DNA of 64,000 nt from Segetibacter aerophilus (GTDB taxonomy: Bacteria; Bacteroidota; Bacteroidia; Chitinophagales; Chitinophagaceae): assembly GCF_007991655.1 (NCBI RefSeq), contig NZ_BJYT01000005.1, positions 186,001 to 250,000 on the forward strand, read 5' to 3'. Numbering within the stretch: position 1 is the stretch's first letter; each line of letters opens with the position of its first letter. Of this stretch, positions 1 through 64,000 are shown in pieces. Made by a program: the position numbers and the translations under genes. The notes below the pieces were generated by a model, which saw only the letters and a list, made by a program, of their open reading frames with translations, had not been told where the DNA came from and ran no database searches.

Positions 1-695
1 ACTACGCAATTGTAGGCTATCCGGCCTTTATGTTTAAATTGACTGATTACGTACGTGACCCGCAAGGTCGTATTATCGTTGACCGTAATACAGGTTATCC
101 TTCTTTGGATCCAAATTTAAAGACGTTCGGAAATACAATGCCTAAGACTATTCTTGGTCTAGTGCCTTCTATTGCATGGAAAGGTTTAACATTAAATGTA
201 ACTGCTGATTATAGAGGCGGACACCAGGTTTATAACGCGATTGGATCCGACATGGATTTTACCGGAAGTTCTGCCAGAAGTGGAAGCAACAATCGCCAAC
301 GTTTTGTTGTGCCTAATTCAGTGTATGACGACGGAAGCGGAAAATATATAGAGAACACCTCTATACTAACTACAAACGGTGGCTATGGCTTCTATGAGGG
401 TACAAATACCAACAGGGGTATCAATACAAATTATCTTACTAGTGCCGCTGCTTTCAAAATTCGTGAGATTTCTTTGATATACAGTTTACCGACTTCGTTT
501 ATACAAGGCGCTAAATTCCTTAAATCTGCAACGATTGGTTTAACTGCGCGTAACATGTTCACGTTCTTACCAAAGTCTAATCAATGGACTGATCCTGAAT
601 TCAACACAAGCACTGGAAATGGATTAGGAGTAAATACTACAGCCAACTTGCCTCCAAACAGGCTTTATGGTTTCAACGCGGTATTAGTCTTCTAA
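1..695 (+). CDS. SusC/RagA-type TonB-dependent receptor, C-terminal part
   Basis: This is the 3' end of a gene that starts before the window; the frame is open from base 3, ahead of the first ATG at 30. The visible residues are the end of an outer-membrane beta-barrel, with alternating aromatic strands, a late segment resembling SusC C-termini (IGLTARNMFTFLPKSNQWTDPE) and a terminal strand ending in LVF. SusC proteins pair with a SusD lipoprotein and import oligosaccharides or peptides using TonB energy. A SusD-like gene follows after 27 bases, which supports the call. The substrate cannot be inferred because the plug and most of the barrel lie outside the window. Confidence 0.88.
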   Translation, partial: YAIVGYPAFMFKLTDYVRDPQGRIIVDRNTGYPSLDPNLKTFGNTMPKTILGLVPSIAWKGLTLNVTADYRGGHQVYNAIGSDMDFTGSSARSGSNNRQRFVVPNSVYDDGSGKYIENTSILTTNGGYGFYEGTNTNRGINTNYLTSAAAFKIREISLIYSLPTSFIQGAKFLKSATIGLTARNMFTFLPKSNQWTDPEFNTSTGNGLGVNTTANLPPNRLYGFNAVLVF

Positions 696-722
696 TCATC
701 TTAATCGATATAAATATTAAAA

Positions 723-2201
723 ATGAGAAAATATAGTTTATCAATAATAGCAATTGGCCTCGTTATGTTACTCGGCAGTTGTAAAAAGGAATATTTAGAT
801 ATTAACACGGATCCAAACAGGCCAACTGAATCTTCCATTACTCCAGATCTCGCAACTGCAGCCCAGTTAAGCAATGTAGCAGCACAAAATGCGAGTACAT
901 ATGATATGCTTAATCGATGGATGGGTTATTGGAGTGCGTCAGGATCTTTTTCCAGGTCTACAGTTGAGATGAGTTACAACATAACAAACGGTACAATGGC
1001 GGGCTTGTTTGAGAACAGCTATTACATAGTAGGTCAGTTTCGGTCTATTGGAAAAAAAGCTGCCGGACTAAACTGGAAATTCTACCAGGGGATAGCTAAA
1101 ATAATGGAAGCACATGAAATGGCTATCGTGGTAGATTTTTACGGTGATGCTCCTTATTCTACAGCATTTGATTTAGTAGGTAACATCAGGCCAACTTATG
1201 ATAAGGGTGAAGATATCTATAAAACATTAGTACCCTTAGTTGATACTGGTTTGGCACTTATAAAAAGTGCAACAGGTAATGATGCAAATATTGCCACACA
1301 GGATATAGTGTTCAAAGGAAACAAAACAAACTGGGCAAAATTTGCAAATTCGCTAAAACTTCGCTTACTGCTTCATACAACTAAGACAAGTACTTTTAAT
1401 ATTCCAGCGGAAGTTGCAAAAATTGTTGCAGAAGGTTCTGGATTTCTTGGTAATGGAGTAAGCGCTTCTGTTCAACCAGGCTATACAACAGACAAGCCAA
1501 ACCCTTACTATAATGCACATCTTTTCCTTTCTAATGGAAACGAGGCCGATAACTATAATAGGGCTAACAATTTTTCACTTAGTATAATGAATTCATTAGC
1601 TGATCCTAGAGTACAAAAGGTTTACCGTCCGTCAAAAACAGGTAGTGCTTTCAAGGGAACCGATTACGGAGCTGATCCTGTTACTACTAACGGAAGTGAC
1701 AATACTTCCGGACCTGGTCCAGGCCCTGCTTCATCACCTTCAGCACCAATGTGGATAATGACATCTGTTGAAAGCCAATTCCTGGTAGCAGAAGCAACTG
1801 CGAGAGGTTTTCTTTCTGGTGATGCAAAGGCAGCTTATGAAAATGCCGTGCGGGAATCTTTCACTTTTCTTGGTTTAACTGCTGCGCAGGCTAATACATA
1901 TCTTACAAGTTCAGATCCACGCGTCGCATTCCCTGCGGCAGGTACTTTAGATCAGAAGATTTCCACCATCATTTGGCAGAAGTATTTTGCTTTAAATGGC
2001 ATTCAAGCCAACGAGACTTATAACGACTGGAGAAGACTTGGTATAGTGCAGCCACCGTTGTCAATAGCACCTGAAAGAGGTACCAATTTAATCCCAAGAA
2101 GATTACTTTATCCAACTTCAGAATATAGCTATAATGCAGAAACTATTAAGAATGTAGGAACGGTTACACCTTATTCTCCAAAAGTGTTTTGGGATAAATA
2201 A
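723..2201 (+). CDS. SusD/RagB-like nutrient-binding lipoprotein
   Basis: A 492-residue lipoprotein. The N-terminus has a hydrophobic signal ending in a lipobox (LLGSC, Cys20), followed by KKEYLDINTDPN, a typical start of mature SusD-like proteins; the Lys and acidic residues right after the Cys fit surface export in Bacteroidota. The rest is mostly helical, as in the TPR-like SusD fold. It looks closer to the SusD-like_2 type than to classical SusD. It should cap the SusC barrel encoded just upstream and bind the nutrient at the cell surface. It is co-directional with the SusC part (27-base gap) and the next lipoprotein (27-base gap), so one operon is likely. Substrate unknown. Confidence 0.9.
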   Translation: MRKYSLSIIAIGLVMLLGSCKKEYLDINTDPNRPTESSITPDLATAAQLSNVAAQNASTYDMLNRWMGYWSASGSFSRSTVEMSYNITNGTMAGLFENSYYIVGQFRSIGKKAAGLNWKFYQGIAKIMEAHEMAIVVDFYGDAPYSTAFDLVGNIRPTYDKGEDIYKTLVPLVDTGLALIKSATGNDANIATQDIVFKGNKTNWAKFANSLKLRLLLHTTKTSTFNIPAEVAKIVAEGSGFLGNGVSASVQPGYTTDKPNPYYNAHLFLSNGNEADNYNRANNFSLSIMNSLADPRVQKVYRPSKTGSAFKGTDYGADPVTTNGSDNTSGPGPGPASSPSAPMWIMTSVESQFLVAEATARGFLSGDAKAAYENAVRESFTFLGLTAAQANTYLTSSDPRVAFPAAGTLDQKISTIIWQKYFALNGIQANETYNDWRRLGIVQPPLSIAPERGTNLIPRRLLYPTSEYSYNAETIKNVGTVTPYSPKVFWDK

Positions 2202-2228
2202 TAAACTTGAATAATCTAAATAAGAAAA

Positions 2229-3167
2229 ATGAAAAAAATATTTTTTAATAGTCTTTTGTTAATCCTCTCGATCTCTGTTACTTTAAGTTCATGTCTTAAA
2301 GATGCCGGATACGATAAAGGATTATATGGAGCGATCAGGGATACAGAAGGTAAGAAATATGTTTCTGTTGGAATAGGAGGACTTCAAAACTTCTCTAAGT
2401 CAAGTATCTTAATTAATACACAGAAAGACAGCGCAATAACTGTAGATGTAACTATTAACCTGGATTACGCGGCAAAAACAACAGAGCCGCAATCTGTTAA
2501 AATAGGCATTGACAACTCTAAGATTGCTGGTTATAATTCAGCCAACAGTAAGAATTTTCAGCCAGTTACGACTGAGATGGTAAAACTGGGTAGTACAGAT
2601 TTGACTATACCGGCAGGTGCAAGTTCTGTAACTACAAAACTTACCATTAATCAAGCGAAGTTTGACCCTGCTACCAGTTATTTGATACCGATTACAATAC
2701 TTGATGCTCCAGGTGCTACCTTGAGTAGTAACTTAAATACCAGATATTATAATATTATAGGTAACCCCCTTGCAGGTAACTATACTGTTGTTGGAACCAG
2801 GTATAACTATACCGGTACAATCGGTTACAGTTGTGGTGCTCCTATTCCAACTGGCTATGGATCCACTGCAGCAAGTCCTTCCCCAAAATTAGCAAGGCCG
2901 GTAGATGATAAAACTATCTCAATAGATTACGCTAACCTTGGGGGAAGTGGATATCAATATTTAATTAGCATTGATCCCAATAATCCTAATAATGCCATTG
3001 TTAAATCTAATGCTACTCTCTTAGAAGGTTTACCTGTTGTCAATTATTGTGTACATACTTATAATCCTGCTACTAAGCAGTTTCATATTGTATCCCTATA
3101 TAACAACGGTGCTGGAGGCTCAGGCGGTTCTGACCGTATAATAGACGAGGTATTTACAAAACAGTAA
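2229..3167 (+). CDS. DUF1735-type surface lipoprotein
   Basis: A 312-residue lipoprotein with signal peptide and lipobox (TLSSC, Cys22). The N-terminal half has the beta-rich pattern of DUF1735 / BT_3987-like domains, including a stretch on how residues are spaced in 'tIPAGASSVTTKLTI' and a 'YLIPITI' strand that recur in this family. The C-terminal half is glycine-rich and not recognised. Such proteins are commonly encoded after SusC/SusD pairs and are thought to be extra surface binding proteins. It is the last gene before a strong terminator at 3189-3214, so it closes the SusC/SusD operon. The family call rests on pattern recognition of the N-terminal half. Confidence 0.75.
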   Translation: MKKIFFNSLLLILSISVTLSSCLKDAGYDKGLYGAIRDTEGKKYVSVGIGGLQNFSKSSILINTQKDSAITVDVTINLDYAAKTTEPQSVKIGIDNSKIAGYNSANSKNFQPVTTEMVKLGSTDLTIPAGASSVTTKLTINQAKFDPATSYLIPITILDAPGATLSSNLNTRYYNIIGNPLAGNYTVVGTRYNYTGTIGYSCGAPIPTGYGSTAASPSPKLARPVDDKTISIDYANLGGSGYQYLISIDPNNPNNAIVKSNATLLEGLPVVNYCVHTYNPATKQFHIVSLYNNGAGGSGGSDRIIDEVFTKQ

Positions 3168-3188
3168 ATATTGTATAAATGAAAAGAA

Positions 3189-3214
3189 AACCACCCATAA
3201 TTGGGTGGTTTTTT
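3189..3214 (+). terminator. Rho-independent terminator of SusC/SusD/DUF1735 operon
   Basis: A perfect 9-bp stem (3189-3197 with 3202-3210, sequence AACCACCCA) has a 4-base loop and runs into a T-tract to 3214. It lies 21 bases after the lipoprotein stop. Confidence 0.92.
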
Positions 3215-3281
3215 ATTGCTGGAAATTGGTGTTAAGGCGGAAAATGTTTATAAAAACCGTAGTATTATTTTCAATGAAAAA

Positions 3282-4034
3282 ATGTTTCCTTTTTGGTTAT
3301 ATTTAATAAAAAAAGTTTTGAGAAGTCTTATTATTAATGTCAAAAAAATAGTTGTTGTCCTGGGCGTTTTGTTTCTGATCTGTGATCACGTATTTAGCCA
3401 GGTGGACCCCGTTGGCAGTTTCAATCGGCATGTTTTTGAGAAATGGACAGGAGATTACTTGCGGATTGGGGCATTTAAAGTTAAAGGGTCGCCATACTTA
3501 TTAGGAGAGGCTTTCCCGGGTGTGATAACTTATAAGGATGGTAAGACGGTAACTGACGAAAAAATTCTCTACGACCTCTACAACCAGAAAGCCGGAATTG
3601 ATATCAAAAAAGAAATATTTGAAAGAGATATTCCAATTGAAAGTTTTGTCATGAGTCTTCCCGAGCACATGGGCAAGCAGAAGCTTTTGTTCCATAGCGG
3701 ATTCGTATATGGGAAGCCTGAAATGAAGGGTTATCTGAACGTATTGGAGGACGGGAAAAAAGCGACGCTTCTTAAGCAATTTAAAATCAGATTGATTGCT
3801 GATCCTATTAATAATATGGATAAGAGTTTGAAGGTTTTTGAGCAGTATAGTGAATATTATATTTATTTGAAAGGTGACAAAACGCTACATAGTATTAAAC
3901 CCAGGAAAAAAGACATTTTAAAAGAATTTGGCGATGATCCTTTCATTAAAAGTTATACTACCAACAGAGAGATTGATTTCTCTAAAGAAGCGGAGCTGGT
4001 CATCTTGATTAATAGTTATAATAACAACCTGTAG
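3282..4034 (+). CDS. Secreted protein of unknown function
   Basis: I do not recognise this protein. The frame is open back to a TTG at 3201, but that codon lies inside the terminator stem, so it is not a credible start. The first ATG in frame is at 3282; a TTG at 3318 would give a tidier signal peptide (RSLIINVKK, then IVVVLGVLFLICDHVFS, with cleavage before QVDP). The mature part of about 220 residues is mixed charged and aromatic, without cysteine motifs or membrane segments, and ends in a run of Asn. It stands alone between the terminator and the DUF3467 gene. A secreted or periplasmic location is the only supported inference. Confidence 0.6.
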   Translation: MFPFWLYLIKKVLRSLIINVKKIVVVLGVLFLICDHVFSQVDPVGSFNRHVFEKWTGDYLRIGAFKVKGSPYLLGEAFPGVITYKDGKTVTDEKILYDLYNQKAGIDIKKEIFERDIPIESFVMSLPEHMGKQKLLFHSGFVYGKPEMKGYLNVLEDGKKATLLKQFKIRLIADPINNMDKSLKVFEQYSEYYIYLKGDKTLHSIKPRKKDILKEFGDDPFIKSYTTNREIDFSKEAELVILINSYNNNL

Positions 4035-4074
4035 AACAGAATTAAGTCTCTCGGTCACGGGCAACGATTATGGA

Positions 4075-4102
4075 TTTGTAACAACATGTTTCTTTACATT
4101 TG
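4075..4102 (+). promoter_or_regulatory. Bacteroidota-type promoter before the DUF3467 gene
   Basis: TTTG at 4075-4078 and TACATTTG at 4095-4102 match the -33 and -7 (TAnnTTTG) elements used by the major sigma factor of Bacteroidota. The 16-base spacer is slightly short. The ATG follows 16 bases later. Confidence 0.55.
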
Positions 4103-4118
4103 CTACCAAATTTAAAAC

Positions 4119-4430
4119 ATGGCTGACCAACAAGCTCCCAACCAAATAAATATTGAGATAAGCGAAGAAGTTGCCGAAGGAACTTATGCTAATCTCGCTA
4201 TTATTACTCATAGCCATGCAGAATTTGTAATAGATTTTGTTAGCGTAATGCCGGGGACTCCAAAGAGCAAAGTAAAGAGCCGCATTATTTTTACTCCAAT
4301 GCATGCCAAACGTTTCCTAAAAGCGCTTGAAGACAATGTCAATCGTTACGAGGCCGCTAACGGTACGATACAAGATTTGGAGCAGGTCGAGATCCCTTTA
4401 AACTTCGGGGGACCTACTGCACAAGCCTAA
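4119..4430 (+). CDS. DUF3467 family protein
   Basis: A 103-residue soluble protein matching the DUF3467 pattern: a short N-terminal tail, then INIEISEEVAEGTYANLAIITHSHAEFVIDF, a 'PG.PK..V.SRIIFTPMHAKRFL.AL..N' core and a C-terminal acidic helix. The segment 'VMPGTPKSKVKSRI' is characteristic. The function of this family is unknown; it is widespread in Bacteroidota. It has its own promoter and ends 6 bases from the stop of the convergent radical SAM gene, so there is no room for a separate terminator between them. Confidence 0.88.
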   Translation: MADQQAPNQINIEISEEVAEGTYANLAIITHSHAEFVIDFVSVMPGTPKSKVKSRIIFTPMHAKRFLKALEDNVNRYEAANGTIQDLEQVEIPLNFGGPTAQA

Positions 4431-4436
4431 TTCAAC

Positions 4437-5498
4437 CTAAGTTACTGCGCCTCCACAACTTGAGCCAGCACCGGCCGCGCAACCATAGCAATGTTGATTA
4501 ACTATGATTTCTCGGTCGCCTAATTCCGAACTGCTGAATTTAGAAATGTGCTTCGCAGAAGAACTAACTTTAAGATCGAGCATTTGGTTAAAGTCGCAGT
4601 CATATAGAAAGCCATCCCATCCAATTGAAATTGTGTTTCTACACATAACATTTGCTGCTGCAACAGGGTTGAAAGCAGCTACTAGCTTCTCCATATATTT
4701 TTCGTAATTGCCGCTATTTAGCAGGTAATTCAGGTATCGACTAATGGGCAAGTTGGTAATGGTAAACAGGTTGTTGAATACAATTCCAAAGTCTTTTAAT
4801 AAAGCATCTTTATATTCAAGTTCGAGGCTCGCCTGGTTGGGTGGAAGAAAAGCACCTGCGGGATTGTAAACAAGGTTTAAAATCAGGCCGGAATTCGGTT
4901 GTCCATATCCAACACTATTAAGCATTTTTAAGGCTTTTATTGAATCCTCGAAAACTCCGTCGCCCCGCTGCCTGTCTGTTCTTTCGCGGGAATAGGAGGG
5001 AAGCGACGATACTACTTCCACTCGATGTAATTTAAAGAACTCAGGAAGGTCGTTGAAACGCTTATTAGCAAGAATGATTGTAAGGTTGCAGCGTACAATA
5101 ATATGTCGTCCAAGTGCTTTTATGTTCTCTACAAACCAGCGGAAATCAGGATTTAGTTCAGGTGCGCCGCCTGTCAAATCAACTATGCCTATAGATGGGT
5201 TTTGAACCAATGCATCAATACATAGTTGCATCGTTTCCTTCGTCATAATTTCTTTTCGATCAGGGCCTGCATCTACGTGGCAATGTTTGCAAACCTGGTT
5301 ACACATTTTGCCAACATTAACCTGGAAAATTTGAAGATCGGTTGGGCGTAAAGGAAACAATCCAGCTCTTTCCAAGTTCTGCTGAAAAGGAATGAGCCTG
5401 TATAAATTGTGGTTATCGCTTTCCAATAACTCCACCTGGTATTGTGCGTCTGCTAATATGTTTCCTTTAGCTTTTAACGATTTTGTGTCCTTTATCAT
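4437..5498 (-). CDS. arsS: ArsS-like radical SAM protein (arsenosugar biosynthesis family)
   Basis: A 353-residue radical SAM enzyme. The CxxxCxxC cluster motif is at Cys66, Cys70 and Cys73 (MCNQVCKHCHVDAGPDR), followed by a GAPELNP segment. The C-terminal DUF3641-like domain carries more cysteines: the 'CRNTISIGWDGFLYDCDFNQML' region and the tail CYGCAAGAGSSCGG (Cys337, Cys340, Cys348). This layout is that of the radical SAM/Cys-rich family named ArsS, which joins a 5'-deoxyadenosyl group to methylated arsenic. Some family members are selenoproteins; here all tail positions are Cys. The partner methyltransferase ArsM is not in the window, so the arsenic role is inferred from family only. It is co-directional with the DUF547 gene upstream (38-base gap). 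Confidence 0.8.
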   Translation of the reverse strand: MIKDTKSLKAKGNILADAQYQVELLESDNHNLYRLIPFQQNLERAGLFPLRPTDLQIFQVNVGKMCNQVCKHCHVDAGPDRKEIMTKETMQLCIDALVQNPSIGIVDLTGGAPELNPDFRWFVENIKALGRHIIVRCNLTIILANKRFNDLPEFFKLHRVEVVSSLPSYSRERTDRQRGDGVFEDSIKALKMLNSVGYGQPNSGLILNLVYNPAGAFLPPNQASLELEYKDALLKDFGIVFNNLFTITNLPISRYLNYLLNSGNYEKYMEKLVAAFNPVAAANVMCRNTISIGWDGFLYDCDFNQMLDLKVSSSAKHISKFSSSELGDREIIVNQHCYGCAAGAGSSCGGAVT

Positions 5499-5536
5499 TT
5501 TTACCTCAATATCGATTTAATATTTTTCCAACCCTT

Positions 5537-6319
5537 TTATTCGGCCTTGTAATTCTCCAGAAAAAGGTTCCAATTATACTTTTTAAACTCGATCGCCGGC
5601 TGCTTACTTTTCGGTATAATTTCTAGCTGATGCAATAGTTCTAACATTTTTTTCTTGCCGCCAAAGTCCTTCCTGAACCAACCCATAGTTGCCGGCAGGG
5701 CCACACGGTTTTCTTTTTCGTTGTATTCAGCTTCGCCTTGCAAATACACCCTGGTCGCCATGTTCAATTGCTTGTCTAACTGTTCAGGATTGTAAAAGGC
5801 AATTGGCGGACAGCTTTTCGCACCGCAGTTTAATGAAAAGTGAATCCTGTAATCCAGGCTGTCAACTCTTTGTTTTTTCTCGAATGAAGAAGGAAACAAT
5901 TTGTTGATATACCCCAAACTCCATTTCACTTTTGAATGTCTTAAAACACCATGTTCAATGTCGTCGAGGCTTAACTTTTGACCGGCGATGTTAATTTGTT
6001 TGTCTCCAAACAATGAACCTCGGTTCTTGTACTTATCGGGGTTTTTCGTAAGGATAACCTGGGTAAAAGCGTTATAAATATTTATCCAAAAAGTTTTTTT
6101 ATAAGTGTCATTAGTAAGTTGGCTCGTAAGGTCACCTTCTGTTATGCGCTCAATTACTTTTACAAGCGAGTCTGTTGGTTCACGGGTCTTTGCCTGTAGT
6201 AATAATTGTTGTGATGTTTCAATAATATTTACTCCCTGAAACTTGCCATCAACTTTTTCCCCGGCCAATCCGCGCATGATTAATAAAGTTAATAAAATTA
6301 TATGGGCCGTTATTTTCAT
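5537..6319 (-). CDS. DUF547 domain protein, secreted
   Basis: About 260 residues from the preferred ATG at 6319-6317, which gives a clean signal peptide (MKITAHIILLTLLIMRGLAG). The frame is open to 6367 but the extra 16 residues would precede the signal. The body matches DUF547: FWINIYNAFTQVIL, a 'DDIEHGVLRH' segment and HFSLNCGAKSCPPIAFY with two cysteines. The fold of DUF547 has been compared with papain-like or peptidoglycan-acting enzymes, but no function is established. The gene sits 38 bases upstream of the ArsS-like gene in the same direction, so the two are probably co-transcribed; DUF547 genes next to ArsS-type genes are a recurring arrangement to my knowledge. Confidence 0.85.
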   Translation of the reverse strand: MKITAHIILLTLLIMRGLAGEKVDGKFQGVNIIETSQQLLLQAKTREPTDSLVKVIERITEGDLTSQLTNDTYKKTFWINIYNAFTQVILTKNPDKYKNRGSLFGDKQINIAGQKLSLDDIEHGVLRHSKVKWSLGYINKLFPSSFEKKQRVDSLDYRIHFSLNCGAKSCPPIAFYNPEQLDKQLNMATRVYLQGEAEYNEKENRVALPATMGWFRKDFGGKKKMLELLHQLEIIPKSKQPAIEFKKYNWNLFLENYKAE

Positions 6320-6720
6320 AGTAAAAATTACGGGAGATTCGGCGGAAAAGATTTTTTCAGTTTTCAAAGATTTACTAATAAAAATGTTGAAAGTTCATAG
6401 GCTAAGGGCAAGGATAGGAACTCATACTAATTCTATCTGGCAAGTAGTGTAAACGGAAAAAGCCGGCTTAAATCACCACTGCTTTACCTAAGGAAACGTG
6501 CAGTAAGTTTTTTAGATCACCAAGAACGAGCCCATGTGGGTCTAGGAAAGTTTCAGGTAGCTAACGAAAATAGGAGAGAGGTGCTAGTTCGTTCTTCAAC
6601 GAGAAGCTGCTGTTTCGGAGCAAGTCGTTTACCCGTTGTTGCTTTTCAATCTGGAAAGAAGTTATGCAACGGGAGCTAGTATTTGATTTGGTTCAAGCAT
6701 CTTTTCATTGTGGTTCTTTT

Positions 6721-6740
6721 GTTGTGTCACACCCTTCAAC
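6721..6740 (-). repeat. Dispersed repeat core, GTGACACAAC type (left arm of pair)
   Basis: On the minus strand the core reads GTTGAAGGGTGTGACACAAC, followed by AAAAG. A hairpin after it is not convincing in this copy. It faces the copy at 6789 across a 48-base spacer. Confidence 0.65.
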
Positions 6741-6788
6741 CGCATATTCTCAAAGCAGCAAAAACAGGCTGAATTTGTTTAAACTAAG

Positions 6789-6831
6789 GTACAAGAGTGC
6801 GACGCAACAAAAGCATTATAGCATTACCAAC
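6789..6831 (+). repeat. Dispersed repeat, GCGACGCAAC type (right arm of pair)
   Basis: The core GTACAAGAGTGCGACGCAAC occupies 6789-6808. A weak inverted repeat follows within about 25 bases (AGCATT, loop ACC, AACGCT, one mismatch). This copy matches the family consensus exactly. Confidence 0.7.
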
Positions 6832-6886
6832 GCTGGGTTAATAAATCATACATATTGGAAAGGAATCAAATTGTGCTTTGGTGAAA

Positions 6887-7996
6887 CTAAGTCGCCAGAA
6901 ACTGGTCGTGAATAAAATCTGCCACGGAAACGAGACTATTAGTTTCTTTAAATACAGCTAGCTGACGGTCGGCGCCCGTGCCATTTTCAAGCATTTTATG
7001 TACGTGGGCAATGGCATGCCTGCTTCCCAGCTGGTCTACTACGTCGTCAACGAAATCGAGTAACTCGTAAATTAGCACGCGCGTGTTTACCTCTGACTCT
7101 TTTCCGAAATCTATCATTGTTCCATCAATACCATATCTGCCAGCGCGCCATTTATTTTCATTAATCAGCAGGCGAGAGTACATGATAAAATTTAAGTTTT
7201 TACTACGAAGCAGGTAAAGCTTCGCACAGATGGCCTGGAACAAAGCAGCAATAGCGATCGTTTCATTAATCGTCATTGGTACATCACAAATGCGAAATTC
7301 AACCGTATTAAAAAACGGATGAACTCTTAAATCCCACCAGATCTTTTTAGCGTTGTCGATACAATTGGTCTTTACAAGCAGTTTTATATAACTGTCATAA
7401 GCCTCTATACTTTCGAAAAAGTCAGGTATACCGGTGCGGGGAAACTTGTCAAATACCTTTGTTCGAAATGATTTATAACCTGTTAGCCTGCCCTCCCAAA
7501 AGGGAGAGTTCGTGCTGAGTGCATACACGTGCGGAAGAAAATAACGGGCAGAATTAGCAATATGAATGGCCATTTCGCGGCTCTCCATTCCCACATGCAC
7601 GTGTAGACCGAAAATAAGATTGCTGCGTGCAGCCTCCTGCAATTCATTAACTATCGCGTTGTACCGCGCGTGGTCAGTAATTAGTTGTCGTTCCCAATGG
7701 CTAAAAGGGTGTGTACCCGATGCACCCACCCATAATCCCAGGTCTCCCGCAATGTGCGAGATGGTATTTCTTAGCGTCGTTACGTCGCGTAATGCAACGT
7801 CTATATTTTCGCAAATATCAGTGCCTACTTCAACCACTGCCTGGTGCATCTCGGCCTTTACCTGGTCGCGAATAACCTTTTGGCCCTCAGAAACGATTTT
7901 CTGTTCGTGACTTTTCAATTCACGCGACTGTGGATCCATAACCATGTATTCTTCCTCTATACCTAAAGTAAAGTGCTTATAATTGATTGGTCCCAT
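6887..7996 (-). CDS. YbdK/GCS2-family carboxylate-amine ligase
   Basis: A 369-residue protein of the glutamate-cysteine ligase family 2 (GCS2). The N-terminal LGIEEEYMVMDP is the hallmark nucleotide and metal site of the family, and IFGLHVHVGM, 'FRICDVPMT' and 'NKWRAGRYGIDG' are further conserved blocks. E. coli YbdK, the nearest known relative, has only weak glutamate-cysteine ligase activity, so the natural substrates are uncertain. The enzyme should couple ATP cleavage to amide-bond formation in the cytoplasm. An ATP-grasp gene lies 127 bases upstream in the same direction and an esterase gene is divergent from that one, suggesting a small amide or peptide-like product, but this is inference. 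Confidence 0.87.
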   Translation of the reverse strand: MGPINYKHFTLGIEEEYMVMDPQSRELKSHEQKIVSEGQKVIRDQVKAEMHQAVVEVGTDICENIDVALRDVTTLRNTISHIAGDLGLWVGASGTHPFSHWERQLITDHARYNAIVNELQEAARSNLIFGLHVHVGMESREMAIHIANSARYFLPHVYALSTNSPFWEGRLTGYKSFRTKVFDKFPRTGIPDFFESIEAYDSYIKLLVKTNCIDNAKKIWWDLRVHPFFNTVEFRICDVPMTINETIAIAALFQAICAKLYLLRSKNLNFIMYSRLLINENKWRAGRYGIDGTMIDFGKESEVNTRVLIYELLDFVDDVVDQLGSRHAIAHVHKMLENGTGADRQLAVFKETNSLVSVADFIHDQFLAT

Positions 7997-8123
7997 AGTT
8001 ACTAATGTGAAAATTTAAAAATGTGAAGATTTGAAAATGTATCTGCTTCGCGCTAACTCGTGGTCAATTCATTTCTTTTCCAAAAACTGAGACATTGAGA
8101 TATTGAGTTATTTTCAAATTGGT

Positions 8124-9077
8124 TCAAATTAGGTTCTGACTGCTGCTGCTTCGTTTTACATATTCACCCCAAGTGAGGTTATCTTTTGCGGGTTCGTTAG
8201 ATTGAGCTTTTTCTATTGCAAAAGTTGCGGCTGTTTCTACGACCCAGTCAAAGTTTTCCTGTCCAACACTATTTATATCTGCGTCAGGAGCCGGATTGCA
8301 AAAATCAATAGCATAGGGAACGCCATCACGTAACGCCAGTTCTACTGTATTAAAATCGTAGCCGAGGTATTTGTTTATTCGCAAAACAATTTCCTCCATT
8401 TCTTTCAGCTTTTCTGCACTTGGAGAAAAATCAGCTACATACCTAAGATGAAATGGATTTCTTGGCTCGTAAGGCATTATGCGAACGTACTTTCCGCCAA
8501 TGCAATAACAACGGTAGTATTCTTCAAAGATGATTTCTTCCTGCAGCAACATAACCAGTTCGCCCGTTTCTCCATGCTTTTGCAAAAACTCGTCTTTGTT
8601 TTCTAACCTGTATACGCTTTTCCAACCGCCACCGGCAAATGGTTTCATATAAGCAGGAAATCCGATGTAGTTAAAAATCCCATCCCAGTCTAAAGGATAG
8701 GCAAGATTGCTGAATGACTCCCCGGTAGTGTCAGGAGGTAATTGGTAAGATGGTAGTATGACGGTTTTTGGAACCGGAACTCCTATTTTAGTAGCGAGGC
8801 AATTGTTGAAAAACTTCTCGTCAGCACTCCACCAAAAGGGGTTATTGATAACAGCCGTTCCGCATAAAGCTGCATTTTTAAGATAAGCACGATAGAAAGG
8901 AACATCTTGGCTGATACGATCGATGATAACCGCATACTCCGTTGGTTCTCCCTGCACAACTTTTTCTATTCTTACCGGTTCAGCGATAATTCCGTCTATT
9001 CCTTTGCTGTTTACCCTATCAATAAATGCTGTAGGAAAACTTCTTTCTTTTCCATGAAGGATGCCAATCTTTTTCAT
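8124..9077 (-). CDS. ATP-grasp family protein
   Basis: A 317-residue soluble protein with ATP-grasp organisation: an N-terminal alpha/beta part starting IGILHGKERSFP, a central nucleotide-binding region with a glycine-rich loop (PFAGGGWKSVYR) preceded by YMK, and a C-terminal metal-binding segment (ELALRDGVPYAIDFCNPAPD) with the expected acidic and Asn residues. ATP-grasp enzymes join a carboxylate to an amine or thiol through an acyl-phosphate. The substrate is unknown. It neighbours a second ATP-dependent ligase (6887-7996) and diverges from an esterase gene (9345-10178). I recall this trio as a recurring neighbourhood in Bacteroidota, without a proven product. Confidence 0.82.
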   Translation of the reverse strand: MKKIGILHGKERSFPTAFIDRVNSKGIDGIIAEPVRIEKVVQGEPTEYAVIIDRISQDVPFYRAYLKNAALCGTAVINNPFWWSADEKFFNNCLATKIGVPVPKTVILPSYQLPPDTTGESFSNLAYPLDWDGIFNYIGFPAYMKPFAGGGWKSVYRLENKDEFLQKHGETGELVMLLQEEIIFEEYYRCYCIGGKYVRIMPYEPRNPFHLRYVADFSPSAEKLKEMEEIVLRINKYLGYDFNTVELALRDGVPYAIDFCNPAPDADINSVGQENFDWVVETAATFAIEKAQSNEPAKDNLTWGEYVKRSSSSQNLI

Positions 9078-9344
9078 AAGCTGTTTGTTTTTGAAAATGT
9101 ATAGAATGAGCTGTTGTTGCTATTTTGATTTTTCAAGATACAGGTATCTAGACATAAATAATGTACCACGTACCTTAGCTGCTGCCAGATTATTTTAATT
9201 TTTTATATAACTGGTTTACCTGATACAATCATTCCTCACCTTTAATGCGTAAGGGATTATTTAAATAAATATCTCAATAGAGGCGGCTTAATTGTAGCAA
9301 CGAAAATTTTAGAAGCAACATTACTTTTAGCTTTACTTATAATT

Positions 9345-10178
9345 ATGGTGCAAGGAAATATAGCAATTCAAGAAAAAACTTACTCTACATTAAGGATCGA
9401 GGAACGAAAACTTTATTCAGAATATTTGCAAAGGGATGTAATCATTGACGTCTACCTTCCTAATAAATTGGATCTTACAAAAGGCGTCGATCTACTGCTA
9501 GTTAATGATGGACAAGATTTGAGAACAATGGAGTTTGCGGCTATCCTTGACCCTTTGATTTTCTTAGGACAAATTCAGCCCCTACTCTATGTGGCCATTC
9601 ATTGCGGCCCGGATAGAATGAACGAATACGGAACAGTTTATAGCGCCGATTACAAAGGGAGGGGAGCAAGGGCAGGCTTGTATAGCAAGTTTGTTTTAGA
9701 TGAATTGCTGCCGTTTTTGCAAAGCGAATTTGCCGTATCTTCCTTCAATAATAAATCTTTTGCCGGTTTCTCTCTCGGTGGATTAAGCGCGTTAGACATG
9801 GTATGGAATCACTATCAAGAGTTTACAAATGCGGGGGTATTTAGCGGATCTCTTTGGTGGCGAAGGCGTGGTTACGAAGACGAAGGTTACGACTGGGATA
9901 AGGATCGGATTATGCATTTGCAGGTGCAGAAAGGAAGCTATCATCCGTCGCTCCGGTTCTTTTTCGAATGCGGTTGTCTTGATGAGACAGCAGACAGAAA
10001 TAACAATGGTATAATAGATTCAATTGAAGACACAACAGACCTTATTGAAGATTTAAAAAACATCGGTTACCACGACGATCAAATCCGTTACCTACAACTT
10101 GAAGACGGTAAACACAACATTGAAACCTGGGCAAGCGCTTTTCCAAAGTTTCTAAAATGGGGTTGGGGGAAAAGGTAG
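9345..10178 (+). CDS. Esterase D-type alpha/beta hydrolase with EF-hand-like loop
   Basis: A 277-residue protein of the putative esterase family (Esterase D / Fes-like). The nucleophile elbow is GFSLGG with Ser143; the C-terminal GKHNIETW supplies the likely catalytic His257; 'LLVNDGQD' near residue 52 is also typical. No signal peptide, so probably cytoplasmic. Unusually, residues 217-228 (DRNNNGIIDSIE) fit a canonical 12-residue EF-hand loop, with ligands at positions 1, 3, 5, 9 and 12 and Gly at 6. The gene diverges from the ATP-grasp gene and is followed by a repeat copy and a very strong two-way terminator. The real substrate is not known. Confidence 0.85.
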   Translation: MVQGNIAIQEKTYSTLRIEERKLYSEYLQRDVIIDVYLPNKLDLTKGVDLLLVNDGQDLRTMEFAAILDPLIFLGQIQPLLYVAIHCGPDRMNEYGTVYSADYKGRGARAGLYSKFVLDELLPFLQSEFAVSSFNNKSFAGFSLGGLSALDMVWNHYQEFTNAGVFSGSLWWRRRGYEDEGYDWDKDRIMHLQVQKGSYHPSLRFFFECGCLDETADRNNNGIIDSIEDTTDLIEDLKNIGYHDDQIRYLQLEDGKHNIETWASAFPKFLKWGWGKR

Positions 10179-10202
10179 ATCGGTAATGGCAGGAAGTTTT
10201 TT

Positions 10203-10253
10203 GAAGCCAGCAGCAAAGCAGTTTTCAGCTTCTCTTGCGTCGCGCTCTTGTAC
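10203..10253 (-). repeat. Dispersed repeat with hairpin, GCGACGCAAG type
   Basis: On the minus strand the core GTACAAGAGCGCGACGCAAG (10253 to 10234) is followed by a hairpin with stem GAAGC/GCTTC (10203-10232) and a 20-base loop. It lies between the esterase stop and the terminator. Confidence 0.65.
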
Positions 10254-10283
10254 TTTTTCTATTTATTCGGCTTAGCGAAATTT

Positions 10284-10332
10284 GCATAAAAAAGAGCCGA
10301 ACCTGGATGACAGGTTCGGCTCTTTTTTATGC
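10284..10332. terminator. Bidirectional terminator, 22-bp perfect stem
   Basis: Bases 10284-10305 pair perfectly with 10311-10332 around a 5-base loop (GATGA). The stem has A-tracts and T-tracts at its base on both sides, so it can stop the esterase transcript (plus) and the Oar-like receptor transcript (minus), which converge here. Confidence 0.95.
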
Positions 10333-10343
10333 TTTTATTGTTA

Positions 10344-13300
10344 TTAGTTAAATAGGTATTTGATCCCGAATTGCATCTGCCAACGAGAAAGAATGCTCGT
10401 ACTGTTAGTAAAACTTGCAGTACGTGGAATTTGATTTGTCGCGTCTTGGTAAGGGAACGAGAAGCTCGGCTTTCCATCTGCAGTCAAACCTTCAAAAGTC
10501 AACAACTGGTATCCGGAAGCATTGCTTGACAACGTCGGGGTTTTAAGCAATCCCCAATACTTGTTTACAAAGTTTCCTGCGTTGATCAAATCTACAGTCA
10601 GGCGTAGCGTGTGCTTATCTTTTCCGGAGTTGAAATAAATATCCTGTGTAAGGTTTAAATCAAGTCTTTTGTAGAATGGATATACGAACTGGTTAGCCTG
10701 CGCATATTCACCTCTGTGAGCACTTAAATACTTATCCTGTTTGATGTAATTGTCCAGCTGAGAATAAATCTGTGCAGGAGTTCTAAGGTCGGTACTTGTA
10801 CCCGTTCCTAATCCACCTGACCCAACTTTCACAAGGTTAATTTCGCTTTGATCTTTAGGAATGTAGACTAGGTCATTTGTATTACCATCTCCATTTAAAT
10901 CATTGCTATAAATATATGAACTGGTGCCAGAAGGAGAGGCTTCAAAAATGGCCCCTAGTGAAGTAGCAAAATGTTTAGCGTAGGCAACTTTGTAAGACGC
11001 TGCAACAATCACCCTGTGCGGTTGATAAAAAGAAGCATAACCTAAAGTCGGTGCATTAGGATCGGTATTGCTAACCGCTCTTGCGCTCCACAACGAAGAG
11101 GCAGTACTACCACCTTCCGCAATATTTCTCGCATCGCTGTAGGTATAAGCTGCACTTACGTACAAGTTTTTAAAGCTCTTTTGTACACGGCCTGTAAGTG
11201 TGTAAGAATAACCTGCATTAGCATTTTTCATCAGGATAGCCGTACCAATTGAAGGATCTGCTAAAGTGTTATTAGCAAAACTACTTGCGGTTGGCTTGTT
11301 GTAGTAGTACTTGTTGCTTGCATACATCTGGTAAGACGTTCCGCTTGCGGCAATATAACGGGGCCTATTATCTACGCCTGACAGCGTAAACCCATTTGAC
11401 TCATTCAGATTTAGGTTCTGGTAATAAACTGCATTAATATCTTTAGAGTACGTTCCCTCAACTGTAAATATCCAGTCACCCGCTAACCTCTTATCAATAG
11501 CTAAACTAGATTTTAGAACTGTAGGATATTTAAAATTCTTATCAGTTAAGGCAACACTATAACTTGTATTTGCCTTTCCAGCAGTAGGCTTTGCGATGCT
11601 TGCATTATAAGCTACACCTGACCCGTTTACTATAGGGCTATTTGCATTGGTAGCTACCGATGGAGTCCCAATAGTTTGTACTGCGCCAAATTGGATACCA
11701 TTGTTACTTGCCTGGTTACTTAACCACACGAAAGGAGGGGGGCCTGAGAAAATACCCGCGCCGCCTCTGATTTGTAAGCTTTTGTCGCTTTTCACATCCC
11801 AGTTAAATCCTACTCTTGGAGAAAAGATTACAGCATTACCAGGAGCCTGGCCGATATTATAAGATTCTCCGTTTTTGAATTTTAATGCATCAAAATATGG
11901 ATTATCAGTAAAGTCTTGTCTATAAATAGTCATGTCGAAACGAAGACCATAAGTCAAAGTGAAATTATTTGTAGCGCGCCACTTGTCCTGTGCAAAAACA
12001 CCTAATTCAGTGGAACCAGCGTAAGCAAAAGGAAATTCTCCACCTGGCAGAGCAGAATATTGCAGATAATAATTTCTTGAATTCGCTGCTCCGTAAAGAG
12101 CGCTGTTCCTAAAATCATTCAAGCTGTTGTACTGGTAAACTCCCTGGTATCCTGGTGCAAAAGCATTTTCGTATTTACGGTAATAGTCTTGCGTACCGGC
12201 CGTGATTTCGTGTTTTCCCTTGTACAGCGTAACGATGTCGGAGAACTGATACACGTCCGTATTCAGGATATTGTTATACGTGTACATTTCGTATCCAAAC
12301 GAAGTAAAGACGTTACCTGAGCCATCTAAAATATCAACGAATGGCATAGTCGCTGAAGGCGAATGAGGAGAACGGAAATCACGCAAAGCTGTGTAGCCGA
12401 CCTGTAGCTTATTAGACAACTTGCTGCTAATTCTCGAATTTAACTCGGCAATCACAATATTAAAGTTGTTGTTGATTCCGTAGCCAGCTGAGAAGAAAGG
12501 CAAGCCAGTATTATTGGCCGAACCCGCTCCACTAGTTACGAGACTAGTACCATTATTTGGCCTGCTACTGCTTGGAAATTGGTCAGCATACGACTTCAAA
12601 TAATTGTACTTAATGGTAAATGTATTTTTGCTATTGATGTTCCAATCAATTTTGGCCGTTATTTTATTACTGGTTGTCTTGAAATTATATCCCTGGTATG
12701 CACCCGGATCATAATTGTAAGTCTTCTTTAAAAGGTCAGATAATGCGTTCAAAGAATCTGAGTTAGCGCGGGAAACACTTCCTGTAACCGCAGGGCTTGA
12801 AGCATTTGATGCAGTAAAACTCGTAGCCGGCAATTCTTGTCTTACCTGTTCACCACTAAAGAAGAAGAACAACTTGTTTTTTATAATCGGTCCGCCTACA
12901 GTGAAACCGCTTAAGTTATATTTAATCGGAGTTCTTGCAACGTCAACAGCGCCTACATGATAACCTTGCGTACCTGCTCCTTTCAAATAAGTGTATACAG
13001 AAGCTTTAAACTGGTTAGTTCCGCTACGTGTTACCGAGTTGATGCCCGCACCCGAAAAGCCTCCTTGCCTAACATCGTAAGGCGCAACGTTTACCTGGAT
13101 TTGCTCGATAGCTTCTATGCTAATCGGTTGAGAACTTGTTTGACCTCCCAAAGTTCCTGATAAGCCAAACGAATTGTTGAAGTTAGCACCGTCGACTGTG
13201 AGGTTATTATACTGGCTGCTTCTGCCACCAAAACTTAAGCCGTTAGAACTAGGTTCAAGTTTTGTAAAATCCTGCAATGAGCGGTTGATCGTCGGCAATC

Positions 13301-13736
13301 TTTCAATCTGGCTGCGCCCAATTATTTCCTGGCTACCTGTATGACTCGAGTTGAACACTGAGTTCTGTCTCATGGTAGTTACTACTACTTCCTGCAATGC
13401 TCCCGAAGATGCAGTTAGATCAAAATCTGCCTTGAACTCCTGGCCCAACAAAAGGAAAACGCTATCATGTTTTGCTGTTTCAAACCCCACATAGGAGACC
13501 GTGATAAGATAGGGACCGCCGACACGAAGGTTGGGTAAATTGTAACGTCCTTCTTTTCTCGTTGTGGTCGCCGCCTTTGTTCCGGTGGGAACATTCAGCG
13601 CAGTCACTGTCGCGCCGACAAGCGGTGCTTTACCATCTGTCACTGTTCCCGTTATTTCGGATGTAGTTTCCTGCGCAAACAGGTAGAGGGGCGTAAAAAG
13701 AACGAGAATAAATTTTGTAATTCTCTTAGTTAGCAT
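10344..13736 (-). CDS. Oar-like TonB-dependent receptor (copy 1)
   Basis: An 1130-residue outer-membrane protein. Signal peptide to about residue 21 (ends LFAQ), then a carboxypeptidase-regulatory-like domain (SEITGTVTDGKAPLVGATVTA, ending VSYVGFE), the 'LQEVVVTT' linker, a plug with NNLTVDGANFNNSFG, and a large C-terminal barrel ending in FGIKYLFN. Oar-type receptors lack a classical SusD partner. The substrate is unknown. The next gene upstream on the same strand (13934-17083) is a clear paralogue of the same layout, but a terminator (13822-13850) lies between them, so they are probably transcribed separately. Confidence 0.9.
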   Translation of the reverse strand: MLTKRITKFILVLFTPLYLFAQETTSEITGTVTDGKAPLVGATVTALNVPTGTKAATTTRKEGRYNLPNLRVGGPYLITVSYVGFETAKHDSVFLLLGQEFKADFDLTASSGALQEVVVTTMRQNSVFNSSHTGSQEIIGRSQIERLPTINRSLQDFTKLEPSSNGLSFGGRSSQYNNLTVDGANFNNSFGLSGTLGGQTSSQPISIEAIEQIQVNVAPYDVRQGGFSGAGINSVTRSGTNQFKASVYTYLKGAGTQGYHVGAVDVARTPIKYNLSGFTVGGPIIKNKLFFFFSGEQVRQELPATSFTASNASSPAVTGSVSRANSDSLNALSDLLKKTYNYDPGAYQGYNFKTTSNKITAKIDWNINSKNTFTIKYNYLKSYADQFPSSSRPNNGTSLVTSGAGSANNTGLPFFSAGYGINNNFNIVIAELNSRISSKLSNKLQVGYTALRDFRSPHSPSATMPFVDILDGSGNVFTSFGYEMYTYNNILNTDVYQFSDIVTLYKGKHEITAGTQDYYRKYENAFAPGYQGVYQYNSLNDFRNSALYGAANSRNYYLQYSALPGGEFPFAYAGSTELGVFAQDKWRATNNFTLTYGLRFDMTIYRQDFTDNPYFDALKFKNGESYNIGQAPGNAVIFSPRVGFNWDVKSDKSLQIRGGAGIFSGPPPFVWLSNQASNNGIQFGAVQTIGTPSVATNANSPIVNGSGVAYNASIAKPTAGKANTSYSVALTDKNFKYPTVLKSSLAIDKRLAGDWIFTVEGTYSKDINAVYYQNLNLNESNGFTLSGVDNRPRYIAASGTSYQMYASNKYYYNKPTASSFANNTLADPSIGTAILMKNANAGYSYTLTGRVQKSFKNLYVSAAYTYSDARNIAEGGSTASSLWSARAVSNTDPNAPTLGYASFYQPHRVIVAASYKVAYAKHFATSLGAIFEASPSGTSSYIYSNDLNGDGNTNDLVYIPKDQSEINLVKVGSGGLGTGTSTDLRTPAQIYSQLDNYIKQDKYLSAHRGEYAQANQFVYPFYKRLDLNLTQDIYFNSGKDKHTLRLTVDLINAGNFVNKYWGLLKTPTLSSNASGYQLLTFEGLTADGKPSFSFPYQDATNQIPRTASFTNSTSILSRWQMQFGIKYLFN

Positions 13737-13821
13737 ATTTAGGGGTTTATTTTTTACTTGTGATTTACCTACCTACTTCAAAAGGAGCTGATCTTATTAT
13801 CTTATATCTTAATATAATTAA

Positions 13822-13850
13822 AAAGAGGCTGCTTGTCCGGCAGCCTCTTT
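13822..13850 (-). terminator. Terminator between the two Oar-like genes
   Basis: The stem AAAGAGGCTGC (13822-13832) pairs with 13840-13850 around a 7-base loop. On the minus strand it follows the copy 2 stop and runs into TTTTTAATTAT, so it ends that transcript before copy 1. Confidence 0.88.
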
Positions 13851-13933
13851 CGTTAGAGAAACAAAAATACTTACAAACTGTTAAAAGCGCTTCAATTAAG
13901 CTTTTATTAATCGAGAAACAAAAAGTTGTTGTA

Positions 13934-16900
13934 TTAGTTGAAAGAATATCTAAGGCCAATTTGCCCCTGGAACCTTGAACTAAAGTTCATATTCCACGGA
14001 TCTTGTCCGATACTGAAATTATACCCTTTACCAATATTTGCTCCGGTTGTTCTATTAACTGCTGTTAATACATTATAGGCCTGATTACCTACAAAGTATT
14101 GCCTTCCCCAATCTTTATTTAAAAGGTTGGTAAGGTTGAAAACATCAAAAGTTAGTTGAAGCGTGTGTTTATTTTCGCCCTTCGTAACAAAAAAATCTTG
14201 TGCGAAACGCATATCAACTACATGCTCCCAAGGTGTGCTGCTACCATTTCTTTCAGCATAATCACCTCTTCTGCTATTTAGATATTTATCATTTCTAACA
14301 AATGATTCAAATGCAGCAGCCTGCTGTGCGGCAGTATATCTAACGGTGTTGTTGGTATTAAGGAAATCAACAAAATTAATTTCACTTGTATTTCTTGGTA
14401 TGTAAATAAGATCATTACCAAAACGACCGTCACTGTTAAGATCACCATTTACAACATAAGTAAATCTCTGGCCGGAATTCGCTGAATAGAAGAAGGCAAG
14501 AGAAGTTCTCATAAACTTAGTGTAGTTCAGGTTGAATGACATCACTCCCGTAATACGATGCGTTAAAGCATAACTGGATTTCGATAGCTGAGGTGCATTG
14601 GGATTACCTACCACCTGCACAAATTCCCAGTTGGACAGGGCAGTCGAACTTGCTCCACTGTTTACGTCTTTTGAGTCGTTGTGGTTATAGGCTACCTGTA
14701 CGAATGCATTTTTCCATGTCTTACTAAACTGAGCAGTCAGGTTGTAAGTATAACCCTGGTTTGTATTTGTAATTAAAATTGCGTTAGTAATATTTGGATT
14801 AAGTCTTCTACCGTTTGTAGAAGTTGAGTAGGCTATTCTTTTATCAGCTCCATTATTATACACCGGGTCAACGACACCTACAGGTGCAGTTAAGTTTACA
14901 TCCTGGTATAAAATGTTATTGAGGGTTTTAGAATAAATGCCTTCAAAAGTCGCCATTACTCCACCAGGAAGTTTTATGTCAGTGGCAAGATTGAAACGAG
15001 CCACTTGAGGCAATTTGAATTTCTGATCAATCACGTCCGCTTCAAAAGTTTTACCTGCGGTACCTAAAGTGCTTTGTTTTAAAGGATCAGGTTGAAAGCC
15101 ATTACCGTTGTTTACTTCGTTGGCCGGAGTAGCCGTATTGTCAGAAACGTTTATAGTATTCAGCAACAAACCTGAGTTAGAAAACTGGTTGGAGATCCAT
15201 ACAAATGGAACACGACCTGAGAAGATACCGGCTCCACCCCTGATAATCAGACTTTTTTGTCCGGTAACGTCGTAGTTAAAACCAACTCTTGGAGACCACA
15301 ATAGCTGCCCGTTAGGAATGTTAGATGTATTGTATTTCCCTTTGAAAGTCGTGTCGACTATCGGATTGTACCCTGGCTTGTCTCCAAAAACAGGTACGTC
15401 GAGACGTAAACCTGCGGTAATTCTAAATTGAGGGTTTACCTGGATTTCATCCTGAGCATAAAATCCTAATTGCGCTGCGCTAAACGCTGCCGAAGGTTTT
15501 GTTTCACCGGGGATGTTAGAATATGTTACCTGTACCTGCCGCGGATTATTGTTATAAAAATCGTTTAGGCTGTTGAAGTTCCATCTTCCGTAGAGGTTGT
15601 TGATGAAGAGGTTTCTAAACTTGAAAAATTCATTGTGGGTACCGATAGTAAAGGTGTTTTTACCTTTGAAGATTTTAAAGTTATCAGTGAGCTCGTAGAT
15701 GTCTTGATCAAGCTCATTTGCTGTAGAGCTTCTCTCTGAACCAAGTTGTATAGTTCCTGACCCTTTAGATATTTCAACCTGCGGGAATAAAGAACCGTAA
15801 GTACTACGGAAATCTCTAATTCTTTGTGAAGTCAAAATCAAATCATTTGAGTAAGTATTGCTGAAACGTGTTCTTAATTCAACTACGGTAATATTCTGGC
15901 TATTGTTGAACCTGTAAGTATTGTTTCCAAAACGGAACAAAGTTGCCGAACGCGAAATGTTGTCATCATAAGCTTTAATGTAGTTATGACGAATAGTTAA
16001 CCTGTTCTTTTCATTGATGTTCCAATCTATCCTGGCAAAATACTTATTGCTTTGAGTTTGGGCATTATAGGTATCATAAGAACCGGCATCGTAACCATAT
16101 TTTGTCTGCATGTAAGCAGCTAAAGTTTTAGCTTCTTCCGTGGTTAATAATGACTGGTTCTCGCCTGCATTAAATAAAGTTGGCGCTGTTCTTCTTGCCA
16201 ATTCAGCATTAACGAAGAAGAATAATTTGTTCTTAATGATTGGTCCGCCAAATCTTGCCCCGTATTGCTTATCACTAAAACTTGTTGCTTTTTCGCGAGT
16301 AATTGGGTCTTTGCCAATTGTGTTTTGATTTCTTAAAAAGTAGTAAACAGAACCATCAACTTTATTTGTACCTGAACGGGTAACAGCATTTACCCCCCCT
16401 CCAGTAAAGTTTCCGTAAGTAATATCATAGGGGGCCAATACTACTTGGATCTCCTGGATGGCATCCAAAGAAATGGGTGTAGTACTTGCCTGTCCACCAG
16501 GAGTTCCGGAACCGGATAATCCAAAAACGTCGTTATTTACTGCGCCATCAATAGTGATGTTATTATACCTGTTACTTGCACCTCCGAAGGAGTTGCCATT
16601 GGCTTGTGGAGTTAAACGTGTATAATCCTGTAAGCTTCTGCTTAGGGTAGGTAGAGCATTTATTTGCGCCCGGCTGATGCTGGTAGCCGCACCGGTTTTT
16701 CTCCTTGTTCCTCCTCCAATTCCGGTTACTACAACTTCAGCTAACGTGCTGCTGGTATTAGCTAATGGAACATCGATGCGGGTATTTTCACCCAAAGCAA
16801 GATATATGCTGTCTTGTGAAAATGTGCTGTAACCTACAAATGAAACATCTAGTTTGTAAGGTCCACCAGGTATCATGTTCACCAAATTGTACACTCCTTT

Positions 16901-17083
16901 CGATAAGCTGCTGCTGCGAAAAATGGTACCTGTGGGTAAATGGGTAGCAGTAATTGTAGCGCCTGCCAGAGGGCCACTTGAAGAGGTTACTGTACCTGAA
17001 ATATTACTGGTAGTAACCTGACCAATTACAAGAAATGGTGCAAAGAATACCAGAATAAGGGGTAAAATTCTTTTGATAAGCAT
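13934..17083 (-). CDS. Oar-like TonB-dependent receptor (copy 2)
   Basis: A 1049-residue paralogue of the receptor encoded at 10344-13736. It has a signal peptide ending near VIGQ, a carboxypeptidase-regulatory-like domain (SNISGTVTSSSGPLAGATITA, ending VSFVGYS), the LAEVVVTG linker, a plug with NNITIDGAVNNDVFG, and a barrel ending IGLRYSFN. The plug region is the best conserved part between the copies (for example QINALPTLSRSLQDYTRL against QIERLPTINRSLQDFTKL), whereas the barrels differ in length and loops. That fits tandem duplication followed by change in substrate or surface loops. No partner lipoprotein gene is next to it. Confidence 0.9.
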   Translation of the reverse strand: MLIKRILPLILVFFAPFLVIGQVTTSNISGTVTSSSGPLAGATITATHLPTGTIFRSSSLSKGVYNLVNMIPGGPYKLDVSFVGYSTFSQDSIYLALGENTRIDVPLANTSSTLAEVVVTGIGGGTRRKTGAATSISRAQINALPTLSRSLQDYTRLTPQANGNSFGGASNRYNNITIDGAVNNDVFGLSGSGTPGGQASTTPISLDAIQEIQVVLAPYDITYGNFTGGGVNAVTRSGTNKVDGSVYYFLRNQNTIGKDPITREKATSFSDKQYGARFGGPIIKNKLFFFVNAELARRTAPTLFNAGENQSLLTTEEAKTLAAYMQTKYGYDAGSYDTYNAQTQSNKYFARIDWNINEKNRLTIRHNYIKAYDDNISRSATLFRFGNNTYRFNNSQNITVVELRTRFSNTYSNDLILTSQRIRDFRSTYGSLFPQVEISKGSGTIQLGSERSSTANELDQDIYELTDNFKIFKGKNTFTIGTHNEFFKFRNLFINNLYGRWNFNSLNDFYNNNPRQVQVTYSNIPGETKPSAAFSAAQLGFYAQDEIQVNPQFRITAGLRLDVPVFGDKPGYNPIVDTTFKGKYNTSNIPNGQLLWSPRVGFNYDVTGQKSLIIRGGAGIFSGRVPFVWISNQFSNSGLLLNTINVSDNTATPANEVNNGNGFQPDPLKQSTLGTAGKTFEADVIDQKFKLPQVARFNLATDIKLPGGVMATFEGIYSKTLNNILYQDVNLTAPVGVVDPVYNNGADKRIAYSTSTNGRRLNPNITNAILITNTNQGYTYNLTAQFSKTWKNAFVQVAYNHNDSKDVNSGASSTALSNWEFVQVVGNPNAPQLSKSSYALTHRITGVMSFNLNYTKFMRTSLAFFYSANSGQRFTYVVNGDLNSDGRFGNDLIYIPRNTSEINFVDFLNTNNTVRYTAAQQAAAFESFVRNDKYLNSRRGDYAERNGSSTPWEHVVDMRFAQDFFVTKGENKHTLQLTFDVFNLTNLLNKDWGRQYFVGNQAYNVLTAVNRTTGANIGKGYNFSIGQDPWNMNFSSRFQGQIGLRYSFN

Positions 17084-17274
17084 AAATGGGGCTAAATTTT
17101 TGGCTGCAAAGAAAACAAATAAAACTTTATCTAATTCCGTGCATTGTTAACAAATCGTAACGAAAGCGAGACATTTATTCACATTTATCTGCTGCTTAAA
17201 ATTGTCACTATTTTATTTGCCACTGGTGCAAAAAGGAGAATTGTTATATTTTAAACACTTTACTTCTTTGATTG

Positions 17275-17282
17275 TAATTTTG
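17275..17282 (+). promoter_or_regulatory. Candidate -7 element for ribBA
   Basis: TAATTTTG matches TAnnTTTG exactly and ends 13 bases before the ribBA ATG, implying a very short leader. A well-spaced TTTG is not obvious, and the short leader leaves no room for an FMN riboswitch. Confidence 0.45.
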
Positions 17283-17295
17283 TACAAACCGGTAT

Positions 17296-18513
17296 ATGTT
17301 AGATACAATTGAAAGTGCTATTGAGGATATTCGTCGCGGTAAAATGGTTATAGTAGTCGACGACGAGGATAGAGAAAATGAAGGTGATTTTGTAATCGCT
17401 GCAAAAATGGTTACTCCTGAAGTAATCAATTTTATGAGCAGGGAAGGCCGCGGTCTCATTTGCGCTCCGCTTATAGAAGATCGCTGTGATGAATTAGGGC
17501 TTGAACTGATGGTAAATAGCAATACATCTCTTCACGAAACGCCTTTTACCGTGTCTGTCGACCTTCTTGGTCATGGATGTACTACAGGAATTTCTACCCA
17601 CGATCGGGCAAAAACAATACAAGCATTGGTTGATCCGGCGACAAAGCCTGAAGAGCTTGGAAGACCCGGGCATATTTTTCCGCTACGGGCAAAGAAAGGG
17701 GGGGTGCTTCGAAGAACAGGGCATACCGAAGCGACGATTGACCTAGCAAGACTTGCAGGTTTTGAGCCGGCAGGCGTATTGGTAGAAATTATGAATGAAG
17801 ACGGCACCATGGCAAGGTTGCCTCAACTAGAAGAAATAGCTAAGAAGTTTGATTTAAAGATTGTGTCGATTAAAGATTTAATTGAATACAGGCTTAAAAA
17901 AGACTCCCTTATAGAAGAAATTGTGCGGGTAGACATGCCGACAAAATGGGGGCACTTCAAGCTTGTTGCGTTTCGTGAAAAAAGTACCGAGCGGGAACAC
18001 CTTGCTTTGATTAAAGGAGAATGGGAAAAGAGCGAGCCGGTACTGACAAGGGTGCACAGCAGTTGTTTTACAGGTGATATCCTGGGAAGTTTTAGATGTG
18101 ATTGCGGCGAGCAATTACACAAGGCTATGCAAATGGTAGAAAAAGAAGGCAAAGGAATTATTTTGTACATGAACCAGGAAGGTCGTGGAATTGGCCTGGT
18201 TAATAAACTGAAAGCTTACAAACTGCAGGAAGGAGGAATGGATACTGTAGAGGCAAACATTCATCTTGGCTTTGCAAGCGATGAAAGGGATTATGGGGTG
18301 GGAGCTCAAATTTTAAGATACCTGGGAGCTACCCGTTTAAAGCTAATGAGCAACAATCCTAAAAAGCGTGCAGGTTTAAAAGGCTATGGAATCGAGATTA
18401 TCGACATTATACCAATCGAAGTAAAATCAAATCCTCACAACGTAAAGTACCTCCAGACTAAGAAGGATAAACTTGGCCACGAAATTCTAAATGATTTATT
18501 GGAAAACAACTAG
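17296..18513 (+). CDS. ribBA: Bifunctional riboflavin enzyme RibBA
   Basis: A 405-residue fusion of 3,4-dihydroxy-2-butanone-4-phosphate synthase (about 1-200) and GTP cyclohydrolase II (about 206-400), the two entry steps of riboflavin synthesis. The first domain has [10 protein letters not shown] (22-31), STHDR (His102), and GHTEATIDL (His143, Glu145), all expected catalytic or Mg-binding positions. The second has the zinc site C-x10-C-x-C at Cys257, Cys268 and Cys270 and the NQEGRGIGL active-site loop (293-301). All key residues are present, so both activities should be intact. The gene stands alone; its stop is 36 bases from that of the convergent tamB gene. Other rib genes are not in the window. 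Confidence 0.97.
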
Positions 18514-18549
18514 TCGATCAAGTCACTCTTACAGAGAAGGCAATAAATC

Positions 18550-21500
18550 TTACTTCTTCTCTTCCTCACTATTAATCATAGTGACCGGTTGCAGAACTGC
18601 AGCGGGCACAGTGTCTCGTTTTTCAACGGGCTTTTCTTTGTTATTTGGGAAAATGTGCTCGAAATCTTTTCTATAAGAAATACTTGCTCCCTGCCTGTTG
18701 CGACGGCCAACTGATTGCGCGCCGGTAGAAATGTCGAGGTTGTTTCGGCTAAACACAATTGCCCTGATTTTTCGATCTTTAGACAGAACGATTTCTACAG
18801 TTAAATCAGGTAACCATTGAAGGTTTCCTAGCTGTTGTGAAGTGGCGGTATTGGTTCCCATTCTAAAGTCGATGTCGCCGCCAAACGTTACAATCACTTT
18901 ATTATTAAAGAGGCTCTTGCCTAACTTAAAATTCACCTTTTGTCGGTCAATCGCATTGGTCGCTGTTACATTTCCACTGAACAGATTACTACTGTTGTAC
19001 ACCGAGGTGCTTACATCAAACTGTAAACTTCGGTCGCCCGTAATTTTATATAGAATGCCGGACACTACATTATTTACCTGTTTTGAAATTAACTCCGAAA
19101 TAGTATTGAAACCTAGGGTAGCAAAATTTGCCCCCAGAGTTCTTCCTTCGCCGTAAGGCGCAAATGAACCAAACACAATGAGGTAAGTAACCTGCTTCAA
19201 CATCTCATTATTGTCTTTTTCCAATTTGGTTAAAAATTGGTTGAAAGTCTCATCGCTCTTTACCTGGGAGCCAGCGGGAAAATCAAGGGCGAAATCAATA
19301 TTTGGTTTTAGCAGGTTGCCGGTAATGTTCGCCACTACGTATACATCTCCCTGGTAGCTTTGAACTGTTCCGCTCAAGTTTTGCGTTCCTACCAAATCGC
19401 CGAGACGAACATTCTCAGCAACATATAACGCCTCCACAGATAGTTTCGCATTGAAAGGATCGCCATTCCATTCTATAAAACTGCCAGCGTCTTCTCTTAA
19501 AATAAATGGCTTTTTTATAAAAGACTGAAAGTTGAAATCGTAGCTTCCTTTCTGGATATCATAACGACCGTTAATCGTCATGTTATCAGTTGTACCCGCA
19601 TGTATTCTTAATCTTCCGTTTCCAACAGCTTTAATAATGTCACCTGTTACAGGATCCAGAATCACATCAATCTTGGCAAACGAATTTGCGGTAAGGTCAA
19701 GGTCGACGGTTATATTGCTTTCTGTCTCTACAACAGCTTCCTTCATCTCGGTGCCATATTTCTTAAAAACGATAAAGTCTGCTTCGGCACTTTCCCGGGT
19801 TGTATTGGTAGGAATGTAAATATGAGAACTATCAACAGGTTCCGCCGTTATCTTAACCCGCATGTTCTCCTGCGGACCACTGATGTTTAAAGATGCTTTG
19901 CCAATTGCAGTACCATAGAACTGACTATTGTCGTTAGCCTTTGTATCAATTAAAAGCATCCGCTTTGTGGTTAGATCCAGATCGTATTTTACGTCTTTAA
20001 ATTGGTGCTGATATAGCTTTCCGGAAACCTGGCCCACGTTTCCAAACTTGTCTTTGATATTGAATGTTCCAAAATCTATTGCCCCTTCCGTAAAATTGAA
20101 GGTTGCCGCATCAACAAAGTATTCAACCTTAGTAAAATTCACTAAAAGGCTTCCTTTTGTTAAAGTAACCTGCCCCAGAAGTTCGGGCCTTTTAGGATTA
20201 CCGTTTATGTGTAATTCTCCCGTAGCTAAGCCCTGGACATTGGTGAAAATGGTACTAAGAAATTTATTAAGAATATTAATCTTAGTGTTATTCAGCTTGA
20301 TGGAAGTAAGCAAAGGAATGCCGGTCGTATCAGCGAGGTCGTAGCTTCCGTCCGCCATAAACTTATAAAACTCATTATCAGAGGCAACATTGAAGCCGAT
20401 CTTGCCATTGCTGCTGTTGTAGTTTCCTTTAATACCTACAACTCCGACTGAATCATTATCAATTCTAAATTGTTCTGCTTTTATGTCGGCATCTATTTTA
20501 AACTTTCCAAAAAAGTCCCTCATAATTACTTGTCCCGAAGCCAGCCCTTCTAACCTCGGGTTGGTAGTAAGGAACGGTGCAAAGTCACCAATATTTAAAC
20601 TTTGCAAGGTCACAAGCAAATTGCTCTTATTAAACTCTTCATCGTAGGTAGTCTTTACCTCAATATGCTGTTCATTTTGAGTAAACCTTACGTTTTCCGC
20701 GGAAACAAAATTTTTCCTGATGCTGATTTCCCCTTCTTTTTCTAGTATCCAACGCTTGTCGTTGATAACGAAGTCCGACGGGTTGAATTTTATTTTTACT
20801 CCATCAGAAAAAGTGGTCAGGTCTGCATTAAGGTTAAGTTCATTAAGTGTGCTATTTGCCTTTGTTTTAATACTTATCTGTGATAAATCTTTTTGAGACA
20901 AAATGCTAATAGTTGAGTTTGGAAATCCTGAACTATCACTAAGCCAGATGTTTTCAATGTTTCCATTCAGCTGTAGGATGTCGAGGTTTCCTCTTCCATT
21001 AATGGCTATGTTATTAAACCTATACTTCTTGAAAGCAAAAGCCGGTACGTCTGCATTCAATTCAAATACTGTATCAATTGTATTGATGGTACCGGATATA
21101 CTACTATTGCTAAAACCGGTCAAATCTTTATTGAAGAGCAGCGTATAGCCTGCAATATTTTTTGTATTGATTATAAAGTTGAATTGCTGATCCTTCACAT
21201 TAGTCCTCGGCTTGTTGATGTAAGCAGGGTAATATTTATTGAGGAAGATCTGGAAGGTGTTAGGCAAATCAAGGATGTTGTACTCCCCTTCGACTGATGC
21301 ATCAAATTCGTTGCTGGTTAAAGAAAGTAATCGGCGCCTGCCTTCAAACTTTGACTGCAGGCTTAGAGAGTCGAAGTTTAACTGTACACTGTCCTGGATG
21401 AGATTAGCATTAAAGACTTTTACTGATCCCAGGAATTGGTCAATGTTTTTACCACTAAAGTTTAAGTCAAACAAGCCACTTAGTTCAAGCTGTTTGTTAT

Positions 21501-23397
21501 ACAGATGTAATTTTTGAAAGTCACTGTGAGCAAGATCTGCAAGCAGGTTGAAATGAGGTTGTGCATTTCGAAAGTCCATTTTAACGGTAGTAACGAAATC
21601 TATATTCTCATCGTCGATCTTCACTGTTCCATCAAACTGCCGGCGCGCAAATGTTCCTTCAATATCTATTTTATGGTAGTTGTAATCTTTGAAGTTGAAC
21701 TGGCTAATTTTTCCGGTCACACTTGTTTTCAGACTGTTAACTGTTAATCCGACTCCCGTTACGCTTCCATCAAAAGACAAGGTGCCCATGTCTTTGATTT
21801 GTAGAAATTTTCCAAGATTAAATTTATCTGTCCCCAGGTGACCATGATAGACGGCTGCAGTTTTGGCTGGAAGTTCCATTTGAATATCAGTATGGAAACC
21901 GCCAAGGTTCGTACTGAAAGCACCGGTAGTGGCAAACTTTGTAATCGTTCCTTTAAAGTTGCCTTTAAACTTTACCTGGCCTAAACTGGAAAGTGAAGGG
22001 TTCTCAATCTTGCCGATGGCAGGTAAAAAAGCCACAGCATCACGGTAAGTAGTTTGAACATTTCCAGACTGAAAATTGAAAAAGGTTTTATTAATATCAG
22101 GAAGCCCAACCATAGTGAGGTCGCCACTGACCGACGTGCTACCACCGGCTCTTGCAAACAAGTTCTTTATCGAAAGATTTCCAATCGTTCCTTTTCCGTT
22201 TCCTGATAAACTTATTCTTTTTTTCCACGTCTTGGCCGCAGGCGCAAAGTATGCCAGGTCATCACTATCAATTTCCGAGTTATTAAACCTGGCATCCATC
22301 GTAACCTTCTCAACGAAATTCGAAAAGTCTTTCGTGAAGTCGTTATAACCAAGGGAAAAATAATTTTGCAAGCGCGTTCTGGGTGTAACTAGTTCAAGTT
22401 TTGCAAACTCCATTATCTGTGGAGTAAGTTTGAAGGAAGTCCTCAGTTTTCGCAAATCAAATCCGCTTCTTTCTTTTGTGGCTAAGTCTATGCTCGCTTT
22501 GATAGTATCTTTTATGAAACTGATTTTTGAAAAGGTTCCATTTATTTTATCGAAGCGCATGTTGAGCGGATCGAAGTAAGAATAGGGAGCCCGATCTAAA
22601 CTCTTTAAGCTTTGGAAAGTACCATTCTTAATGTTGATTTTATTAACAAGCAGGCGAAGGTCGCCTTTGTTGAAGTACATCCCGTTCGCTTCTTTCTTTG
22701 TCGTAATAGCAGAAACAGGCCTTAAACCTTTAAAGCTTGTTACAGAGAAAAAAGGTCTTTCTAAATCAATCTGTTTTATGTCAAGAAGGTTCTTATCTAT
22801 GTTGATATCGTTGGCTTCTAACTGTAAGTTGCCAGCCCTGACTTCCATTAGGTTTCCAACCCATTCATCTTTTTGAACGAAAGCAATGTTTTTAAAATCG
22901 AGCCTCTTCAAATTAAATTTTAGGTTGCTTTTCTTTTTTTTGTCTTTCGGAGTAGCGGGAGAAAAATAGTCAACAAGAAACTGGTAGTTCCAAACTGAGT
23001 CTTTGCGATACATGTTAACATAGGCATCTTCAAGACCGATATATTTGAGAACAAGTTCGTCCTTTAGAAAAAACCAATCTGTAATTCTGACTTTTACTTT
23101 GTTTGCATATAACAAGGTGTCTTTTCGAAGGTCTTTAACCAGGGTACCTTCGAGGTTCATGCTGTTGAATAAAGTAAAATTAACATGATCTATTTTTACT
23201 TCAGTATGTAGGTCTTTCGATAAGCGTTTGGCAACCTTTTTAACTATAATTGTCTGAACAAACGAGGTTTGAATGATAAGCCATATAAAAAGCAATAACG
23301 CAATAATGCTTAAAACAATCCGCCCTGTTATGATAAGAAATTTGTTCAGAAAGTAAAATTTGATTTTTGTAAAAATAAAGAAACCGAACCGCGACAC
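18550..23397 (-). CDS. tamB: TamB-like translocation/assembly module protein
   Basis: A 1615-residue inner-membrane-anchored protein. One N-terminal membrane helix (about residues 22-44, IITGRIVLSIIALLLFIWLI) is followed by a very long beta-rich stretch that fits a periplasm-spanning AsmA/TamB-type lipid-groove repeat. The C-terminal quarter matches the TamB domain (DUF490), with 'IKAVGNGRLRIHAGTTDNMTINGRYDIQKGSYDFNF' style blocks, KPNIDFALDFP and a final strand set including LSKDRKIRAIVFSRNNLD. TamB works with TamA-like barrels in outer-membrane assembly and is also proposed to carry phospholipids between membranes. It is longer than E. coli TamB (about 1260 residues), as is usual in Bacteroidota. 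No tamA-like gene is adjacent. Confidence 0.9.
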   Translation of the reverse strand: MSRFGFFIFTKIKFYFLNKFLIITGRIVLSIIALLLFIWLIIQTSFVQTIIVKKVAKRLSKDLHTEVKIDHVNFTLFNSMNLEGTLVKDLRKDTLLYANKVKVRITDWFFLKDELVLKYIGLEDAYVNMYRKDSVWNYQFLVDYFSPATPKDKKKKSNLKFNLKRLDFKNIAFVQKDEWVGNLMEVRAGNLQLEANDINIDKNLLDIKQIDLERPFFSVTSFKGLRPVSAITTKKEANGMYFNKGDLRLLVNKINIKNGTFQSLKSLDRAPYSYFDPLNMRFDKINGTFSKISFIKDTIKASIDLATKERSGFDLRKLRTSFKLTPQIMEFAKLELVTPRTRLQNYFSLGYNDFTKDFSNFVEKVTMDARFNNSEIDSDDLAYFAPAAKTWKKRISLSGNGKGTIGNLSIKNLFARAGGSTSVSGDLTMVGLPDINKTFFNFQSGNVQTTYRDAVAFLPAIGKIENPSLSSLGQVKFKGNFKGTITKFATTGAFSTNLGGFHTDIQMELPAKTAAVYHGHLGTDKFNLGKFLQIKDMGTLSFDGSVTGVGLTVNSLKTSVTGKISQFNFKDYNYHKIDIEGTFARRQFDGTVKIDDENIDFVTTVKMDFRNAQPHFNLLADLAHSDFQKLHLYNKQLELSGLFDLNFSGKNIDQFLGSVKVFNANLIQDSVQLNFDSLSLQSKFEGRRRLLSLTSNEFDASVEGEYNILDLPNTFQIFLNKYYPAYINKPRTNVKDQQFNFIINTKNIAGYTLLFNKDLTGFSNSSISGTINTIDTVFELNADVPAFAFKKYRFNNIAINGRGNLDILQLNGNIENIWLSDSSGFPNSTISILSQKDLSQISIKTKANSTLNELNLNADLTTFSDGVKIKFNPSDFVINDKRWILEKEGEISIRKNFVSAENVRFTQNEQHIEVKTTYDEEFNKSNLLVTLQSLNIGDFAPFLTTNPRLEGLASGQVIMRDFFGKFKIDADIKAEQFRIDNDSVGVVGIKGNYNSSNGKIGFNVASDNEFYKFMADGSYDLADTTGIPLLTSIKLNNTKINILNKFLSTIFTNVQGLATGELHINGNPKRPELLGQVTLTKGSLLVNFTKVEYFVDAATFNFTEGAIDFGTFNIKDKFGNVGQVSGKLYQHQFKDVKYDLDLTTKRMLLIDTKANDNSQFYGTAIGKASLNISGPQENMRVKITAEPVDSSHIYIPTNTTRESAEADFIVFKKYGTEMKEAVVETESNITVDLDLTANSFAKIDVILDPVTGDIIKAVGNGRLRIHAGTTDNMTINGRYDIQKGSYDFNFQSFIKKPFILREDAGSFIEWNGDPFNAKLSVEALYVAENVRLGDLVGTQNLSGTVQSYQGDVYVVANITGNLLKPNIDFALDFPAGSQVKSDETFNQFLTKLEKDNNEMLKQVTYLIVFGSFAPYGEGRTLGANFATLGFNTISELISKQVNNVVSGILYKITGDRSLQFDVSTSVYNSSNLFSGNVTATNAIDRQKVNFKLGKSLFNNKVIVTFGGDIDFRMGTNTATSQQLGNLQWLPDLTVEIVLSKDRKIRAIVFSRNNLDISTGAQSVGRRNRQGASISYRKDFEHIFPNNKEKPVEKRDTVPAAVLQPVTMINSEEEKK

Positions 23398-23554
23398 AAA
23401 CTGCAGTCCAAATTCTACAAAATAATAACATATAGATTGATACTGCTATACAAATCCTTCCATTGCACGCAATTGATTGTTGACGGATGTGAAGCAAATA
23501 AAATGCTACGATTAACCTGCGGAAAAGCCTGATCTTGACGCTATATAAATAATA

Positions 23555-23606
23555 GTTCAAGAGTGCGACGCAACAAAGGATGAGAAGAGTTACTAATGCC
23601 GGTAAC
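23555..23606 (+). repeat. Dispersed repeat with hairpin, GCGACGCAAC type
   Basis: The core GTTCAAGAGTGCGACGCAAC (23555-23574) is followed by AAAGGATG and a hairpin GTTAC/GTAAC (23589-23593 with 23602-23606). It lies in the 261-base gap between tamB and the sugar dehydrogenase gene, where I see nothing else. Confidence 0.7.
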
Positions 23607-23658
23607 AACATTTTTAAACTCTACTCACAGCTGATGCATTGCGCTACCCGTTCACTCA

Positions 23659-25305
23659 TCAATAGGCTATTTGTATCGATTGCCTTTCGCCATTCACTGT
23701 AGCCCTTAAAGAAATAATTCCTTTGGCTATATTGTTAAATGGTATTACGATGTGAGTTTCTCCCGCATTTACTTTTTGCTTTTTCAAAGCTTTGCCCGAT
23801 GCATCGAAAACTTCTATCATCGTTGTACCTGAAGGCATGGCGACACTAAGGCTTGAACCGATAACAGTGGCCTTAACCAGCTGAGGAATTTTATTATTAG
23901 CACTGATGACCGCGGAATAACTGGACTGGCCTTGCATAGAAATAGTTTTCAAGCGGTAAAAGCTTTGACCTTGAGAGGCCGGTACTTTTACAGAGTAGTT
24001 ATTTAGCGATGAATTTATAGATGCTTTTGTCCTGCTTATTTCGGTAAAAGGTTCGCTGGAACTTGTCTTTCTTTCAACAATATAAACGTCTCCTGCCGTC
24101 TCGTTTTGCACCTGCCATTTTAGTTCGAACATATTTCCGGCAGATTTTCCTACAAAGGAAATTAGTTTCAAAGGCAAAGCACTGCCGGCGTTAATTTTAT
24201 AAATGGTACCGCTTAGCGCCAAGGCGTATAGTGTACCATCGAGCCCTTCTGCAAATGAAGAAAGTTGTGGCCATGATGCCTGCATTGTAGCACTCCAGCC
24301 TCCGTTGCCATTTGGTTTTATTAGCCATCCGTTGCCACTTACAAAGTCGCTGCAGATATAATACCCTTGCAATGAAGTAAACTCTGAACCTCTATACACA
24401 TATCCGCCTGTTATAGAAAATCCACCGCTAGAGTTGTTGTGGGGGTACTCGAAAATAGGTGAGACATTGTTTTCTTTAGCAGCACATCCCTTGTAAGCAT
24501 GGGTGCCTTCTAAACACGACCAGCCGTAATCTTTATTCAATATGCTCGATGAACTTACCACATTGACTTCTTCCCATAAATTCTGACCTACGTCTGCAAT
24601 CCACATGTCCCCGGTTTGTCTGTCAAAAGACCAGCGCCATGGGTTTCTTAAACCTGTAGCGATGATTTCTTCTCTTGTGGTAGAACTTCCTATAAAAGGA
24701 TTCGTAGGTGGAATTTTATAGTAAGGAGCTACAGGATTGTTAACGTCAACACGTATCATTTTTCCAAGTAGAGATTGACCGTTTTGAGCGTTGTTGTCCG
24801 GGTCGCCGGCTGAGCCGCCATCACCTGTAGCAAAGTATAAATATCCGTCTTGTCCAAATAATAGGTGACCACCGTTATGATTTGGAAATCGCTTAGGTAT
24901 TGTTAGCAAAACCACACCTGAGGCTGGGTCTGCAGTGTTTTCATTAGCGCGCTGATAACGGGCGACAGTAATAGCACCAGCAGTATTTGTATAGTAGATA
25001 AAAAAATACCCGTTGTTCTTATAATCGGGGTGCAACGCCATGCTTAGTAATCCCTGCTCTGAGCCGGAAGCGGTAATTATAGGAGTGACATCAAGGAAAG
25101 GTGCTGTTGAAAGGAGATTATTTTTCCAGAGACGTATTTTACCGGTTCTCTCTACTATAAAAAATTGATGAGAATTGTCGTTTGCCTCTACCATATCTAC
25201 CGGCTGAGACAAGTTTGATACAATAGGCTGAAATGAAATAAGGGGTTGCGCAACAACAAATACCGGTGCAATCAATAAAAGAAAAGGTAGTAAAGTATTT
25301 TTCAT
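23659..25305 (-). CDS. Secreted PQQ-type sugar dehydrogenase with T9SS-like tail
   Basis: A 548-residue secreted protein. Signal peptide ends VFVVAQ (about residue 20). Residues about 25-360 form a six-bladed beta-propeller of the glucose/sorbosone dehydrogenase family, with QPVDM, EQGLLSMALHPDY, NHNGGHLLFGQDGYLYFATGDGG, GLRNPWRWSFD and ADVGQNLWEEVN. These match PQQ-dependent soluble aldose dehydrogenases. The last 75 residues resemble a type IX secretion C-terminal domain (VFDASGKALKK, then a closing beta strand), which suggests export to the cell surface or medium. PQQ synthesis genes are not in the window. A small thioredoxin-like gene follows upstream on the same strand. Confidence 0.85.
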   Translation of the reverse strand: MKNTLLPFLLLIAPVFVVAQPLISFQPIVSNLSQPVDMVEANDNSHQFFIVERTGKIRLWKNNLLSTAPFLDVTPIITASGSEQGLLSMALHPDYKNNGYFFIYYTNTAGAITVARYQRANENTADPASGVVLLTIPKRFPNHNGGHLLFGQDGYLYFATGDGGSAGDPDNNAQNGQSLLGKMIRVDVNNPVAPYYKIPPTNPFIGSSTTREEIIATGLRNPWRWSFDRQTGDMWIADVGQNLWEEVNVVSSSSILNKDYGWSCLEGTHAYKGCAAKENNVSPIFEYPHNNSSGGFSITGGYVYRGSEFTSLQGYYICSDFVSGNGWLIKPNGNGGWSATMQASWPQLSSFAEGLDGTLYALALSGTIYKINAGSALPLKLISFVGKSAGNMFELKWQVQNETAGDVYIVERKTSSSEPFTEISRTKASINSSLNNYSVKVPASQGQSFYRLKTISMQGQSSYSAVISANNKIPQLVKATVIGSSLSVAMPSGTTMIEVFDASGKALKKQKVNAGETHIVIPFNNIAKGIISLRATVNGERQSIQIAY

Positions 25306-25374
25306 AACGGTGTGATTATAATTTCTCGTATCAGAAATTATACCCTCCTCACTATTTCAAAACATGACCGAAAA

Positions 25375-25887
25375 TTATTTTATCAGGCTGATTAGCTCGG
25401 GCATGTCAATTCCTTTTTCATACGCTTTTACCAATTGGCCGTTTTTATCATACAGAGCTGAAAACGGGGTAAATTTAACTGCATAAAATTGGGTTACCAT
25501 TCGTGATGGATCTGTTCCGATTTTTATGGATGGGAAGCGGTTTATTTTGTAATGGTCTGCGAAGTTGACCATGTCTTGAAAAGGCCGGCTGGTAACCATC
25601 ACAATCTGCAAGTTGCTCAAATCTTTCATTTTACTTATCACCTCTTCTGTCTCTAACTGGCAATGGCCGCAGTCGGGACTAAAGTATAAAATCAGCGTTG
25701 GCTTTTTATCCTTCAAATTGACCTTACTAAACCAACTGCTATCTGGCGTTTGAATTCTAAAGGGCGGTATAGTTGGCTTCTTTTGGTATGGCGCCAATGT
25801 ATCAGGTGCACTCGTGCTCGTGTTAGTTTGAGCGGTAACAAACAAAGACAGAAATAGCGATGCAAATAGGATGACTATAAAGCGCAT
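25375..25887 (-). CDS. Secreted thioredoxin-like (TlpA-type) protein
   Basis: A 170-residue protein with a signal peptide ending FVTAQ (residue 20). The thioredoxin fold shows the redox motif CGHC (Cys73, Cys76) after LILYFSPD, and a later FPSIKI with the cis-proline. It probably handles disulfides or other thiol chemistry in the periplasm. The gene lies 69 bases upstream of the sugar dehydrogenase gene on the same strand and may share a transcript, but a functional link is not evident. The exact partner is unknown. Confidence 0.85.
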   Translation of the reverse strand: MRFIVILFASLFLSLFVTAQTNTSTSAPDTLAPYQKKPTIPPFRIQTPDSSWFSKVNLKDKKPTLILYFSPDCGHCQLETEEVISKMKDLSNLQIVMVTSRPFQDMVNFADHYKINRFPSIKIGTDPSRMVTQFYAVKFTPFSALYDKNGQLVKAYEKGIDMPELISLIK

Positions 25888-25996
25888 GAATTTTATTATT
25901 AGTTGTCAAATATTCAACCAAAAATAAAGAATACCAGCTTAGGAAAATGTATTTGGGGCTAGCCGATTGTTAAATTACAATTTCACCTTCAATCAC

Positions 25997-26004
25997 TATT
26001 TTTG
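25997..26004 (+). promoter_or_regulatory. Candidate -7 element for comA-aroE
   Basis: TATTTTTG fits TAnnTTTG and ends 25 bases before the chosen comA ATG. It falls inside the longer open frame (TTG at 25967), supporting the later start. A well-placed -33 element is not seen. Confidence 0.4.
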
Positions 26005-26029
26005 GCGCTCTAAACTAACTACCGGAGAA

Positions 26030-26797
26030 ATGAATTTTAACTTGAGCCAAATACCAGAAAGAACAGCAAAACCAAGGCAAAATGGATTAACAATGATTAT
26101 GGACAAAGGCTTAAGTCTTTCGGAAGCTGAAAATTTAATGAGTGTTGGTTCTGGTCACATCGATATAGTCAAGCTCGGTTTCGGTACAGCTTTCGTTACT
26201 CCAAATCTCCGACAAAAAATAGAGGTTTATCAAAAGGCTGGAATGGCTGTTTATTTTGGCGGTACTCTCTTTGAAGCTTTTTTAATAAGAAATCAGTTTG
26301 ACGCATATATCACGATGATAAAAGATTATGGTGTTGAGCACGTGGAAGTAAGCGATGGATCTATAACCATACCGCATGCGGAGAAATGTGGGTACATAGA
26401 AAAACTTACCAAATTTGGAACTGTACTAAGTGAGGTTGGAAGCAAAGACGCGGCTCATATTATTCCACCGTATAAATGGATTGAACTAATGCGCGCTGAA
26501 TTAGAGGCTGGATCGACTTACGTGATTGCTGAAGCCAGGGAAGCAGGAACTGTAGGTATTTACAGGGGTTCGGGAGAGGTTAGGGAAGGGTTGGTGCAGG
26601 AAATTTTGACCCAGATACCGGCAGAGAAAATAATATGGGAGGCGCCTCAGAAAGATCAGCAACTATACTTTCTCGAATTAATTGGCTGTAATGTAAATCT
26701 TGGAAATATAGCACCGACTGAAATAATTCCGCTAGAAGCCATGCGAATTGGTTTACGGGGAGATACTTTTCATTTATACCTCGAAAACAAAAATTAA
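26030..26797 (+). CDS. comA: Phosphosulfolactate synthase (ComA family)
   Basis: About 255 residues from the ATG at 26030, which has a GGAG site just upstream; the frame is open to a TTG at 25967, but the extra 21 residues are not family-like. ComA joins sulfite to phosphoenolpyruvate to make phosphosulfolactate. Family blocks present include GLTMIMDKGLSL, DIVKLGFGTAFV, EVSDGSITI, EAREAGTVGIYRGSGE and WEAPQKDQQLYF. In methanogens the product leads to coenzyme M; in bacteria it has been linked to sulfolactate. A use for sulfonolipids in this group is only a guess. The aroE gene starts 2 bases after the stop, so the two are translated from one message. comB and comC are not nearby. Confidence 0.9.
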   Translation: MNFNLSQIPERTAKPRQNGLTMIMDKGLSLSEAENLMSVGSGHIDIVKLGFGTAFVTPNLRQKIEVYQKAGMAVYFGGTLFEAFLIRNQFDAYITMIKDYGVEHVEVSDGSITIPHAEKCGYIEKLTKFGTVLSEVGSKDAAHIIPPYKWIELMRAELEAGSTYVIAEAREAGTVGIYRGSGEVREGLVQEILTQIPAEKIIWEAPQKDQQLYFLELIGCNVNLGNIAPTEIIPLEAMRIGLRGDTFHLYLENKN

Positions 26798-26799
26798 TA

Positions 26800-27540
26800 A
26801 TGAGAAAATTCGGCCTAATCGGTTTTCCGTTATCCCATTCATTCTCCCCGGCTTTTTTTGCAGAAAAATTTTCAAAAGAAGGCATTGTTGGATGTTCTTA
26901 TGAGGCTTATCCGATTGATAGCATTGATAAGTTCCCCCAGCTTTTATCTGACAAGCCCAACCTTGAAGGAATAAACGTTACGATTCCGTATAAAAAAGCA
27001 GTAATACCATTTCTGCATCAGCAAACTGAACCAGTTAGGAAAGTGGGAGCGTGCAATTGCATTAAAATAAGAGATGGAAAGTTGACGGGCTATAATACTG
27101 ATGTAATAGGATTTAAAAAATCTCTTTCTCCCAAACTTTTAAAAATTCACAAGAAGGCGCTCATATTAGGCACGGGTGGTTCTGCTGCTGCCGTGGCATA
27201 TGTTCTTGAAGAACTGGGGATCAACTACTATTTTGTTAGCAGAAAAAATAACGAAGAGAAGAACAGTGTGAGCTATAAGGAATTAACGAAGGAGATTGTA
27301 GAAGAAAGCAAGCTTATTATTAATACCACTCCGTTGGGCATGTATCCCCAGGTTGATAGTTGTCCTGATATCCCTTATCAATTTTTAACTACTGATCATT
27401 ATCTTTTCGATCTCGTCTATAATCCAGGTGAAACTTTGTTTCTGAAAAAAGGTGCATCGATGGGAGCGGCCATAAAAAACGGTGCAGATATGTTGATCAT
27501 CCAGGCAGAAGAAAGCTGGAACATTTGGAACGAAAATTAA
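26800..27540 (+). CDS. aroE: Shikimate dehydrogenase
   Basis: A 246-residue NADP-dependent enzyme that reduces 3-dehydroshikimate to shikimate in aromatic amino acid synthesis. Substrate-site residues are present: LSHSFSP with the Ser pair (14, 16), NVTIPYK with catalytic Lys65, and NTD with Asp101. The cofactor domain has GTGGSA (124-129), and the C-terminal GADMLIIQAEESW is typical. At 246 residues it is a little shorter than E. coli AroE (272). It follows comA after 2 bases. Its stop is 34 bases from that of the convergent thioesterase gene; no terminator hairpin is visible there. Confidence 0.95.
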   Translation: MRKFGLIGFPLSHSFSPAFFAEKFSKEGIVGCSYEAYPIDSIDKFPQLLSDKPNLEGINVTIPYKKAVIPFLHQQTEPVRKVGACNCIKIRDGKLTGYNTDVIGFKKSLSPKLLKIHKKALILGTGGSAAAVAYVLEELGINYYFVSRKNNEEKNSVSYKELTKEIVEESKLIINTTPLGMYPQVDSCPDIPYQFLTTDHYLFDLVYNPGETLFLKKGASMGAAIKNGADMLIIQAEESWNIWNEN

Positions 27541-27574
27541 GCAATTGCCACCGACGGAGCTTTGATTAAAAAAA

Positions 27575-28009
27575 CTATAAAAAACCTATTTTTTCAATAG
27601 CTTTTTGCGGAACAGAAACCTTCTTGTTGGCTGTATAATCGAAACATAACATTCCTGTTTTCACTCTCCCGGCTACTTCCCAGCTTTCACCAACTCTCAC
27701 CTCAATCTTATAAAAAATATCAAAACCTAGCCTATCCATTCCTGCTGCCGCAACTGATATTTGTACCTCATCACCGTATTTCAATTCGCGTTTATATTCA
27801 ATTGCAGCGTCTGCCATAATTAATCCGGCCCCTTCCATATCCAATTCTGAATAACCAAATTGATTAAGGTATTGCTGGCGTGCCTCATGAACCAGCGAAA
27901 GAAACACGTCGTTGCCAACGTGCCCGCCATAGTTCAAATCAGTTATGCGAATCTTTAAAGTAGTAGAAAAACGGAACTCCTGCGGAAGGGAAACTTTGAT
28001 TCTTTCCAT
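27575..28009 (-). CDS. Acyl-CoA thioesterase, hot-dog fold
   Basis: A 144-residue cytoplasmic protein of the 4HBT / YbgC-like type. The signature region is ITDLNYGGHVGNDVFLSLVHEARQQYL, where the Asp-x-Asn-x-x-Gly-His segment and the following helix form the active site, and the later KYGDEVQISV strand is conserved. It probably hydrolyses a short or aromatic acyl-CoA. The substrate cannot be told. The neighbour on the same strand is a small unknown membrane protein gene 47 bases upstream. Confidence 0.85.
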   Translation of the reverse strand: MERIKVSLPQEFRFSTTLKIRITDLNYGGHVGNDVFLSLVHEARQQYLNQFGYSELDMEGAGLIMADAAIEYKRELKYGDEVQISVAAAGMDRLGFDIFYKIEVRVGESWEVAGRVKTGMLCFDYTANKKVSVPQKAIEKIGFL

Positions 28010-28056
28010 GTAATAATGATCTCAGCCCTATTACTAGAAACGAGATAACAAGAGAA

Positions 28057-28380
28057 TTAACGAATAATCCAAAATAACCCGGCCACCAAACCTAAGCCAG
28101 CTACAGACGCTAGATAAAACCTGGATTTTTTGTAGTTAGGCTTATTGCTAAAAGAAGATGCAATTATGTTATTTGCATTACTCCGTCTGTAATCTTGTTC
28201 ATCCAAAATTTTCTCAATCTTATCCCAAACCCGCGCAGGCGGTTCAATCAGCTGTTCTGTCATTGTAGAATTAAACGTTTTGGAGGGAGATATACTTTTT
28301 TTCTGTAAGTTTTCTAAACCCTTTTGATCAAGGTTAGATGGGATACTGTAAAGGTGGCTTTCTAAAGAACTGTTTTTCAT
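28057..28380 (-). CDS. Small single-membrane-helix protein, anti-sigma-like
   Basis: A 107-residue protein that I do not recognise with certainty. The N-terminal two thirds are hydrophilic; EPPARVWDKIEKILDEQD (about residues 46-63) resembles the region before the membrane helix in Bacteroidota anti-sigma-type proteins. The C-terminal end has one hydrophobic helix (about 87-106, YLASVAGLGLVAGLFWII). No sigma factor gene is next to it, and there is no zinc-binding motif in the N-terminal part. It could be an orphan or shortened anti-sigma relative, or simply an unrelated small membrane protein. Confidence 0.6.
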   Translation of the reverse strand: MKNSSLESHLYSIPSNLDQKGLENLQKKSISPSKTFNSTMTEQLIEPPARVWDKIEKILDEQDYRRSNANNIIASSFSNKPNYKKSRFYLASVAGLGLVAGLFWIIR

Positions 28381-28528
28381 AATTCGTTGGTTTTACTCGA
28401 TACCATATTAATTTAACGTTTGTCTCAGGATAACAGCAAACTATAAACTATATAACATAGCAAATGCTTTCTTTATTGTAATGACGGCCCTATTATTCAT
28501 TTGGTTGCAATTTTTTGAAATCTATTCT

Positions 28529-29125
28529 CTAATTGCAACTATTTTTCCCAATTCTGGACAAAAATGAGGCCATTTTTTCTGTTGCTTTTTTCCTATGGCT
28601 GAATTTATTTTTCTCTTCCAATTGCATTTCTGCGAAAGTTTTATCAGCCCCGTTTGGAACAAAAATACTATCATAACCAAAGCCCATATTGCCCTTTTTA
28701 ACTTCTGTAATTACGCCCTCACATACTCCTTCAAAAAAGTGCTCACTGCCGTTAATTATAAGGGAAATAACTGTTCGAAATTGTGCCTTTCTGTTCTGTA
28801 CATCTATCAATGCGTTTAGTAGTTTCTCTATGTTGTCATCTGCACTTTTTCCTTCGCCTGCATATCGGGCACTTTTCACTCCGGGCTCACCATTTAGTGC
28901 ATCTACTTCTAACCCTGTATCTTCACTGAAACAGTTTTTGCTGGTAAGAGCATGTATAGCTTTAGACTTTTCTGCGGCATTTTCTTCTAAAGTGTCAAAT
29001 GGCTCCGGAATGTCTATTTCTATTCCTGCATCCTTCAAAGAAATTACCTTAAACCGACTTCCAACCAGGCTTTTTATTTCCTCAACTTTGTTTTTATTAT
29101 TTGTAGCAAAAATTAAATCTTCCAT
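28529..29125 (-). CDS. rdgB: RdgB/HAM1 non-canonical purine NTP pyrophosphatase
   Basis: A 198-residue enzyme that removes dITP, ITP and XTP from the nucleotide pool by cleaving them to monophosphates. The N-terminal IFATNNKNKVEEIKSLV, the central EDTGLEVDALNGEPGVKSARYAGE and the C-terminal GFGYDSIFVP and EKNKFSHRKKA segments are the standard family blocks. Length is normal. It stands alone on the minus strand with 183 bases before the next gene on that strand. Confidence 0.96.
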   Translation of the reverse strand: MEDLIFATNNKNKVEEIKSLVGSRFKVISLKDAGIEIDIPEPFDTLEENAAEKSKAIHALTSKNCFSEDTGLEVDALNGEPGVKSARYAGEGKSADDNIEKLLNALIDVQNRKAQFRTVISLIINGSEHFFEGVCEGVITEVKKGNMGFGYDSIFVPNGADKTFAEMQLEEKNKFSHRKKATEKMASFLSRIGKNSCN

Positions 29126-29309
29126 GTAGTGGTGATAAATTTTTTATTTAAGAAAACAAGAATTATCAAAAAAGAAAGAATGCAGACTTGATCGCAGAAT
29201 TTTGATTGAGCTTTTATAGTATCAGCACTACATTTAATTTGTCACTGTTGCTTTGCACAAGCTTTGGTAACACAGCACTATTCTTATCGTTTAAATAGTT
29301 AGATTTCTG

Positions 29310-29861
29310 TCAAAGATCAAAAACAACTTTAAGGCTTGTCCATAATTTCGTCTTCAAAAGTTTGCCTTCTGAACCAGCTTTGTTAATAAGGGACAACGAA
29401 GGAGCGACCATAATAGTTGAGCCCGAAAATTTTTGTGCCTGGAAAGCAGGTATCATGAAAGGCAACTTTAGTGCTGATGGCTCAACATCAAACAAAAGAA
29501 TGGTTTTAGAAGTCAATTGCTCTTGCAAGGTATTATAGTCAATCTCCTGCTTTGAAAGGTTTATAATAGCTATATCCGCTAGGTTCAATTGGCAGGCTTT
29601 TAAAATATTGGTTAAAAAGGCAAGGTCTTCTTCCTTCAAAAAAACAGCATCAAGTTGATAGACTATAACTATAACACCTTTTTTATTTTCTCCTAAAAAC
29701 GATATTTTTTGGGTAGTTGCTATCGGCTCCCTCACTTCCAATGATTTTTCTTCTGTCTTGCTGTAGTCAGTATCTGAGTTAAAAGTTTGAAGGTCAACAA
29801 GGCTTCCCTTGTATAATTCTGCAATTAAAAAGTCAGGCAATTGAATCTTTTCTTCACTCAT
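29310..29861 (-). CDS. Unknown soluble protein divergent from ilvE
   Basis: A 183-residue cytoplasmic protein that I cannot assign. It has no signal peptide, membrane helix or cysteine motif. The middle and C-terminal parts alternate beta strands and helices (GVIVIVYQLDAVFL, LADIAIINLS, TILLFDVEP, STIMVAPSLS), suggesting an alpha/beta fold. The 5' end is 63 bases from the divergent ilvE start, so the two genes share a promoter region. Confidence 0.7.
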   Translation of the reverse strand: MSEEKIQLPDFLIAELYKGSLVDLQTFNSDTDYSKTEEKSLEVREPIATTQKISFLGENKKGVIVIVYQLDAVFLKEEDLAFLTNILKACQLNLADIAIINLSKQEIDYNTLQEQLTSKTILLFDVEPSALKLPFMIPAFQAQKFSGSTIMVAPSLSLINKAGSEGKLLKTKLWTSLKVVFDL

Positions 29862-29873
29862 ATTACACCAAAA

Positions 29874-29907
29874 TTTGTTGCCTGTGCAGGCATTTTTCGT
29901 TTCTTTG
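29874..29907 (+). promoter_or_regulatory. Candidate promoter for ilvE
   Basis: TTTG at 29874-29877 and TTTCTTTG at 29900-29907 (one mismatch to TAnnTTTG) are 22 bases apart. The ilvE ATG at 29925 follows after 17 bases, supporting that start over the open frame back to 29841. Confidence 0.45.
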
Positions 29908-29924
29908 CAACAAAATTAATAGTT

Positions 29925-30989
29925 ATGGTTGCAGCTCCCCAGATAAATGTGCAAAAGGCGGAAACGAGTAAGCTTCAGTCTTTTTCTTTCGAAAATTTAC
30001 CCTTTGGAAAATATTTCACAGACCATATGCTTGAAGCGGATTATGAAGATGGTGAGTGGAAAAATATTGAAATTAAACCATATCAACCCCTACTGCTAGA
30101 TCCGTCTACTGCTGCTATACATTATGGTCAGGCAATTTTCGAAGGTATAAAAGCTTATAAAGACAATGAGGGGAATGCTTTTATTTTTCGTCCAATAGAT
30201 AATTACAAGCGCTTCAATATTTCGGCTGAAAGGTTAAGAATGCCGCCAGTTCCAGAGGAAGTTTTTATGGAGGGAATGAGGTTGCTGGTACAGATTGATA
30301 AGAATTGGATACCGAACCAAGACGACCATTCCTTGTACATAAGACCATTTATGTTTTCCACGGAAGCTACGTTAGGAGTGAAGCCTTCCGACTCTTACAA
30401 ATTCATGATTATATTAAGTCCCACTGGTCCTTATTATAGTAAGCCAATGCGTATTTATGTGGAAGAAAAGTTTTCAAGGGCAGCACCAGGAGGAATTGGT
30501 TTCGCAAAAGCAGCTGGAAATTATGCTTCAAGTTTACTTCCTGCGGCCGAAGCACACAAGCTTGGTTACGACCAGGTGTTGTGGACAGATGCTGTTGAAC
30601 ACAAATACGTGCAGGAGATCGGAACAATGAACGTGTTTTTTATAATTGGCAATAAAGCCTATACTCCTGAGCTAACATCAGGAACAATCCTGGCAGGTGT
30701 AACACGCGATAGTGCAATTACTATTTTAAAAGAAATGGGATTTGAGATTATAGAAGATAGAATAAGCATTGATGATGTCATTAAAGCTCACAAAGCTGGT
30801 GAACTAAGGGAAGTTTTTGGTACCGGTACTGCTGCGACTATATCTCCCATAAAGGAATTAAGATATAAAGATTACGTGATGGAGTTTGATGTCTCAAAGT
30901 GGATTGTTTCCCCGGAGTTAAAGAGAAATTTGAATGACATTAGAAATTCAAAAGTTGCAGATCGGTTTGGTTGGATGTTTAGGGTTTAA
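29925..30989 (+). CDS. ilvE: Branched-chain amino acid aminotransferase
   Basis: About 354 residues from the ATG at 29925 (MVAAPQINVQ); the longer frame from 29841 would run through the promoter. This class IV PLP enzyme makes the last step of valine, isoleucine and leucine synthesis. Recognisable are YGQAIFEGIKAY, LYIRPFMF, GFAKAAGNYASSL with the PLP lysine (Lys195), EIGTMNVFF and GTGTAATISP. Fold type and length fit the eukaryote-like BCAT group. The other branched-chain genes lie about 19 kb away on the opposite strand, so ilvE is a separate transcription unit. Confidence 0.95.
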   Translation: MVAAPQINVQKAETSKLQSFSFENLPFGKYFTDHMLEADYEDGEWKNIEIKPYQPLLLDPSTAAIHYGQAIFEGIKAYKDNEGNAFIFRPIDNYKRFNISAERLRMPPVPEEVFMEGMRLLVQIDKNWIPNQDDHSLYIRPFMFSTEATLGVKPSDSYKFMIILSPTGPYYSKPMRIYVEEKFSRAAPGGIGFAKAAGNYASSLLPAAEAHKLGYDQVLWTDAVEHKYVQEIGTMNVFFIIGNKAYTPELTSGTILAGVTRDSAITILKEMGFEIIEDRISIDDVIKAHKAGELREVFGTGTAATISPIKELRYKDYVMEFDVSKWIVSPELKRNLNDIRNSKVADRFGWMFRV

Positions 30990-31153
30990 AAGACTAACTT
31001 TTTTAAGCCCCGAGGTTTGCATGTTTAATTGATAGATTAGAGAAATCGATAAATATTAAAACCGCCAGACTCAAAAAGATATCTTAAAAGAATTGGATAA
31101 TTATTAAGAATAGTAGTGGAATTCGACTGATCCCGAAATTTTTTTATTCTAGT

Positions 31154-31185
31154 TTTGGAATTTCAACTTACCGGGGCTACTTTTG
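31154..31185 (+). promoter_or_regulatory. Promoter of rpsL-rpsG
   Basis: TTTG (31154-31157), a 20-base spacer, then TACTTTTG (31178-31185), an exact TAnnTTTG. The rpsL ATG follows after 26 bases. This is the best promoter match in the window. Confidence 0.75.
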
Positions 31186-31211
31186 CAATCCGAAAAATTT
31201 AAAAGGTAAAG

Positions 31212-31592
31212 ATGCCTACAATACAACAATTAGTAAGAAAAGGTAGAGAAATTATAAAGGCAAAAAGCAAGTCGAGAGCTCTTGATGCTTGTCCTCAGCG
31301 TCGTGGTGTATGTACTAGGGTATATACAACTACTCCTAAAAAACCAAACTCGGCCTTACGGAAAGTAGCGAAGGTGCGTTTGACTAATAAGATTGAGGTT
31401 ATTGCTTACATCCCCGGCGAAGGACACAATTTGCAGGAACACTCTATTGTTCTTATTCGTGGAGGTCGTGTAAAAGACTTGCCTGGTGTACGTTATCACA
31501 TTGTTCGCGGAAGCCTCGATACTGCAGGTGTTAAAGACCGTAAGCAAAGTCGTTCTAAGTACGGTACTAAGAAAGCAAAAGCAAAGAAGTAG
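31212..31592 (+). CDS. rpsL: 30S ribosomal protein S12
   Basis: A 126-residue decoding-centre protein of the small subunit. The conserved loop [18 protein letters not shown] carries Lys43 and Lys44, the positions altered in classic streptomycin-resistant mutants, here in the wild-type state. [10 protein letters not shown] and the C-terminal [13 protein letters not shown] are also typical. It is the first gene of the str operon and is followed by rpsG after 57 bases. Confidence 0.98.
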
Positions 31593-31649
31593 CCCTAAGT
31601 ATTTAAAATTAAATAAACTAAGCAGCTTGCTGCTATAAAATAAAAGAAC

Positions 31650-32117
31650 ATGCGGAAGACGCAACCTAAAAAAATTCCTTTAGCCCCAGATCCTCGCTTT
31701 AACGATAAGCTGGTTACCCGTTTTGTGAACAACATCATGTGGCAAGGTAAAAAGAGCATTGCTTTGACAATATTCTATGATGCTATTGACAGAGTATCTA
31801 AGCAAACCGGGGAGGATGGTTATGAGATCTGGAAAAGAGCTCTAGCTAATATTACTCCTGGTGTTGAAGTTAGAAGCCGCCGTATAGGTGGTGCAACGTT
31901 CCAAATTCCGTCGGAAGTCCGCCAAGACAGAAAGATTTCATTAAGTATTAAGTGGATGGTGCGTTTTAGTCGCGAAAGAAACGGGCGTAGTATGGCAGAA
32001 AAATTGTCTAACGAGATAATTGCGGCAAGCAAGGGTGAAGGTGGAGCTTTCAAAAAGAAAGAAGACACGCACCGTATGGCAGAAGCAAATAAGGCTTTTT
32101 CTCACTTTAAAGTTTAA
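31650..32117 (+). CDS. rpsG: 30S ribosomal protein S7
   Basis: A 155-residue protein that nucleates assembly of the 30S head and touches tRNA in the E site. Conserved blocks are MRKTQPKKIPLAPDPRF, VTRFVNNIMWQGKKSIA, the beta-hairpin VEVRSRRIGGATFQIP and a C-terminal KEDTHRMAEANKAFSH. A terminator follows 23 bases after the stop. In most bacteria fusA would come next; here a SusC/SusD pair intervenes. Confidence 0.98.
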   Translation: MRKTQPKKIPLAPDPRFNDKLVTRFVNNIMWQGKKSIALTIFYDAIDRVSKQTGEDGYEIWKRALANITPGVEVRSRRIGGATFQIPSEVRQDRKISLSIKWMVRFSRERNGRSMAEKLSNEIIAASKGEGGAFKKKEDTHRMAEANKAFSHFKV

Positions 32118-32140
32118 AACGTTATAACTTAATTTTTTTA

Positions 32141-32165
32141 GCCACCTAAGAGGTGGCTTTTTTTT
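32141..32165 (+). terminator. Terminator after rpsG
   Basis: GCCACCT (32141-32147) pairs with AGGTGGC (32151-32157) around AAG, followed by eight T. It separates rpsL-rpsG from the SusC gene downstream. Confidence 0.93.
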
Positions 32166-32250
32166 GTCCTTTTTTATTTAAAGTTTAACCTATGAAACCT
32201 GTTTTTTGCCGATTTTTTTTGGTTTTAATTGTTTTTTAATATAAAAAAAT

Positions 32251-32282
32251 TTTGTTAATAAGGGTAACAAATATTAGATTTA
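32251..32282 (+). promoter_or_regulatory. Candidate promoter of the second SusC/SusD pair
   Basis: TTTG (32251-32254), a 20-base spacer and TAGATTTA (32275-32282, one mismatch to TAnnTTTG). The SusC ATG is 29 bases downstream. Confidence 0.55.
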
Positions 32283-32311
32283 ATTTTTTTAACGCCAATT
32301 AACTGATTGCT

Positions 32312-35300
32312 ATGCCAAAATTTTTAACTGCTCGCAGTTTTCTAATAACTGCATTTCTCCTCTTTTTTGCTACATCGACGTTTGCGCAACGAACAATAAG
32401 CGGCAAAGTTTTGGGAGCCAATAACGAACCCGTATCTGGTGCAACAGTGTCGGTAAAAGGAACAACTATTGCTACCCAAACAAATGCCGAAGGAACTTTT
32501 ACTCTTTCAGCTCCAAGTGGTCAGTCAACCCTCGTAATCTCTAACGTTGGTTTCGAAAAAACAGAAATAACACCATCGGGTAACGGTATGGTAAATGTTT
32601 CTCTCAAACCATCCAACGTTACACTCACAGAGGTTGTTGTTACAGGATACTCCTCGCAAGCTAAAAAAGACATTACAGGTTCAGTCGCTGTAGTCAACGT
32701 AAAAGAATTGGTTGCTAACCCTGGATCTAACATTCAAAACCTTTTACAGGGTCGTGCTGCCGGTGTTAACGTTGGTACATCTGGTGTTCCTGGTGCAGGA
32801 GCGAATGTAAGAATACATGGTTATAGTACGTTTGGTAACAACGAACCACTGTATGTGGTTGATGGTGCCCGGGTAGGTTCGATTACCGAGCTAAATCCGA
32901 ACGATATTGAAAGCATGCAGGTGTTGAAAGACGCGTCAGCTGCTTCTATTTACGGTTCTGCTGCTGCGGGTGGGGTTATCATTATAACAACAAAAAAAGG
33001 AAAGCTGGGACGAGCTAAAGTGACTTACGATGCTTATTATGGCAATCAGACTTTTAAAAAGCGTTTTGATCTATTAAATACCGCTGAGTATGGACAGTAT
33101 CTTTATTTGTTAGCACTTAATTCAGGAAACGTAGTAAATGGCCAGTTTAAACATGGGCAATATGCCGGTCCTACTGGTATAAGTACTACAGGACCCATAA
33201 TCCCTGACTTCATTTATGCCGGAGGCGGCCTTCCCGGTGGAAAGAGCGGTGGAATATTTGCTGGAGAGGCATCTGCAGATCCTACCAAATACAAACTTGA
33301 TTTATTTGATGTAAACGGTCCTGGAACTTATCAAATTGTTCCTGCAAACAAGGAGGGTACAGACTGGCTTGGCGCTATTCTTCAAGACGCTCCTCAAATG
33401 AATCACCAAATTTCTGTTTCAGGTGCTACAGATAATGCTAATTACCTTTTTGGTCTCGATTATTTCGATCAAAAGGGTATTATATACACGACGAGGTATC
33501 AGCGTATTGCCCTTCGGTCCAATACAAGCTTTGTTATAAAAAACAAAATAAGGGTAGGTGAGAATTTACAAGTAAACTTCACAAATAGATCAGGTGTTCA
33601 AGCGTTTACAAATCAGGATGAAGGCAATCCAATTTCCTTTTCATATCGTCAACAGCCAATTGTTCCTGTCTTTGATATAGCTGGAAACTATGGTGGGGCA
33701 AGGGGCGCCAATTTGGGAAATTCCTCAAACCCCTATGCTAATTTGGACAGACGGAAAGATGGACGTGAAAAAAGGTTAGGGCTTCTTGGAAGCATCTATG
33801 CTGAAGTTGATTTCTTGCGGTATTTTACTTTTAAATCGAATTTGGGTGTTGACTTTGGCAACACGAGCAGCTTCCTTTTTACTCCTCCAATTTATGAGAA
33901 CCCGGAAGGAAGAACAAACATTGCACAGTTTGCTGAAGCGCAAGGATACGGATACCAAGCTACCTGGTACAACACTCTAAATTTCAGAAAGTCATTTAAC
34001 GATGTACATGAGGTAAAAGCGCTATTAGGAACCGAAATAGTTCAAAATCAGGGAAGAAATATAAATGCGAGCGCTTCAGATTTCTTTAGCTTAGACCCTA
34101 ACTTTCAACAGACTGCGTCTTCTCTTAGTCTTACACCATTTGGTTCAAGTAGTCTTTTCAGAAGCAGAAAATACTCTCCTGTTATTGCCCAGGTAAACTA
34201 TGCTTATAAAGACAAGTATTTGGTAAGCGCGTCATACAGACGAGATGGATCATCCGATGCTTTTGGTCCCACTCATCAATTCGGAAATTTTCCTGCTTTT
34301 AGTTTAGGCTGGAGGGTTTCTGAGGAAGGTTTTTTCAAGAATATTAAAGGAATAAACGATTTTAAAATTCGCTTTGGATATGGGGTTTTAGGAAATGATA
34401 ACATCAGCAGTTTTGCTTACCTTAACTTCTTTACAATAGCAAATGATGCAGGTTATCCTATTAATGGAAGCAATACAAGCTACACCCCTGCATTGCGTCA
34501 TCAAACGGTAGCTAATCCTGATATCAAGTGGGAACAAACCGAGACATCTACTTTAGGCTTTGATGCAACTATATTAAATAATAAGCTTGCTATCACTCTA
34601 GATCTTTACAACCGTGAAACAAGAGACCTGCTATTTGAAAAAGAATTAGATGCAAGTATCTATGGAGGATTTATTTCCAGGCAACCAATTAATATTGGAA
34701 ATATGAACAATAAAGGTATAGACCTTTCATTATCATATAGAGGCAATGCTGGAAGGGATTTTAGATACGATTTAAGTACTACTTTTTCTTTATACAAGAA
34801 CAGGGTTGGTAAACTTGCTGATCCCTTTTTTGAGGGTGATAGAACGAGGATTGATCCCTTTAATCGCTCTGTAGAGGGCCAACCTATATCAAGCTTTTTC
34901 GGATATGTGATAGACGGTTTTTTTGACGACGCGGCAGAACTAGCGACACTTACTCAAGCAGGCAAATTTATTGGCGGGTGGAAATACAAAGATCTTTCAG
35001 GTCCCGATGGTAAGCCAGATGGAAAGATAACTCCTGAAGACAGAACTTTTATCGGTAGTCCTCACCCCAAATTCATTATGGGCTTCAACGTTAATATGAG
35101 CTATAAAGGTTTTGACTTCGCAACTTTCCTTTATTGGAAAGCGGGTGGAGAGATAGCTAATTATACTCGTTACTGGACTGATTTTAATACTTTCCAAGGT
35201 GGTAGAACACGTCGTTTATTGTATGAAAGCTGGACTCCGGAAAACCATGATGCTAAGCTTCCAAGAATAACAAGTAATGATGCATCAAGTGGTACTCTAC

Positions 35301-35596
35301 CTGTTAACTATTACATTGAGCCCGGTGGTTATTTAAGGTTACGTAACCTTAGCTTAGGATATACTCTTCCAAAAAAGATAATGGATAGGTTTAGTATTGA
35401 TCGGTTAAGAGTTTATGTACAAGTTCAAAACTTGTTTACTATTACTAAATACACTGGATTAGACCCTGAAATTACTACTGCTAATACTGGACGCAACGAC
35501 TATACAAGAAGGTTTGCAGATAGGAATTTAGGAGTTGATCTTGGTAACTACCCTACCAATAAATCAATAATTTTTGGTATCAACTTGGGCTTTTAA
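32312..35596 (+). CDS. SusC/RagA-type TonB-dependent receptor
   Basis: A complete 1094-residue SusC. Signal peptide ends TSTFAQ (about residue 26), followed by a carboxypeptidase-D-like domain (RTISGKVLGANNEPVSGATVSVKGT), the linker TEVVVTGYSSQAKKDITGSV, a plug with LQGRAAGVNV, NEPLYVVDGA and DASAASIYGSAAAGGVIIITTKKG, and a 22-strand-type barrel with the late SLGYTLPKKIM and VQVQNLFTITKYTGLDPE blocks. It has no long N-terminal extension for anti-sigma signalling. The SusD gene follows after 23 bases. The pair has its own promoter and terminator and sits between rpsG and fusA. Substrate unknown. Confidence 0.95.
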   Translation: MPKFLTARSFLITAFLLFFATSTFAQRTISGKVLGANNEPVSGATVSVKGTTIATQTNAEGTFTLSAPSGQSTLVISNVGFEKTEITPSGNGMVNVSLKPSNVTLTEVVVTGYSSQAKKDITGSVAVVNVKELVANPGSNIQNLLQGRAAGVNVGTSGVPGAGANVRIHGYSTFGNNEPLYVVDGARVGSITELNPNDIESMQVLKDASAASIYGSAAAGGVIIITTKKGKLGRAKVTYDAYYGNQTFKKRFDLLNTAEYGQYLYLLALNSGNVVNGQFKHGQYAGPTGISTTGPIIPDFIYAGGGLPGGKSGGIFAGEASADPTKYKLDLFDVNGPGTYQIVPANKEGTDWLGAILQDAPQMNHQISVSGATDNANYLFGLDYFDQKGIIYTTRYQRIALRSNTSFVIKNKIRVGENLQVNFTNRSGVQAFTNQDEGNPISFSYRQQPIVPVFDIAGNYGGARGANLGNSSNPYANLDRRKDGREKRLGLLGSIYAEVDFLRYFTFKSNLGVDFGNTSSFLFTPPIYENPEGRTNIAQFAEAQGYGYQATWYNTLNFRKSFNDVHEVKALLGTEIVQNQGRNINASASDFFSLDPNFQQTASSLSLTPFGSSSLFRSRKYSPVIAQVNYAYKDKYLVSASYRRDGSSDAFGPTHQFGNFPAFSLGWRVSEEGFFKNIKGINDFKIRFGYGVLGNDNISSFAYLNFFTIANDAGYPINGSNTSYTPALRHQTVANPDIKWEQTETSTLGFDATILNNKLAITLDLYNRETRDLLFEKELDASIYGGFISRQPINIGNMNNKGIDLSLSYRGNAGRDFRYDLSTTFSLYKNRVGKLADPFFEGDRTRIDPFNRSVEGQPISSFFGYVIDGFFDDAAELATLTQAGKFIGGWKYKDLSGPDGKPDGKITPEDRTFIGSPHPKFIMGFNVNMSYKGFDFATFLYWKAGGEIANYTRYWTDFNTFQGGRTRRLLYESWTPENHDAKLPRITSNDASSGTLPVNYYIEPGGYLRLRNLSLGYTLPKKIMDRFSIDRLRVYVQVQNLFTITKYTGLDPEITTANTGRNDYTRRFADRNLGVDLGNYPTNKSIIFGINLGF

Positions 35597-35619
35597 TTAA
35601 AAAACTGAAAAAGAAATTT

Positions 35620-37326
35620 ATGAAATCGAATAAAAGATATTGTTTGATCGCAGGATTGGCATTCCTCATGGTCGGATTCAATTCCTGTAAAAAGGAATTT
35701 CTCGACCCGAAGCCATACGGAAGGTACGCGCCAGAGTTATTACAAAACAAAAAAGGTATTGAAGGAGTGTTGCTTGGAACATACGGTCTTCTTGATGGAC
35801 AGGGAACACCGGGTTCAAGTGGATGGATGGTTGGAGTTACTAATTGGGTGTATGGCGATGTCGCTTCTGATGATGCTTATAAGGGTACCGATGCAGGAGA
35901 CCAGCCACAAATGACTGAAATAGAACTATGGAATACACAGGCTGCCAATACCTATTTTTATTATAAATGGATTTCGATCTATGATGGCGTTGCCAGGGCA
36001 AATGATGTAATTAATCTTGCTAACCAGGTCGCCGTACTTACAGCTGATGAGAAAAAAGATTACATCGCACAAGCAAGGTTCTTAAGAGCGCTTTTTCACT
36101 TTGAGGCTAAACGCATGTGGAACAAGGTGCCTTACATAGATGAGACAGTTACCAAATACGACAACAAAACAGATATTTGGCCCAAGATAGAAGCAGATTG
36201 TAAGTTTGCTTACGATAATCTTTCAGCTACACAACCTCTTGTTGGTAAAGTAAATAAATGGGCAGCAGGTGCCCAACTTGCCAAAGTGCTAATGTATGAG
36301 AAGAAATTTACCGAAGCAAAGGCACTATATGATGTGATCATCAGCCAGGGTGTTACCTCTAACGGTAAGACATATGATTTGCAGAAGGAGTATTGGAAGA
36401 ACTTTGATGTTGCTTTTGAGAATAGCGAAGAGGCAGTTTTTTCGATGCAAGCTGCCGCCAGTGGCACTGTTGCTGCTGCTGCTGAAGCAAGTTATGAGCT
36501 CGCCTACCCTTACGGCGGTGTCTGGGGATGTTGCGGCTTTTACCAGCCGTCACAAAACCTGGTAAACGCGTTTAAAGTAGATGCAAATGGTTTACCTCTT
36601 TTAGATGGCTCTTTCAATAATAGTAATATTAAAAATGATGAGGGTATTACTTCAAACGATCCCTTTACTAATGATGCAACTATTCCAGTCGATCCACGAT
36701 TGGATTGGACTGTTGGAAGAAGAGGTATTCCTTATTACGATTATGGCCCTCATCCCGGAAGAAGCTGGATCCGTGACCAGGTTTATGCTGGTCCTTTCAG
36801 TCCTAAAAAACACGTCAATAAAAATTCTGACATTGGCGGCCTTACTAACATTAACAACTTCAGGCAAACCGCTAAAAATTACAATATTATCAGATTTGCC
36901 GATGTACTGTTAATGGCCGCAGAAGCTGAAATTGAAGTTGGTTCGCTTACAAAAGCTCGCGAATATATAAACCGTGTACGTGCAAGAGCTGCTAATCCGG
37001 GAAGCTTAGTGCCAGGGTCTCCAGCTAATTATCAAATAAAACCATACACAGTACCGTTCGCGGATCAGGCAATGGCAAGACAAGCTGTTCGCTTTGAAAG
37101 AAGACTTGAACTGGCTATGGAAGGCCATCGTTTCTTTGATCTTGTAAGATGGGGCATTGCGCCCGAGGTTTTAAATGCCTATGTAACTAAAGAAAAGGAG
37201 AGAAGAACTTATAAGAATGCGGCCAGTACATTTGCTGCAAAGAATAATTATTTCCCTATTCCTAATAGGCAAATACAGGTTGCGCAGGTTGCCGGCAATC
37301 TACTGGAACAAAATCCTGGTTACTAA
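35620..37326 (+). CDS. SusD/RagB family surface lipoprotein
   Basis: A 568-residue lipoprotein with signal and lipobox (GFNSC, Cys23) followed by KKEFLDPKPYG, the standard start of mature SusD. The helical body includes YIAQARFLRALFHFEAKRMWNKVPYI, which is the classic TPR-like SusD segment, and the C-terminal domain has the hallmark RFERRLELAMEGHRFFDLVRWG. It caps the SusC encoded just upstream. A terminator begins 30 bases after the stop, so the pair is a self-contained operon without attached glycosidase genes, which leaves the substrate open. Confidence 0.95.
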   Translation: MKSNKRYCLIAGLAFLMVGFNSCKKEFLDPKPYGRYAPELLQNKKGIEGVLLGTYGLLDGQGTPGSSGWMVGVTNWVYGDVASDDAYKGTDAGDQPQMTEIELWNTQAANTYFYYKWISIYDGVARANDVINLANQVAVLTADEKKDYIAQARFLRALFHFEAKRMWNKVPYIDETVTKYDNKTDIWPKIEADCKFAYDNLSATQPLVGKVNKWAAGAQLAKVLMYEKKFTEAKALYDVIISQGVTSNGKTYDLQKEYWKNFDVAFENSEEAVFSMQAAASGTVAAAAEASYELAYPYGGVWGCCGFYQPSQNLVNAFKVDANGLPLLDGSFNNSNIKNDEGITSNDPFTNDATIPVDPRLDWTVGRRGIPYYDYGPHPGRSWIRDQVYAGPFSPKKHVNKNSDIGGLTNINNFRQTAKNYNIIRFADVLLMAAEAEIEVGSLTKAREYINRVRARAANPGSLVPGSPANYQIKPYTVPFADQAMARQAVRFERRLELAMEGHRFFDLVRWGIAPEVLNAYVTKEKERRTYKNAASTFAAKNNYFPIPNRQIQVAQVAGNLLEQNPGY

Positions 37327-37356
37327 GGTATCGCTTAGCTACTGCATCATTTAATA

Positions 37357-37383
37357 AAACTCCACCCTCAAGAGGTGGAGTTT
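37357..37383 (+). terminator. Terminator after the SusC/SusD pair
   Basis: AAACTCCACC (37357-37366) pairs with GGTGGAGTTT (37374-37383) around a 7-base loop, followed by an AT-rich tail. Confidence 0.85.
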
Positions 37384-37462
37384 ATTATTAGGTGCTAGTC
37401 CCCAAACATGAAACTTTCGACATTTATTAACGGTAGCGTCCTCTTTTTAAATTTCTAATCAT

Positions 37463-37470
37463 TACCTTTG
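37463..37470 (+). promoter_or_regulatory. Candidate -7 element of fusA
   Basis: TACCTTTG is an exact TAnnTTTG match followed by C, as in strong Bacteroidota promoters. No clear TTTG is seen at the expected upstream distance. Confidence 0.45.
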
Positions 37471-37574
37471 CGCCTCGAAATCTAATTTCCCATATTTTAG
37501 AGAAGATTTAAATAGGATTGCCAATTACACGTTCTCTGCAAATCATATTCTTAATAGGTGAAAAAAGAGTTTCT

Positions 37575-37616
37575 GTAGAAGGGAGTGACACAAGGATGTT
37601 GTACTAACAGTACAAT
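37575..37616 (+). repeat. Dispersed repeat with perfect hairpin in the fusA leader
   Basis: Core GTAGAAGGGAGTGACACAAG (37575-37594, GTGACACAA type), then GATG, then TTGTAC/GTACAA (37599-37604 with 37610-37615) around TAACA, with an extra G-T closing pair. It lies 48 bases before the fusA start on the coding strand. Confidence 0.7.
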
Positions 37617-37663
37617 AGTTGGTTACTACAAAAAAAGTCAATAACAATTTCAAATAAAAAGTC

Positions 37664-39814
37664 ATGGGCGACTTGAGATATCAACGGAACTTCGGTATTG
37701 CCGCGCATATTGATGCTGGTAAGACGACAACTACAGAACGTATTCTGTATTATACTGGTGTGAATCACAAAATTGGTGAAGTGCACGATGGCGCTGCAAC
37801 GATGGACTGGATGGCACAGGAGCAGGAGAGAGGTATTACCATTACTTCGGCTGCAACGACTTGTTTTTGGAACTTTCCTACCGTTCAAGGTGTTAAAGGT
37901 CCGGATACTAAACTTTACAAATTCAACATTATTGATACTCCGGGTCACGTTGACTTTACTGTTGAGGTAGAGCGTTCTTTACGTGTACTGGATGGTTTAT
38001 TAGCATTGTTTTGTGCAGTTTCCGGTGTTGAGCCTCAGTCTGAAACTGTTTGGCGTCAAGCTAACAGGTATAAAGTACCAAGAATTGGTTTCGTAAATAA
38101 AATGGACCGTAGTGGTGCTGACTTCTTAAACGTGGTTAAGCAAGTTCGTGAAATGTTGGGTGCAAAAGCAGTTCCCCTTCAATTGCCAATTGGTGCTGAA
38201 GATAATTTCAAAGGTGTTGTTGATCTAATCACAATGAAAGGAATTATCTGGGATGAAGAGTCTCGTGGTATGACTTTCAAAGAGGTGCCTATTCCTGCTG
38301 ACATGCAAGAAGAGGTTGATCAATATCGCCAGGAGTTAATAGAGGCGGTTGCGGATTACGATGATAAGCTGCTTGAAAAATTCTTTGAAGATGCAAGCAC
38401 TATTACTGAAGACGAGATTCATGAAGCTATCCGTAAAGCAACTATTGATCTTTCCATCATTCCTATGATGTGTGGATCATCTTTCAAAAATAAAGGTGTT
38501 CAAACTGCATTGGACGCTGTAGTAAGATATTTGCCAGGTCCTCTGGATATTGAGGCTGTAAAAGGTACAAACCCTGACACTGGTGAAGAAGTTCTTCGTC
38601 ATGCTGATCCTAAAGGTCCTTTTGCTGCATTAGCATTTAAAATTATGACTGACCCATTCGTAGGTCGTCTTGCCTTCTTCCGGGCTTATTCTGGTCGCTT
38701 AGACTCTGGTTCTTATGTATTAAACGTACGTACCGGAAAGAACGAGCGTATCAGCCGTATAATGCAGATGCATGCTAACAAGCAAAACCCGGTTGATTTT
38801 ATTGAAGCTGGCGATATCGGAGCTGCTGTTGGTTTTAAGGATATTAAGACTGGTGATACGCTTTGTGATGAGAAATTCCCTGTGGCTCTTGAAAGTATGA
38901 CTTTCCCAGAGCCGGTTATATCCGTTGCAATTGAGCCCAAAACCCAGGCTGATGTTGACAAAATGGGTATGGCTATTGCCAAACTGGTTGAAGAAGATCC
39001 TACACTTAGAGTTAAGACTGACGAGGAAACTGGTCAAACTATCCTTAGTGGAATGGGTGAACTTCACTTGGAGATCATTGTTGACCGTATGCGTCGTGAA
39101 TTTAAAGTGGAAATTAACCAAGGTGCTCCCCAAGTTGCTTATAAAGAGGCTTTCACTCAAAAAGTTGAGCATAGAGAAACCTTAAAAAAGCAAACGGGCG
39201 GTCGTGGTAAATTTGCCGATATTGTTTTCGAGATCGGGCCCGCAGACGAAGAATTCTTGAAGGAAGGAAAAGGAACTTACCAGTTTGTAAACGACATTTT
39301 TGGTGGATCTATTCCTCGTGAATTTGTTCCTGCTATTCAAAAAGGTTTCGAGCAGTCAATGAACACAGGTGTTCTTGCCGCTTACCCTGTTGAAAGTATG
39401 AAAGTTCGTGTATTCGATGGTTCATTCCACGCAGTTGACTCCGATGCAATGTCGTTTGAATTGTGTGCTCGTCAAGGTTTCCGTGCAGCTGGTAAAAAAG
39501 CTAAGCCGGTACTACTTGAGCCGATCATGAAAGTTGAGGTAACTACGCCAGACCAGTACATGGGTGACGTAACAGGTGATCTTAACCGGCGCCGTGGTAT
39601 GTTAGAAGGTATGGATAGTCGTGCAGGTTTGCAGGTTATTAAGGCTAAAGTTCCATTAAGCGAAATGTTTGGTTATGTAACTCAATTGCGTTCATTGTCT
39701 TCTGGCCGTGCAACTTCAACTATGGAGTTTAGCCATTACAATCCGGCTCCAAATAACGTCGCTGAGACTGTAATGTCAAAACAAAAAGGAAAATTGAAGG
39801 TAGAAGAAGAATAA
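37664..39814 (+). CDS. fusA: Translation elongation factor G
   Basis: A 716-residue GTPase that drives ribosomal translocation. The G domain has [15 protein letters not shown] (P-loop), [11 protein letters not shown] (switch I), DTPGHVDF and NKMDRSGAD. The later domains show the expected [10 protein letters not shown], the domain IV loop [12 protein letters not shown] and the C-terminal [16 protein letters not shown]. Length is normal. It is detached from rpsL-rpsG by the SusC/SusD pair and is followed by a terminator, so neither rpsJ nor tuf is linked here. Confidence 0.98.
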
Positions 39815-39840
39815 GCTTTTTAATAATCAATTATATGAGA

Positions 39841-39867
39841 GCCCTGCTGATAAAGCGGGGCTTTTTT
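39841..39867 (+). terminator. Terminator after fusA
   Basis: GCCCTGCT (39841-39848) pairs with AGCGGGGC (39854-39861, one T-G wobble) around GATAA, followed by six T. Confidence 0.9.
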
Positions 39868-40000
39868 GTTTTTGGATCTTAATCCCAGGGTTTGCTCCTT
39901 AGCGTAATAGTTGCAGCGCAATCACTTCATCTGACTGTTGTTAAGAAACTGCAGTTTTTACCCGGAGCTCCTGCAGCAAACCAGTCACTACTACCCATAA

Positions 40001-40030
40001 AAAAACTCTTGTCGTTGGACAAGAGTTTTT
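40001..40030 (-). terminator. Terminator after malQ
   Basis: A perfect 13-bp stem AAAAACTCTTGTC (40001-40013) with 40018-40030 around GTTG. On the minus strand it lies 21 bases past the malQ stop and continues into a T-tract; the base of the stem would also allow weak termination on the plus strand. Confidence 0.9.
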
Positions 40031-40050
40031 GAGTTCGAAATCTTGTGTGT

Positions 40051-41559
40051 CTAAACCCGGTTATACAATTTTGTCCATTCCTTAAGTAAGGTTTCCGCAT
40101 CGCTGGTTACTTGGTTGGGAAGTAGACGCCATTGCCAGTTATTCTCGCCGGAAGCCGGAGTATTCATACGAGCTATTTCATCAAGTCCAAGTACATCCTG
40201 GATAGGTAAGATAGCAATGTTTGCAACGGAAGCATAAGCAAGCCGACCGAAAACTACAGGAATATCATCCTCAGTTAATGCTCTCCCAACGTATTGTTCG
40301 ATCTGGTGATGATTTTTGCTTCCTTCCTGCCGGTACCATCCCCTGATCGTGTTGTTGTCATGGGTACCCGTATAGGCAACAAAGTTCTCGGCGTAGTTGT
40401 GTGGAATATAAGGGTTCTGAGGCATGCCTTCGCCAAAAGCGAACTGCAACACCTTCATTCCCGAAAACGCAAACTCGTCTCTCAATTCGTATACAGCATC
40501 ATTAATTTCTCCAAGATCCTCAGCAATGAAGGGCACTTCACCCAGCGCTTTGTTCACAGCTTTAAACAAATCGCCTCGTGGCCCAGGCTTCCATGTTCCT
40601 TTTTTTGCAGTTTCTTCATCTGCAGCCACTTCCCAATAATCTGCAAAGGCTCTAAAATGGTCAAGACGCAAAATATCGAATAACTCCAGGTTCTTTTTAA
40701 AGCGTTCTATCCACCAAGCGTAATTTTGTTTTTTTAGAACATCCCACAGGAAAACAGGCATACCCCAAAGCTGTCCATCTTCACTGAATGCATCAGGCGG
40801 TACTCCTGCAACTCCAATCATATTACCTTTTTTATCAAGGCTAAAAAGATCTTTATGAGACCATACATCCACGGAATCATAGCTGACATAAAATGGAAGG
40901 TCTCCAAAAAGTTTAATGTTCAGGCTATTGCAATACTTTCTTAACTCATGCCATTGCTTGAAGAAAAGAAATTGAAGAAATTTAGTTTTGTCTACTTCGT
41001 CCTTATTTTCCGTTACCAACTTTTTTACAGCCACTTCATTTCGTAGCTTATATTCTTCAGTCCACTTAAACCACGGCTGACTTTCGTTCTGCTTTTTCAG
41101 CAGCATATAAAGAGCAAAATCATCCAACCAGTACGCTTCTTTTTCACAAAACTGTTTAAAGTCAGCTTCTAACTTTTTCCCTTTTCCCTGTTTGAAATTC
41201 TGCCATGCTTGTTCAAAGATTTCCGCCTTTACCCGTTCTACTTCGGCAAAATTTGTTTTTCCTTCCTGCGGTAGATGGTATTTTTTAATTTCTTCGGCAT
41301 TTAAGAGATTATCCTTAACCATTAGTTCGGGACTAATTAAAAGTGTGTTCCCGGCCCTGCTACTAATGGAACTATAAGGTGAATGTCCCTGTCCCTGCTC
41401 AGTAGGATTTAGGGGAAGCAACTGCCAATATTTTTGATTGCTGCGGTGCAAAAAATCGGCAAAGGCGCATGCTTCCGGACCCATATCGCCTACGCCGAAC
41501 GGTGAAGCAAGAGAGGAAATATGAAGCAGGATACCCGCTCCTCTTTTATTGTTAGTCAT
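40051..41559 (-). CDS. malQ: 4-alpha-glucanotransferase (amylomaltase, GH77)
   Basis: A 502-residue disproportionating enzyme that moves glucan segments between maltodextrins and frees glucose. GH77 blocks are clear: RGAGILLHISSLASPFGVGDMG at the N-terminus, YWQLLPLNPT, GDLPFYVSYDSVDVW, the nucleophile region DILRLDHFRAF, the acid/base region FIAEDLG and the third acidic site YTGTHDNNT. All catalytic carboxylates are in place. It is the last gene of the glgX-treZ-treY-malQ block, with 2 bases between it and treY, so it is surely co-translated with treY and probably recycles the short chains left by the trehalose pathway. Confidence 0.96.
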   Translation of the reverse strand: MTNNKRGAGILLHISSLASPFGVGDMGPEACAFADFLHRSNQKYWQLLPLNPTEQGQGHSPYSSISSRAGNTLLISPELMVKDNLLNAEEIKKYHLPQEGKTNFAEVERVKAEIFEQAWQNFKQGKGKKLEADFKQFCEKEAYWLDDFALYMLLKKQNESQPWFKWTEEYKLRNEVAVKKLVTENKDEVDKTKFLQFLFFKQWHELRKYCNSLNIKLFGDLPFYVSYDSVDVWSHKDLFSLDKKGNMIGVAGVPPDAFSEDGQLWGMPVFLWDVLKKQNYAWWIERFKKNLELFDILRLDHFRAFADYWEVAADEETAKKGTWKPGPRGDLFKAVNKALGEVPFIAEDLGEINDAVYELRDEFAFSGMKVLQFAFGEGMPQNPYIPHNYAENFVAYTGTHDNNTIRGWYRQEGSKNHHQIEQYVGRALTEDDIPVVFGRLAYASVANIAILPIQDVLGLDEIARMNTPASGENNWQWRLLPNQVTSDAETLLKEWTKLYNRV

Positions 41560-41561
41560 AA

Positions 41562-44282
41562 TTATTTGAGTTTAAGCACTGCCAATGGCAAGCTTTTAAA
41601 AATGTCTTTAATAGTAATTTCTTGTTCGTGCGTTCTATTTACTTTGGAGAAGAGATGCTGATAAGTGGCAGGGGCGCCTGCGGGTAGGGCTACTCGTGTA
41701 TCCTTCCAATCGATTGATAAAATCTCTTGTTGTTGCTCTTTACTTAGAGCCGCCAGATGAAGTGGGACTGCAACAACGTACCATTCATTTTGATAACGGC
41801 GGGCATAAGCCAGCACATTTGAAGCAAATTCTCCAAGAACGGTTAAAGGAATATATTCAGCCTTTTCAAAAAACTCTTTATTTTCCTTTCGATCATTCAA
41901 CAATTGGTGCGTCAGCCAAAGTTTTATTTTAGCACTATACCTGTTTTCCCATAAGTGAGACATCAGGTTTTCATGTTCGTCATTTGCCTGGGCCTCTAAC
42001 TCGTTCATTAGCTGCTGCCGAAGTTCATAATCTACAGGCCTTCTGTTGTCCGGGTCTACCAGACTAAAATCCCACAATTCTGTCCCCTGGTAAACGTCAG
42101 GAACACCAGGCGCAGTAAACTTGACAACTACTTGTGCAAGCGAGTTAACGACGCCAAAGTCAGAAACCTTTTTATGGAATTGTTCAAAACGCTTCCAAAA
42201 AGGTTTGTTTTGCTGCAAGAGGTTTACGGCAAAATTTTTTGCGGCTGTTTCGTATTCTTCGTTGGGTGTAGTCCAGTTAGAATGGGTCTTTGCTTCGCGT
42301 AAAGCTTTCTGTAAATATTCCTGAACTCGGTTTTTAAAGTCGTCGTCTCCCTGGGTAGGCATAGGGTATGCCCCAACCAAAGTCTGATAAATTAAGTATT
42401 CATCATTGGCATCTGGCGCTTCTTGTTCTTTCAATTCCTTATTGAGCTCCTGCCATTCTTTTACTACAGCAAACCATTCATCAGGAAGGTCAGTTAGTAC
42501 GTTTAATCTTGCCCGTACATCTTCACCACGCTTGGTGTCATGGGTAGAAGTTCCGTTCATACTTAGGCGCCACTTTTCCTGCCGGTCCAGCATTTTTTGA
42601 TGGAACTCTTCAGGACTGTCACCAAAAGCGTCAGGAGAATCACCGACTTCGTTATGACCAATAAAACGATTGTAGGTGTACATTAACGTGTCTTCAGCCC
42701 CTTTCGCCATAAGTGGACCTGTAAACTGCATACACCTCTGATAAAACCTTAGCGCCCGTGCATTGTAGGCTTTGTCACCTTCTTTGGGCTTATGCAACAA
42801 GGCAGTTTCAAGCAAAGGAATCGCCGGAGCTAGTTCTGGTTTGTTTTGCTTTATCCTGTTTAAAATGTCCTGAACATCACCAGCTTCTGTTTGATCTAAC
42901 GGAAGTTTATTTCCATAATATCGATACACTGGACATTGAATAAGAAATTCGCCAATTGCTTCTTTCAATACTTCAGGAGCGACGTTGCTTAATTCATTAT
43001 CCTCAACCAAATTCATGTCTTCAAAAAGATGGTGCAGGTTTGATAATTCACCGCCCATGTTCTCATGCAGAATGTAGGACTTCTTGTCGTGCAGTTGCTG
43101 GTGAATCGACCTGTCGTCCTTTACCAGGTCCTCATAATATTCAGTGAACTGTTTTTCGCTTGTCTTATTTGTGAAGGCATTGTTTACTATTCCCAAAAAG
43201 TCGTAACCTGTGTTTCCTTCAATTGGCCAGTAATCAGGCAAGCCTTCCCCGGGTTCCAGAATTTTTTCAACCACTATATATGTTTCTTCGCCTGCCAGTT
43301 CTCTTAGCTGTTGCAGATATAAGGTTGGATCAAAAAGGCCGTCAATATGGTCTATTCTCAGCCCCTGGAAAACGCCCTTGTCCAGCAATTCTTTTATGTA
43401 TTTGTGGTAATACAAAAAGACATCGTTGTCTTGCATGTTCAGGCATATCAAACCGTTGACTGTAAAAAACCTACGAAAGTTAATTTTCTGATCGGTCTTT
43501 TGCCAGTTAACAAGTTGGTACACCTGCTCGTCAGCAATCTGCTTGATCAGTTCATGATCCTCGTTTATTTTCTGCAGGCAACTTTCTAAATAGCCTTTAG
43601 TCGTATTACTCTTAGTAAGTGCGCTCAACTGTAGCTGAAACTCATGGAGTGTCTCTTTGTATGCCTCGGGCTCCTCGGATCTTTGGATGTCTTTTACCTG
43701 ATCCAGTAACTGTTGTATTGCCTGGTTTGGCTCCCCGTCGCCGGTCTGAAGGATAGTGATATAAGAACGAAGCCTTAGCGGATAGGTACTATCATAGTAT
43801 TTTAAGACAAATCTTGGTTCTTCGAAATCTATTGTAAGCTCCCCGTTTTTGATCACCTCTTGTAATGGATTGCCTAAAAACGGAATCATTATTTTGCCAT
43901 GATAAATCTTACCGGTCCAGGGTACATCAAAGAAAGATGCATAGACGGACTTCTGACCTTTTTCCAACACATCTTTCAACCACGGATTATTGGGGTCAAA
44001 CGCCATATGGTTTGGAACAATATCCTGCAGCCACTTTATACCTGCTTCCTTAAGCCTTTGGCTGATACTTAGTAGTTGCTCCTCTGTTCCTATTTCCGGG
44101 TTTATCTTATGGGGATTAACGCCGTCGTATCCATGTACACTTCCCGGTGTTGCTTCAAAAATTGGTGAGGCATAGATAGTTCCTACGCCTAGTTTGATTA
44201 AATAAGGGATGATTTTTTCAAAATCGGAAAATGTGAAGTCTTTATGAAATTGGATACGATATGTAGATACTGGATTATTCAT
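41562..44282 (-). CDS. treY: Malto-oligosyltrehalose synthase (TreY)
   Basis: A 906-residue GH13 enzyme that isomerises the reducing-end alpha-1,4 bond of maltodextrins into an alpha-1,1 (trehalose) bond. The start MNNPVSTYRIQFHKDFTFSDFEKIIPYL is diagnostic, followed by YASPIFEATPGSVHGYDGVNP, DIVPNHMAF, FQGLRIDHIDGLFDP (nucleophile), YIVVEKILEPGE (acid/base) and STHDTKRGEDVRARL. The C-terminal PGVPDVYQGTELWDFSLVDPDNRRPVD is also typical. Its start overlaps the treZ stop by 8 bases (ATGAATAA), indicating translational coupling, and malQ follows 2 bases after its stop. Confidence 0.96.
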   Translation of the reverse strand: MNNPVSTYRIQFHKDFTFSDFEKIIPYLIKLGVGTIYASPIFEATPGSVHGYDGVNPHKINPEIGTEEQLLSISQRLKEAGIKWLQDIVPNHMAFDPNNPWLKDVLEKGQKSVYASFFDVPWTGKIYHGKIMIPFLGNPLQEVIKNGELTIDFEEPRFVLKYYDSTYPLRLRSYITILQTGDGEPNQAIQQLLDQVKDIQRSEEPEAYKETLHEFQLQLSALTKSNTTKGYLESCLQKINEDHELIKQIADEQVYQLVNWQKTDQKINFRRFFTVNGLICLNMQDNDVFLYYHKYIKELLDKGVFQGLRIDHIDGLFDPTLYLQQLRELAGEETYIVVEKILEPGEGLPDYWPIEGNTGYDFLGIVNNAFTNKTSEKQFTEYYEDLVKDDRSIHQQLHDKKSYILHENMGGELSNLHHLFEDMNLVEDNELSNVAPEVLKEAIGEFLIQCPVYRYYGNKLPLDQTEAGDVQDILNRIKQNKPELAPAIPLLETALLHKPKEGDKAYNARALRFYQRCMQFTGPLMAKGAEDTLMYTYNRFIGHNEVGDSPDAFGDSPEEFHQKMLDRQEKWRLSMNGTSTHDTKRGEDVRARLNVLTDLPDEWFAVVKEWQELNKELKEQEAPDANDEYLIYQTLVGAYPMPTQGDDDFKNRVQEYLQKALREAKTHSNWTTPNEEYETAAKNFAVNLLQQNKPFWKRFEQFHKKVSDFGVVNSLAQVVVKFTAPGVPDVYQGTELWDFSLVDPDNRRPVDYELRQQLMNELEAQANDEHENLMSHLWENRYSAKIKLWLTHQLLNDRKENKEFFEKAEYIPLTVLGEFASNVLAYARRYQNEWYVVAVPLHLAALSKEQQQEILSIDWKDTRVALPAGAPATYQHLFSKVNRTHEQEITIKDIFKSLPLAVLKLK

Positions 44283-46113
44283 GGCTGTTCTTATAAATTA
44301 AAATTGACTCCGGCTGAATGGTAACGACCGCTCCGTTTCGATCTTCAGCAGTTGCCAGACCGTTCCATATTGACTCAGCAGAGTTTAATAATTTTTTCCA
44401 TTCGTTTTTAAATGTTGGCAATGTTGCAGGTTGCGGAGATTTAGAGAAATTCATAACACATAAGATGTGGTCACCCTCATGCCACCGGTGCAACAACAGC
44501 GTTTGATTTTGCTCGTTTATTTCTACATTCAGCTGATTCCTGTTTAAATGCTTCAAAGCTGGTTCTTGCTTTCTGAGGCTGATCAACGTCTTGTAATACT
44601 CAAACATCGTCTTATGCTGAGGCTGCTGCAATAAATCCCATTGAAGCTTTGACTCTTCAAACGTTTTTTCGTCGACGGGGTCTGGTGCTTCGCCTTGAGA
44701 ATGAAACGCAGCAAATTCTGCTTTCCTTCCTTTCCTAACCGCATCTGCTAATTCAGGATCGGTATGACTTACAAAATATAGGAAAGGGTGCGGCTCGCTA
44801 TACTCTTCGCCCATGAACAACATTGGCAGGTAGGGACTGACAAGTACAGCCGCTGCCATCAGTTTTTGCATTTCAAAACTTACCAATGTGCTTGTTCGTT
44901 CCCCGAGCATTCGGTTTCCAACCTGGTCGTGGTTTTGAGAAAAAACGACGAACTGTTTGCCTGGGTTATTATCGGCTTTTATACCAAATGTTTTTTTACG
45001 ATGGGGTGAATATTGGCCGTCAAAAACATAAGCATCTTTATAAGACTTAGCCAAATGAACCAAGCCATTGAAGTCACTATAATAGCCGCTTCTTTCTTCA
45101 CCTGCCGTAACTCTTAACGCGTGATGGAACTCATCAACCCACTGTCCGTCCATTCCGAAGCCTTGCTGGTCTAGGGGATTGATGAAACGATTATCATTTA
45201 GATCGAGCTCTACAATTAGGTAGTGAGTACGACCTGTGGCGGCCATCAGTTTATTGACGTGTTGCTTTATCTCCCGTAGAATATGTGTAGCACTAAAATC
45301 TTTGATCGCGTGCACCGCATCCATTCGTAGAGCGTCAATGTGAAAATCACGAAACCACATCAACACATTTTCGACAAAGTATTTTCTTACACCATCACAC
45401 CACTCATCATCGAAGTTTATAGCATTACCCCAGGGAGTATTGTATTTGTCTGTAAAGTAAGGACCGAAAGCACCGAGGTAGTTTCCTTCGGGTCCCATAT
45501 GATTGTAAACCACATCGAGGATGACGGCTATTCCGATATCGTGGCAAGCCTGCACCAGGTGTTTCAACCCCTCGGGACCGCCGTAAGTATTCTGAACGGC
45601 ATAAGGAAAAACGCCGTCATAGCCCCAATTCCTCCCGCCGGGAAACTGAGAGACAGGCATGATCTCTATGGCATTTATGCCTAGTTCTTTCAAATATGAA
45701 AGCTTTCCTTCTAAAGCTGCAAACGTGCCTTCAGTCGTAAAAGTTCCTGTATGCAATTCATACAGCACGTAATCTTCCAGTGGCAAATTATTCCAATTGC
45801 TGTCGTTCCATTTGAACTGCTGAACGTCTACCGCTTTTGAAAAACCGTGTACTCCCTCAGGCTGACTAACAGAAGCAGGGTCTGGAAAAACCTTGTCGTC
45901 TCCCAACGAAACTTTATATAGATCTCCTACTTTGATCTCTTTTGTGCACGTTTTCCAATATCCGAAATCATCCTTTGTAAGCTTAATCGTTTGTTTGTCT
46001 TGTAAAATGATTTCAACATTTTCCTGCAGAGGCGCCCATATTGCGACCTCTGCCTCACCTCTTTCATTAAAATTTACTCCTAATGATCTTCTATTAATGT
46101 CTGTTTGAATCAT
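44275..46113 (-). CDS. treZ: Malto-oligosyltrehalose trehalohydrolase (TreZ)
   Basis: A 612-residue GH13 enzyme that cuts trehalose from the product of TreY. An N-terminal CBM48-like domain (about 1-100, AEVAIWAPLQENVEIILQ) precedes the catalytic barrel with LSYLKELGINAIEIMPVSQFPGGRNWGYDGV, VILDVVYNHMGPEG, DALRMDAVHAI (nucleophile), LIVELDLND (acid/base) and FSQNHDQVGNR. The WGYDGV block and the FPGGRNWG segment separate TreZ from branching enzymes. It overlaps treY by 8 bases. Upstream, 237 bases separate it from glgX, containing two repeat copies head to head, which may or may not split the operon. Confidence 0.96.
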   Translation of the reverse strand: MIQTDINRRSLGVNFNERGEAEVAIWAPLQENVEIILQDKQTIKLTKDDFGYWKTCTKEIKVGDLYKVSLGDDKVFPDPASVSQPEGVHGFSKAVDVQQFKWNDSNWNNLPLEDYVLYELHTGTFTTEGTFAALEGKLSYLKELGINAIEIMPVSQFPGGRNWGYDGVFPYAVQNTYGGPEGLKHLVQACHDIGIAVILDVVYNHMGPEGNYLGAFGPYFTDKYNTPWGNAINFDDEWCDGVRKYFVENVLMWFRDFHIDALRMDAVHAIKDFSATHILREIKQHVNKLMAATGRTHYLIVELDLNDNRFINPLDQQGFGMDGQWVDEFHHALRVTAGEERSGYYSDFNGLVHLAKSYKDAYVFDGQYSPHRKKTFGIKADNNPGKQFVVFSQNHDQVGNRMLGERTSTLVSFEMQKLMAAAVLVSPYLPMLFMGEEYSEPHPFLYFVSHTDPELADAVRKGRKAEFAAFHSQGEAPDPVDEKTFEESKLQWDLLQQPQHKTMFEYYKTLISLRKQEPALKHLNRNQLNVEINEQNQTLLLHRWHEGDHILCVMNFSKSPQPATLPTFKNEWKKLLNSAESIWNGLATAEDRNGAVVTIQPESILIYKNSHE

Positions 46114-46160
46114 GGATTTAAAGCTTCTATACTGTTTTCGTTTTTATGTTTTTGTGTCTC

Positions 46161-46204
46161 GGCTGCAGTTCACGATTAGCCTCGGTTGTGTCACTCACTT
46201 CGAC
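46161..46204 (-). repeat. Dispersed repeat with hairpin, GTGACACAAC type (left arm of pair)
   Basis: On the minus strand the core GTCGAAGTGAGTGACACAAC (46204 to 46185) is followed by CGAG and a hairpin with stem GGCT/AGCC (46161-46181). It faces the copy at 46266 across 61 bases. Confidence 0.7.
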
Positions 46205-46265
46205 TGTATCTTTTCAAATTATCGTCTCTCTACATCATACTTTCCTGTTCAGGAGAGAAAGTATT

Positions 46266-46318
46266 GTTGAAGAGTGCGACGCAAGGATGCCTGGTAGTAG
46301 CACGACCATTTTGGCTCC
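46266..46318 (+). repeat. Dispersed repeat with two-part hairpin, GCGACGCAAG type (right arm of pair)
   Basis: Core GTTGAAGAGTGCGACGCAAG (46266-46285), then GATG overlapping a two-tier hairpin: an outer stem GGA(t)GCC with GGCTCC (46285-46291 with 46313-46318) and an inner TGGT/ACCA (46292-46295 with 46305-46308). Confidence 0.7.
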
Positions 46319-46350
46319 TTATAAAATCCCTATCAAAAACCTTTAAACTA

Positions 46351-48480
46351 CTATTTGCCCTGTTGTTTTAAAACGACCACTGAGCGCCCTTCGACTACAA
46401 TTACTTCACCAGCCTCGAAAGCGCCTTCCTCTGTCGTTATCATACTTTTACTAGTGTCTATTATTTTCGTCCATTGTTTTCCGTATTTCCGGGGTGGAAG
46501 AGTATAATCGAGCCTGTCGTGATAGGCGTTGAAAATGACATAAAAACTATCGTCAATTATTTGCTCGCCTTTAGGTCCAACAGTTCTTATACCATGCCCG
46601 TTTAGATAAACCCCCAGCGACTTTGCGTAGTCGTGCAACCAATTTTCCTGGGTCATCTTGGTGCCTTCAGGCAAGAACCATTCAATGTCTTCCACGTCTC
46701 CCTGCTTGTGCACCGGCTCACCCTGGAACCATCTGCGACGACGAAAAACCGGGTGATTTCTGCGGAAATGAATAATCTTACGAGAAAACTCCAGTAGCTC
46801 TTTATCGGCATTTTCCCAATCAATCCACGAGATTTCGTTGTCCTGGCAATAAGCATTATTGTTTCCTCGCTGAGTTCTACCTAACTCGTCGCCAGCAACG
46901 ATCATAGGAACGCCTTGCGACAAGAACAGCGACGCAAGAAAGTTTCTTTTTTGTTGAAGCCTCAATTCAATAATAGCAGCATTTTCTGTAGGACCTTCCA
47001 CACCACAGTTCCAGGAACGGTTGTGGCTCTCACCATCATTGTTGTCTTCTCCATTAGCCATGTTGTGTTTCTCATTGTAAGAAACAAGGTCATGCAGCGT
47101 GAAGCCGTCATGGGCAGTAATGAAGTTGATGCTCGCTGTAGGTTTGCGATAATCGTTCTGGTACAAATCGGGGCTTCCTGTAAAACGCTGGGCAAATTCA
47201 CCTAGCATACTATCAGCACCGCGCCAATAATCTCTCAGGCAGTCCCGGTATTTACCGTTCCACTCGGCCCATCCCGGAGGGAACTTGCCAACCATGTAAC
47301 CGCCTTCACCAATATCCCAGGGTTCTGCAATCAGTTTCACTTGCGAGATAACCGGGTCTTGGTGGATGATGTCGAAGAACGATCCTAAGCGGTCTACTTC
47401 ATGTAGTTCGCGAGCAAGGGTCGACGCAAGATCAAATCTAAAACCGTCAACGTGCATTTCGAGAATCCAATATCTCAAGCTGTCCATAATTAACCGAAGT
47501 ACATTCGGCATCATTACGTTGAGGGTATTTCCTGTTCCGGTATAGTCCATACAGAAACGTTTATTTTCTGTTAGCCTATAGTAGGAGGCGTTGTCAATAC
47601 CCCGAAAGGAAATGGTTGGGCCCATATGGTTTCCTTCACCGGTATGATTGTAAACCACGTCAAGAATAACTTCAATTCCTGCCTTGTGCAGTTCTTTTAC
47701 CATGGTCTTAAACTCTGCAACCTGCCCACCTTCAGGCCCGCTTCCTGAGTAACGAACATCAGGGGCAAAAAAGCCGATAGAGTTATAGCCCCAATAATTG
47801 CCCAAACCTCTTTCTGCCAAATGCCGGTCAAGTACGAAATGATGAACAGGCATTAGTTCGATTGCTGTTATGCCGAGATCCTTCAAATATTTAATGCAAA
47901 CCGGATGACCGAGGGCAGCGTAGGTTCCTTTTATTTCTTCCGGAATGTCGGGATGAAGCTTTGTAAAACCTTTTACGTGCGTTTCGTAAATAATCGTTTT
48001 ATGATAGGAAATCTTTGGAGGTTTGTCGCCCTCCCAATCGTAGTTTGAGTCTACTACAACTGATTTAGGTACATAGGGTGCGCTATCTGTTTTACTGAAA
48101 CTAAGGTCAGCGTCGGGATGACCCAGCACATAACCAAAGAGCGAGTCGTGCCATGCAATCGTACCTGCAATCGCTTTAGCGTAAGGATCAATTAAAAGTT
48201 TGTTTGCATTATACCTGTGACCGTTTGAGGGGTCGTAAGGGCCATGTACTCTATAACCATACAATTGACCGGGATGGGCGTTGGGCAAATAGATGTGCCA
48301 AATCTGGTGCGTTCTTTCTGTAAGCTCAATCTTTGCAACCTCTTTCTTGTCGTCTCTTTTATTAAATAAGCACAACTCTACACCAGTTGCGTTGTCAGCG
48401 TACAGTGCAAAATTTACTCCTTTTCCATCCCACGTTGCTCCTAATGGGTAGGGGTGACCGGGATAAGATTTTATATCCAT
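46351..48480 (-). CDS. glgX: Glycogen debranching enzyme GlgX
   Basis: A 709-residue GH13 enzyme that hydrolyses alpha-1,6 branches of glycogen. An N-terminal CBM48-like domain (PYPLGATWDGKGVNFALYADNATGVELCLF) precedes the catalytic part with TIIYETHVKGFTKLHPDIP, NYWGYNSIGFFAPDVRY, VILDVVYNHTGEGN, VDGFRFDLASTL (nucleophile), KLIAEPWDIG (acid/base) and FITAHDGFTLHDLVSYN. This set identifies the GlgX/isoamylase-type debrancher. It is the first gene of the block and supplies linear glucans for TreY/TreZ and MalQ. The 402 bases upstream hold no gene on this strand. Confidence 0.95.
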   Translation of the reverse strand: MDIKSYPGHPYPLGATWDGKGVNFALYADNATGVELCLFNKRDDKKEVAKIELTERTHQIWHIYLPNAHPGQLYGYRVHGPYDPSNGHRYNANKLLIDPYAKAIAGTIAWHDSLFGYVLGHPDADLSFSKTDSAPYVPKSVVVDSNYDWEGDKPPKISYHKTIIYETHVKGFTKLHPDIPEEIKGTYAALGHPVCIKYLKDLGITAIELMPVHHFVLDRHLAERGLGNYWGYNSIGFFAPDVRYSGSGPEGGQVAEFKTMVKELHKAGIEVILDVVYNHTGEGNHMGPTISFRGIDNASYYRLTENKRFCMDYTGTGNTLNVMMPNVLRLIMDSLRYWILEMHVDGFRFDLASTLARELHEVDRLGSFFDIIHQDPVISQVKLIAEPWDIGEGGYMVGKFPPGWAEWNGKYRDCLRDYWRGADSMLGEFAQRFTGSPDLYQNDYRKPTASINFITAHDGFTLHDLVSYNEKHNMANGEDNNDGESHNRSWNCGVEGPTENAAIIELRLQQKRNFLASLFLSQGVPMIVAGDELGRTQRGNNNAYCQDNEISWIDWENADKELLEFSRKIIHFRRNHPVFRRRRWFQGEPVHKQGDVEDIEWFLPEGTKMTQENWLHDYAKSLGVYLNGHGIRTVGPKGEQIIDDSFYVIFNAYHDRLDYTLPPRKYGKQWTKIIDTSKSMITTEEGAFEAGEVIVVEGRSVVVLKQQGK

Positions 48481-48882
48481 TAATTTGTTTTTTAATAAGT
48501 TTGGTGAGAAATTTTCCCAACCCCTTAGCAGTGTTGCAAAGAGAAAACCAAACTACCAGGGTTTTATTTATATGATTAACGTTAAAGGAGAGATTTGAGG
48601 TTTTTGGTTCTACATAACAAACAATCCTATAGCGTTTCGCATTACAGTTCAATATCCTTGCCAGCAGAAATAGGAGAGATTCTCTTTTTTACTCCTATCT
48701 AGTTAGAGTTCCTCATTAGCAAAAGGTGAAACTTATTTATCCAACCCCTTTATTGGTGGGATGATGCGATACAAAGATCAAGAATTACCTAAAAAAGAAA
48801 GATCACGATTTGATAAGTACAGGATCAGCTTTAATCCTTTTTACTTACTAAATCGTGATCTTTTATAATCTCGAAACCGTCT
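48481..48882. other. 402-base gap between glgX start and ilvC stop
   Basis: It holds the long ilvC terminator (48798-48863). I find no gene, no repeat copy and no convincing promoter for glgX; the open frames here lack coding features. Confidence 0.5.
48798..48863 (-). terminator. Long multi-tier hairpin terminator after ilvC
   Basis: The outer 13-bp stem (48798-48810 with 48851-48863, AAAGATCACGATT) encloses a second stem AAGTA/TACTT and a third AGGAT/ATCCT, with small internal loops. On the minus strand it starts about 20 bases after the ilvC stop and runs into T-rich DNA. Confidence 0.85.
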
Positions 48883-49977
48883 TTAAATCACGGCTTCTAC
48901 AAATGCTTCCTGGTTTTCTTCGGCGGCAGGTTCCTGGTTTTCGGGTCTCAAACTTCTTACAGTTTTACCGGCACGCCACATTTCACTATCGCGTAATTCA
49001 GCCAATTCTACTTCCAGCTTTTCGCGATAGTCGGGTTTGCTATTGCTTTCAATTGATTTGGCAGCTTCTTTACCTGCTGCAACGCTTTCGTATAAATCTG
49101 TAAATACTGGTAAGGTTGCATCACGAAATTTTTTCCACCAGTCTAATGCACCACGCTGAGCAGTTGTTGAACAGTTAGCGTACATCCAATCCATACCGTT
49201 TTCAGCAACCAGCGGCATCAACGATTGTGTCAACTCTTCAACTGTTTCATTGAATGACTCAGAAGGAGAGTGACCTTTTGATCTCAATACCTGGTATTGT
49301 GCTGCAAAAATTCCCTGGATAGCGCCCATCAAAGTGCCGCGCTCACCTGTAAGATCAGAAAATACCTCTTTTCTAAAATCTGTCTCAAAAAGGTACCCAC
49401 TACCAATAGCGATTCCCAGCGCAACCACTCTTTCGTATGCACGACCTGTTGCATCCTGAAAAATTGCATAGCTGCTATTCAACCCACGTCCCTGTAAAAA
49501 CATTCTGCGAAGAGACGTTCCTGAGCCCTTCGGAGCAACCAGAAAAACGTCTACATCTTTCGGAGGAACGATACCGGTTTGTTCGTTATAAGTAATGCCA
49601 AAGCCGTGAGAAAAATAAAGGGCTTTACCAGGCGTAAGATGTTTTTTAACTGTTGGCCATAATTGAATTTGTGCGGCATCGCTCAAAAGGTAACAGATGA
49701 TCGTTCCACGTTGCAATGCTTCTTCAATGTCAAACAACGTTTCGCCCGGTACAAAACCATCGCTGACTGCTTTGTCCCATGACTTTGAGTTTTTGCGTTG
49801 ACCAACAATTACGTTAACCCCGTTTTCTTTTTGGTTTAAAGCTTGTCCAGGACCTTGAACGCCGTAGCCGATTACTGCTACCACTTCATCTTTCAATACT
49901 TCCTGCGCTTTTGCCAAAGGAAATTCGTCGCGTGTTACTACGTTTTCTTCAACACCGCCAAAATTTAATTTTGCCAT
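48883..49977 (-). CDS. ilvC: Ketol-acid reductoisomerase
   Basis: A 364-residue NADPH enzyme that rearranges and reduces acetolactate and acetohydroxybutyrate in valine and isoleucine synthesis. The cofactor site is VAVIGYGVQGPGQALNQ, followed by GQRKNSKSWDKA; the catalytic domain shows VAPKGSGTSLRR, ETDFRKEVFSDLTGERGTLMGA with the Mg-binding acidic residues, and 'YANCSTTAQRGALDWW'. It differs from the short class I form in the core sequence and has an acidic Glu-rich tail (ENQEPAAEENQEAFVEA). It is the last gene of the ilv/leu block; 147 bases and a repeat copy separate it from the glyoxalase-like gene. Confidence 0.96.
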   Translation of the reverse strand: MAKLNFGGVEENVVTRDEFPLAKAQEVLKDEVVAVIGYGVQGPGQALNQKENGVNVIVGQRKNSKSWDKAVSDGFVPGETLFDIEEALQRGTIICYLLSDAAQIQLWPTVKKHLTPGKALYFSHGFGITYNEQTGIVPPKDVDVFLVAPKGSGTSLRRMFLQGRGLNSSYAIFQDATGRAYERVVALGIAIGSGYLFETDFRKEVFSDLTGERGTLMGAIQGIFAAQYQVLRSKGHSPSESFNETVEELTQSLMPLVAENGMDWMYANCSTTAQRGALDWWKKFRDATLPVFTDLYESVAAGKEAAKSIESNSKPDYREKLEVELAELRDSEMWRAGKTVRSLRPENQEPAAEENQEAFVEAVI

Positions 49978-50034
49978 CGTTTTATTTAGTTTAAAATTCT
50001 GAGTTTAAAGTTTTGTGTTTTATTTCTTTTTTGA

Positions 50035-50082
50035 GCTAACAGTTAACCTTTCTTCATCTTTTGTTGTGTCACTCACTTGTAC
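50035..50082 (-). repeat. Dispersed repeat with hairpin upstream of ilvC, GTGACACAAC type
   Basis: On the minus strand the core GTACAAGTGAGTGACACAAC (50082 to 50063) is followed by AAAAGATG and a short hairpin GTTAA/TTAGC with loop CTG (50035-50047, one G-T pair). It lies on the ilvC coding strand, 58 bases before the start. Confidence 0.65.
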
Positions 50083-50124
50083 TTTTTGTTTTTTCTTCAT
50101 CATCCCAACCTCACCCTCGATGCC

Positions 50125-50490
50125 TTATTCCTTCTTCTCGTTAAAAGATATTTTGTTATGGAATGGGTCAATCACTTCGACTACCCATGATCCATAAAAG
50201 GTTTCTTCTAACCCGGGCTTGTTATACTTGTAATTTTTTTCGATCAGTTGTTGATGGTAGGCTTTTAAATCTTTACACCAGACAAATACTTTTGCTCCCG
50301 GTGTTGCATCCCCATGATGTTCGCTTAAATGCAAAGTCAAACCACCTTTTGCTATTTCCAGATAAATAGGGAAATTTTCTTCAAACCTATGTTCCCAAAT
50401 AATTTCAAAACCTAACCAATCTATGTAAAACTCAACTGCTTTTCTAAAATCGAATATTCTTAAAATTGGTATTGTTTTCTCAACAGTCAT
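50125..50490 (-). CDS. Glyoxalase/bleomycin-resistance-fold protein
   Basis: A 121-residue protein of the vicinal-oxygen-chelate fold. It has two beta-alpha-beta-beta-beta modules: IPILRIFDFRKAVEFYIDWLGFEI, then LTLHLSEHHGDATPGAKVFVWCKDL, and a C-terminal 'VVEVIDPFHNKISFNEK'. The SEHHGD block and the IDPFHNKI end resemble BRP-type proteins. Metal-ligand candidates (His, Glu) are visible, but the substrate or drug bound is unknown. It lies between ilvN and ilvC in the same direction (46 bases after ilvN), so it is probably co-transcribed with branched-chain biosynthesis genes without a clear role there. Confidence 0.82.
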   Translation of the reverse strand: MTVEKTIPILRIFDFRKAVEFYIDWLGFEIIWEHRFEENFPIYLEIAKGGLTLHLSEHHGDATPGAKVFVWCKDLKAYHQQLIEKNYKYNKPGLEETFYGSWVVEVIDPFHNKISFNEKKE

Positions 50491-50536
50491 TAAAGCTTGG
50501 TTTTCTGTCTAATCCTTTCTGTCTCCAGATGGGTCG

Positions 50537-51124
50537 TTACATAGTAAAGAGCTCTTCGCGCTTGCCGAGATATTCATTTTCAACCGCCTCTTCTCCTGGT
50601 TCTGCGGCTTCAAATTCTTTCAGTTTGTCATGGAAGCCACTGCTGGCTTTTATGATTGCAACCCTTGCACTTCTTACAAATTCAATCAAGCCATAAGGAC
50701 TAAGAAAGTCTATCAGCCTTTGAGTTTCTTCACGATGGCCTGTCGTTTCAAATATGGTGTAATCTTTTCTTATAGCAACAGCCCTTGCTCCATATTGACG
50801 GAGCAGCCGTTCTACCTGTACTTTTTCAGCAATCTCGTCCGTGCTCACTTTGTATAGAGCCAGCTCCTGCCATACGATTTCATCGTTTGTATTGTAGTAG
50901 ACCTTTAATACTTCAACCTGCTTTTCTATCTGGCGGGCTACTTTCTTTATAACATCTTCTGTTTCCTGTATCACTAAAGTAAAGCGCGATATGCTTTCAA
51001 ATTCTGAAGGCGAGCTATTAATGCTTTCGATATTAATTTTCCTCCTGGAGAAAATAATAGCAATACGAACCAGTAAACCAACCTGGTTTTCTGTGTAAAC
51101 GGTTATGGTATATTCCTGTTTCAT
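50537..51124 (-). CDS. ilvN: Acetolactate synthase small (regulatory) subunit
   Basis: A 195-residue regulatory subunit of acetohydroxyacid synthase. The ACT domain starts QEYTITVYTENQVGLLVRIAIIFSRRKINIESINSS, where the 'NQVGLL.RI..IFSRR..NI.S' pattern binds valine in the family, and the C-terminal domain follows (AVAIRKDYTIFETTGHREETQRLIDFLSPYGLIEFVRSARVAI). Valine feedback is therefore plausible. A four-helix-bundle gene lies between it and ilvB, which are usually adjacent. The C-terminus has an extra acidic tail. Confidence 0.94.
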   Translation of the reverse strand: MKQEYTITVYTENQVGLLVRIAIIFSRRKINIESINSSPSEFESISRFTLVIQETEDVIKKVARQIEKQVEVLKVYYNTNDEIVWQELALYKVSTDEIAEKVQVERLLRQYGARAVAIRKDYTIFETTGHREETQRLIDFLSPYGLIEFVRSARVAIIKASSGFHDKLKEFEAAEPGEEAVENEYLGKREELFTM

Positions 51125-51169
51125 CTGTTTAAGTAAAAAGTAAAAATTTAAAAGTAAAAAAGGCTTCCG

Positions 51170-51559
51170 CTATTTTTTCGTATTAATAACAATAGAGGCT
51201 ATAATCTTCGAAACTTCGTCGGCTTCTTTGATGAATTTCTCTAATACACTTTTATTTATCTCCATCGTATCTCTAATAAGGCATAACCAATATTTGCTTT
51301 CGTTTGCAGATTTTAGGGCGATGATGTTGAATTTTAAAAAATCATTTTTTGAAGAACCTGCCATGCCTTCGACCAGATTTGCTCCAATTGATGTAACACT
51401 TCTTACTAGCTGATCAAACAGCGAAAAGTATATTCTATCATACTTCTGTTTACCCACAAATAGAACGACTTCTTTCGCAAAGTAATAGGCCCGATGTTTA
51501 ATATTATAGACTACAGAGTCTTCTTGCATTAAAGGCAGTACGACATCTTCTTCGTCCAT
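51170..51559 (-). CDS. Four-helix-bundle (S23/IVS-like) protein
   Basis: A 129-residue all-helical protein of the four-helix-bundle family first described from intervening sequences in 23S rRNA genes. The family pattern is visible: AYYFAKEVVLF, LFDQLVRSVTSIGANLVEGMAGSSKNDFLKFNIIALKSANESKYWL and a final DEVSKIIASIVINTKK. No rRNA gene is nearby, so here it is a free-standing gene. It lies inside the branched-chain operon between ilvB (33 bases) and ilvN (45 bases). Its biochemical role is not established, and its place may simply reflect insertion into a tolerated gap. Confidence 0.88.
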   Translation of the reverse strand: MDEEDVVLPLMQEDSVVYNIKHRAYYFAKEVVLFVGKQKYDRIYFSLFDQLVRSVTSIGANLVEGMAGSSKNDFLKFNIIALKSANESKYWLCLIRDTMEINKSVLEKFIKEADEVSKIIASIVINTKK

Positions 51560-51592
51560 TTTTTAATTTTAATTTTTGCCTTTTAACTTTTG

Positions 51593-53368
51593 CTACGACA
51601 ACCTTATCTCACTCACACTGCATCCCTGTGGTACCATTGGAAATACGTTGTCTTCTTTGCCTACCATTACTTCAAGTAAGTATGAGCCGTCATGGTCGAG
51701 CATGGTTTTAATAGCATTTTGTAAATCTGCCCGAGCCGACACCTTTTGGCCTTCGACGCCATAGCCTTTAGCAACCATTATATAATCGGGGCTCGTGATG
51801 TCAACAAATGAATAGCGTTTGTCATGAAACAGTTGTTGCCATTGTCTTACCATTCCAAGGAATTCATTGTTAAGAATTACAATTTTTACATCCACCTCGG
51901 TTTGCATAATCGTTCCTAGTTCCTGGATAGTCATTTGGATACCGCCGTCACCAATAATAGCAATTACAGTGCGTTCGGGTGCGCCAAATTTTGCACCTAT
52001 AGCAGCTGGCAATCCAAATCCCATTGTACCTGCGCCGCCAGAAGTAATGTTGCTTTTAGACTGGTTGAATTTTGCATAACGACATGTCACCATTTGGTGT
52101 TGACCAACATCAGTCACCATTATGGCATTACCACCAGTCAACTCATTAATAACATTAATCACTTCTCCCATGGTAAGCTTTTCACCTTCGGGGTTTAGTT
52201 CTTTGCGTATTACTGTATCTTCTTCGATTTGTTTATGCTCGTTGAATCTTTGAAGCCACTCCGGGTGTTGTCTTGCTTCTACCAGTTGAGTAAGGATCGG
52301 TAAAGTTTCTTTGCAATCGCCCCAAACACCCACCGTCGACTTTACATTCTTATCAATCTCGGAAGGATCAATATCAAGGTGAACTACTTTAGCCTGTTTT
52401 GCATATTTATCAAGGCGACCAGTGACGCGATCATCGAAGCGCATACCGATAGCGATCAAGACATCACAATCGTTGGTAAGCACATTTGGTCCGTAGTTGC
52501 CATGCATGCCTAGCATTCCTACATTCAAGGGATGGTCAGTCGGGATAGCACTCGCGCCAAGAATTGTCCATGCAGCAGGAATGCCGCTTTTTTCAATAAA
52601 AGCTTTGAACTCTTTTTCAGCTTTACCCAGGATGACGCCTTGACCCCAAAGAACAAATGGTCTCTGGGCTTCGTTTATAAGTTGCGCAGCTTCTTCGATA
52701 AACTCTTTTCTTACAACCGGTTTTGGCCTGTAGCTGCGTATGTGGTCACAACGTTTGTATCCAGAATATGCAAACTTATCCAGCTGCGCATTCTTGGTAA
52801 TGTCTATCAACACGGGCCCGGGACGACCAGTTTTAGCAATGTGAAATGCTTTTGCCAGAACAGTTGGAATCTCTGAGGCATCAGTAACCTGGTAGTTCCA
52901 TTTTGTGATAGGTGTTGTTATGTTTATTACATCCACTTCCTGGAAAGCATCGGTACCTAACAGGTGCGCATACACCTGGCCGGTAATACAAACAAGGGGA
53001 GTACTGTCTATCATCGCATCTGCCAAACCTGTAACCAGGTTGGTGGCACCAGGGCCACTTGTCGCAAAAACGACTCCTACTCGTCCGGAAGCGCGAGCAA
53101 ACCCTTGCGCAGCATGAATACCACCTTGTTCATGACGAACAAGAATGTGTTTTAATTTATCGTGGTAATCGTATAAGGCATCATAAATAGGCATGATAGC
53201 TCCGCCTGGATAACCGAAAATTGTATCGACACCTTCGGCGATAAATGCTTCAAGAACGGCTTGTGAACCACTTAACTTTCCTGGCTCCTTAGCCGGAGCT
53301 TTTGGAGTTGCATCTGGTTTGATCAGTATTTGTTCTTCTATGTCTAGAATCGAATTCACTAAATTCAT
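51593..53368 (-). CDS. ilvB: Acetolactate synthase large (catalytic) subunit
   Basis: A 591-residue thiamine-diphosphate and FAD enzyme that makes acetolactate or acetohydroxybutyrate. A 30-residue leader precedes the N-terminal domain LSGSQAVLEAFIAEGVDTIFGYPGGAIMPIYDALYDY; RHEQGGIHAAQGFARASG, TSGPGATNLVTGLADAM and the C-terminal GDGGIQMTIQELGT (ThDP-binding GDG...N region, with ILNNEFLGMVRQWQ) are all intact. It lies 85 bases after ilvD on the same strand. Confidence 0.96.
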   Translation of the reverse strand: MNLVNSILDIEEQILIKPDATPKAPAKEPGKLSGSQAVLEAFIAEGVDTIFGYPGGAIMPIYDALYDYHDKLKHILVRHEQGGIHAAQGFARASGRVGVVFATSGPGATNLVTGLADAMIDSTPLVCITGQVYAHLLGTDAFQEVDVINITTPITKWNYQVTDASEIPTVLAKAFHIAKTGRPGPVLIDITKNAQLDKFAYSGYKRCDHIRSYRPKPVVRKEFIEEAAQLINEAQRPFVLWGQGVILGKAEKEFKAFIEKSGIPAAWTILGASAIPTDHPLNVGMLGMHGNYGPNVLTNDCDVLIAIGMRFDDRVTGRLDKYAKQAKVVHLDIDPSEIDKNVKSTVGVWGDCKETLPILTQLVEARQHPEWLQRFNEHKQIEEDTVIRKELNPEGEKLTMGEVINVINELTGGNAIMVTDVGQHQMVTCRYAKFNQSKSNITSGGAGTMGFGLPAAIGAKFGAPERTVIAIIGDGGIQMTIQELGTIMQTEVDVKIVILNNEFLGMVRQWQQLFHDKRYSFVDITSPDYIMVAKGYGVEGQKVSARADLQNAIKTMLDHDGSYLLEVMVGKEDNVFPMVPQGCSVSEIRLS

Positions 53369-53453
53369 GCGCTTTTATTTTATGCCTCTCATTGATAAAG
53401 GCCTTAAATAATCTATGTTCAAATAAATCTTTTATTTCTGGTTATACTCACCT

Positions 53454-55136
53454 TTAAGCTTCGTCCGTTACGCATCCATTTGCAGCACTGGTAACGTGCC
53501 TTGCATATTTAAACAATATTCCTTTGGTAGCTTTCAATGCGGGTTGTTGCCAGTTGGCTTTTCTTTCTGCAATGGTCGCTTCGTCTACTTTTAGGTTGAG
53601 GGTATTGTTTATTGCATCAATTTCTATGATGTCATTATCTTTTACAAATGCAATCAGACCACCTTCATGCGCTTCAGGGGTGATGTGACCTACTACAAAA
53701 CCATGCGTACCGCCACTAAATCTTCCGTCAGTTATAAGTGCAACGCTTTTGCCTAAACCGGCACCGATAATAGCACCTGTAGGTTTCAACATTTCCGGCA
53801 TTCCGGGAGCTCCTTTTGGTCCTATGTTTCTGATAACAACTACGTCACCGTGTTTTACTTTACCACTTGAAAGTCCTTCGATCAAATGTTTTTCTCCGTC
53901 GAAGACTCTTGCCGGTCCTTCGAAACGCTCACCTTCTTTACCGCTTATTTTTGCAACACTACCACCTTCGGCAAGGTTGCCATACAGTACTTGCAAATGC
54001 CCTGTCGCTTTCAAAGGCGTTTCAAGAGGCATTATTATTTTCTGTTGTTCAAAGTCAAGATCCGGTGCATCAGCGAGGTTTTCTGCAACTGTTTTTCCGG
54101 TGACAGTTAAACAATCTCCATGAAGCAAACCCTTACTTAATAAGTATTTCATAACGGCAGGCACGCCGCCGTGTTGATGGAGGTCTTCCATCAAGTATTT
54201 ACCGCTCGGTTTAAAATCTGCCAGTACCGGTATTTTATCGCTGATTGTTTGAAAATCATCTTGTGTCAATGGAACATCTACACTCTTAGCCATCGCAATT
54301 AAATGCAATACTGCATTTGTACTACCGCCTAATACCATCACGACTGTAATTGCATTTTCAAATGCTTCACGCGTCATGATATCCCGTGGCTTTATATCTT
54401 TTTCGAGCAATATTTTTATTGCTGCACCAACCGCTTGACACTCTTGCTGTTTTTCAGCACTTAATGCAGGATTGGATGAAGAATTCGGCAAACTCATTCC
54501 CAAAGCTTCAATAGCACTTGCCATTGTGTTTGCCGTATACATACCACCGCAAGCTCCCGCTCCCGGACAAGCACTCTTGATGATGCCTTTAAAATCTGCT
54601 TCGCTAAGGTTGCCGGCAATTTTTTGTCCCAATGCTTCAAACGCACTTACAATATTCAGGTCTTCACCTTTGTAATGTCCTGGCGCTATTGTTCCACCAT
54701 ATAACATGATAGAAGGGCGGTTCAACCTGCCCATTGCAATGATAGAACCGGGCATATTTTTATCACAGCCAGGTATAGCAATGATCGCATCATAATATTG
54801 AGCACCCGCATTAGTTTCGATACTATCTGCTATTAAGTCGCGGCTTACAAGGCTATAACGCATACCATCTGTACCCATACTGATACCATCACTTACCCCG
54901 ATGGTATAAAAACGTAAACCCAACAAATCTTTCGTGTTATTAATATTTTCTCTTACGACCGTAGCAAGGTCGTTTAGGTGCATATTACAAGGATTGCCAT
55001 CCCAACCCATACTTACAATACCGACCTGCGCCTTGTCGAAATCTTCTTCTTTAAATCCTATTGCATACAACATTGCCTGGGCGGCAGGTTGTGTTACGTC
55101 TTGAGTGATGGTCTTACTGTACTTGTTTAATTCCAT
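53454..55136 (-). CDS. ilvD: Dihydroxy-acid dehydratase
   Basis: About 560 residues from the ATG at 55136 ([13 protein letters not shown]); the frame is open 10 residues further, to 55166. This iron-sulfur enzyme dehydrates dihydroxy acids to the 2-oxo acids of valine and isoleucine. Cluster cysteines appear in [22 protein letters not shown] and [31 protein letters not shown] and [20 protein letters not shown] are further family blocks. Length is normal. It is followed by ilvB and preceded by leuB (77 bases) in the same direction. Confidence 0.96.
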
Positions 55137-55213
55137 TCTGTAGTATGTTTTGGTTGTGTTACCCATTACCAGTCAACCTGGAACTAGTAAGGGGTAACAA
55201 GCAGCATTGTATA

Positions 55214-56329
55214 TTATATTATCGTCGATTTGCTTATTACCATGTTTTCCTTATTCATTCTGGAGGGGATTCTGTTTTCGACATAATCAGAAACAAGGTC
55301 TCCAATCGTTGCGGTTGAATAATTATTAATTGAATCAATATCTTTTGTTAAGAAGCCATTTGCAAGGTTCCAATGAACTGCTTCTCTAATTAATTCGGCT
55401 TCTTCCGCGAGGCCAAAATAATCCAGCATCATAGCTGCAGATAAAATAGAGCCGTTGGGATTGGCAATATTTTTACCTGCAGCCTGAGGATAACTTCCAT
55501 GAATCGGTTCAAATAAGGCAAGTTTATTTCCGACAGATGCAGAAGGTAATAAACCGATCGAACCGGTGATAACGCTAGCTTCATCGCTCAAAATATCGCC
55601 AAACATATTTTCTGTTAGAATAACATCAAATTGTTTTGGATTGATAATTATTTGCATTGCAGCATTATCGACAAAAAGATAATTAACTGTCACATCCGGA
55701 TATTGTGTAGACATTTCCTGCACAACTTTTCTCCAAAGTCTTGATGTTTCCAGCACGTTGGCTTTGTCGACCAACGTAAGCACTTTTCTTCTTTGTTGGG
55801 CATAAGCAAAAGCAAGGTGTGCTATCCTTACTATTTCATCCCGATGGTATATGCAATCGTCAGAGGCCTCAGTTTTGTCTTCGTTCAATTGTTTGTTGCC
55901 GAAGTATATTCCGCCCGTTAGTTCCCGGAAAATCACAAAATCAACACCCTCAATCCTGCTACTCTTCAGGGGCGATAAATGCTGCAAGGGAGCGTAAGTA
56001 GTTATAGGCCTTATATTGGCAAAAAGTCCTAATTCTTTTCTTAATTTAAGTAAGCCATCCTCCGGTCTAACTTTCGCCGAAGGGTCATTATCGTACCGGG
56101 GATGACCAATGGCACCGAGTAAAACAGCATCACTTCTATGACAGATTTGTAGCGTTTCACCAGGTAAGGCATCTCCTGTCTTATCAATTGCACTCGCACC
56201 CATTAGGCAGTGTTCGTAAAAGAACTGATGTTTGAATTGTCGGGCAACTGCATCCAAAACTTTAATCGATTGTTGCGTTACTTCGGGTCCTATTCCGTCT
56301 CCTAATATTACCGCTATCTTCTTTTGCAT
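55214..56329 (-). CDS. leuB: 3-Isopropylmalate dehydrogenase
   Basis: About 371 residues from the ATG at 56329 (MQKKIAVILGDGIGPEV); the frame extends 9 residues further, to 56356. This NAD enzyme oxidises and decarboxylates 3-isopropylmalate in leucine synthesis. Blocks seen are GDGIGPEV, LLGAIGHPRYD, LRKELGLFANIRP, IFRELTGGIYFG, TLVDKANVLETSRLWR with the catalytic Lys, and the Mg and NAD regions MFGDILSDEASVITGSIGLLPSAS and FEPIHGSYPQAAGKNIANP. The GSYPQAAG sequence differs from the common GSAPDIAG but is seen in Bacteroidota. It lies 120 bases after leuA; leuC and leuD, needed between the two steps, are not here. Confidence 0.95.
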   Translation of the reverse strand: MQKKIAVILGDGIGPEVTQQSIKVLDAVARQFKHQFFYEHCLMGASAIDKTGDALPGETLQICHRSDAVLLGAIGHPRYDNDPSAKVRPEDGLLKLRKELGLFANIRPITTYAPLQHLSPLKSSRIEGVDFVIFRELTGGIYFGNKQLNEDKTEASDDCIYHRDEIVRIAHLAFAYAQQRRKVLTLVDKANVLETSRLWRKVVQEMSTQYPDVTVNYLFVDNAAMQIIINPKQFDVILTENMFGDILSDEASVITGSIGLLPSASVGNKLALFEPIHGSYPQAAGKNIANPNGSILSAAMMLDYFGLAEEAELIREAVHWNLANGFLTKDIDSINNYSTATIGDLVSDYVENRIPSRMNKENMVISKSTII

Positions 56330-56389
56330 ATCTATCCTCTTTTCTTCTTTTTGCAATTGCCCGTCAGAAAGTTCAATAGTAATAATACA

Positions 56390-56435
56390 GTCGAACGTAA
56401 TGCGACGGAACGATGTTTAATAGCAGCAATCTGTT
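56390..56435 (+). repeat. Divergent copy of the dispersed repeat upstream of leuB
   Basis: The core GTCGAACGTAATGCGACGGAAC (56390-56411) has changes and a 2-base insertion against the consensus. It is followed by GATG and a hairpin TAA(tag)CAG with CTGTTA around CAAT. Weakest copy; antisense to leuA-leuB. Confidence 0.45.
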
Positions 56436-56449
56436 AGTTCCCTAAAAAT

Positions 56450-57622
56450 TTATAATGCACCTGACATTGCCGGCTGATATTGTTCGGCGAGGTTGCGTAA
56501 GTCTGCTTCTTCTACTTCCTTCTTTTTATCGGCAAGCTGCAAAAAGCTTTCATACAACACATCTATATCGTTCCGGTTAAAATCAAAACCAATTTTTTGA
56601 AAGCGATGAGCTAAAGCACTTCTTCCGCTACGAGCGGTTAATACGATCTTGCTTCCATCTGCACCAACCTCATCAGGGTTGATTGTTTCGTAAGTAGAAG
56701 AGTCTTTTAAAAATCCATCTTGGTGAATGCCGGACGAATGTGAAAAAGCATTTGCACCGACAATGGCTTTATTTGGTTGAACCGGCACACGCATCGTATC
56801 AGCAACAAGACGGCTCAGAGGGTTTAATTGTTTTGTCTTGATATTTGTAAAAAAGCCTAATTGTTTGTGCTGTTTTATGATCATCACAACTTCTTCAAGA
56901 GAGGTATTCCCCGCTCTTTCGCCAAGTCCGTTTATGGTACATTCTATTTGTCTTGCACCATTGATGACACCTGAAATAGCGTTTGCGGTTGCCACCCCAA
57001 GATCGTTATGGCAATGGCATGAAATAACTGCTTTTTCTATGTTAGAGACGTTATTTTTTAGGTAGGCGATTTTTGCACCATACTGCCAAGGAAGGCAATA
57101 CCCTGTAGTATCAGGAATATTCACAGTGGTTGCACCTGCTTTTATAACGGCCTCTATAACTCTTGCCAGGTATTCGTCTTCTGTACGGCCTGCATCTTCT
57201 GCATAAAACTCAACATCATCAGTAAAGTTTCTTGCCCATTTTACGCATTGAATGGCTCTTTGTAAAATGTCTTCGCGATTAGAATTGAACTTGCCTTTTA
57301 TGTGATAATCAGAGGTGCCAATACCTGTATGTATTCTTGGACGTTTAGCATACTTCAGCGCTTCACCTGCAACTTCGATGTCTTTTTGTACAGCCCTTGT
57401 TAATCCGCAGACCGTTGCATTTTTTATAGTTTTAGATATCAGGTTTACAGACTCAAAGTCGCCGGGACTTGAGATGGGGAAGCCTGCTTCAATAATATCT
57501 ACTCCTAAATCTTCCAGTCTTTTTGCCAGATCTACTTTTTCAAGTGTGTTAAGTTTACAACCCGGCACCTGCTCGCCATCGCGCAGAGTTGTATCAAAAA
57601 TGAACACCTGATTGCCTTGCAT
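56450..57622 (-). CDS. leuA: 2-Isopropylmalate synthase, short form
   Basis: A 390-residue enzyme that condenses 2-oxoisovalerate with acetyl-CoA, the first leucine step. The barrel shows [45 protein letters not shown] (metal-binding HxH), [17 protein letters not shown] and [16 protein letters not shown]. The protein ends where the usual C-terminal regulatory (LeuA dimer) domain would begin (family length is about 500 residues in E. coli), so leucine feedback through that domain is not expected. I see no frameshift or domain remnant downstream; the next bases belong to the intergenic region before leuB. Short forms are known in Bacteroidota, so this is probably normal for the lineage. It is the first gene of the block. 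Confidence 0.9.
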
Positions 57623-57711
57623 AAATGAATTTTTATAAAGATGAAAGCAGGCAGTTTATATTTGTAACAGCTCTATAACTAGCTAGATTACAGCTAAAAC
57701 TACCATATAGG

Positions 57712-57743
57712 CTAAATTAGCGACGATTGAATGGCAGTTCAAA
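57712..57743 (-). promoter_or_regulatory. Candidate promoter of the leu/ilv block
   Basis: On the minus strand TTTG (57743-57740), a 20-base spacer, then TAATTTAG (57719-57712, one mismatch to TAnnTTTG). The leuA start follows after about 90 bases. I see no leader peptide or attenuator hairpin with a T-tract in that leader. Confidence 0.42.
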
Positions 57744-57833
57744 TTATTGTTCATTCTTTTTTACACTAATGAAATTGGCCACGCGTCGGCTAAAACCCTT
57801 GCTGGTCTTGCCTTTCATAATAAAAATACTACG

Positions 57834-59387
57834 ATGCCCAACAGGTCGACAGATGCGCTCTTTCAATTGATACATACAATGGAGAAGTCTGAAAAGCGCA
57901 ATTTTAAATTATACGTAACTAGAAACACTGCCACTGAGGATCTGAAGATCATACAGGTGTTTGATGCGCTCGATAAAATGACTGAATATGATGAAGAGTT
58001 GCTACTGAAGAAAAACCCTTCTGTAAAAAAGCAACAGTTGTCTAATATCAAGGCACATTTATACAAGCAATTGTTGGCGAGCTTAAGAGTACTAAAAACA
58101 ACAGACAACATTCAGATTCAACTGCACGAGCAACTGGATTATGCTAACCTGCTGTACAATAAGGGGCTTTACATGCAGAGTTTGAAAATGCTTGAAAAGC
58201 TAAAAGAGACTGCAAAAGAGTACAACCAGGTAACTTTTATGATGCAGGCTTTGTTTCTCGAGAAAAATATTGAGGTGCTTCATATTACCCGGAGCATGGA
58301 AGACAGGGCAGAAGTACTGGCATCCGAAGCTGAACAATCTACGCGCCGATTGGGTAGAATAACACAACTATCAAACCTTGCATTAAAGCTTTATAGCTGG
58401 TACATAAAGCATGGCCATGCGCGCAACGAGCAAGATGCTCAGGCTATCAAGCAATACTTCGAAGAGTCATTGCCTTTTGAAGGCGAGCAGGCTACAGGCT
58501 TCTACGAAAAACTTTACTTCTTTCAAAGCTATAGTTGGTTCGGTTTCATTTTGCAGGATTTCCTGATGTATTACCGTTATACACAAAAATGGGTCGACCT
58601 TTTTGAGAAGGAGCCATACATGATTGCTATAGAAACAGCGCACTATATCAAAGGAATGCACAACCTGATTAGTGCCAATTTCGATTTAAAAAATGGTAAA
58701 AAATTTAATGAGTACCTGGAGAAGTTTGAGCAATTTTCAGAGACAGATCTCGTAACCGGAAACGATAATAACCGGGTGCAGTCTTTTGTGTACATCCATA
58801 TTGCCAAGCTCAACAAGCATTTTATGGAAGGCACTTTTACGGAGGGCCTGCAACTCGTTCCCAACATCGAGCAGAAGATAAAAGAGTATTGGTTATATCT
58901 CGACCGTCACCGCATACTTGTCTTTTACTACAAGATCAGTTCACTGTACTTTGGTAGCGGCGACTACGATAATACCATCACTTACTTAAATAAGATCATT
59001 AACTGGAAGGTTGACCTGCGAACAGATCTGCAATGTTATGCTCGCCTGTTGCATTTGATAGCGCATTATGAAATCGGCAATTTCGATATTCTAGAGTACC
59101 TCATCAAGTCGGTCTACCGTTTCATGGCAAAAATGGAAAACCTTAGTATTGTTGAAGAGGAGATTTTTCGGTTCCTTAGAAATTCATTTCACCTGAGCTA
59201 TCGCAAGCTGCGGCCCGAGTTTGAGAAATTGCTGACCAAGTTAAAAAGTATAGAAAACAATCGTTTTGAGACGCGTGCGTTTGCCTACCTCGACATCATT
59301 TCGTGGTTGGAAAGTAAAGTGTATCAAAAGCCGTTGCAGGATATCATCAAAGAGAAAAGTAATAAAACGTTCCAAGGCAGCCAGTAA
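57834..59387 (+). CDS. Helical-repeat (TPR-like) cytoplasmic protein, unknown function
   Basis: About 517 residues from the ATG at 57834 (MPNRSTDALFQLI); the frame is open to a TTG at 57747 but the extra part is not protein-like. The whole protein is rich in amphipathic helices with Tyr, Leu and Lys, such as LLYNKGLYMQSLKMLEKLKETAKEYNQ and ISSLYFGSGDYDNTITYLNKIINW, which look like degenerate TPR units. There is no signal peptide or membrane segment. TPR-like proteins usually mediate protein contacts. I recall similar proteins of this size as conserved hypotheticals in Chitinophagaceae, but I know no function. It diverges from leuA. Confidence 0.72.
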   Translation: MPNRSTDALFQLIHTMEKSEKRNFKLYVTRNTATEDLKIIQVFDALDKMTEYDEELLLKKNPSVKKQQLSNIKAHLYKQLLASLRVLKTTDNIQIQLHEQLDYANLLYNKGLYMQSLKMLEKLKETAKEYNQVTFMMQALFLEKNIEVLHITRSMEDRAEVLASEAEQSTRRLGRITQLSNLALKLYSWYIKHGHARNEQDAQAIKQYFEESLPFEGEQATGFYEKLYFFQSYSWFGFILQDFLMYYRYTQKWVDLFEKEPYMIAIETAHYIKGMHNLISANFDLKNGKKFNEYLEKFEQFSETDLVTGNDNNRVQSFVYIHIAKLNKHFMEGTFTEGLQLVPNIEQKIKEYWLYLDRHRILVFYYKISSLYFGSGDYDNTITYLNKIINWKVDLRTDLQCYARLLHLIAHYEIGNFDILEYLIKSVYRFMAKMENLSIVEEEIFRFLRNSFHLSYRKLRPEFEKLLTKLKSIENNRFETRAFAYLDIISWLESKVYQKPLQDIIKEKSNKTFQGSQ

Positions 59388-59755
59388 GATTATGGCTTTT
59401 GCAGAAAAGCTTTTAAAAACCTTAAAAGTATTTGTGAGCCAAGCCTAGGTACTCTTATCATCGTTGTTGCGTCGCACACTTGTACGGTTTATCGGAATTC
59501 TGCCTTTGTCTGCTTATTACATTGAAAGCTATAATACCCTGAATTTGTGTGTTTAGTCCATTTAAAGAAAAGGTCGCTAAAGGGTTCAAACCTTGATATG
59601 GATAATCCAGACTTTTGATAAAAACCTATTGGAACAGTTCTTTCTTATATGTAGCGGCTTCATGTGACGTAAGAAGATTGTGCAGTTTTCAAATTAGAAT
59701 ATCGATTTAACTTTTATAATACCCGTACTTGCTAAACCAGCTGAAAAATTATTAG
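59388..59755. other. 368-base gap before the dicarboxylate symporter gene
   Basis: It holds one dispersed repeat copy with hairpin (59436-59485) close to the upstream stop. In the remaining 270 bases I see no gene, terminator or clear promoter. Confidence 0.5.
59436..59485 (-). repeat. Dispersed repeat with hairpin, GCGACGCAAC type
   Basis: On the minus strand the core GTACAAGTGTGCGACGCAAC (59485 to 59466) is followed by AACGATG and a hairpin GAG(ta)CC with GGCTC (59454 to 59436, TA bulge). Confidence 0.68.
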
Positions 59756-61012
59756 ATGAAATATTTCAAAGTTCTTTATGTACAAGTAATCATTGGCATT
59801 GTTGCGGGTGTTATAGTTGGCTGGTTGTTTCCGGCTTTTGCACCTGTAGCAAAACTCATCAGCGAGATGTTTATCAATATGATCAGAATGGTGATCGCTC
59901 CTGTTATTTTCTTTACGATTGTTTTGGGCATCGCTGGCGCAGGAGATTTAAAAAAGGTTGGAAGGGTAGGAGGTAAAGGTCTTTTGTATTTCGAAATAGT
60001 AACAACGCTTGCGATAATTATTGGTCTTGTAGTGGCCAACATCATAAAACCCGGTGTTGGTGTAAATCAAAGTGCAGCGGCAGGTGCTACAGCTTTTAAA
60101 ACAGATCCAAAAGGTTTTGACTGGGCAGATTTCATCCTGCATATTGTTCCTTCTAACATCGTTGATGCATTTGCTAAAGGCGACATTATTCAAATATTGT
60201 TTTTTGGGGTGCTGTTTAGTATTGGTCTAAAACAACTAGGCCGATATGGTGAAAGCGTAACCGCAACTTTTGAGAAAATAAATAAGGTACTCTTTAATGT
60301 ACTTAAGATGGTAATGAAGATAAGTCCTCTCGGCGCCTTTGGAGGAATGGCTTACACGATTGGTAAATTTGGTTTTACAAGTCTTGCTTTGCTGGGTAAG
60401 CTCATGCTTACATTTTACATAACGAGCCTCCTGTTTATTTTCGTTATCCTCAATCTCATAGCCCGATACTACGGCTTCAGCCTTTGGAAATTGTTGGGCT
60501 ATATCAAAGCAGAGTTACTCATAGTTTTAGGGTCGAGTAGCAGTGAATCGGTATTGCCCAACATCATGGCCAAACTAGAAAAAGCAGGATGTGAAAGAAG
60601 CGTAGTCGGATTAATCGTTCCCGCAGGATATAGTTTCAACTTGGACGGAACGAGTATCTATTTAAGCCTGAGCGTAATTTTTCTGGCCCAGGTCTACAAC
60701 GTTCCTTTATCTCTTGGCCAGGAGTTATCTGTTATCGGAATTCTATTGATCACCAGCAAAGGTGCAGCAGGTATTACGGGCAGTGGATTCTTGGTGCTTG
60801 CCTCAACATTAACGGCGCTAAAAGTTGTTCCGGTCGAAGGCCTTGCTCTATTGATTGGAGTCGACAGGTTTATGAGCGAAGCCAGAGCCCTAACGAACAT
60901 GATAGGTAACACCGTAGCAACGGTGGTAATTGCCCGAAGTGAAAAGGCAGTGGACATGGTACAATATAAAGCTGTTGTAGAAAATCGTGCTCGCATAGTA
61001 GAAGTTGCGTAA
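59756..61012 (+). CDS. dctA: C4-dicarboxylate:cation symporter, DctA type
   Basis: A 418-residue inner-membrane transporter of the DAACS/SDF family with eight or more hydrophobic segments and two re-entrant hairpins. The serine-rich hairpin GSSSSESVLPNIMAKLEKAGCERSVVG and the following GYSFNLDGTSIYLSLSVIFLAQ (the NLDGT block typical of DctA-like members) and the TSKGAAGITGSGFLVLASTL hairpin place it near DctA rather than GltP. It should import succinate, fumarate or malate with protons or sodium. No sensor kinase gene for dicarboxylates (DcuS-like) is next to it. Substrate choice between dicarboxylates and acidic amino acids is inferred from similarity only. Confidence 0.85.
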   Translation: MKYFKVLYVQVIIGIVAGVIVGWLFPAFAPVAKLISEMFINMIRMVIAPVIFFTIVLGIAGAGDLKKVGRVGGKGLLYFEIVTTLAIIIGLVVANIIKPGVGVNQSAAAGATAFKTDPKGFDWADFILHIVPSNIVDAFAKGDIIQILFFGVLFSIGLKQLGRYGESVTATFEKINKVLFNVLKMVMKISPLGAFGGMAYTIGKFGFTSLALLGKLMLTFYITSLLFIFVILNLIARYYGFSLWKLLGYIKAELLIVLGSSSSESVLPNIMAKLEKAGCERSVVGLIVPAGYSFNLDGTSIYLSLSVIFLAQVYNVPLSLGQELSVIGILLITSKGAAGITGSGFLVLASTLTALKVVPVEGLALLIGVDRFMSEARALTNMIGNTVATVVIARSEKAVDMVQYKAVVENRARIVEVA

Positions 61013-61176
61013 TTAAATTTTGCCTTCTATATCTATTCCTTCCGACTTACGCTCAAGTCTTCAATTAAATTCACGCGTCGGCTGCGTTACTTTAGTAGCT
61101 TTTCTCATTGAGGTACAAATATTGGTAAACAACTTTTTCAAAGAATTGGAGAAGTTTCCTTAAAAACAATCAAAGT

Positions 61177-62241
61177 ATGGCTAAACTATTCGAACCGTTA
61201 CAAATAAAAAGTGTGGAATTGAAGAACAGGATAGTGGTATCACCAATGTGTGAGTATTCAAGTGTGGACGGCTTTTCTAATGACTGGCATCTTGTTCATT
61301 TAGGAAGCCGGGCGGTGGGAGGCGCAGGTTTGATTATCACCGAAGCAACGGCAGTTTCTCCGGAGGGAAGAATAACACCGGACGATCTCGGGATTTGGAA
61401 AGACGAACATATAGAGGGGCTGAAAAGAATAGTAACCTTTATTAAATCACAAGGAAGCATAGCGGGGATACAACTCGCTCATGCTGGCAGAAAAGCGAGC
61501 CATAGCAGTCCATGGAAAGGTGGCAAAATGTTATGGTTAGAAGAAGGTGGTTGGAACACTGTAGCGCCATCGCCCATACCTTTTAGAGAAGGCGAAAGGC
61601 CGGCTACAACTTTGGATAAGAGCGGAATAGAGAAGGTTGTAGCTGATTTTAGAGACTCGGCAAAACGTGCTTTGCAAGCCGGCTTTAAAGTGGTTGAAGT
61701 GCACGCGGCTCATGGTTACCTTTTGCACGAGTTTCTTTCTCCCCTAAGCAATCAGCGTGAAGACAATTACGGAGGCTCTTTTGAAAACAGGATAAGGATA
61801 GTGCTTGAGGTAGTAGACGCTATCAACGAAGTGTGGCCAAAAGATTTGCCATTCTTTATGAGGATATCAGCTTCAGACTGGACTGATGGCGGATGGACTT
61901 TAGAAGAATCAATTCAACTAACCAGAATTTTGCAAACGAAAGGTGTAGACCTGATTGATTGTTCGTCAGGCGGAAATATACCTCACGCAAAAATAACAGT
62001 CGGACCAGGGTACCAGGTACATTTTGCCGAAGCTATCAAAAAGGAAACAGGTATTCTGACAGGCGCGGTGGGCATCATAACCACTCCTGAACAGGCGGAG
62101 GAAATTGTAGCATCGGGTAAAGCTGATGTGGTAATAATAGCGCGCCAATTTCTGCGCGATCCATATTTTCCTTTACACGCTGCACATTCGTTGGGGGTCG
62201 ACGTTGAATGGCCGGTTCAGTACCAGAGGGCAAAATTGTAA
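61177..62241 (+). CDS. NADH:flavin oxidoreductase, old yellow enzyme (YqjM-like)
   Basis: A 354-residue FMN enzyme with an 8-stranded barrel. Family residues: MCEYS with Cys25 and Tyr27, as in the thermophilic-like (YqjM/NamA) class; QLAHAGRK (Gln99, His102, Arg105); the substrate-binding pair VEVHAAHGYLLHEFLSP (His176, His179); and a C-terminal EEIVASGKADVVIIARQFLRDPYFP. It reduces activated alkenes such as enones, perhaps as detoxification. It is followed by cvfB-like gene after 95 bases in the same direction. No fusion or iron-sulfur domain is present. Confidence 0.92.
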   Translation: MAKLFEPLQIKSVELKNRIVVSPMCEYSSVDGFSNDWHLVHLGSRAVGGAGLIITEATAVSPEGRITPDDLGIWKDEHIEGLKRIVTFIKSQGSIAGIQLAHAGRKASHSSPWKGGKMLWLEEGGWNTVAPSPIPFREGERPATTLDKSGIEKVVADFRDSAKRALQAGFKVVEVHAAHGYLLHEFLSPLSNQREDNYGGSFENRIRIVLEVVDAINEVWPKDLPFFMRISASDWTDGGWTLEESIQLTRILQTKGVDLIDCSSGGNIPHAKITVGPGYQVHFAEAIKKETGILTGAVGIITTPEQAEEIVASGKADVVIIARQFLRDPYFPLHAAHSLGVDVEWPVQYQRAKL

Positions 62242-62336
62242 CAGCAGTAAGCAGTTGAGACAACAGATTTTTGCATGCCTGTTTATAACCCTGGCATGTT
62301 TTAAATGCATATAACTTTACTATAGAAAAATAATGT

Positions 62337-63170
62337 ATGATAAAAGTTGGTGAGTATAACGTGCTAAAAGTGTTGCGGGAAGTTGAGTTTGGTTTTTACC
62401 TTGATGATGGCGCAGAAGGAATTTTGCTGCCTAAAAGGTTCGTACCTGAAGGGCTCGCAGTTGGAGACGAGATAAAAGTTTTTGTATACCACGACTCTGA
62501 AGGAAGGTTGATTGCAACCACGCAAGAGCCAAAAGGTGTAGTGGGAGATATTGTAAAGCTGAAAGCTGTAACTGTTACAAACCAGGGCGCGTTCCTGGAT
62601 TGGGGATTGATGAAAGACATCTTTGTGCCCAAGAGTAAACAACTAAGTGGAATGCGACAAGGTGCAGAATACCTTGTAAAAATCTACATCGACGAACAAA
62701 CCGGAAGGGTTGCCGCAACTGAAAAAATCGAACCTTTTTTAAGCAACGAACACCTTACCGTTAAAGAGAATGACTCTGTTGATCTGATTGTTTACCGTCG
62801 TACTGATATCGGCTACCTCGTTATCATTAATAACATCCATACCGGTGTGTTGCACTTTAACGAGATCTACCAAAACATTGGAGGAGGCGACAAAATGAAA
62901 GGTTTTATAAAGACTATCAGGCCGGAAAATAAAATTGACGTTGTTGTTGGCAAGCAGGGATATGAGCGGGTAGAGGATGAGGCGGGAAAAATACTGCGAC
63001 TTCTCAACGAGAATAACGGCTACCTGCCTTATCATGATAAATCGAAGCCGGAAGAGATTTATGACTTTTTTGGAATGAGCAAAAAATCATTCAAAATGGC
63101 GGTTGGGAGTCTCTTTAAGCAACAGAAAATTACCTTGGCAAAAACCGGGATTAAATTGCTGGAGAGTTAA
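62337..63170 (+). CDS. cvfB: CvfB-like S1-domain RNA-binding protein
   Basis: A 277-residue protein of the CvfB/YitL family. It has an N-terminal S1-like module (FGFYLDDGAEGILLPKRFVPEGLAVGDEIKVFVYHDSEGRLIATTQEP), a second one (VTNQGAFLDWGLMKDIFVPKSKQ), a further OB-like part (GYLVIINNIHTGVLHFNEIYQ) and a C-terminal winged-helix region with LPYHDKSKPEEIYDFFGMSKKSFKMAVGSLFKQ. These are the standard parts of the family. In Staphylococcus it affects virulence gene expression; here a general RNA-related role is all that can be claimed. Its 3' end overlaps the convergent kinase gene by 20 bases. Confidence 0.93.
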   Translation: MIKVGEYNVLKVLREVEFGFYLDDGAEGILLPKRFVPEGLAVGDEIKVFVYHDSEGRLIATTQEPKGVVGDIVKLKAVTVTNQGAFLDWGLMKDIFVPKSKQLSGMRQGAEYLVKIYIDEQTGRVAATEKIEPFLSNEHLTVKENDSVDLIVYRRTDIGYLVIINNIHTGVLHFNEIYQNIGGGDKMKGFIKTIRPENKIDVVVGKQGYERVEDEAGKILRLLNENNGYLPYHDKSKPEEIYDFFGMSKKSFKMAVGSLFKQQKITLAKTGIKLLES

Positions 63171-64000
63171 CGGGTGCATGTTTCTCGGGAAGGTAAATGA
63201 TAAAGGTTGACCCTATGCCTACCTCGCTTTCAGCATGAATGGTGCCTTGATGTGTTTCTGCTATTTTTTTGCAAAGCGCAAGGCCAATACCCGTTCCTTC
63301 ATACGACCTGTTATGCAAACGTTGAAAGACCTGGAAGATCTTGTCGTAATAGGCTTTTTCGAAACCAATGCCATTGTCGTTTATCATTATCTCAAAACCT
63401 TCCAGCTTTGGCTTGCAACAGATTCTTATCTCCGGGCGCTTTTCTGACTTTGTGTATTTAATACTATTGCTGATCAGGTTCTGAAACAATTGTGTCATCT
63501 GGATCGGAATAGCTTCGACCACCGGTAAAGCATCCGCTTTAATGATTGCATTTTTAGTCTCAATTATTATTTCCAGGTCGTCGAGCACTCCTTTTAAAAT
63601 AGCATTAAGATCAGTTTCTACGAAAAGGTCGCTGTCCGTAGAAACGTTTGAGTAGGCTAATACAGCTTCTATCAAACTTTTCATTCTTCCCGCGGAAGAG
63701 TTGATTTTTTGAATGTAGCTGAAGGCATGCTCAGTTAAACCGTTATCATCTTTTTTTAATAATGCATCACTAAAGGTTAAAATCTTTCTTAGCGGTTCTT
63801 TAAGGTCGTGAGAAGTTAACCAGGCGTACTGCTCTAATTCTTTGTTTGATTTCTCAAGCTGATTCCGTTTGTTTTCAAGCTCTAACTCATTTTTCTTTTG
63901 TTTACTTATATCACGTAAAAAAGCAATGAAAAGATCTTTTCCGTTCTGAGTTGAATGGGAGACAGTCAAAGAGATATAAAATTGATCTCCGTTTTTATGC
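63151..64000 (-). CDS. PAS-domain sensor histidine kinase, C-terminal part
   Basis: The frame is open to the window edge, so the N-terminus lies outside. The visible 283 residues begin in the end of a PAS domain (HKNGDQFYISLTVS, with GKDLFIAFLRDISKQKK), then a short coiled coil, the HisKA dimerisation helix with phospho-acceptor SHDLKEPLRK, and an HATPase domain: N-box LFQNLISNSIKYTK, G1 DNGIGF, G2 GTGIGLALCKKIAETHQGTI, ending FIIYLPEK. All catalytic boxes are intact, so autophosphorylation is likely. No response regulator gene is visible in the window. There is no receiver domain at the C-terminus. The gene ends 20 bases inside the cvfB 3' end. Confidence 0.95.
   Translation of the reverse strand, partial: HKNGDQFYISLTVSHSTQNGKDLFIAFLRDISKQKKNELELENKRNQLEKSNKELEQYAWLTSHDLKEPLRKILTFSDALLKKDDNGLTEHAFSYIQKINSSAGRMKSLIEAVLAYSNVSTDSDLFVETDLNAILKGVLDDLEIIIETKNAIIKADALPVVEAIPIQMTQLFQNLISNSIKYTKSEKRPEIRICCKPKLEGFEIMINDNGIGFEKAYYDKIFQVFQRLHNRSYEGTGIGLALCKKIAETHQGTIHAESEVGIGSTFIIYLPEKHAPVNSPAI

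Follow-up and report, generated by a model that had tools for sequence, protein, structure and literature searches.

A 77-bp intergenic repeat of Chitinophagaceae with scarce same-orientation neighbours, possibly a REP/MITE-like mobile DNA element

In the 64,000 nucleotides of Segetibacter aerophilus DNA analysed here (the window), and in the genome from which they come, an intergenic repeat of approximately 77 bp was found in many copies, and copies lying in the same orientation were scarce within 3 kb of each other. We read this repeat, with evenly balanced confidence, as a Chitinophagaceae mobile DNA element, non-autonomous and REP/MITE-like, which is recognised at the level of DNA and not of RNA. 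With hundreds of copies per genome, it shapes the sequence between genes in a large family of environmental bacteria. Direct neighbours are scarce in these genomes with strong statistical support, and general recombination explains this poorly; together with the conserved core, it hints that the repeat is read either by an orientation-dependent chromosome-organising protein in bacteria or by an undescribed enzyme that works on pairs of sites.

The element is asymmetric and consists, in order, of an AT-rich upstream module, a 20-bp core, a GATG box and a tail GCYGG..ACAAAAA. The core, GTACAAGWGWGYGACRCAAC, contains the odd palindrome GYGACRC, which reads GCGACGC in form A of the element and GTGACAC in form B, the two forms being linked. 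Core columns 29 and 33, which belong to this palindrome, were C-G or T-A in 489 of 493 aligned copies (C-G in 291, T-A in 198, other in 4). The GATG box that an earlier note on this DNA had described after the core was present as a consensus, but only a partial one, with 55-86% agreement per base in 98 S. aerophilus copies and 47-75% in the 493 copies from several genomes. A short peptide starting at the ATG of the box was unsupported: a stop occurred within 12 codons in 44% of 283 ATG copies, compared to 62% and 58% in the other frames.

When the window was compared with 100 shuffles, the consensus core with up to three mismatches gave 5 and 0 matches, respectively. Nine of the ten copies listed in the earlier note were recovered in the window by the two consensus core forms with up to five mismatches, and nine of ten also matched a profile derived from elements of the S. 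aerophilus genome and its relatives (E = 4.8e-10 to 1.3e-3), with starts and strands in agreement; the tenth, at 56390, matched weakly. The same note had named a core present only a handful of times in the genome as evidence against the family; the S. aerophilus genome was found to contain 110 exact cores compared to 0 for a reversed control pattern, and the copy-number claim therefore stands. Its statement that no copy lies in a coding region was largely borne out: among 99 copies in 864 kb, 90 lay between ORFs and 1 lacked a neighbour on one side, but 8 overlapped a crude ORF call. No match to the 76-nt consensus was found in plasmids and phages, no second high-copy 16-mer family was found that could serve as an internal control, and no description of the repeat was found in the open literature searched.

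Within the window, form B at 6684..6760 (minus strand, E = 1.3e-3, core 6721-6740) and form A at 6769..6845 (plus strand, E = 1.1e-9, core 6789-6808, exact consensus) make up an A/B divergent pair, as do form B at 46148..46224 (minus strand, E = 1.8e-4) and form A at 46246..46322 (plus strand, E = 9.3e-5). Elements were also present at the orthologous places of these four in the comparison genome G006. Form A was further found at 10197..10273 (minus strand, E = 3e-8), 23535..23611 (plus strand, E = 4.8e-10; the same place in G006 holds a divergent pair) and 59429..59505 (minus strand, E = 1.5e-9), and form B at 37555..37631 (plus strand, E = 1.8e-6) and 50026..50102 (minus strand, E = 1.2e-6), both shared with G006. 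The weak element at 56370..56446 (plus strand, E = 1.3) has a GAACGTAATGCGACG variant core, and G006 carries an element at the orthologous place. A probable decayed copy on the minus strand, absent from the earlier list, falls in the mapped interval 39875..39995, which is not an element span, and is recognisable only against its G006 orthologue (C33:2528).

Elements occurred as singles and as close inverted pairs, mostly divergent, with 243 singles and 20 pairs on the long contigs of S. aerophilus, G006 and G005. In 2.15 Mb of long contigs from five genomes, 9 direct neighbours were seen below 3 kb compared to approximately 51 expected, and inverted neighbours were at background density. Direct pairs seen and expected were 0 and 11.0 below 350 bp, 1 and 6.9 at 350-1000 bp, 1 and 10.3 at 1-2 kb, 7 and 22.7 at 2-3 kb, 17 and 21.9 at 3-4 kb, and 56 and 54.3 at 4-6 kb, respectively. 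Below 3 kb, S. aerophilus alone had 4 direct and 46 inverted pairs, and G006 and G005 together had 5 and 43. In an independent weight-matrix scan of 539 elements, an inverted partner within 250 bp lay upstream in 111 cases and downstream in 18, and a same-way partner in 2 and 0, respectively. Close pairs of up to 260 bp were divergent in 65 cases, convergent in 11 and same-way in 1. On the long contigs, 17 of the 20 close inverted pairs that were typed combined an A with a B element (mixed to same-form, 13:2 in divergent and 4:1 in convergent pairs).

In other genera the orientation effect reached only 1-2 kb: across 81 loci there were 9 direct and 26 inverted pairs at 1-2 kb and 22 and 25 at 2-3 kb, and the close pairs were not mainly A/B (10 mixed, 15 same-form). 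At 2-3 kb, 32 Segetibacter-labelled loci had 6 direct and 10 inverted pairs. Two same-way pairs below 350 bp were found in G003 at a looser effective cut-off (116918/117207 and 166600/166654), and one member of each was lost under a stricter scan. Form and orientation were correlated at 3-6 kb (p=0.0012), a lead only that arose after several comparisons. Single elements lay in --, ++, convergent and divergent gene settings in 84, 59, 54 and 30 cases, respectively, and 15 were inside an ORF call; the relation is only mild, and gene direction was rejected as the determinant of orientation. With respect to the replication strand, by GC skew, form A showed no bias (86:81) and form B a slight one (78:54).

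Among 36 genomes of Chitinophagaceae, the family of the window, 28 were matched by the sequence model, compared to 0 of 23 others in the order. Twenty family genomes were element-rich (at least 15 model matches) and 16 element-poor. Among 55 sites mappable between S. aerophilus and G006, an element was present in 39, absent in 13 and found only on the opposite strand in 3. In G020, exact 55-mers recurred with different flanks on contigs C66 and C67 and on contigs C85 and C86, diverging at the A-run or one base past it; these 55-mers lie at contig ends, and assembler overlaps or strain mixture could also yield shared ends. The relatives compared were too diverged, and none of them showed a clean empty site with a target duplication. 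The earlier suggestion of a mobile repeat thus agrees with a family that is high-copy, intergenic, uneven among relatives, gained or lost between species, and present as exact copies in different flanks in G020. Under the mobile-element reading, the element would be spread by a protein that acts in trans and recognises the core dyad, and the unit that transposes is probably the divergent A/B pair, comparable to a REPIN. Two direct elements within a few kb would be the substrate for a reaction that removes one of them, or would be selected against because of it, and inverted pairs would be tolerated.

Deletion by ordinary homologous or slipped recombination is a highly improbable cause of the missing direct pairs. 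Direct repeats are in general deletion-prone, and the range of a few kb would suit such a process; yet the exact stretch common to random element pairs is short (median 9 bp, and 7 bp for different forms), mixed-form direct pairs were as depleted as same-form ones (3 and 5 direct compared to 31 and 32 inverted at 350-3000 bp), and other intergenic 12-14-mers showed no direct-pair depletion in counts that include overlapping k-mers. On these grounds general recombination is a poor explanation. It is unlikely, though less so, that the elements are host-function sites. Under this reading their dyad core would be bound by a chromosomal protein with a bridging or insulating role, selection would keep neighbours opposite, and copies spread in an old mobile phase would now be useful. 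At the 39 orthologous sites core identity was 0.89 compared to 0.50-0.65 in the flanks, a difference favoured by the need to detect both orthologues, and form was unchanged in 36; for a dead insertion, less conservation of the core at its site would be expected, which suggests that the element has a role for the host. The elements are also ordered relative to their neighbours while tied only mildly to gene direction, and in the sparse G003 (27 elements) pairs at 12-15 kb were 0 direct and 7 inverted. Against this, G008, of the same genus, had just 11 model matches and 8 of the 36 family genomes had none, an unevenness which indicates that the element is not essential. A further tentative possibility is that the elements are orientation-coded sites of a DNA-level recombination or gene-capture system, in which divergent units would be made up of A and B, and the intervals between divergent elements would be the preferred place for accessory genes to accumulate. 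Direct neighbours would react and be removed, so that elements along the chromosome would tend to alternate. The alternative of a structured or cis-regulatory RNA, raised in the earlier note, is most unlikely. The repeat is intergenic, has conserved blocks and many copies near gene 3' ends, and weak Watson-Crick excesses were seen in the 493 aligned copies at columns 27-65, 40-44, 48-53, 42-48 and 44-65. However, several of these use the same columns, they cannot be nested as a single stem, and in part they track the A/B form; the strongest covarying pair is inside the core, and no consistent covarying stem was found outside it. Folding of +20..+58 gave a mean z of 0.05 (sem 0.06; 300 of 567 copies folded), orientation bias to genes was only mild, and no Rfam match was found in the window. 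The note had also described a hairpin whose stems change in sequence but remain paired, and had named pairing no better than chance as evidence against it; since no excess pairing follows the core, this claim falls, for the stems as a class and not stem by stem.

None of the three enzyme families tested as a partner tracks the element. Within the family, RAYT-like matches, several of them fragments, occurred in 13 of the 20 element-rich genomes and in 7 of the 16 element-poor ones, and the element-rich G007 and G033 had no Y1_Tnp match among the 18 genomes asked. RAYT and subclass-1.2-like Y1 transposases were not supported as the partner, and the proposed link to a REP-type tyrosine transposase did not hold up. 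S. aerophilus does carry a RAYT-like gene (NHIH, WQQ, YMHNNP) with an element approximately 390 bp away, but an element was found in only 3 of the remaining 29 RAYT loci, each spanning approximately 3.5 kb. It is quite unlikely that a RAYT/IS200-like HUH transposase acts on these repeats as REP elements, with direct pairs acting as left and right ends on one strand and excised as single-stranded circles. The REP-like genomic distribution of the repeats, the lean of form B toward one strand, and the disappearance of direct pairs within a range of a few kb, which would suit a single-strand length limit, are compatible with that mechanism; the lack of a hairpin excess is not in its favour. According to PMC6006769, subclass 2.6 has atypical flanking structures in Bacteroidetes, which also speaks for it. 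Improbable too is an integron-integrase-like tyrosine recombinase that would excise DNA between direct sites, invert it between inverted ones and capture genes in the intervals of divergent elements. A G020 contig starts with an element followed by such a recombinase (best NCBIfam match TIGR02249, integron integrase, 184 bits, below the cut-off of 265), and a homologue in G001 has an element immediately before its start, as read here. Coverage of coding DNA by the other species averaged 0.75 in 24 divergent intervals compared to 0.98 in 27 convergent ones (p=0.005), a lead only from several comparisons. In contrast, a homologue (E<1e-30) was present in 11 of the 20 element-rich genomes of the family and in 5 of the 16 element-poor ones, S. 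aerophilus and G006 had no match better than approximately 1e-21, no element lay within approximately 600-700 bp on either side in G033 or in the one G004 flank read, and no attC-type fold was seen. With presence and adjacency inconsistent, this candidate was rejected. No repeated insertion sequence was recognised among 60 of 70 matches in a self-comparison of 1.23 Mb of S. aerophilus.

Among known systems, DNA uptake sequences (DUS/USS) likewise number hundreds of copies and stay in place between species, but the element is far longer, is intergenic and follows an orientation rule. With integron attC sites the element shares a possible tyrosine-recombinase neighbour, in two genomes, and a frequent position near a stop codon. 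However, the core does not fit the attC consensus RYYYAAC/GTTRRRY, the elements are not in arrays and have no folding excess (by general folding and covariation), and an integrase was matched in only 11 of 20 element-rich genomes. MITEs, such as that of Porphyromonas gingivalis, are also non-autonomous and dispersed, and a divergent pair looks like one unit bounded by inverted ends; in contrast to MITEs, a pair often has one form at one end and the other form at the other, and single copies predominate. No target duplication was found among the diverged relatives compared, and no parent transposase in the searches described above. REPs measure 20-40 bp according to PMC3733652, compared to 77 bp for the element, which has only a partial GATG box, no GTAG/GTGG-type 5' foot, no stable imperfect hairpin and no repeat-flanked RAYT gene to which it is tied, as a REPtron has, and whose same-orientation neighbours are scarce over kilobases. 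It nevertheless shares with REP/REPIN-RAYT systems, and with REPtrons, a short, lineage-specific, high-copy intergenic repeat arranged as singles and inverted pairs.

Nine of the ten places in the window that the earlier note had grouped as one repeat family were confirmed as strong copies by a mismatch scan and a profile, and the tenth was weak. By the note's own standard, a core present only a handful of times would have counted against it; the genome of the window (G000) contained 110 exact cores compared to 0 for a reversed control pattern. The mismatch scan detected 99 element copies in 864 kb, and the profile search found 177 over 1.23 Mb of G000, giving a density of approximately 115-145 per Mb. 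The intergenic location was upheld, as 90 of the 99 copies lay between ORFs defined by crude longest-ORF calls. The repeat is a real DNA element of intergenic regions, restricted to the family and apparently without a name so far. An exact core was found in 18 of 59 genomes, counting the window's own, and a sequence model matched 28 of 36 genomes of the Chitinophagaceae but none of 23 genomes from the rest of the order. At least 15 matches were obtained in 20 of the 36 family genomes, and 11 in G008, of the window's genus; with scoring limited to 77 candidates per genome, high counts are lower bounds. When public species genomes were scanned with a pattern, at least 113 stretches matched, and the matches listed carried labels of Chitinophagaceae genera or the broader labels Chitinophagales, Sphingobacteriales and Bacteroidota.

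Conservation extended from approximately -20 to +57 relative to the core, in the order AT-rich upstream module (GGYTGAATAAAG..), core, GATG box, poorly conserved middle and tail (GCYGG..ACAAAAA). Core columns 29 and 33 were C-G in 291 and T-A in 198 copies, together 489 of the 493 aligned, which defines forms A (GCGACGC) and B (GTGACAC), respectively; column 27 tracked the form less strictly. An odd palindrome with a central A is preserved in both forms. In our view this palindrome would fit two-fold recognition by a protein better than it would fit a hairpin, whose loop would span only 1-3 bases.

The hairpin that had been proposed to follow the core showed no folding excess (mean z 0.05, sem 0.06; 300 of 567 copies folded). 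The mean z was -0.07 for the whole element and -0.26 and -0.25 for the upstream and downstream flanks, respectively, indicating that folding is no stronger in the element than in the sequence around it. Nor was a consistent covarying stem detected outside the core in the 493 aligned copies, where Watson-Crick excesses (columns 27-65, 40-44, 48-53, 42-48 and 44-65) were modest, shared columns and formed no single stem. The hairpin reading of the element is thus not supported. Rfam gave no match in the window at the gathering threshold and sub-threshold matches only, two of which, both weak and at about 10258-10331, reach or border the element at 10253 and span a neighboring terminator-like hairpin. 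This hairpin, at approximately 10287-10323 (-) and directly upstream of that element, has about 13 paired bases and a T-run, as in intrinsic terminators.

The surprising part of the element is the orientation rule between neighbors together with the two-form pairs. Among all element pairs less than 3 kb apart on long contigs, 4 were direct (same orientation) and 46 inverted in G000, and 5 and 43, respectively, in the related species G006 together with G005; G000 and G006 are not independent, as many elements are common by descent. Compared to strand shuffling over 2.15 Mb of five genomes, 0, 1, 1, 7 and 17 direct pairs were seen at <350 bp, 350-1000 bp, 1-2 kb, 2-3 kb and 3-4 kb, where 11.0, 6.9, 10.3, 22.7 and 21.9 were expected, respectively; above 4 kb, the numbers seen were close to those expected. 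By our reading of the counts, inverted pairs stayed near their own long-range density, indicating that direct pairs are depleted and inverted pairs are not in excess. The rule recurs across genomes and its range differs. In 81 loci of other genera, a clear effect was found only below 2 kb (1 direct and 36 inverted pairs at <1 kb, 9 and 26 at 1-2 kb, 22 and 25 at 2-3 kb), and in 32 Segetibacter-labelled loci it was weaker too (1 and 10, 2 and 6, and 6 and 10, respectively); both sets had been picked for an exact core. Exact cores of G013 less than 3.5 kb apart formed 1 direct and 5 inverted pairs. In G003, a sparse genome of the window's genus, 0 direct and 7 inverted pairs occurred at 12-15 kb (27 elements), and a looser effective cut-off (35 elements) gave two same-way pairs below 350 bp. 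On the long contigs of five genomes (G000, G006, G005, G003 and G013), direct pairs 3-6 kb apart tended to combine A with B, and inverted pairs tended to combine like forms (p=0.0012, one of several tests).

Ordinary recombination between repeats is a poor cause of this depletion, because the exact stretches common to two elements are short (median 9 bases; 7 for A with B), same-form and mixed-form direct pairs are both depleted, and other intergenic 12-14-mers show no depletion of direct pairs.

Pairs within 260 bp were 65 divergent, 11 convergent and 1 same-way, a tally in which some overlapping or orthologous loci recur. Below 350 bp, the long contigs of G000, G006 and G005 had 15 divergent and 5 convergent pairs, besides 243 single elements. 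Of the close inverted pairs with both forms typed, 17 of 20 on long contigs and 10 of 25 in loci of other genera combined A with B; in both close pairs of the window, the left member (-) was form B and the right member (+) form A. Nearly all G020 copies read had an A-type core, with two upstream types judged by eye, and one of each type was present in 5 of 5 close pairs with both ends read by the scan. The same pattern was apparent in a sixth pair (L374), in which the core of the second copy is a variant.

The tail tended to be near a gene (264 copies, long contigs), facing the next gene at its 3' end in 156 copies (median gap 41 bp) and at its 5' end in 108 (58 bp). Orientation showed almost no relation to gene direction, apart from a mild excess in convergent gaps; GC skew was unrelated to the strand of form A (86:81) and slightly related to that of form B (78:54).

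The element appears to be both mobile and kept in place, and the mobile repeat suggested in the earlier note is a likely reading. Long stretches of G000 and G006 were 74-85% identical where aligned. Of 84 G006 elements, 55 were mappable onto G000, with 39 present, 13 absent and 3 matched only by an element on the opposite strand; the form was unchanged in 36 of the 39. Identity between orthologues was 0.89 in the core, somewhat inflated because decayed copies escape detection, and 0.50 and 0.65 in the upstream and downstream flanks, respectively; cores of random paralogues were 0.73 identical. In G020, the two contigs of each of the pairs C66/C67 and C85/C86 open with the same 55-base element and diverge from the end of its A-run onwards, a point that marks the downstream end of the element. 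The shared sequence points to recent copying, unless these contig ends reflect assembler overlap of mixed strains. Contigs C28, C66, C67, C85 and C86 of G020 begin within elements, so the repeat probably also breaks short-read assemblies.

Coverage by the other species of coding DNA between divergent neighbors averaged 0.75 (24 intervals) compared to 0.98 between convergent neighbors (27 intervals; p=0.005), a late finding after other comparisons, on mappable stretches only and with the intervals of the two genomes not independent. The nine intervals with coverage of 0.6 or less (7 divergent, 2 same-way) held apparently ordinary accessory genes, as read by eye. Accessory cargo between divergent elements is a lead. 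Between the elements of one divergent pair of G000 (C2 378547-379179) lies a gene for 200 aa that looks by eye like a nucleosidase; the orthologous pair in G006 (C40 19555-19717) encloses just 160 bp or so, which may include a remnant of this gene.

As for a partner enzyme, the presence of RAYT-like genes did not fit the element counts across genomes, and the proposed link to a REP-type transposase was not borne out. Neither subclass-1.2-like Y1 transposases nor an integron-integrase-like recombinase fitted the counts. A RAYT-like Y1 transposase gene (NHIH, WQQ, YMHNNP) similar to subclass 2.6 lies at 1108-1701 (-) of L079 (G000 C4), approximately 390 bp from one form-B copy.

Searches of the open literature with the core strings returned only unrelated subjects by title, and no paper was found on Chitinophagaceae intergenic repeats; in work on Segetibacter repeats and Bacteroidetes REPs/REPINs, titles and abstract openings did not describe the element, subscription journals lying mostly outside this scope. 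PMC6006769 reports atypical flanking structures for Bacteroidetes RAYT subclass 2.6, and PMC3733652 names CGTC repeats in Bacteroidetes.

The integron-integrase-like tyrosine recombinase adjoins an element in G020 and G001; no element was found beside it in G033, and G000 and G006 have no close homologue. As elements are dense, the adjacency may be chance. In G020, the gene is at 532-1656 (-) of L391 (C28), followed by two large ORFs that are type III restriction-modification-like by eye. In G001 (L404, C283), an element (-) lies just upstream of the start codon of the homologue as we read that codon, the position that the attI site would occupy in an integron.
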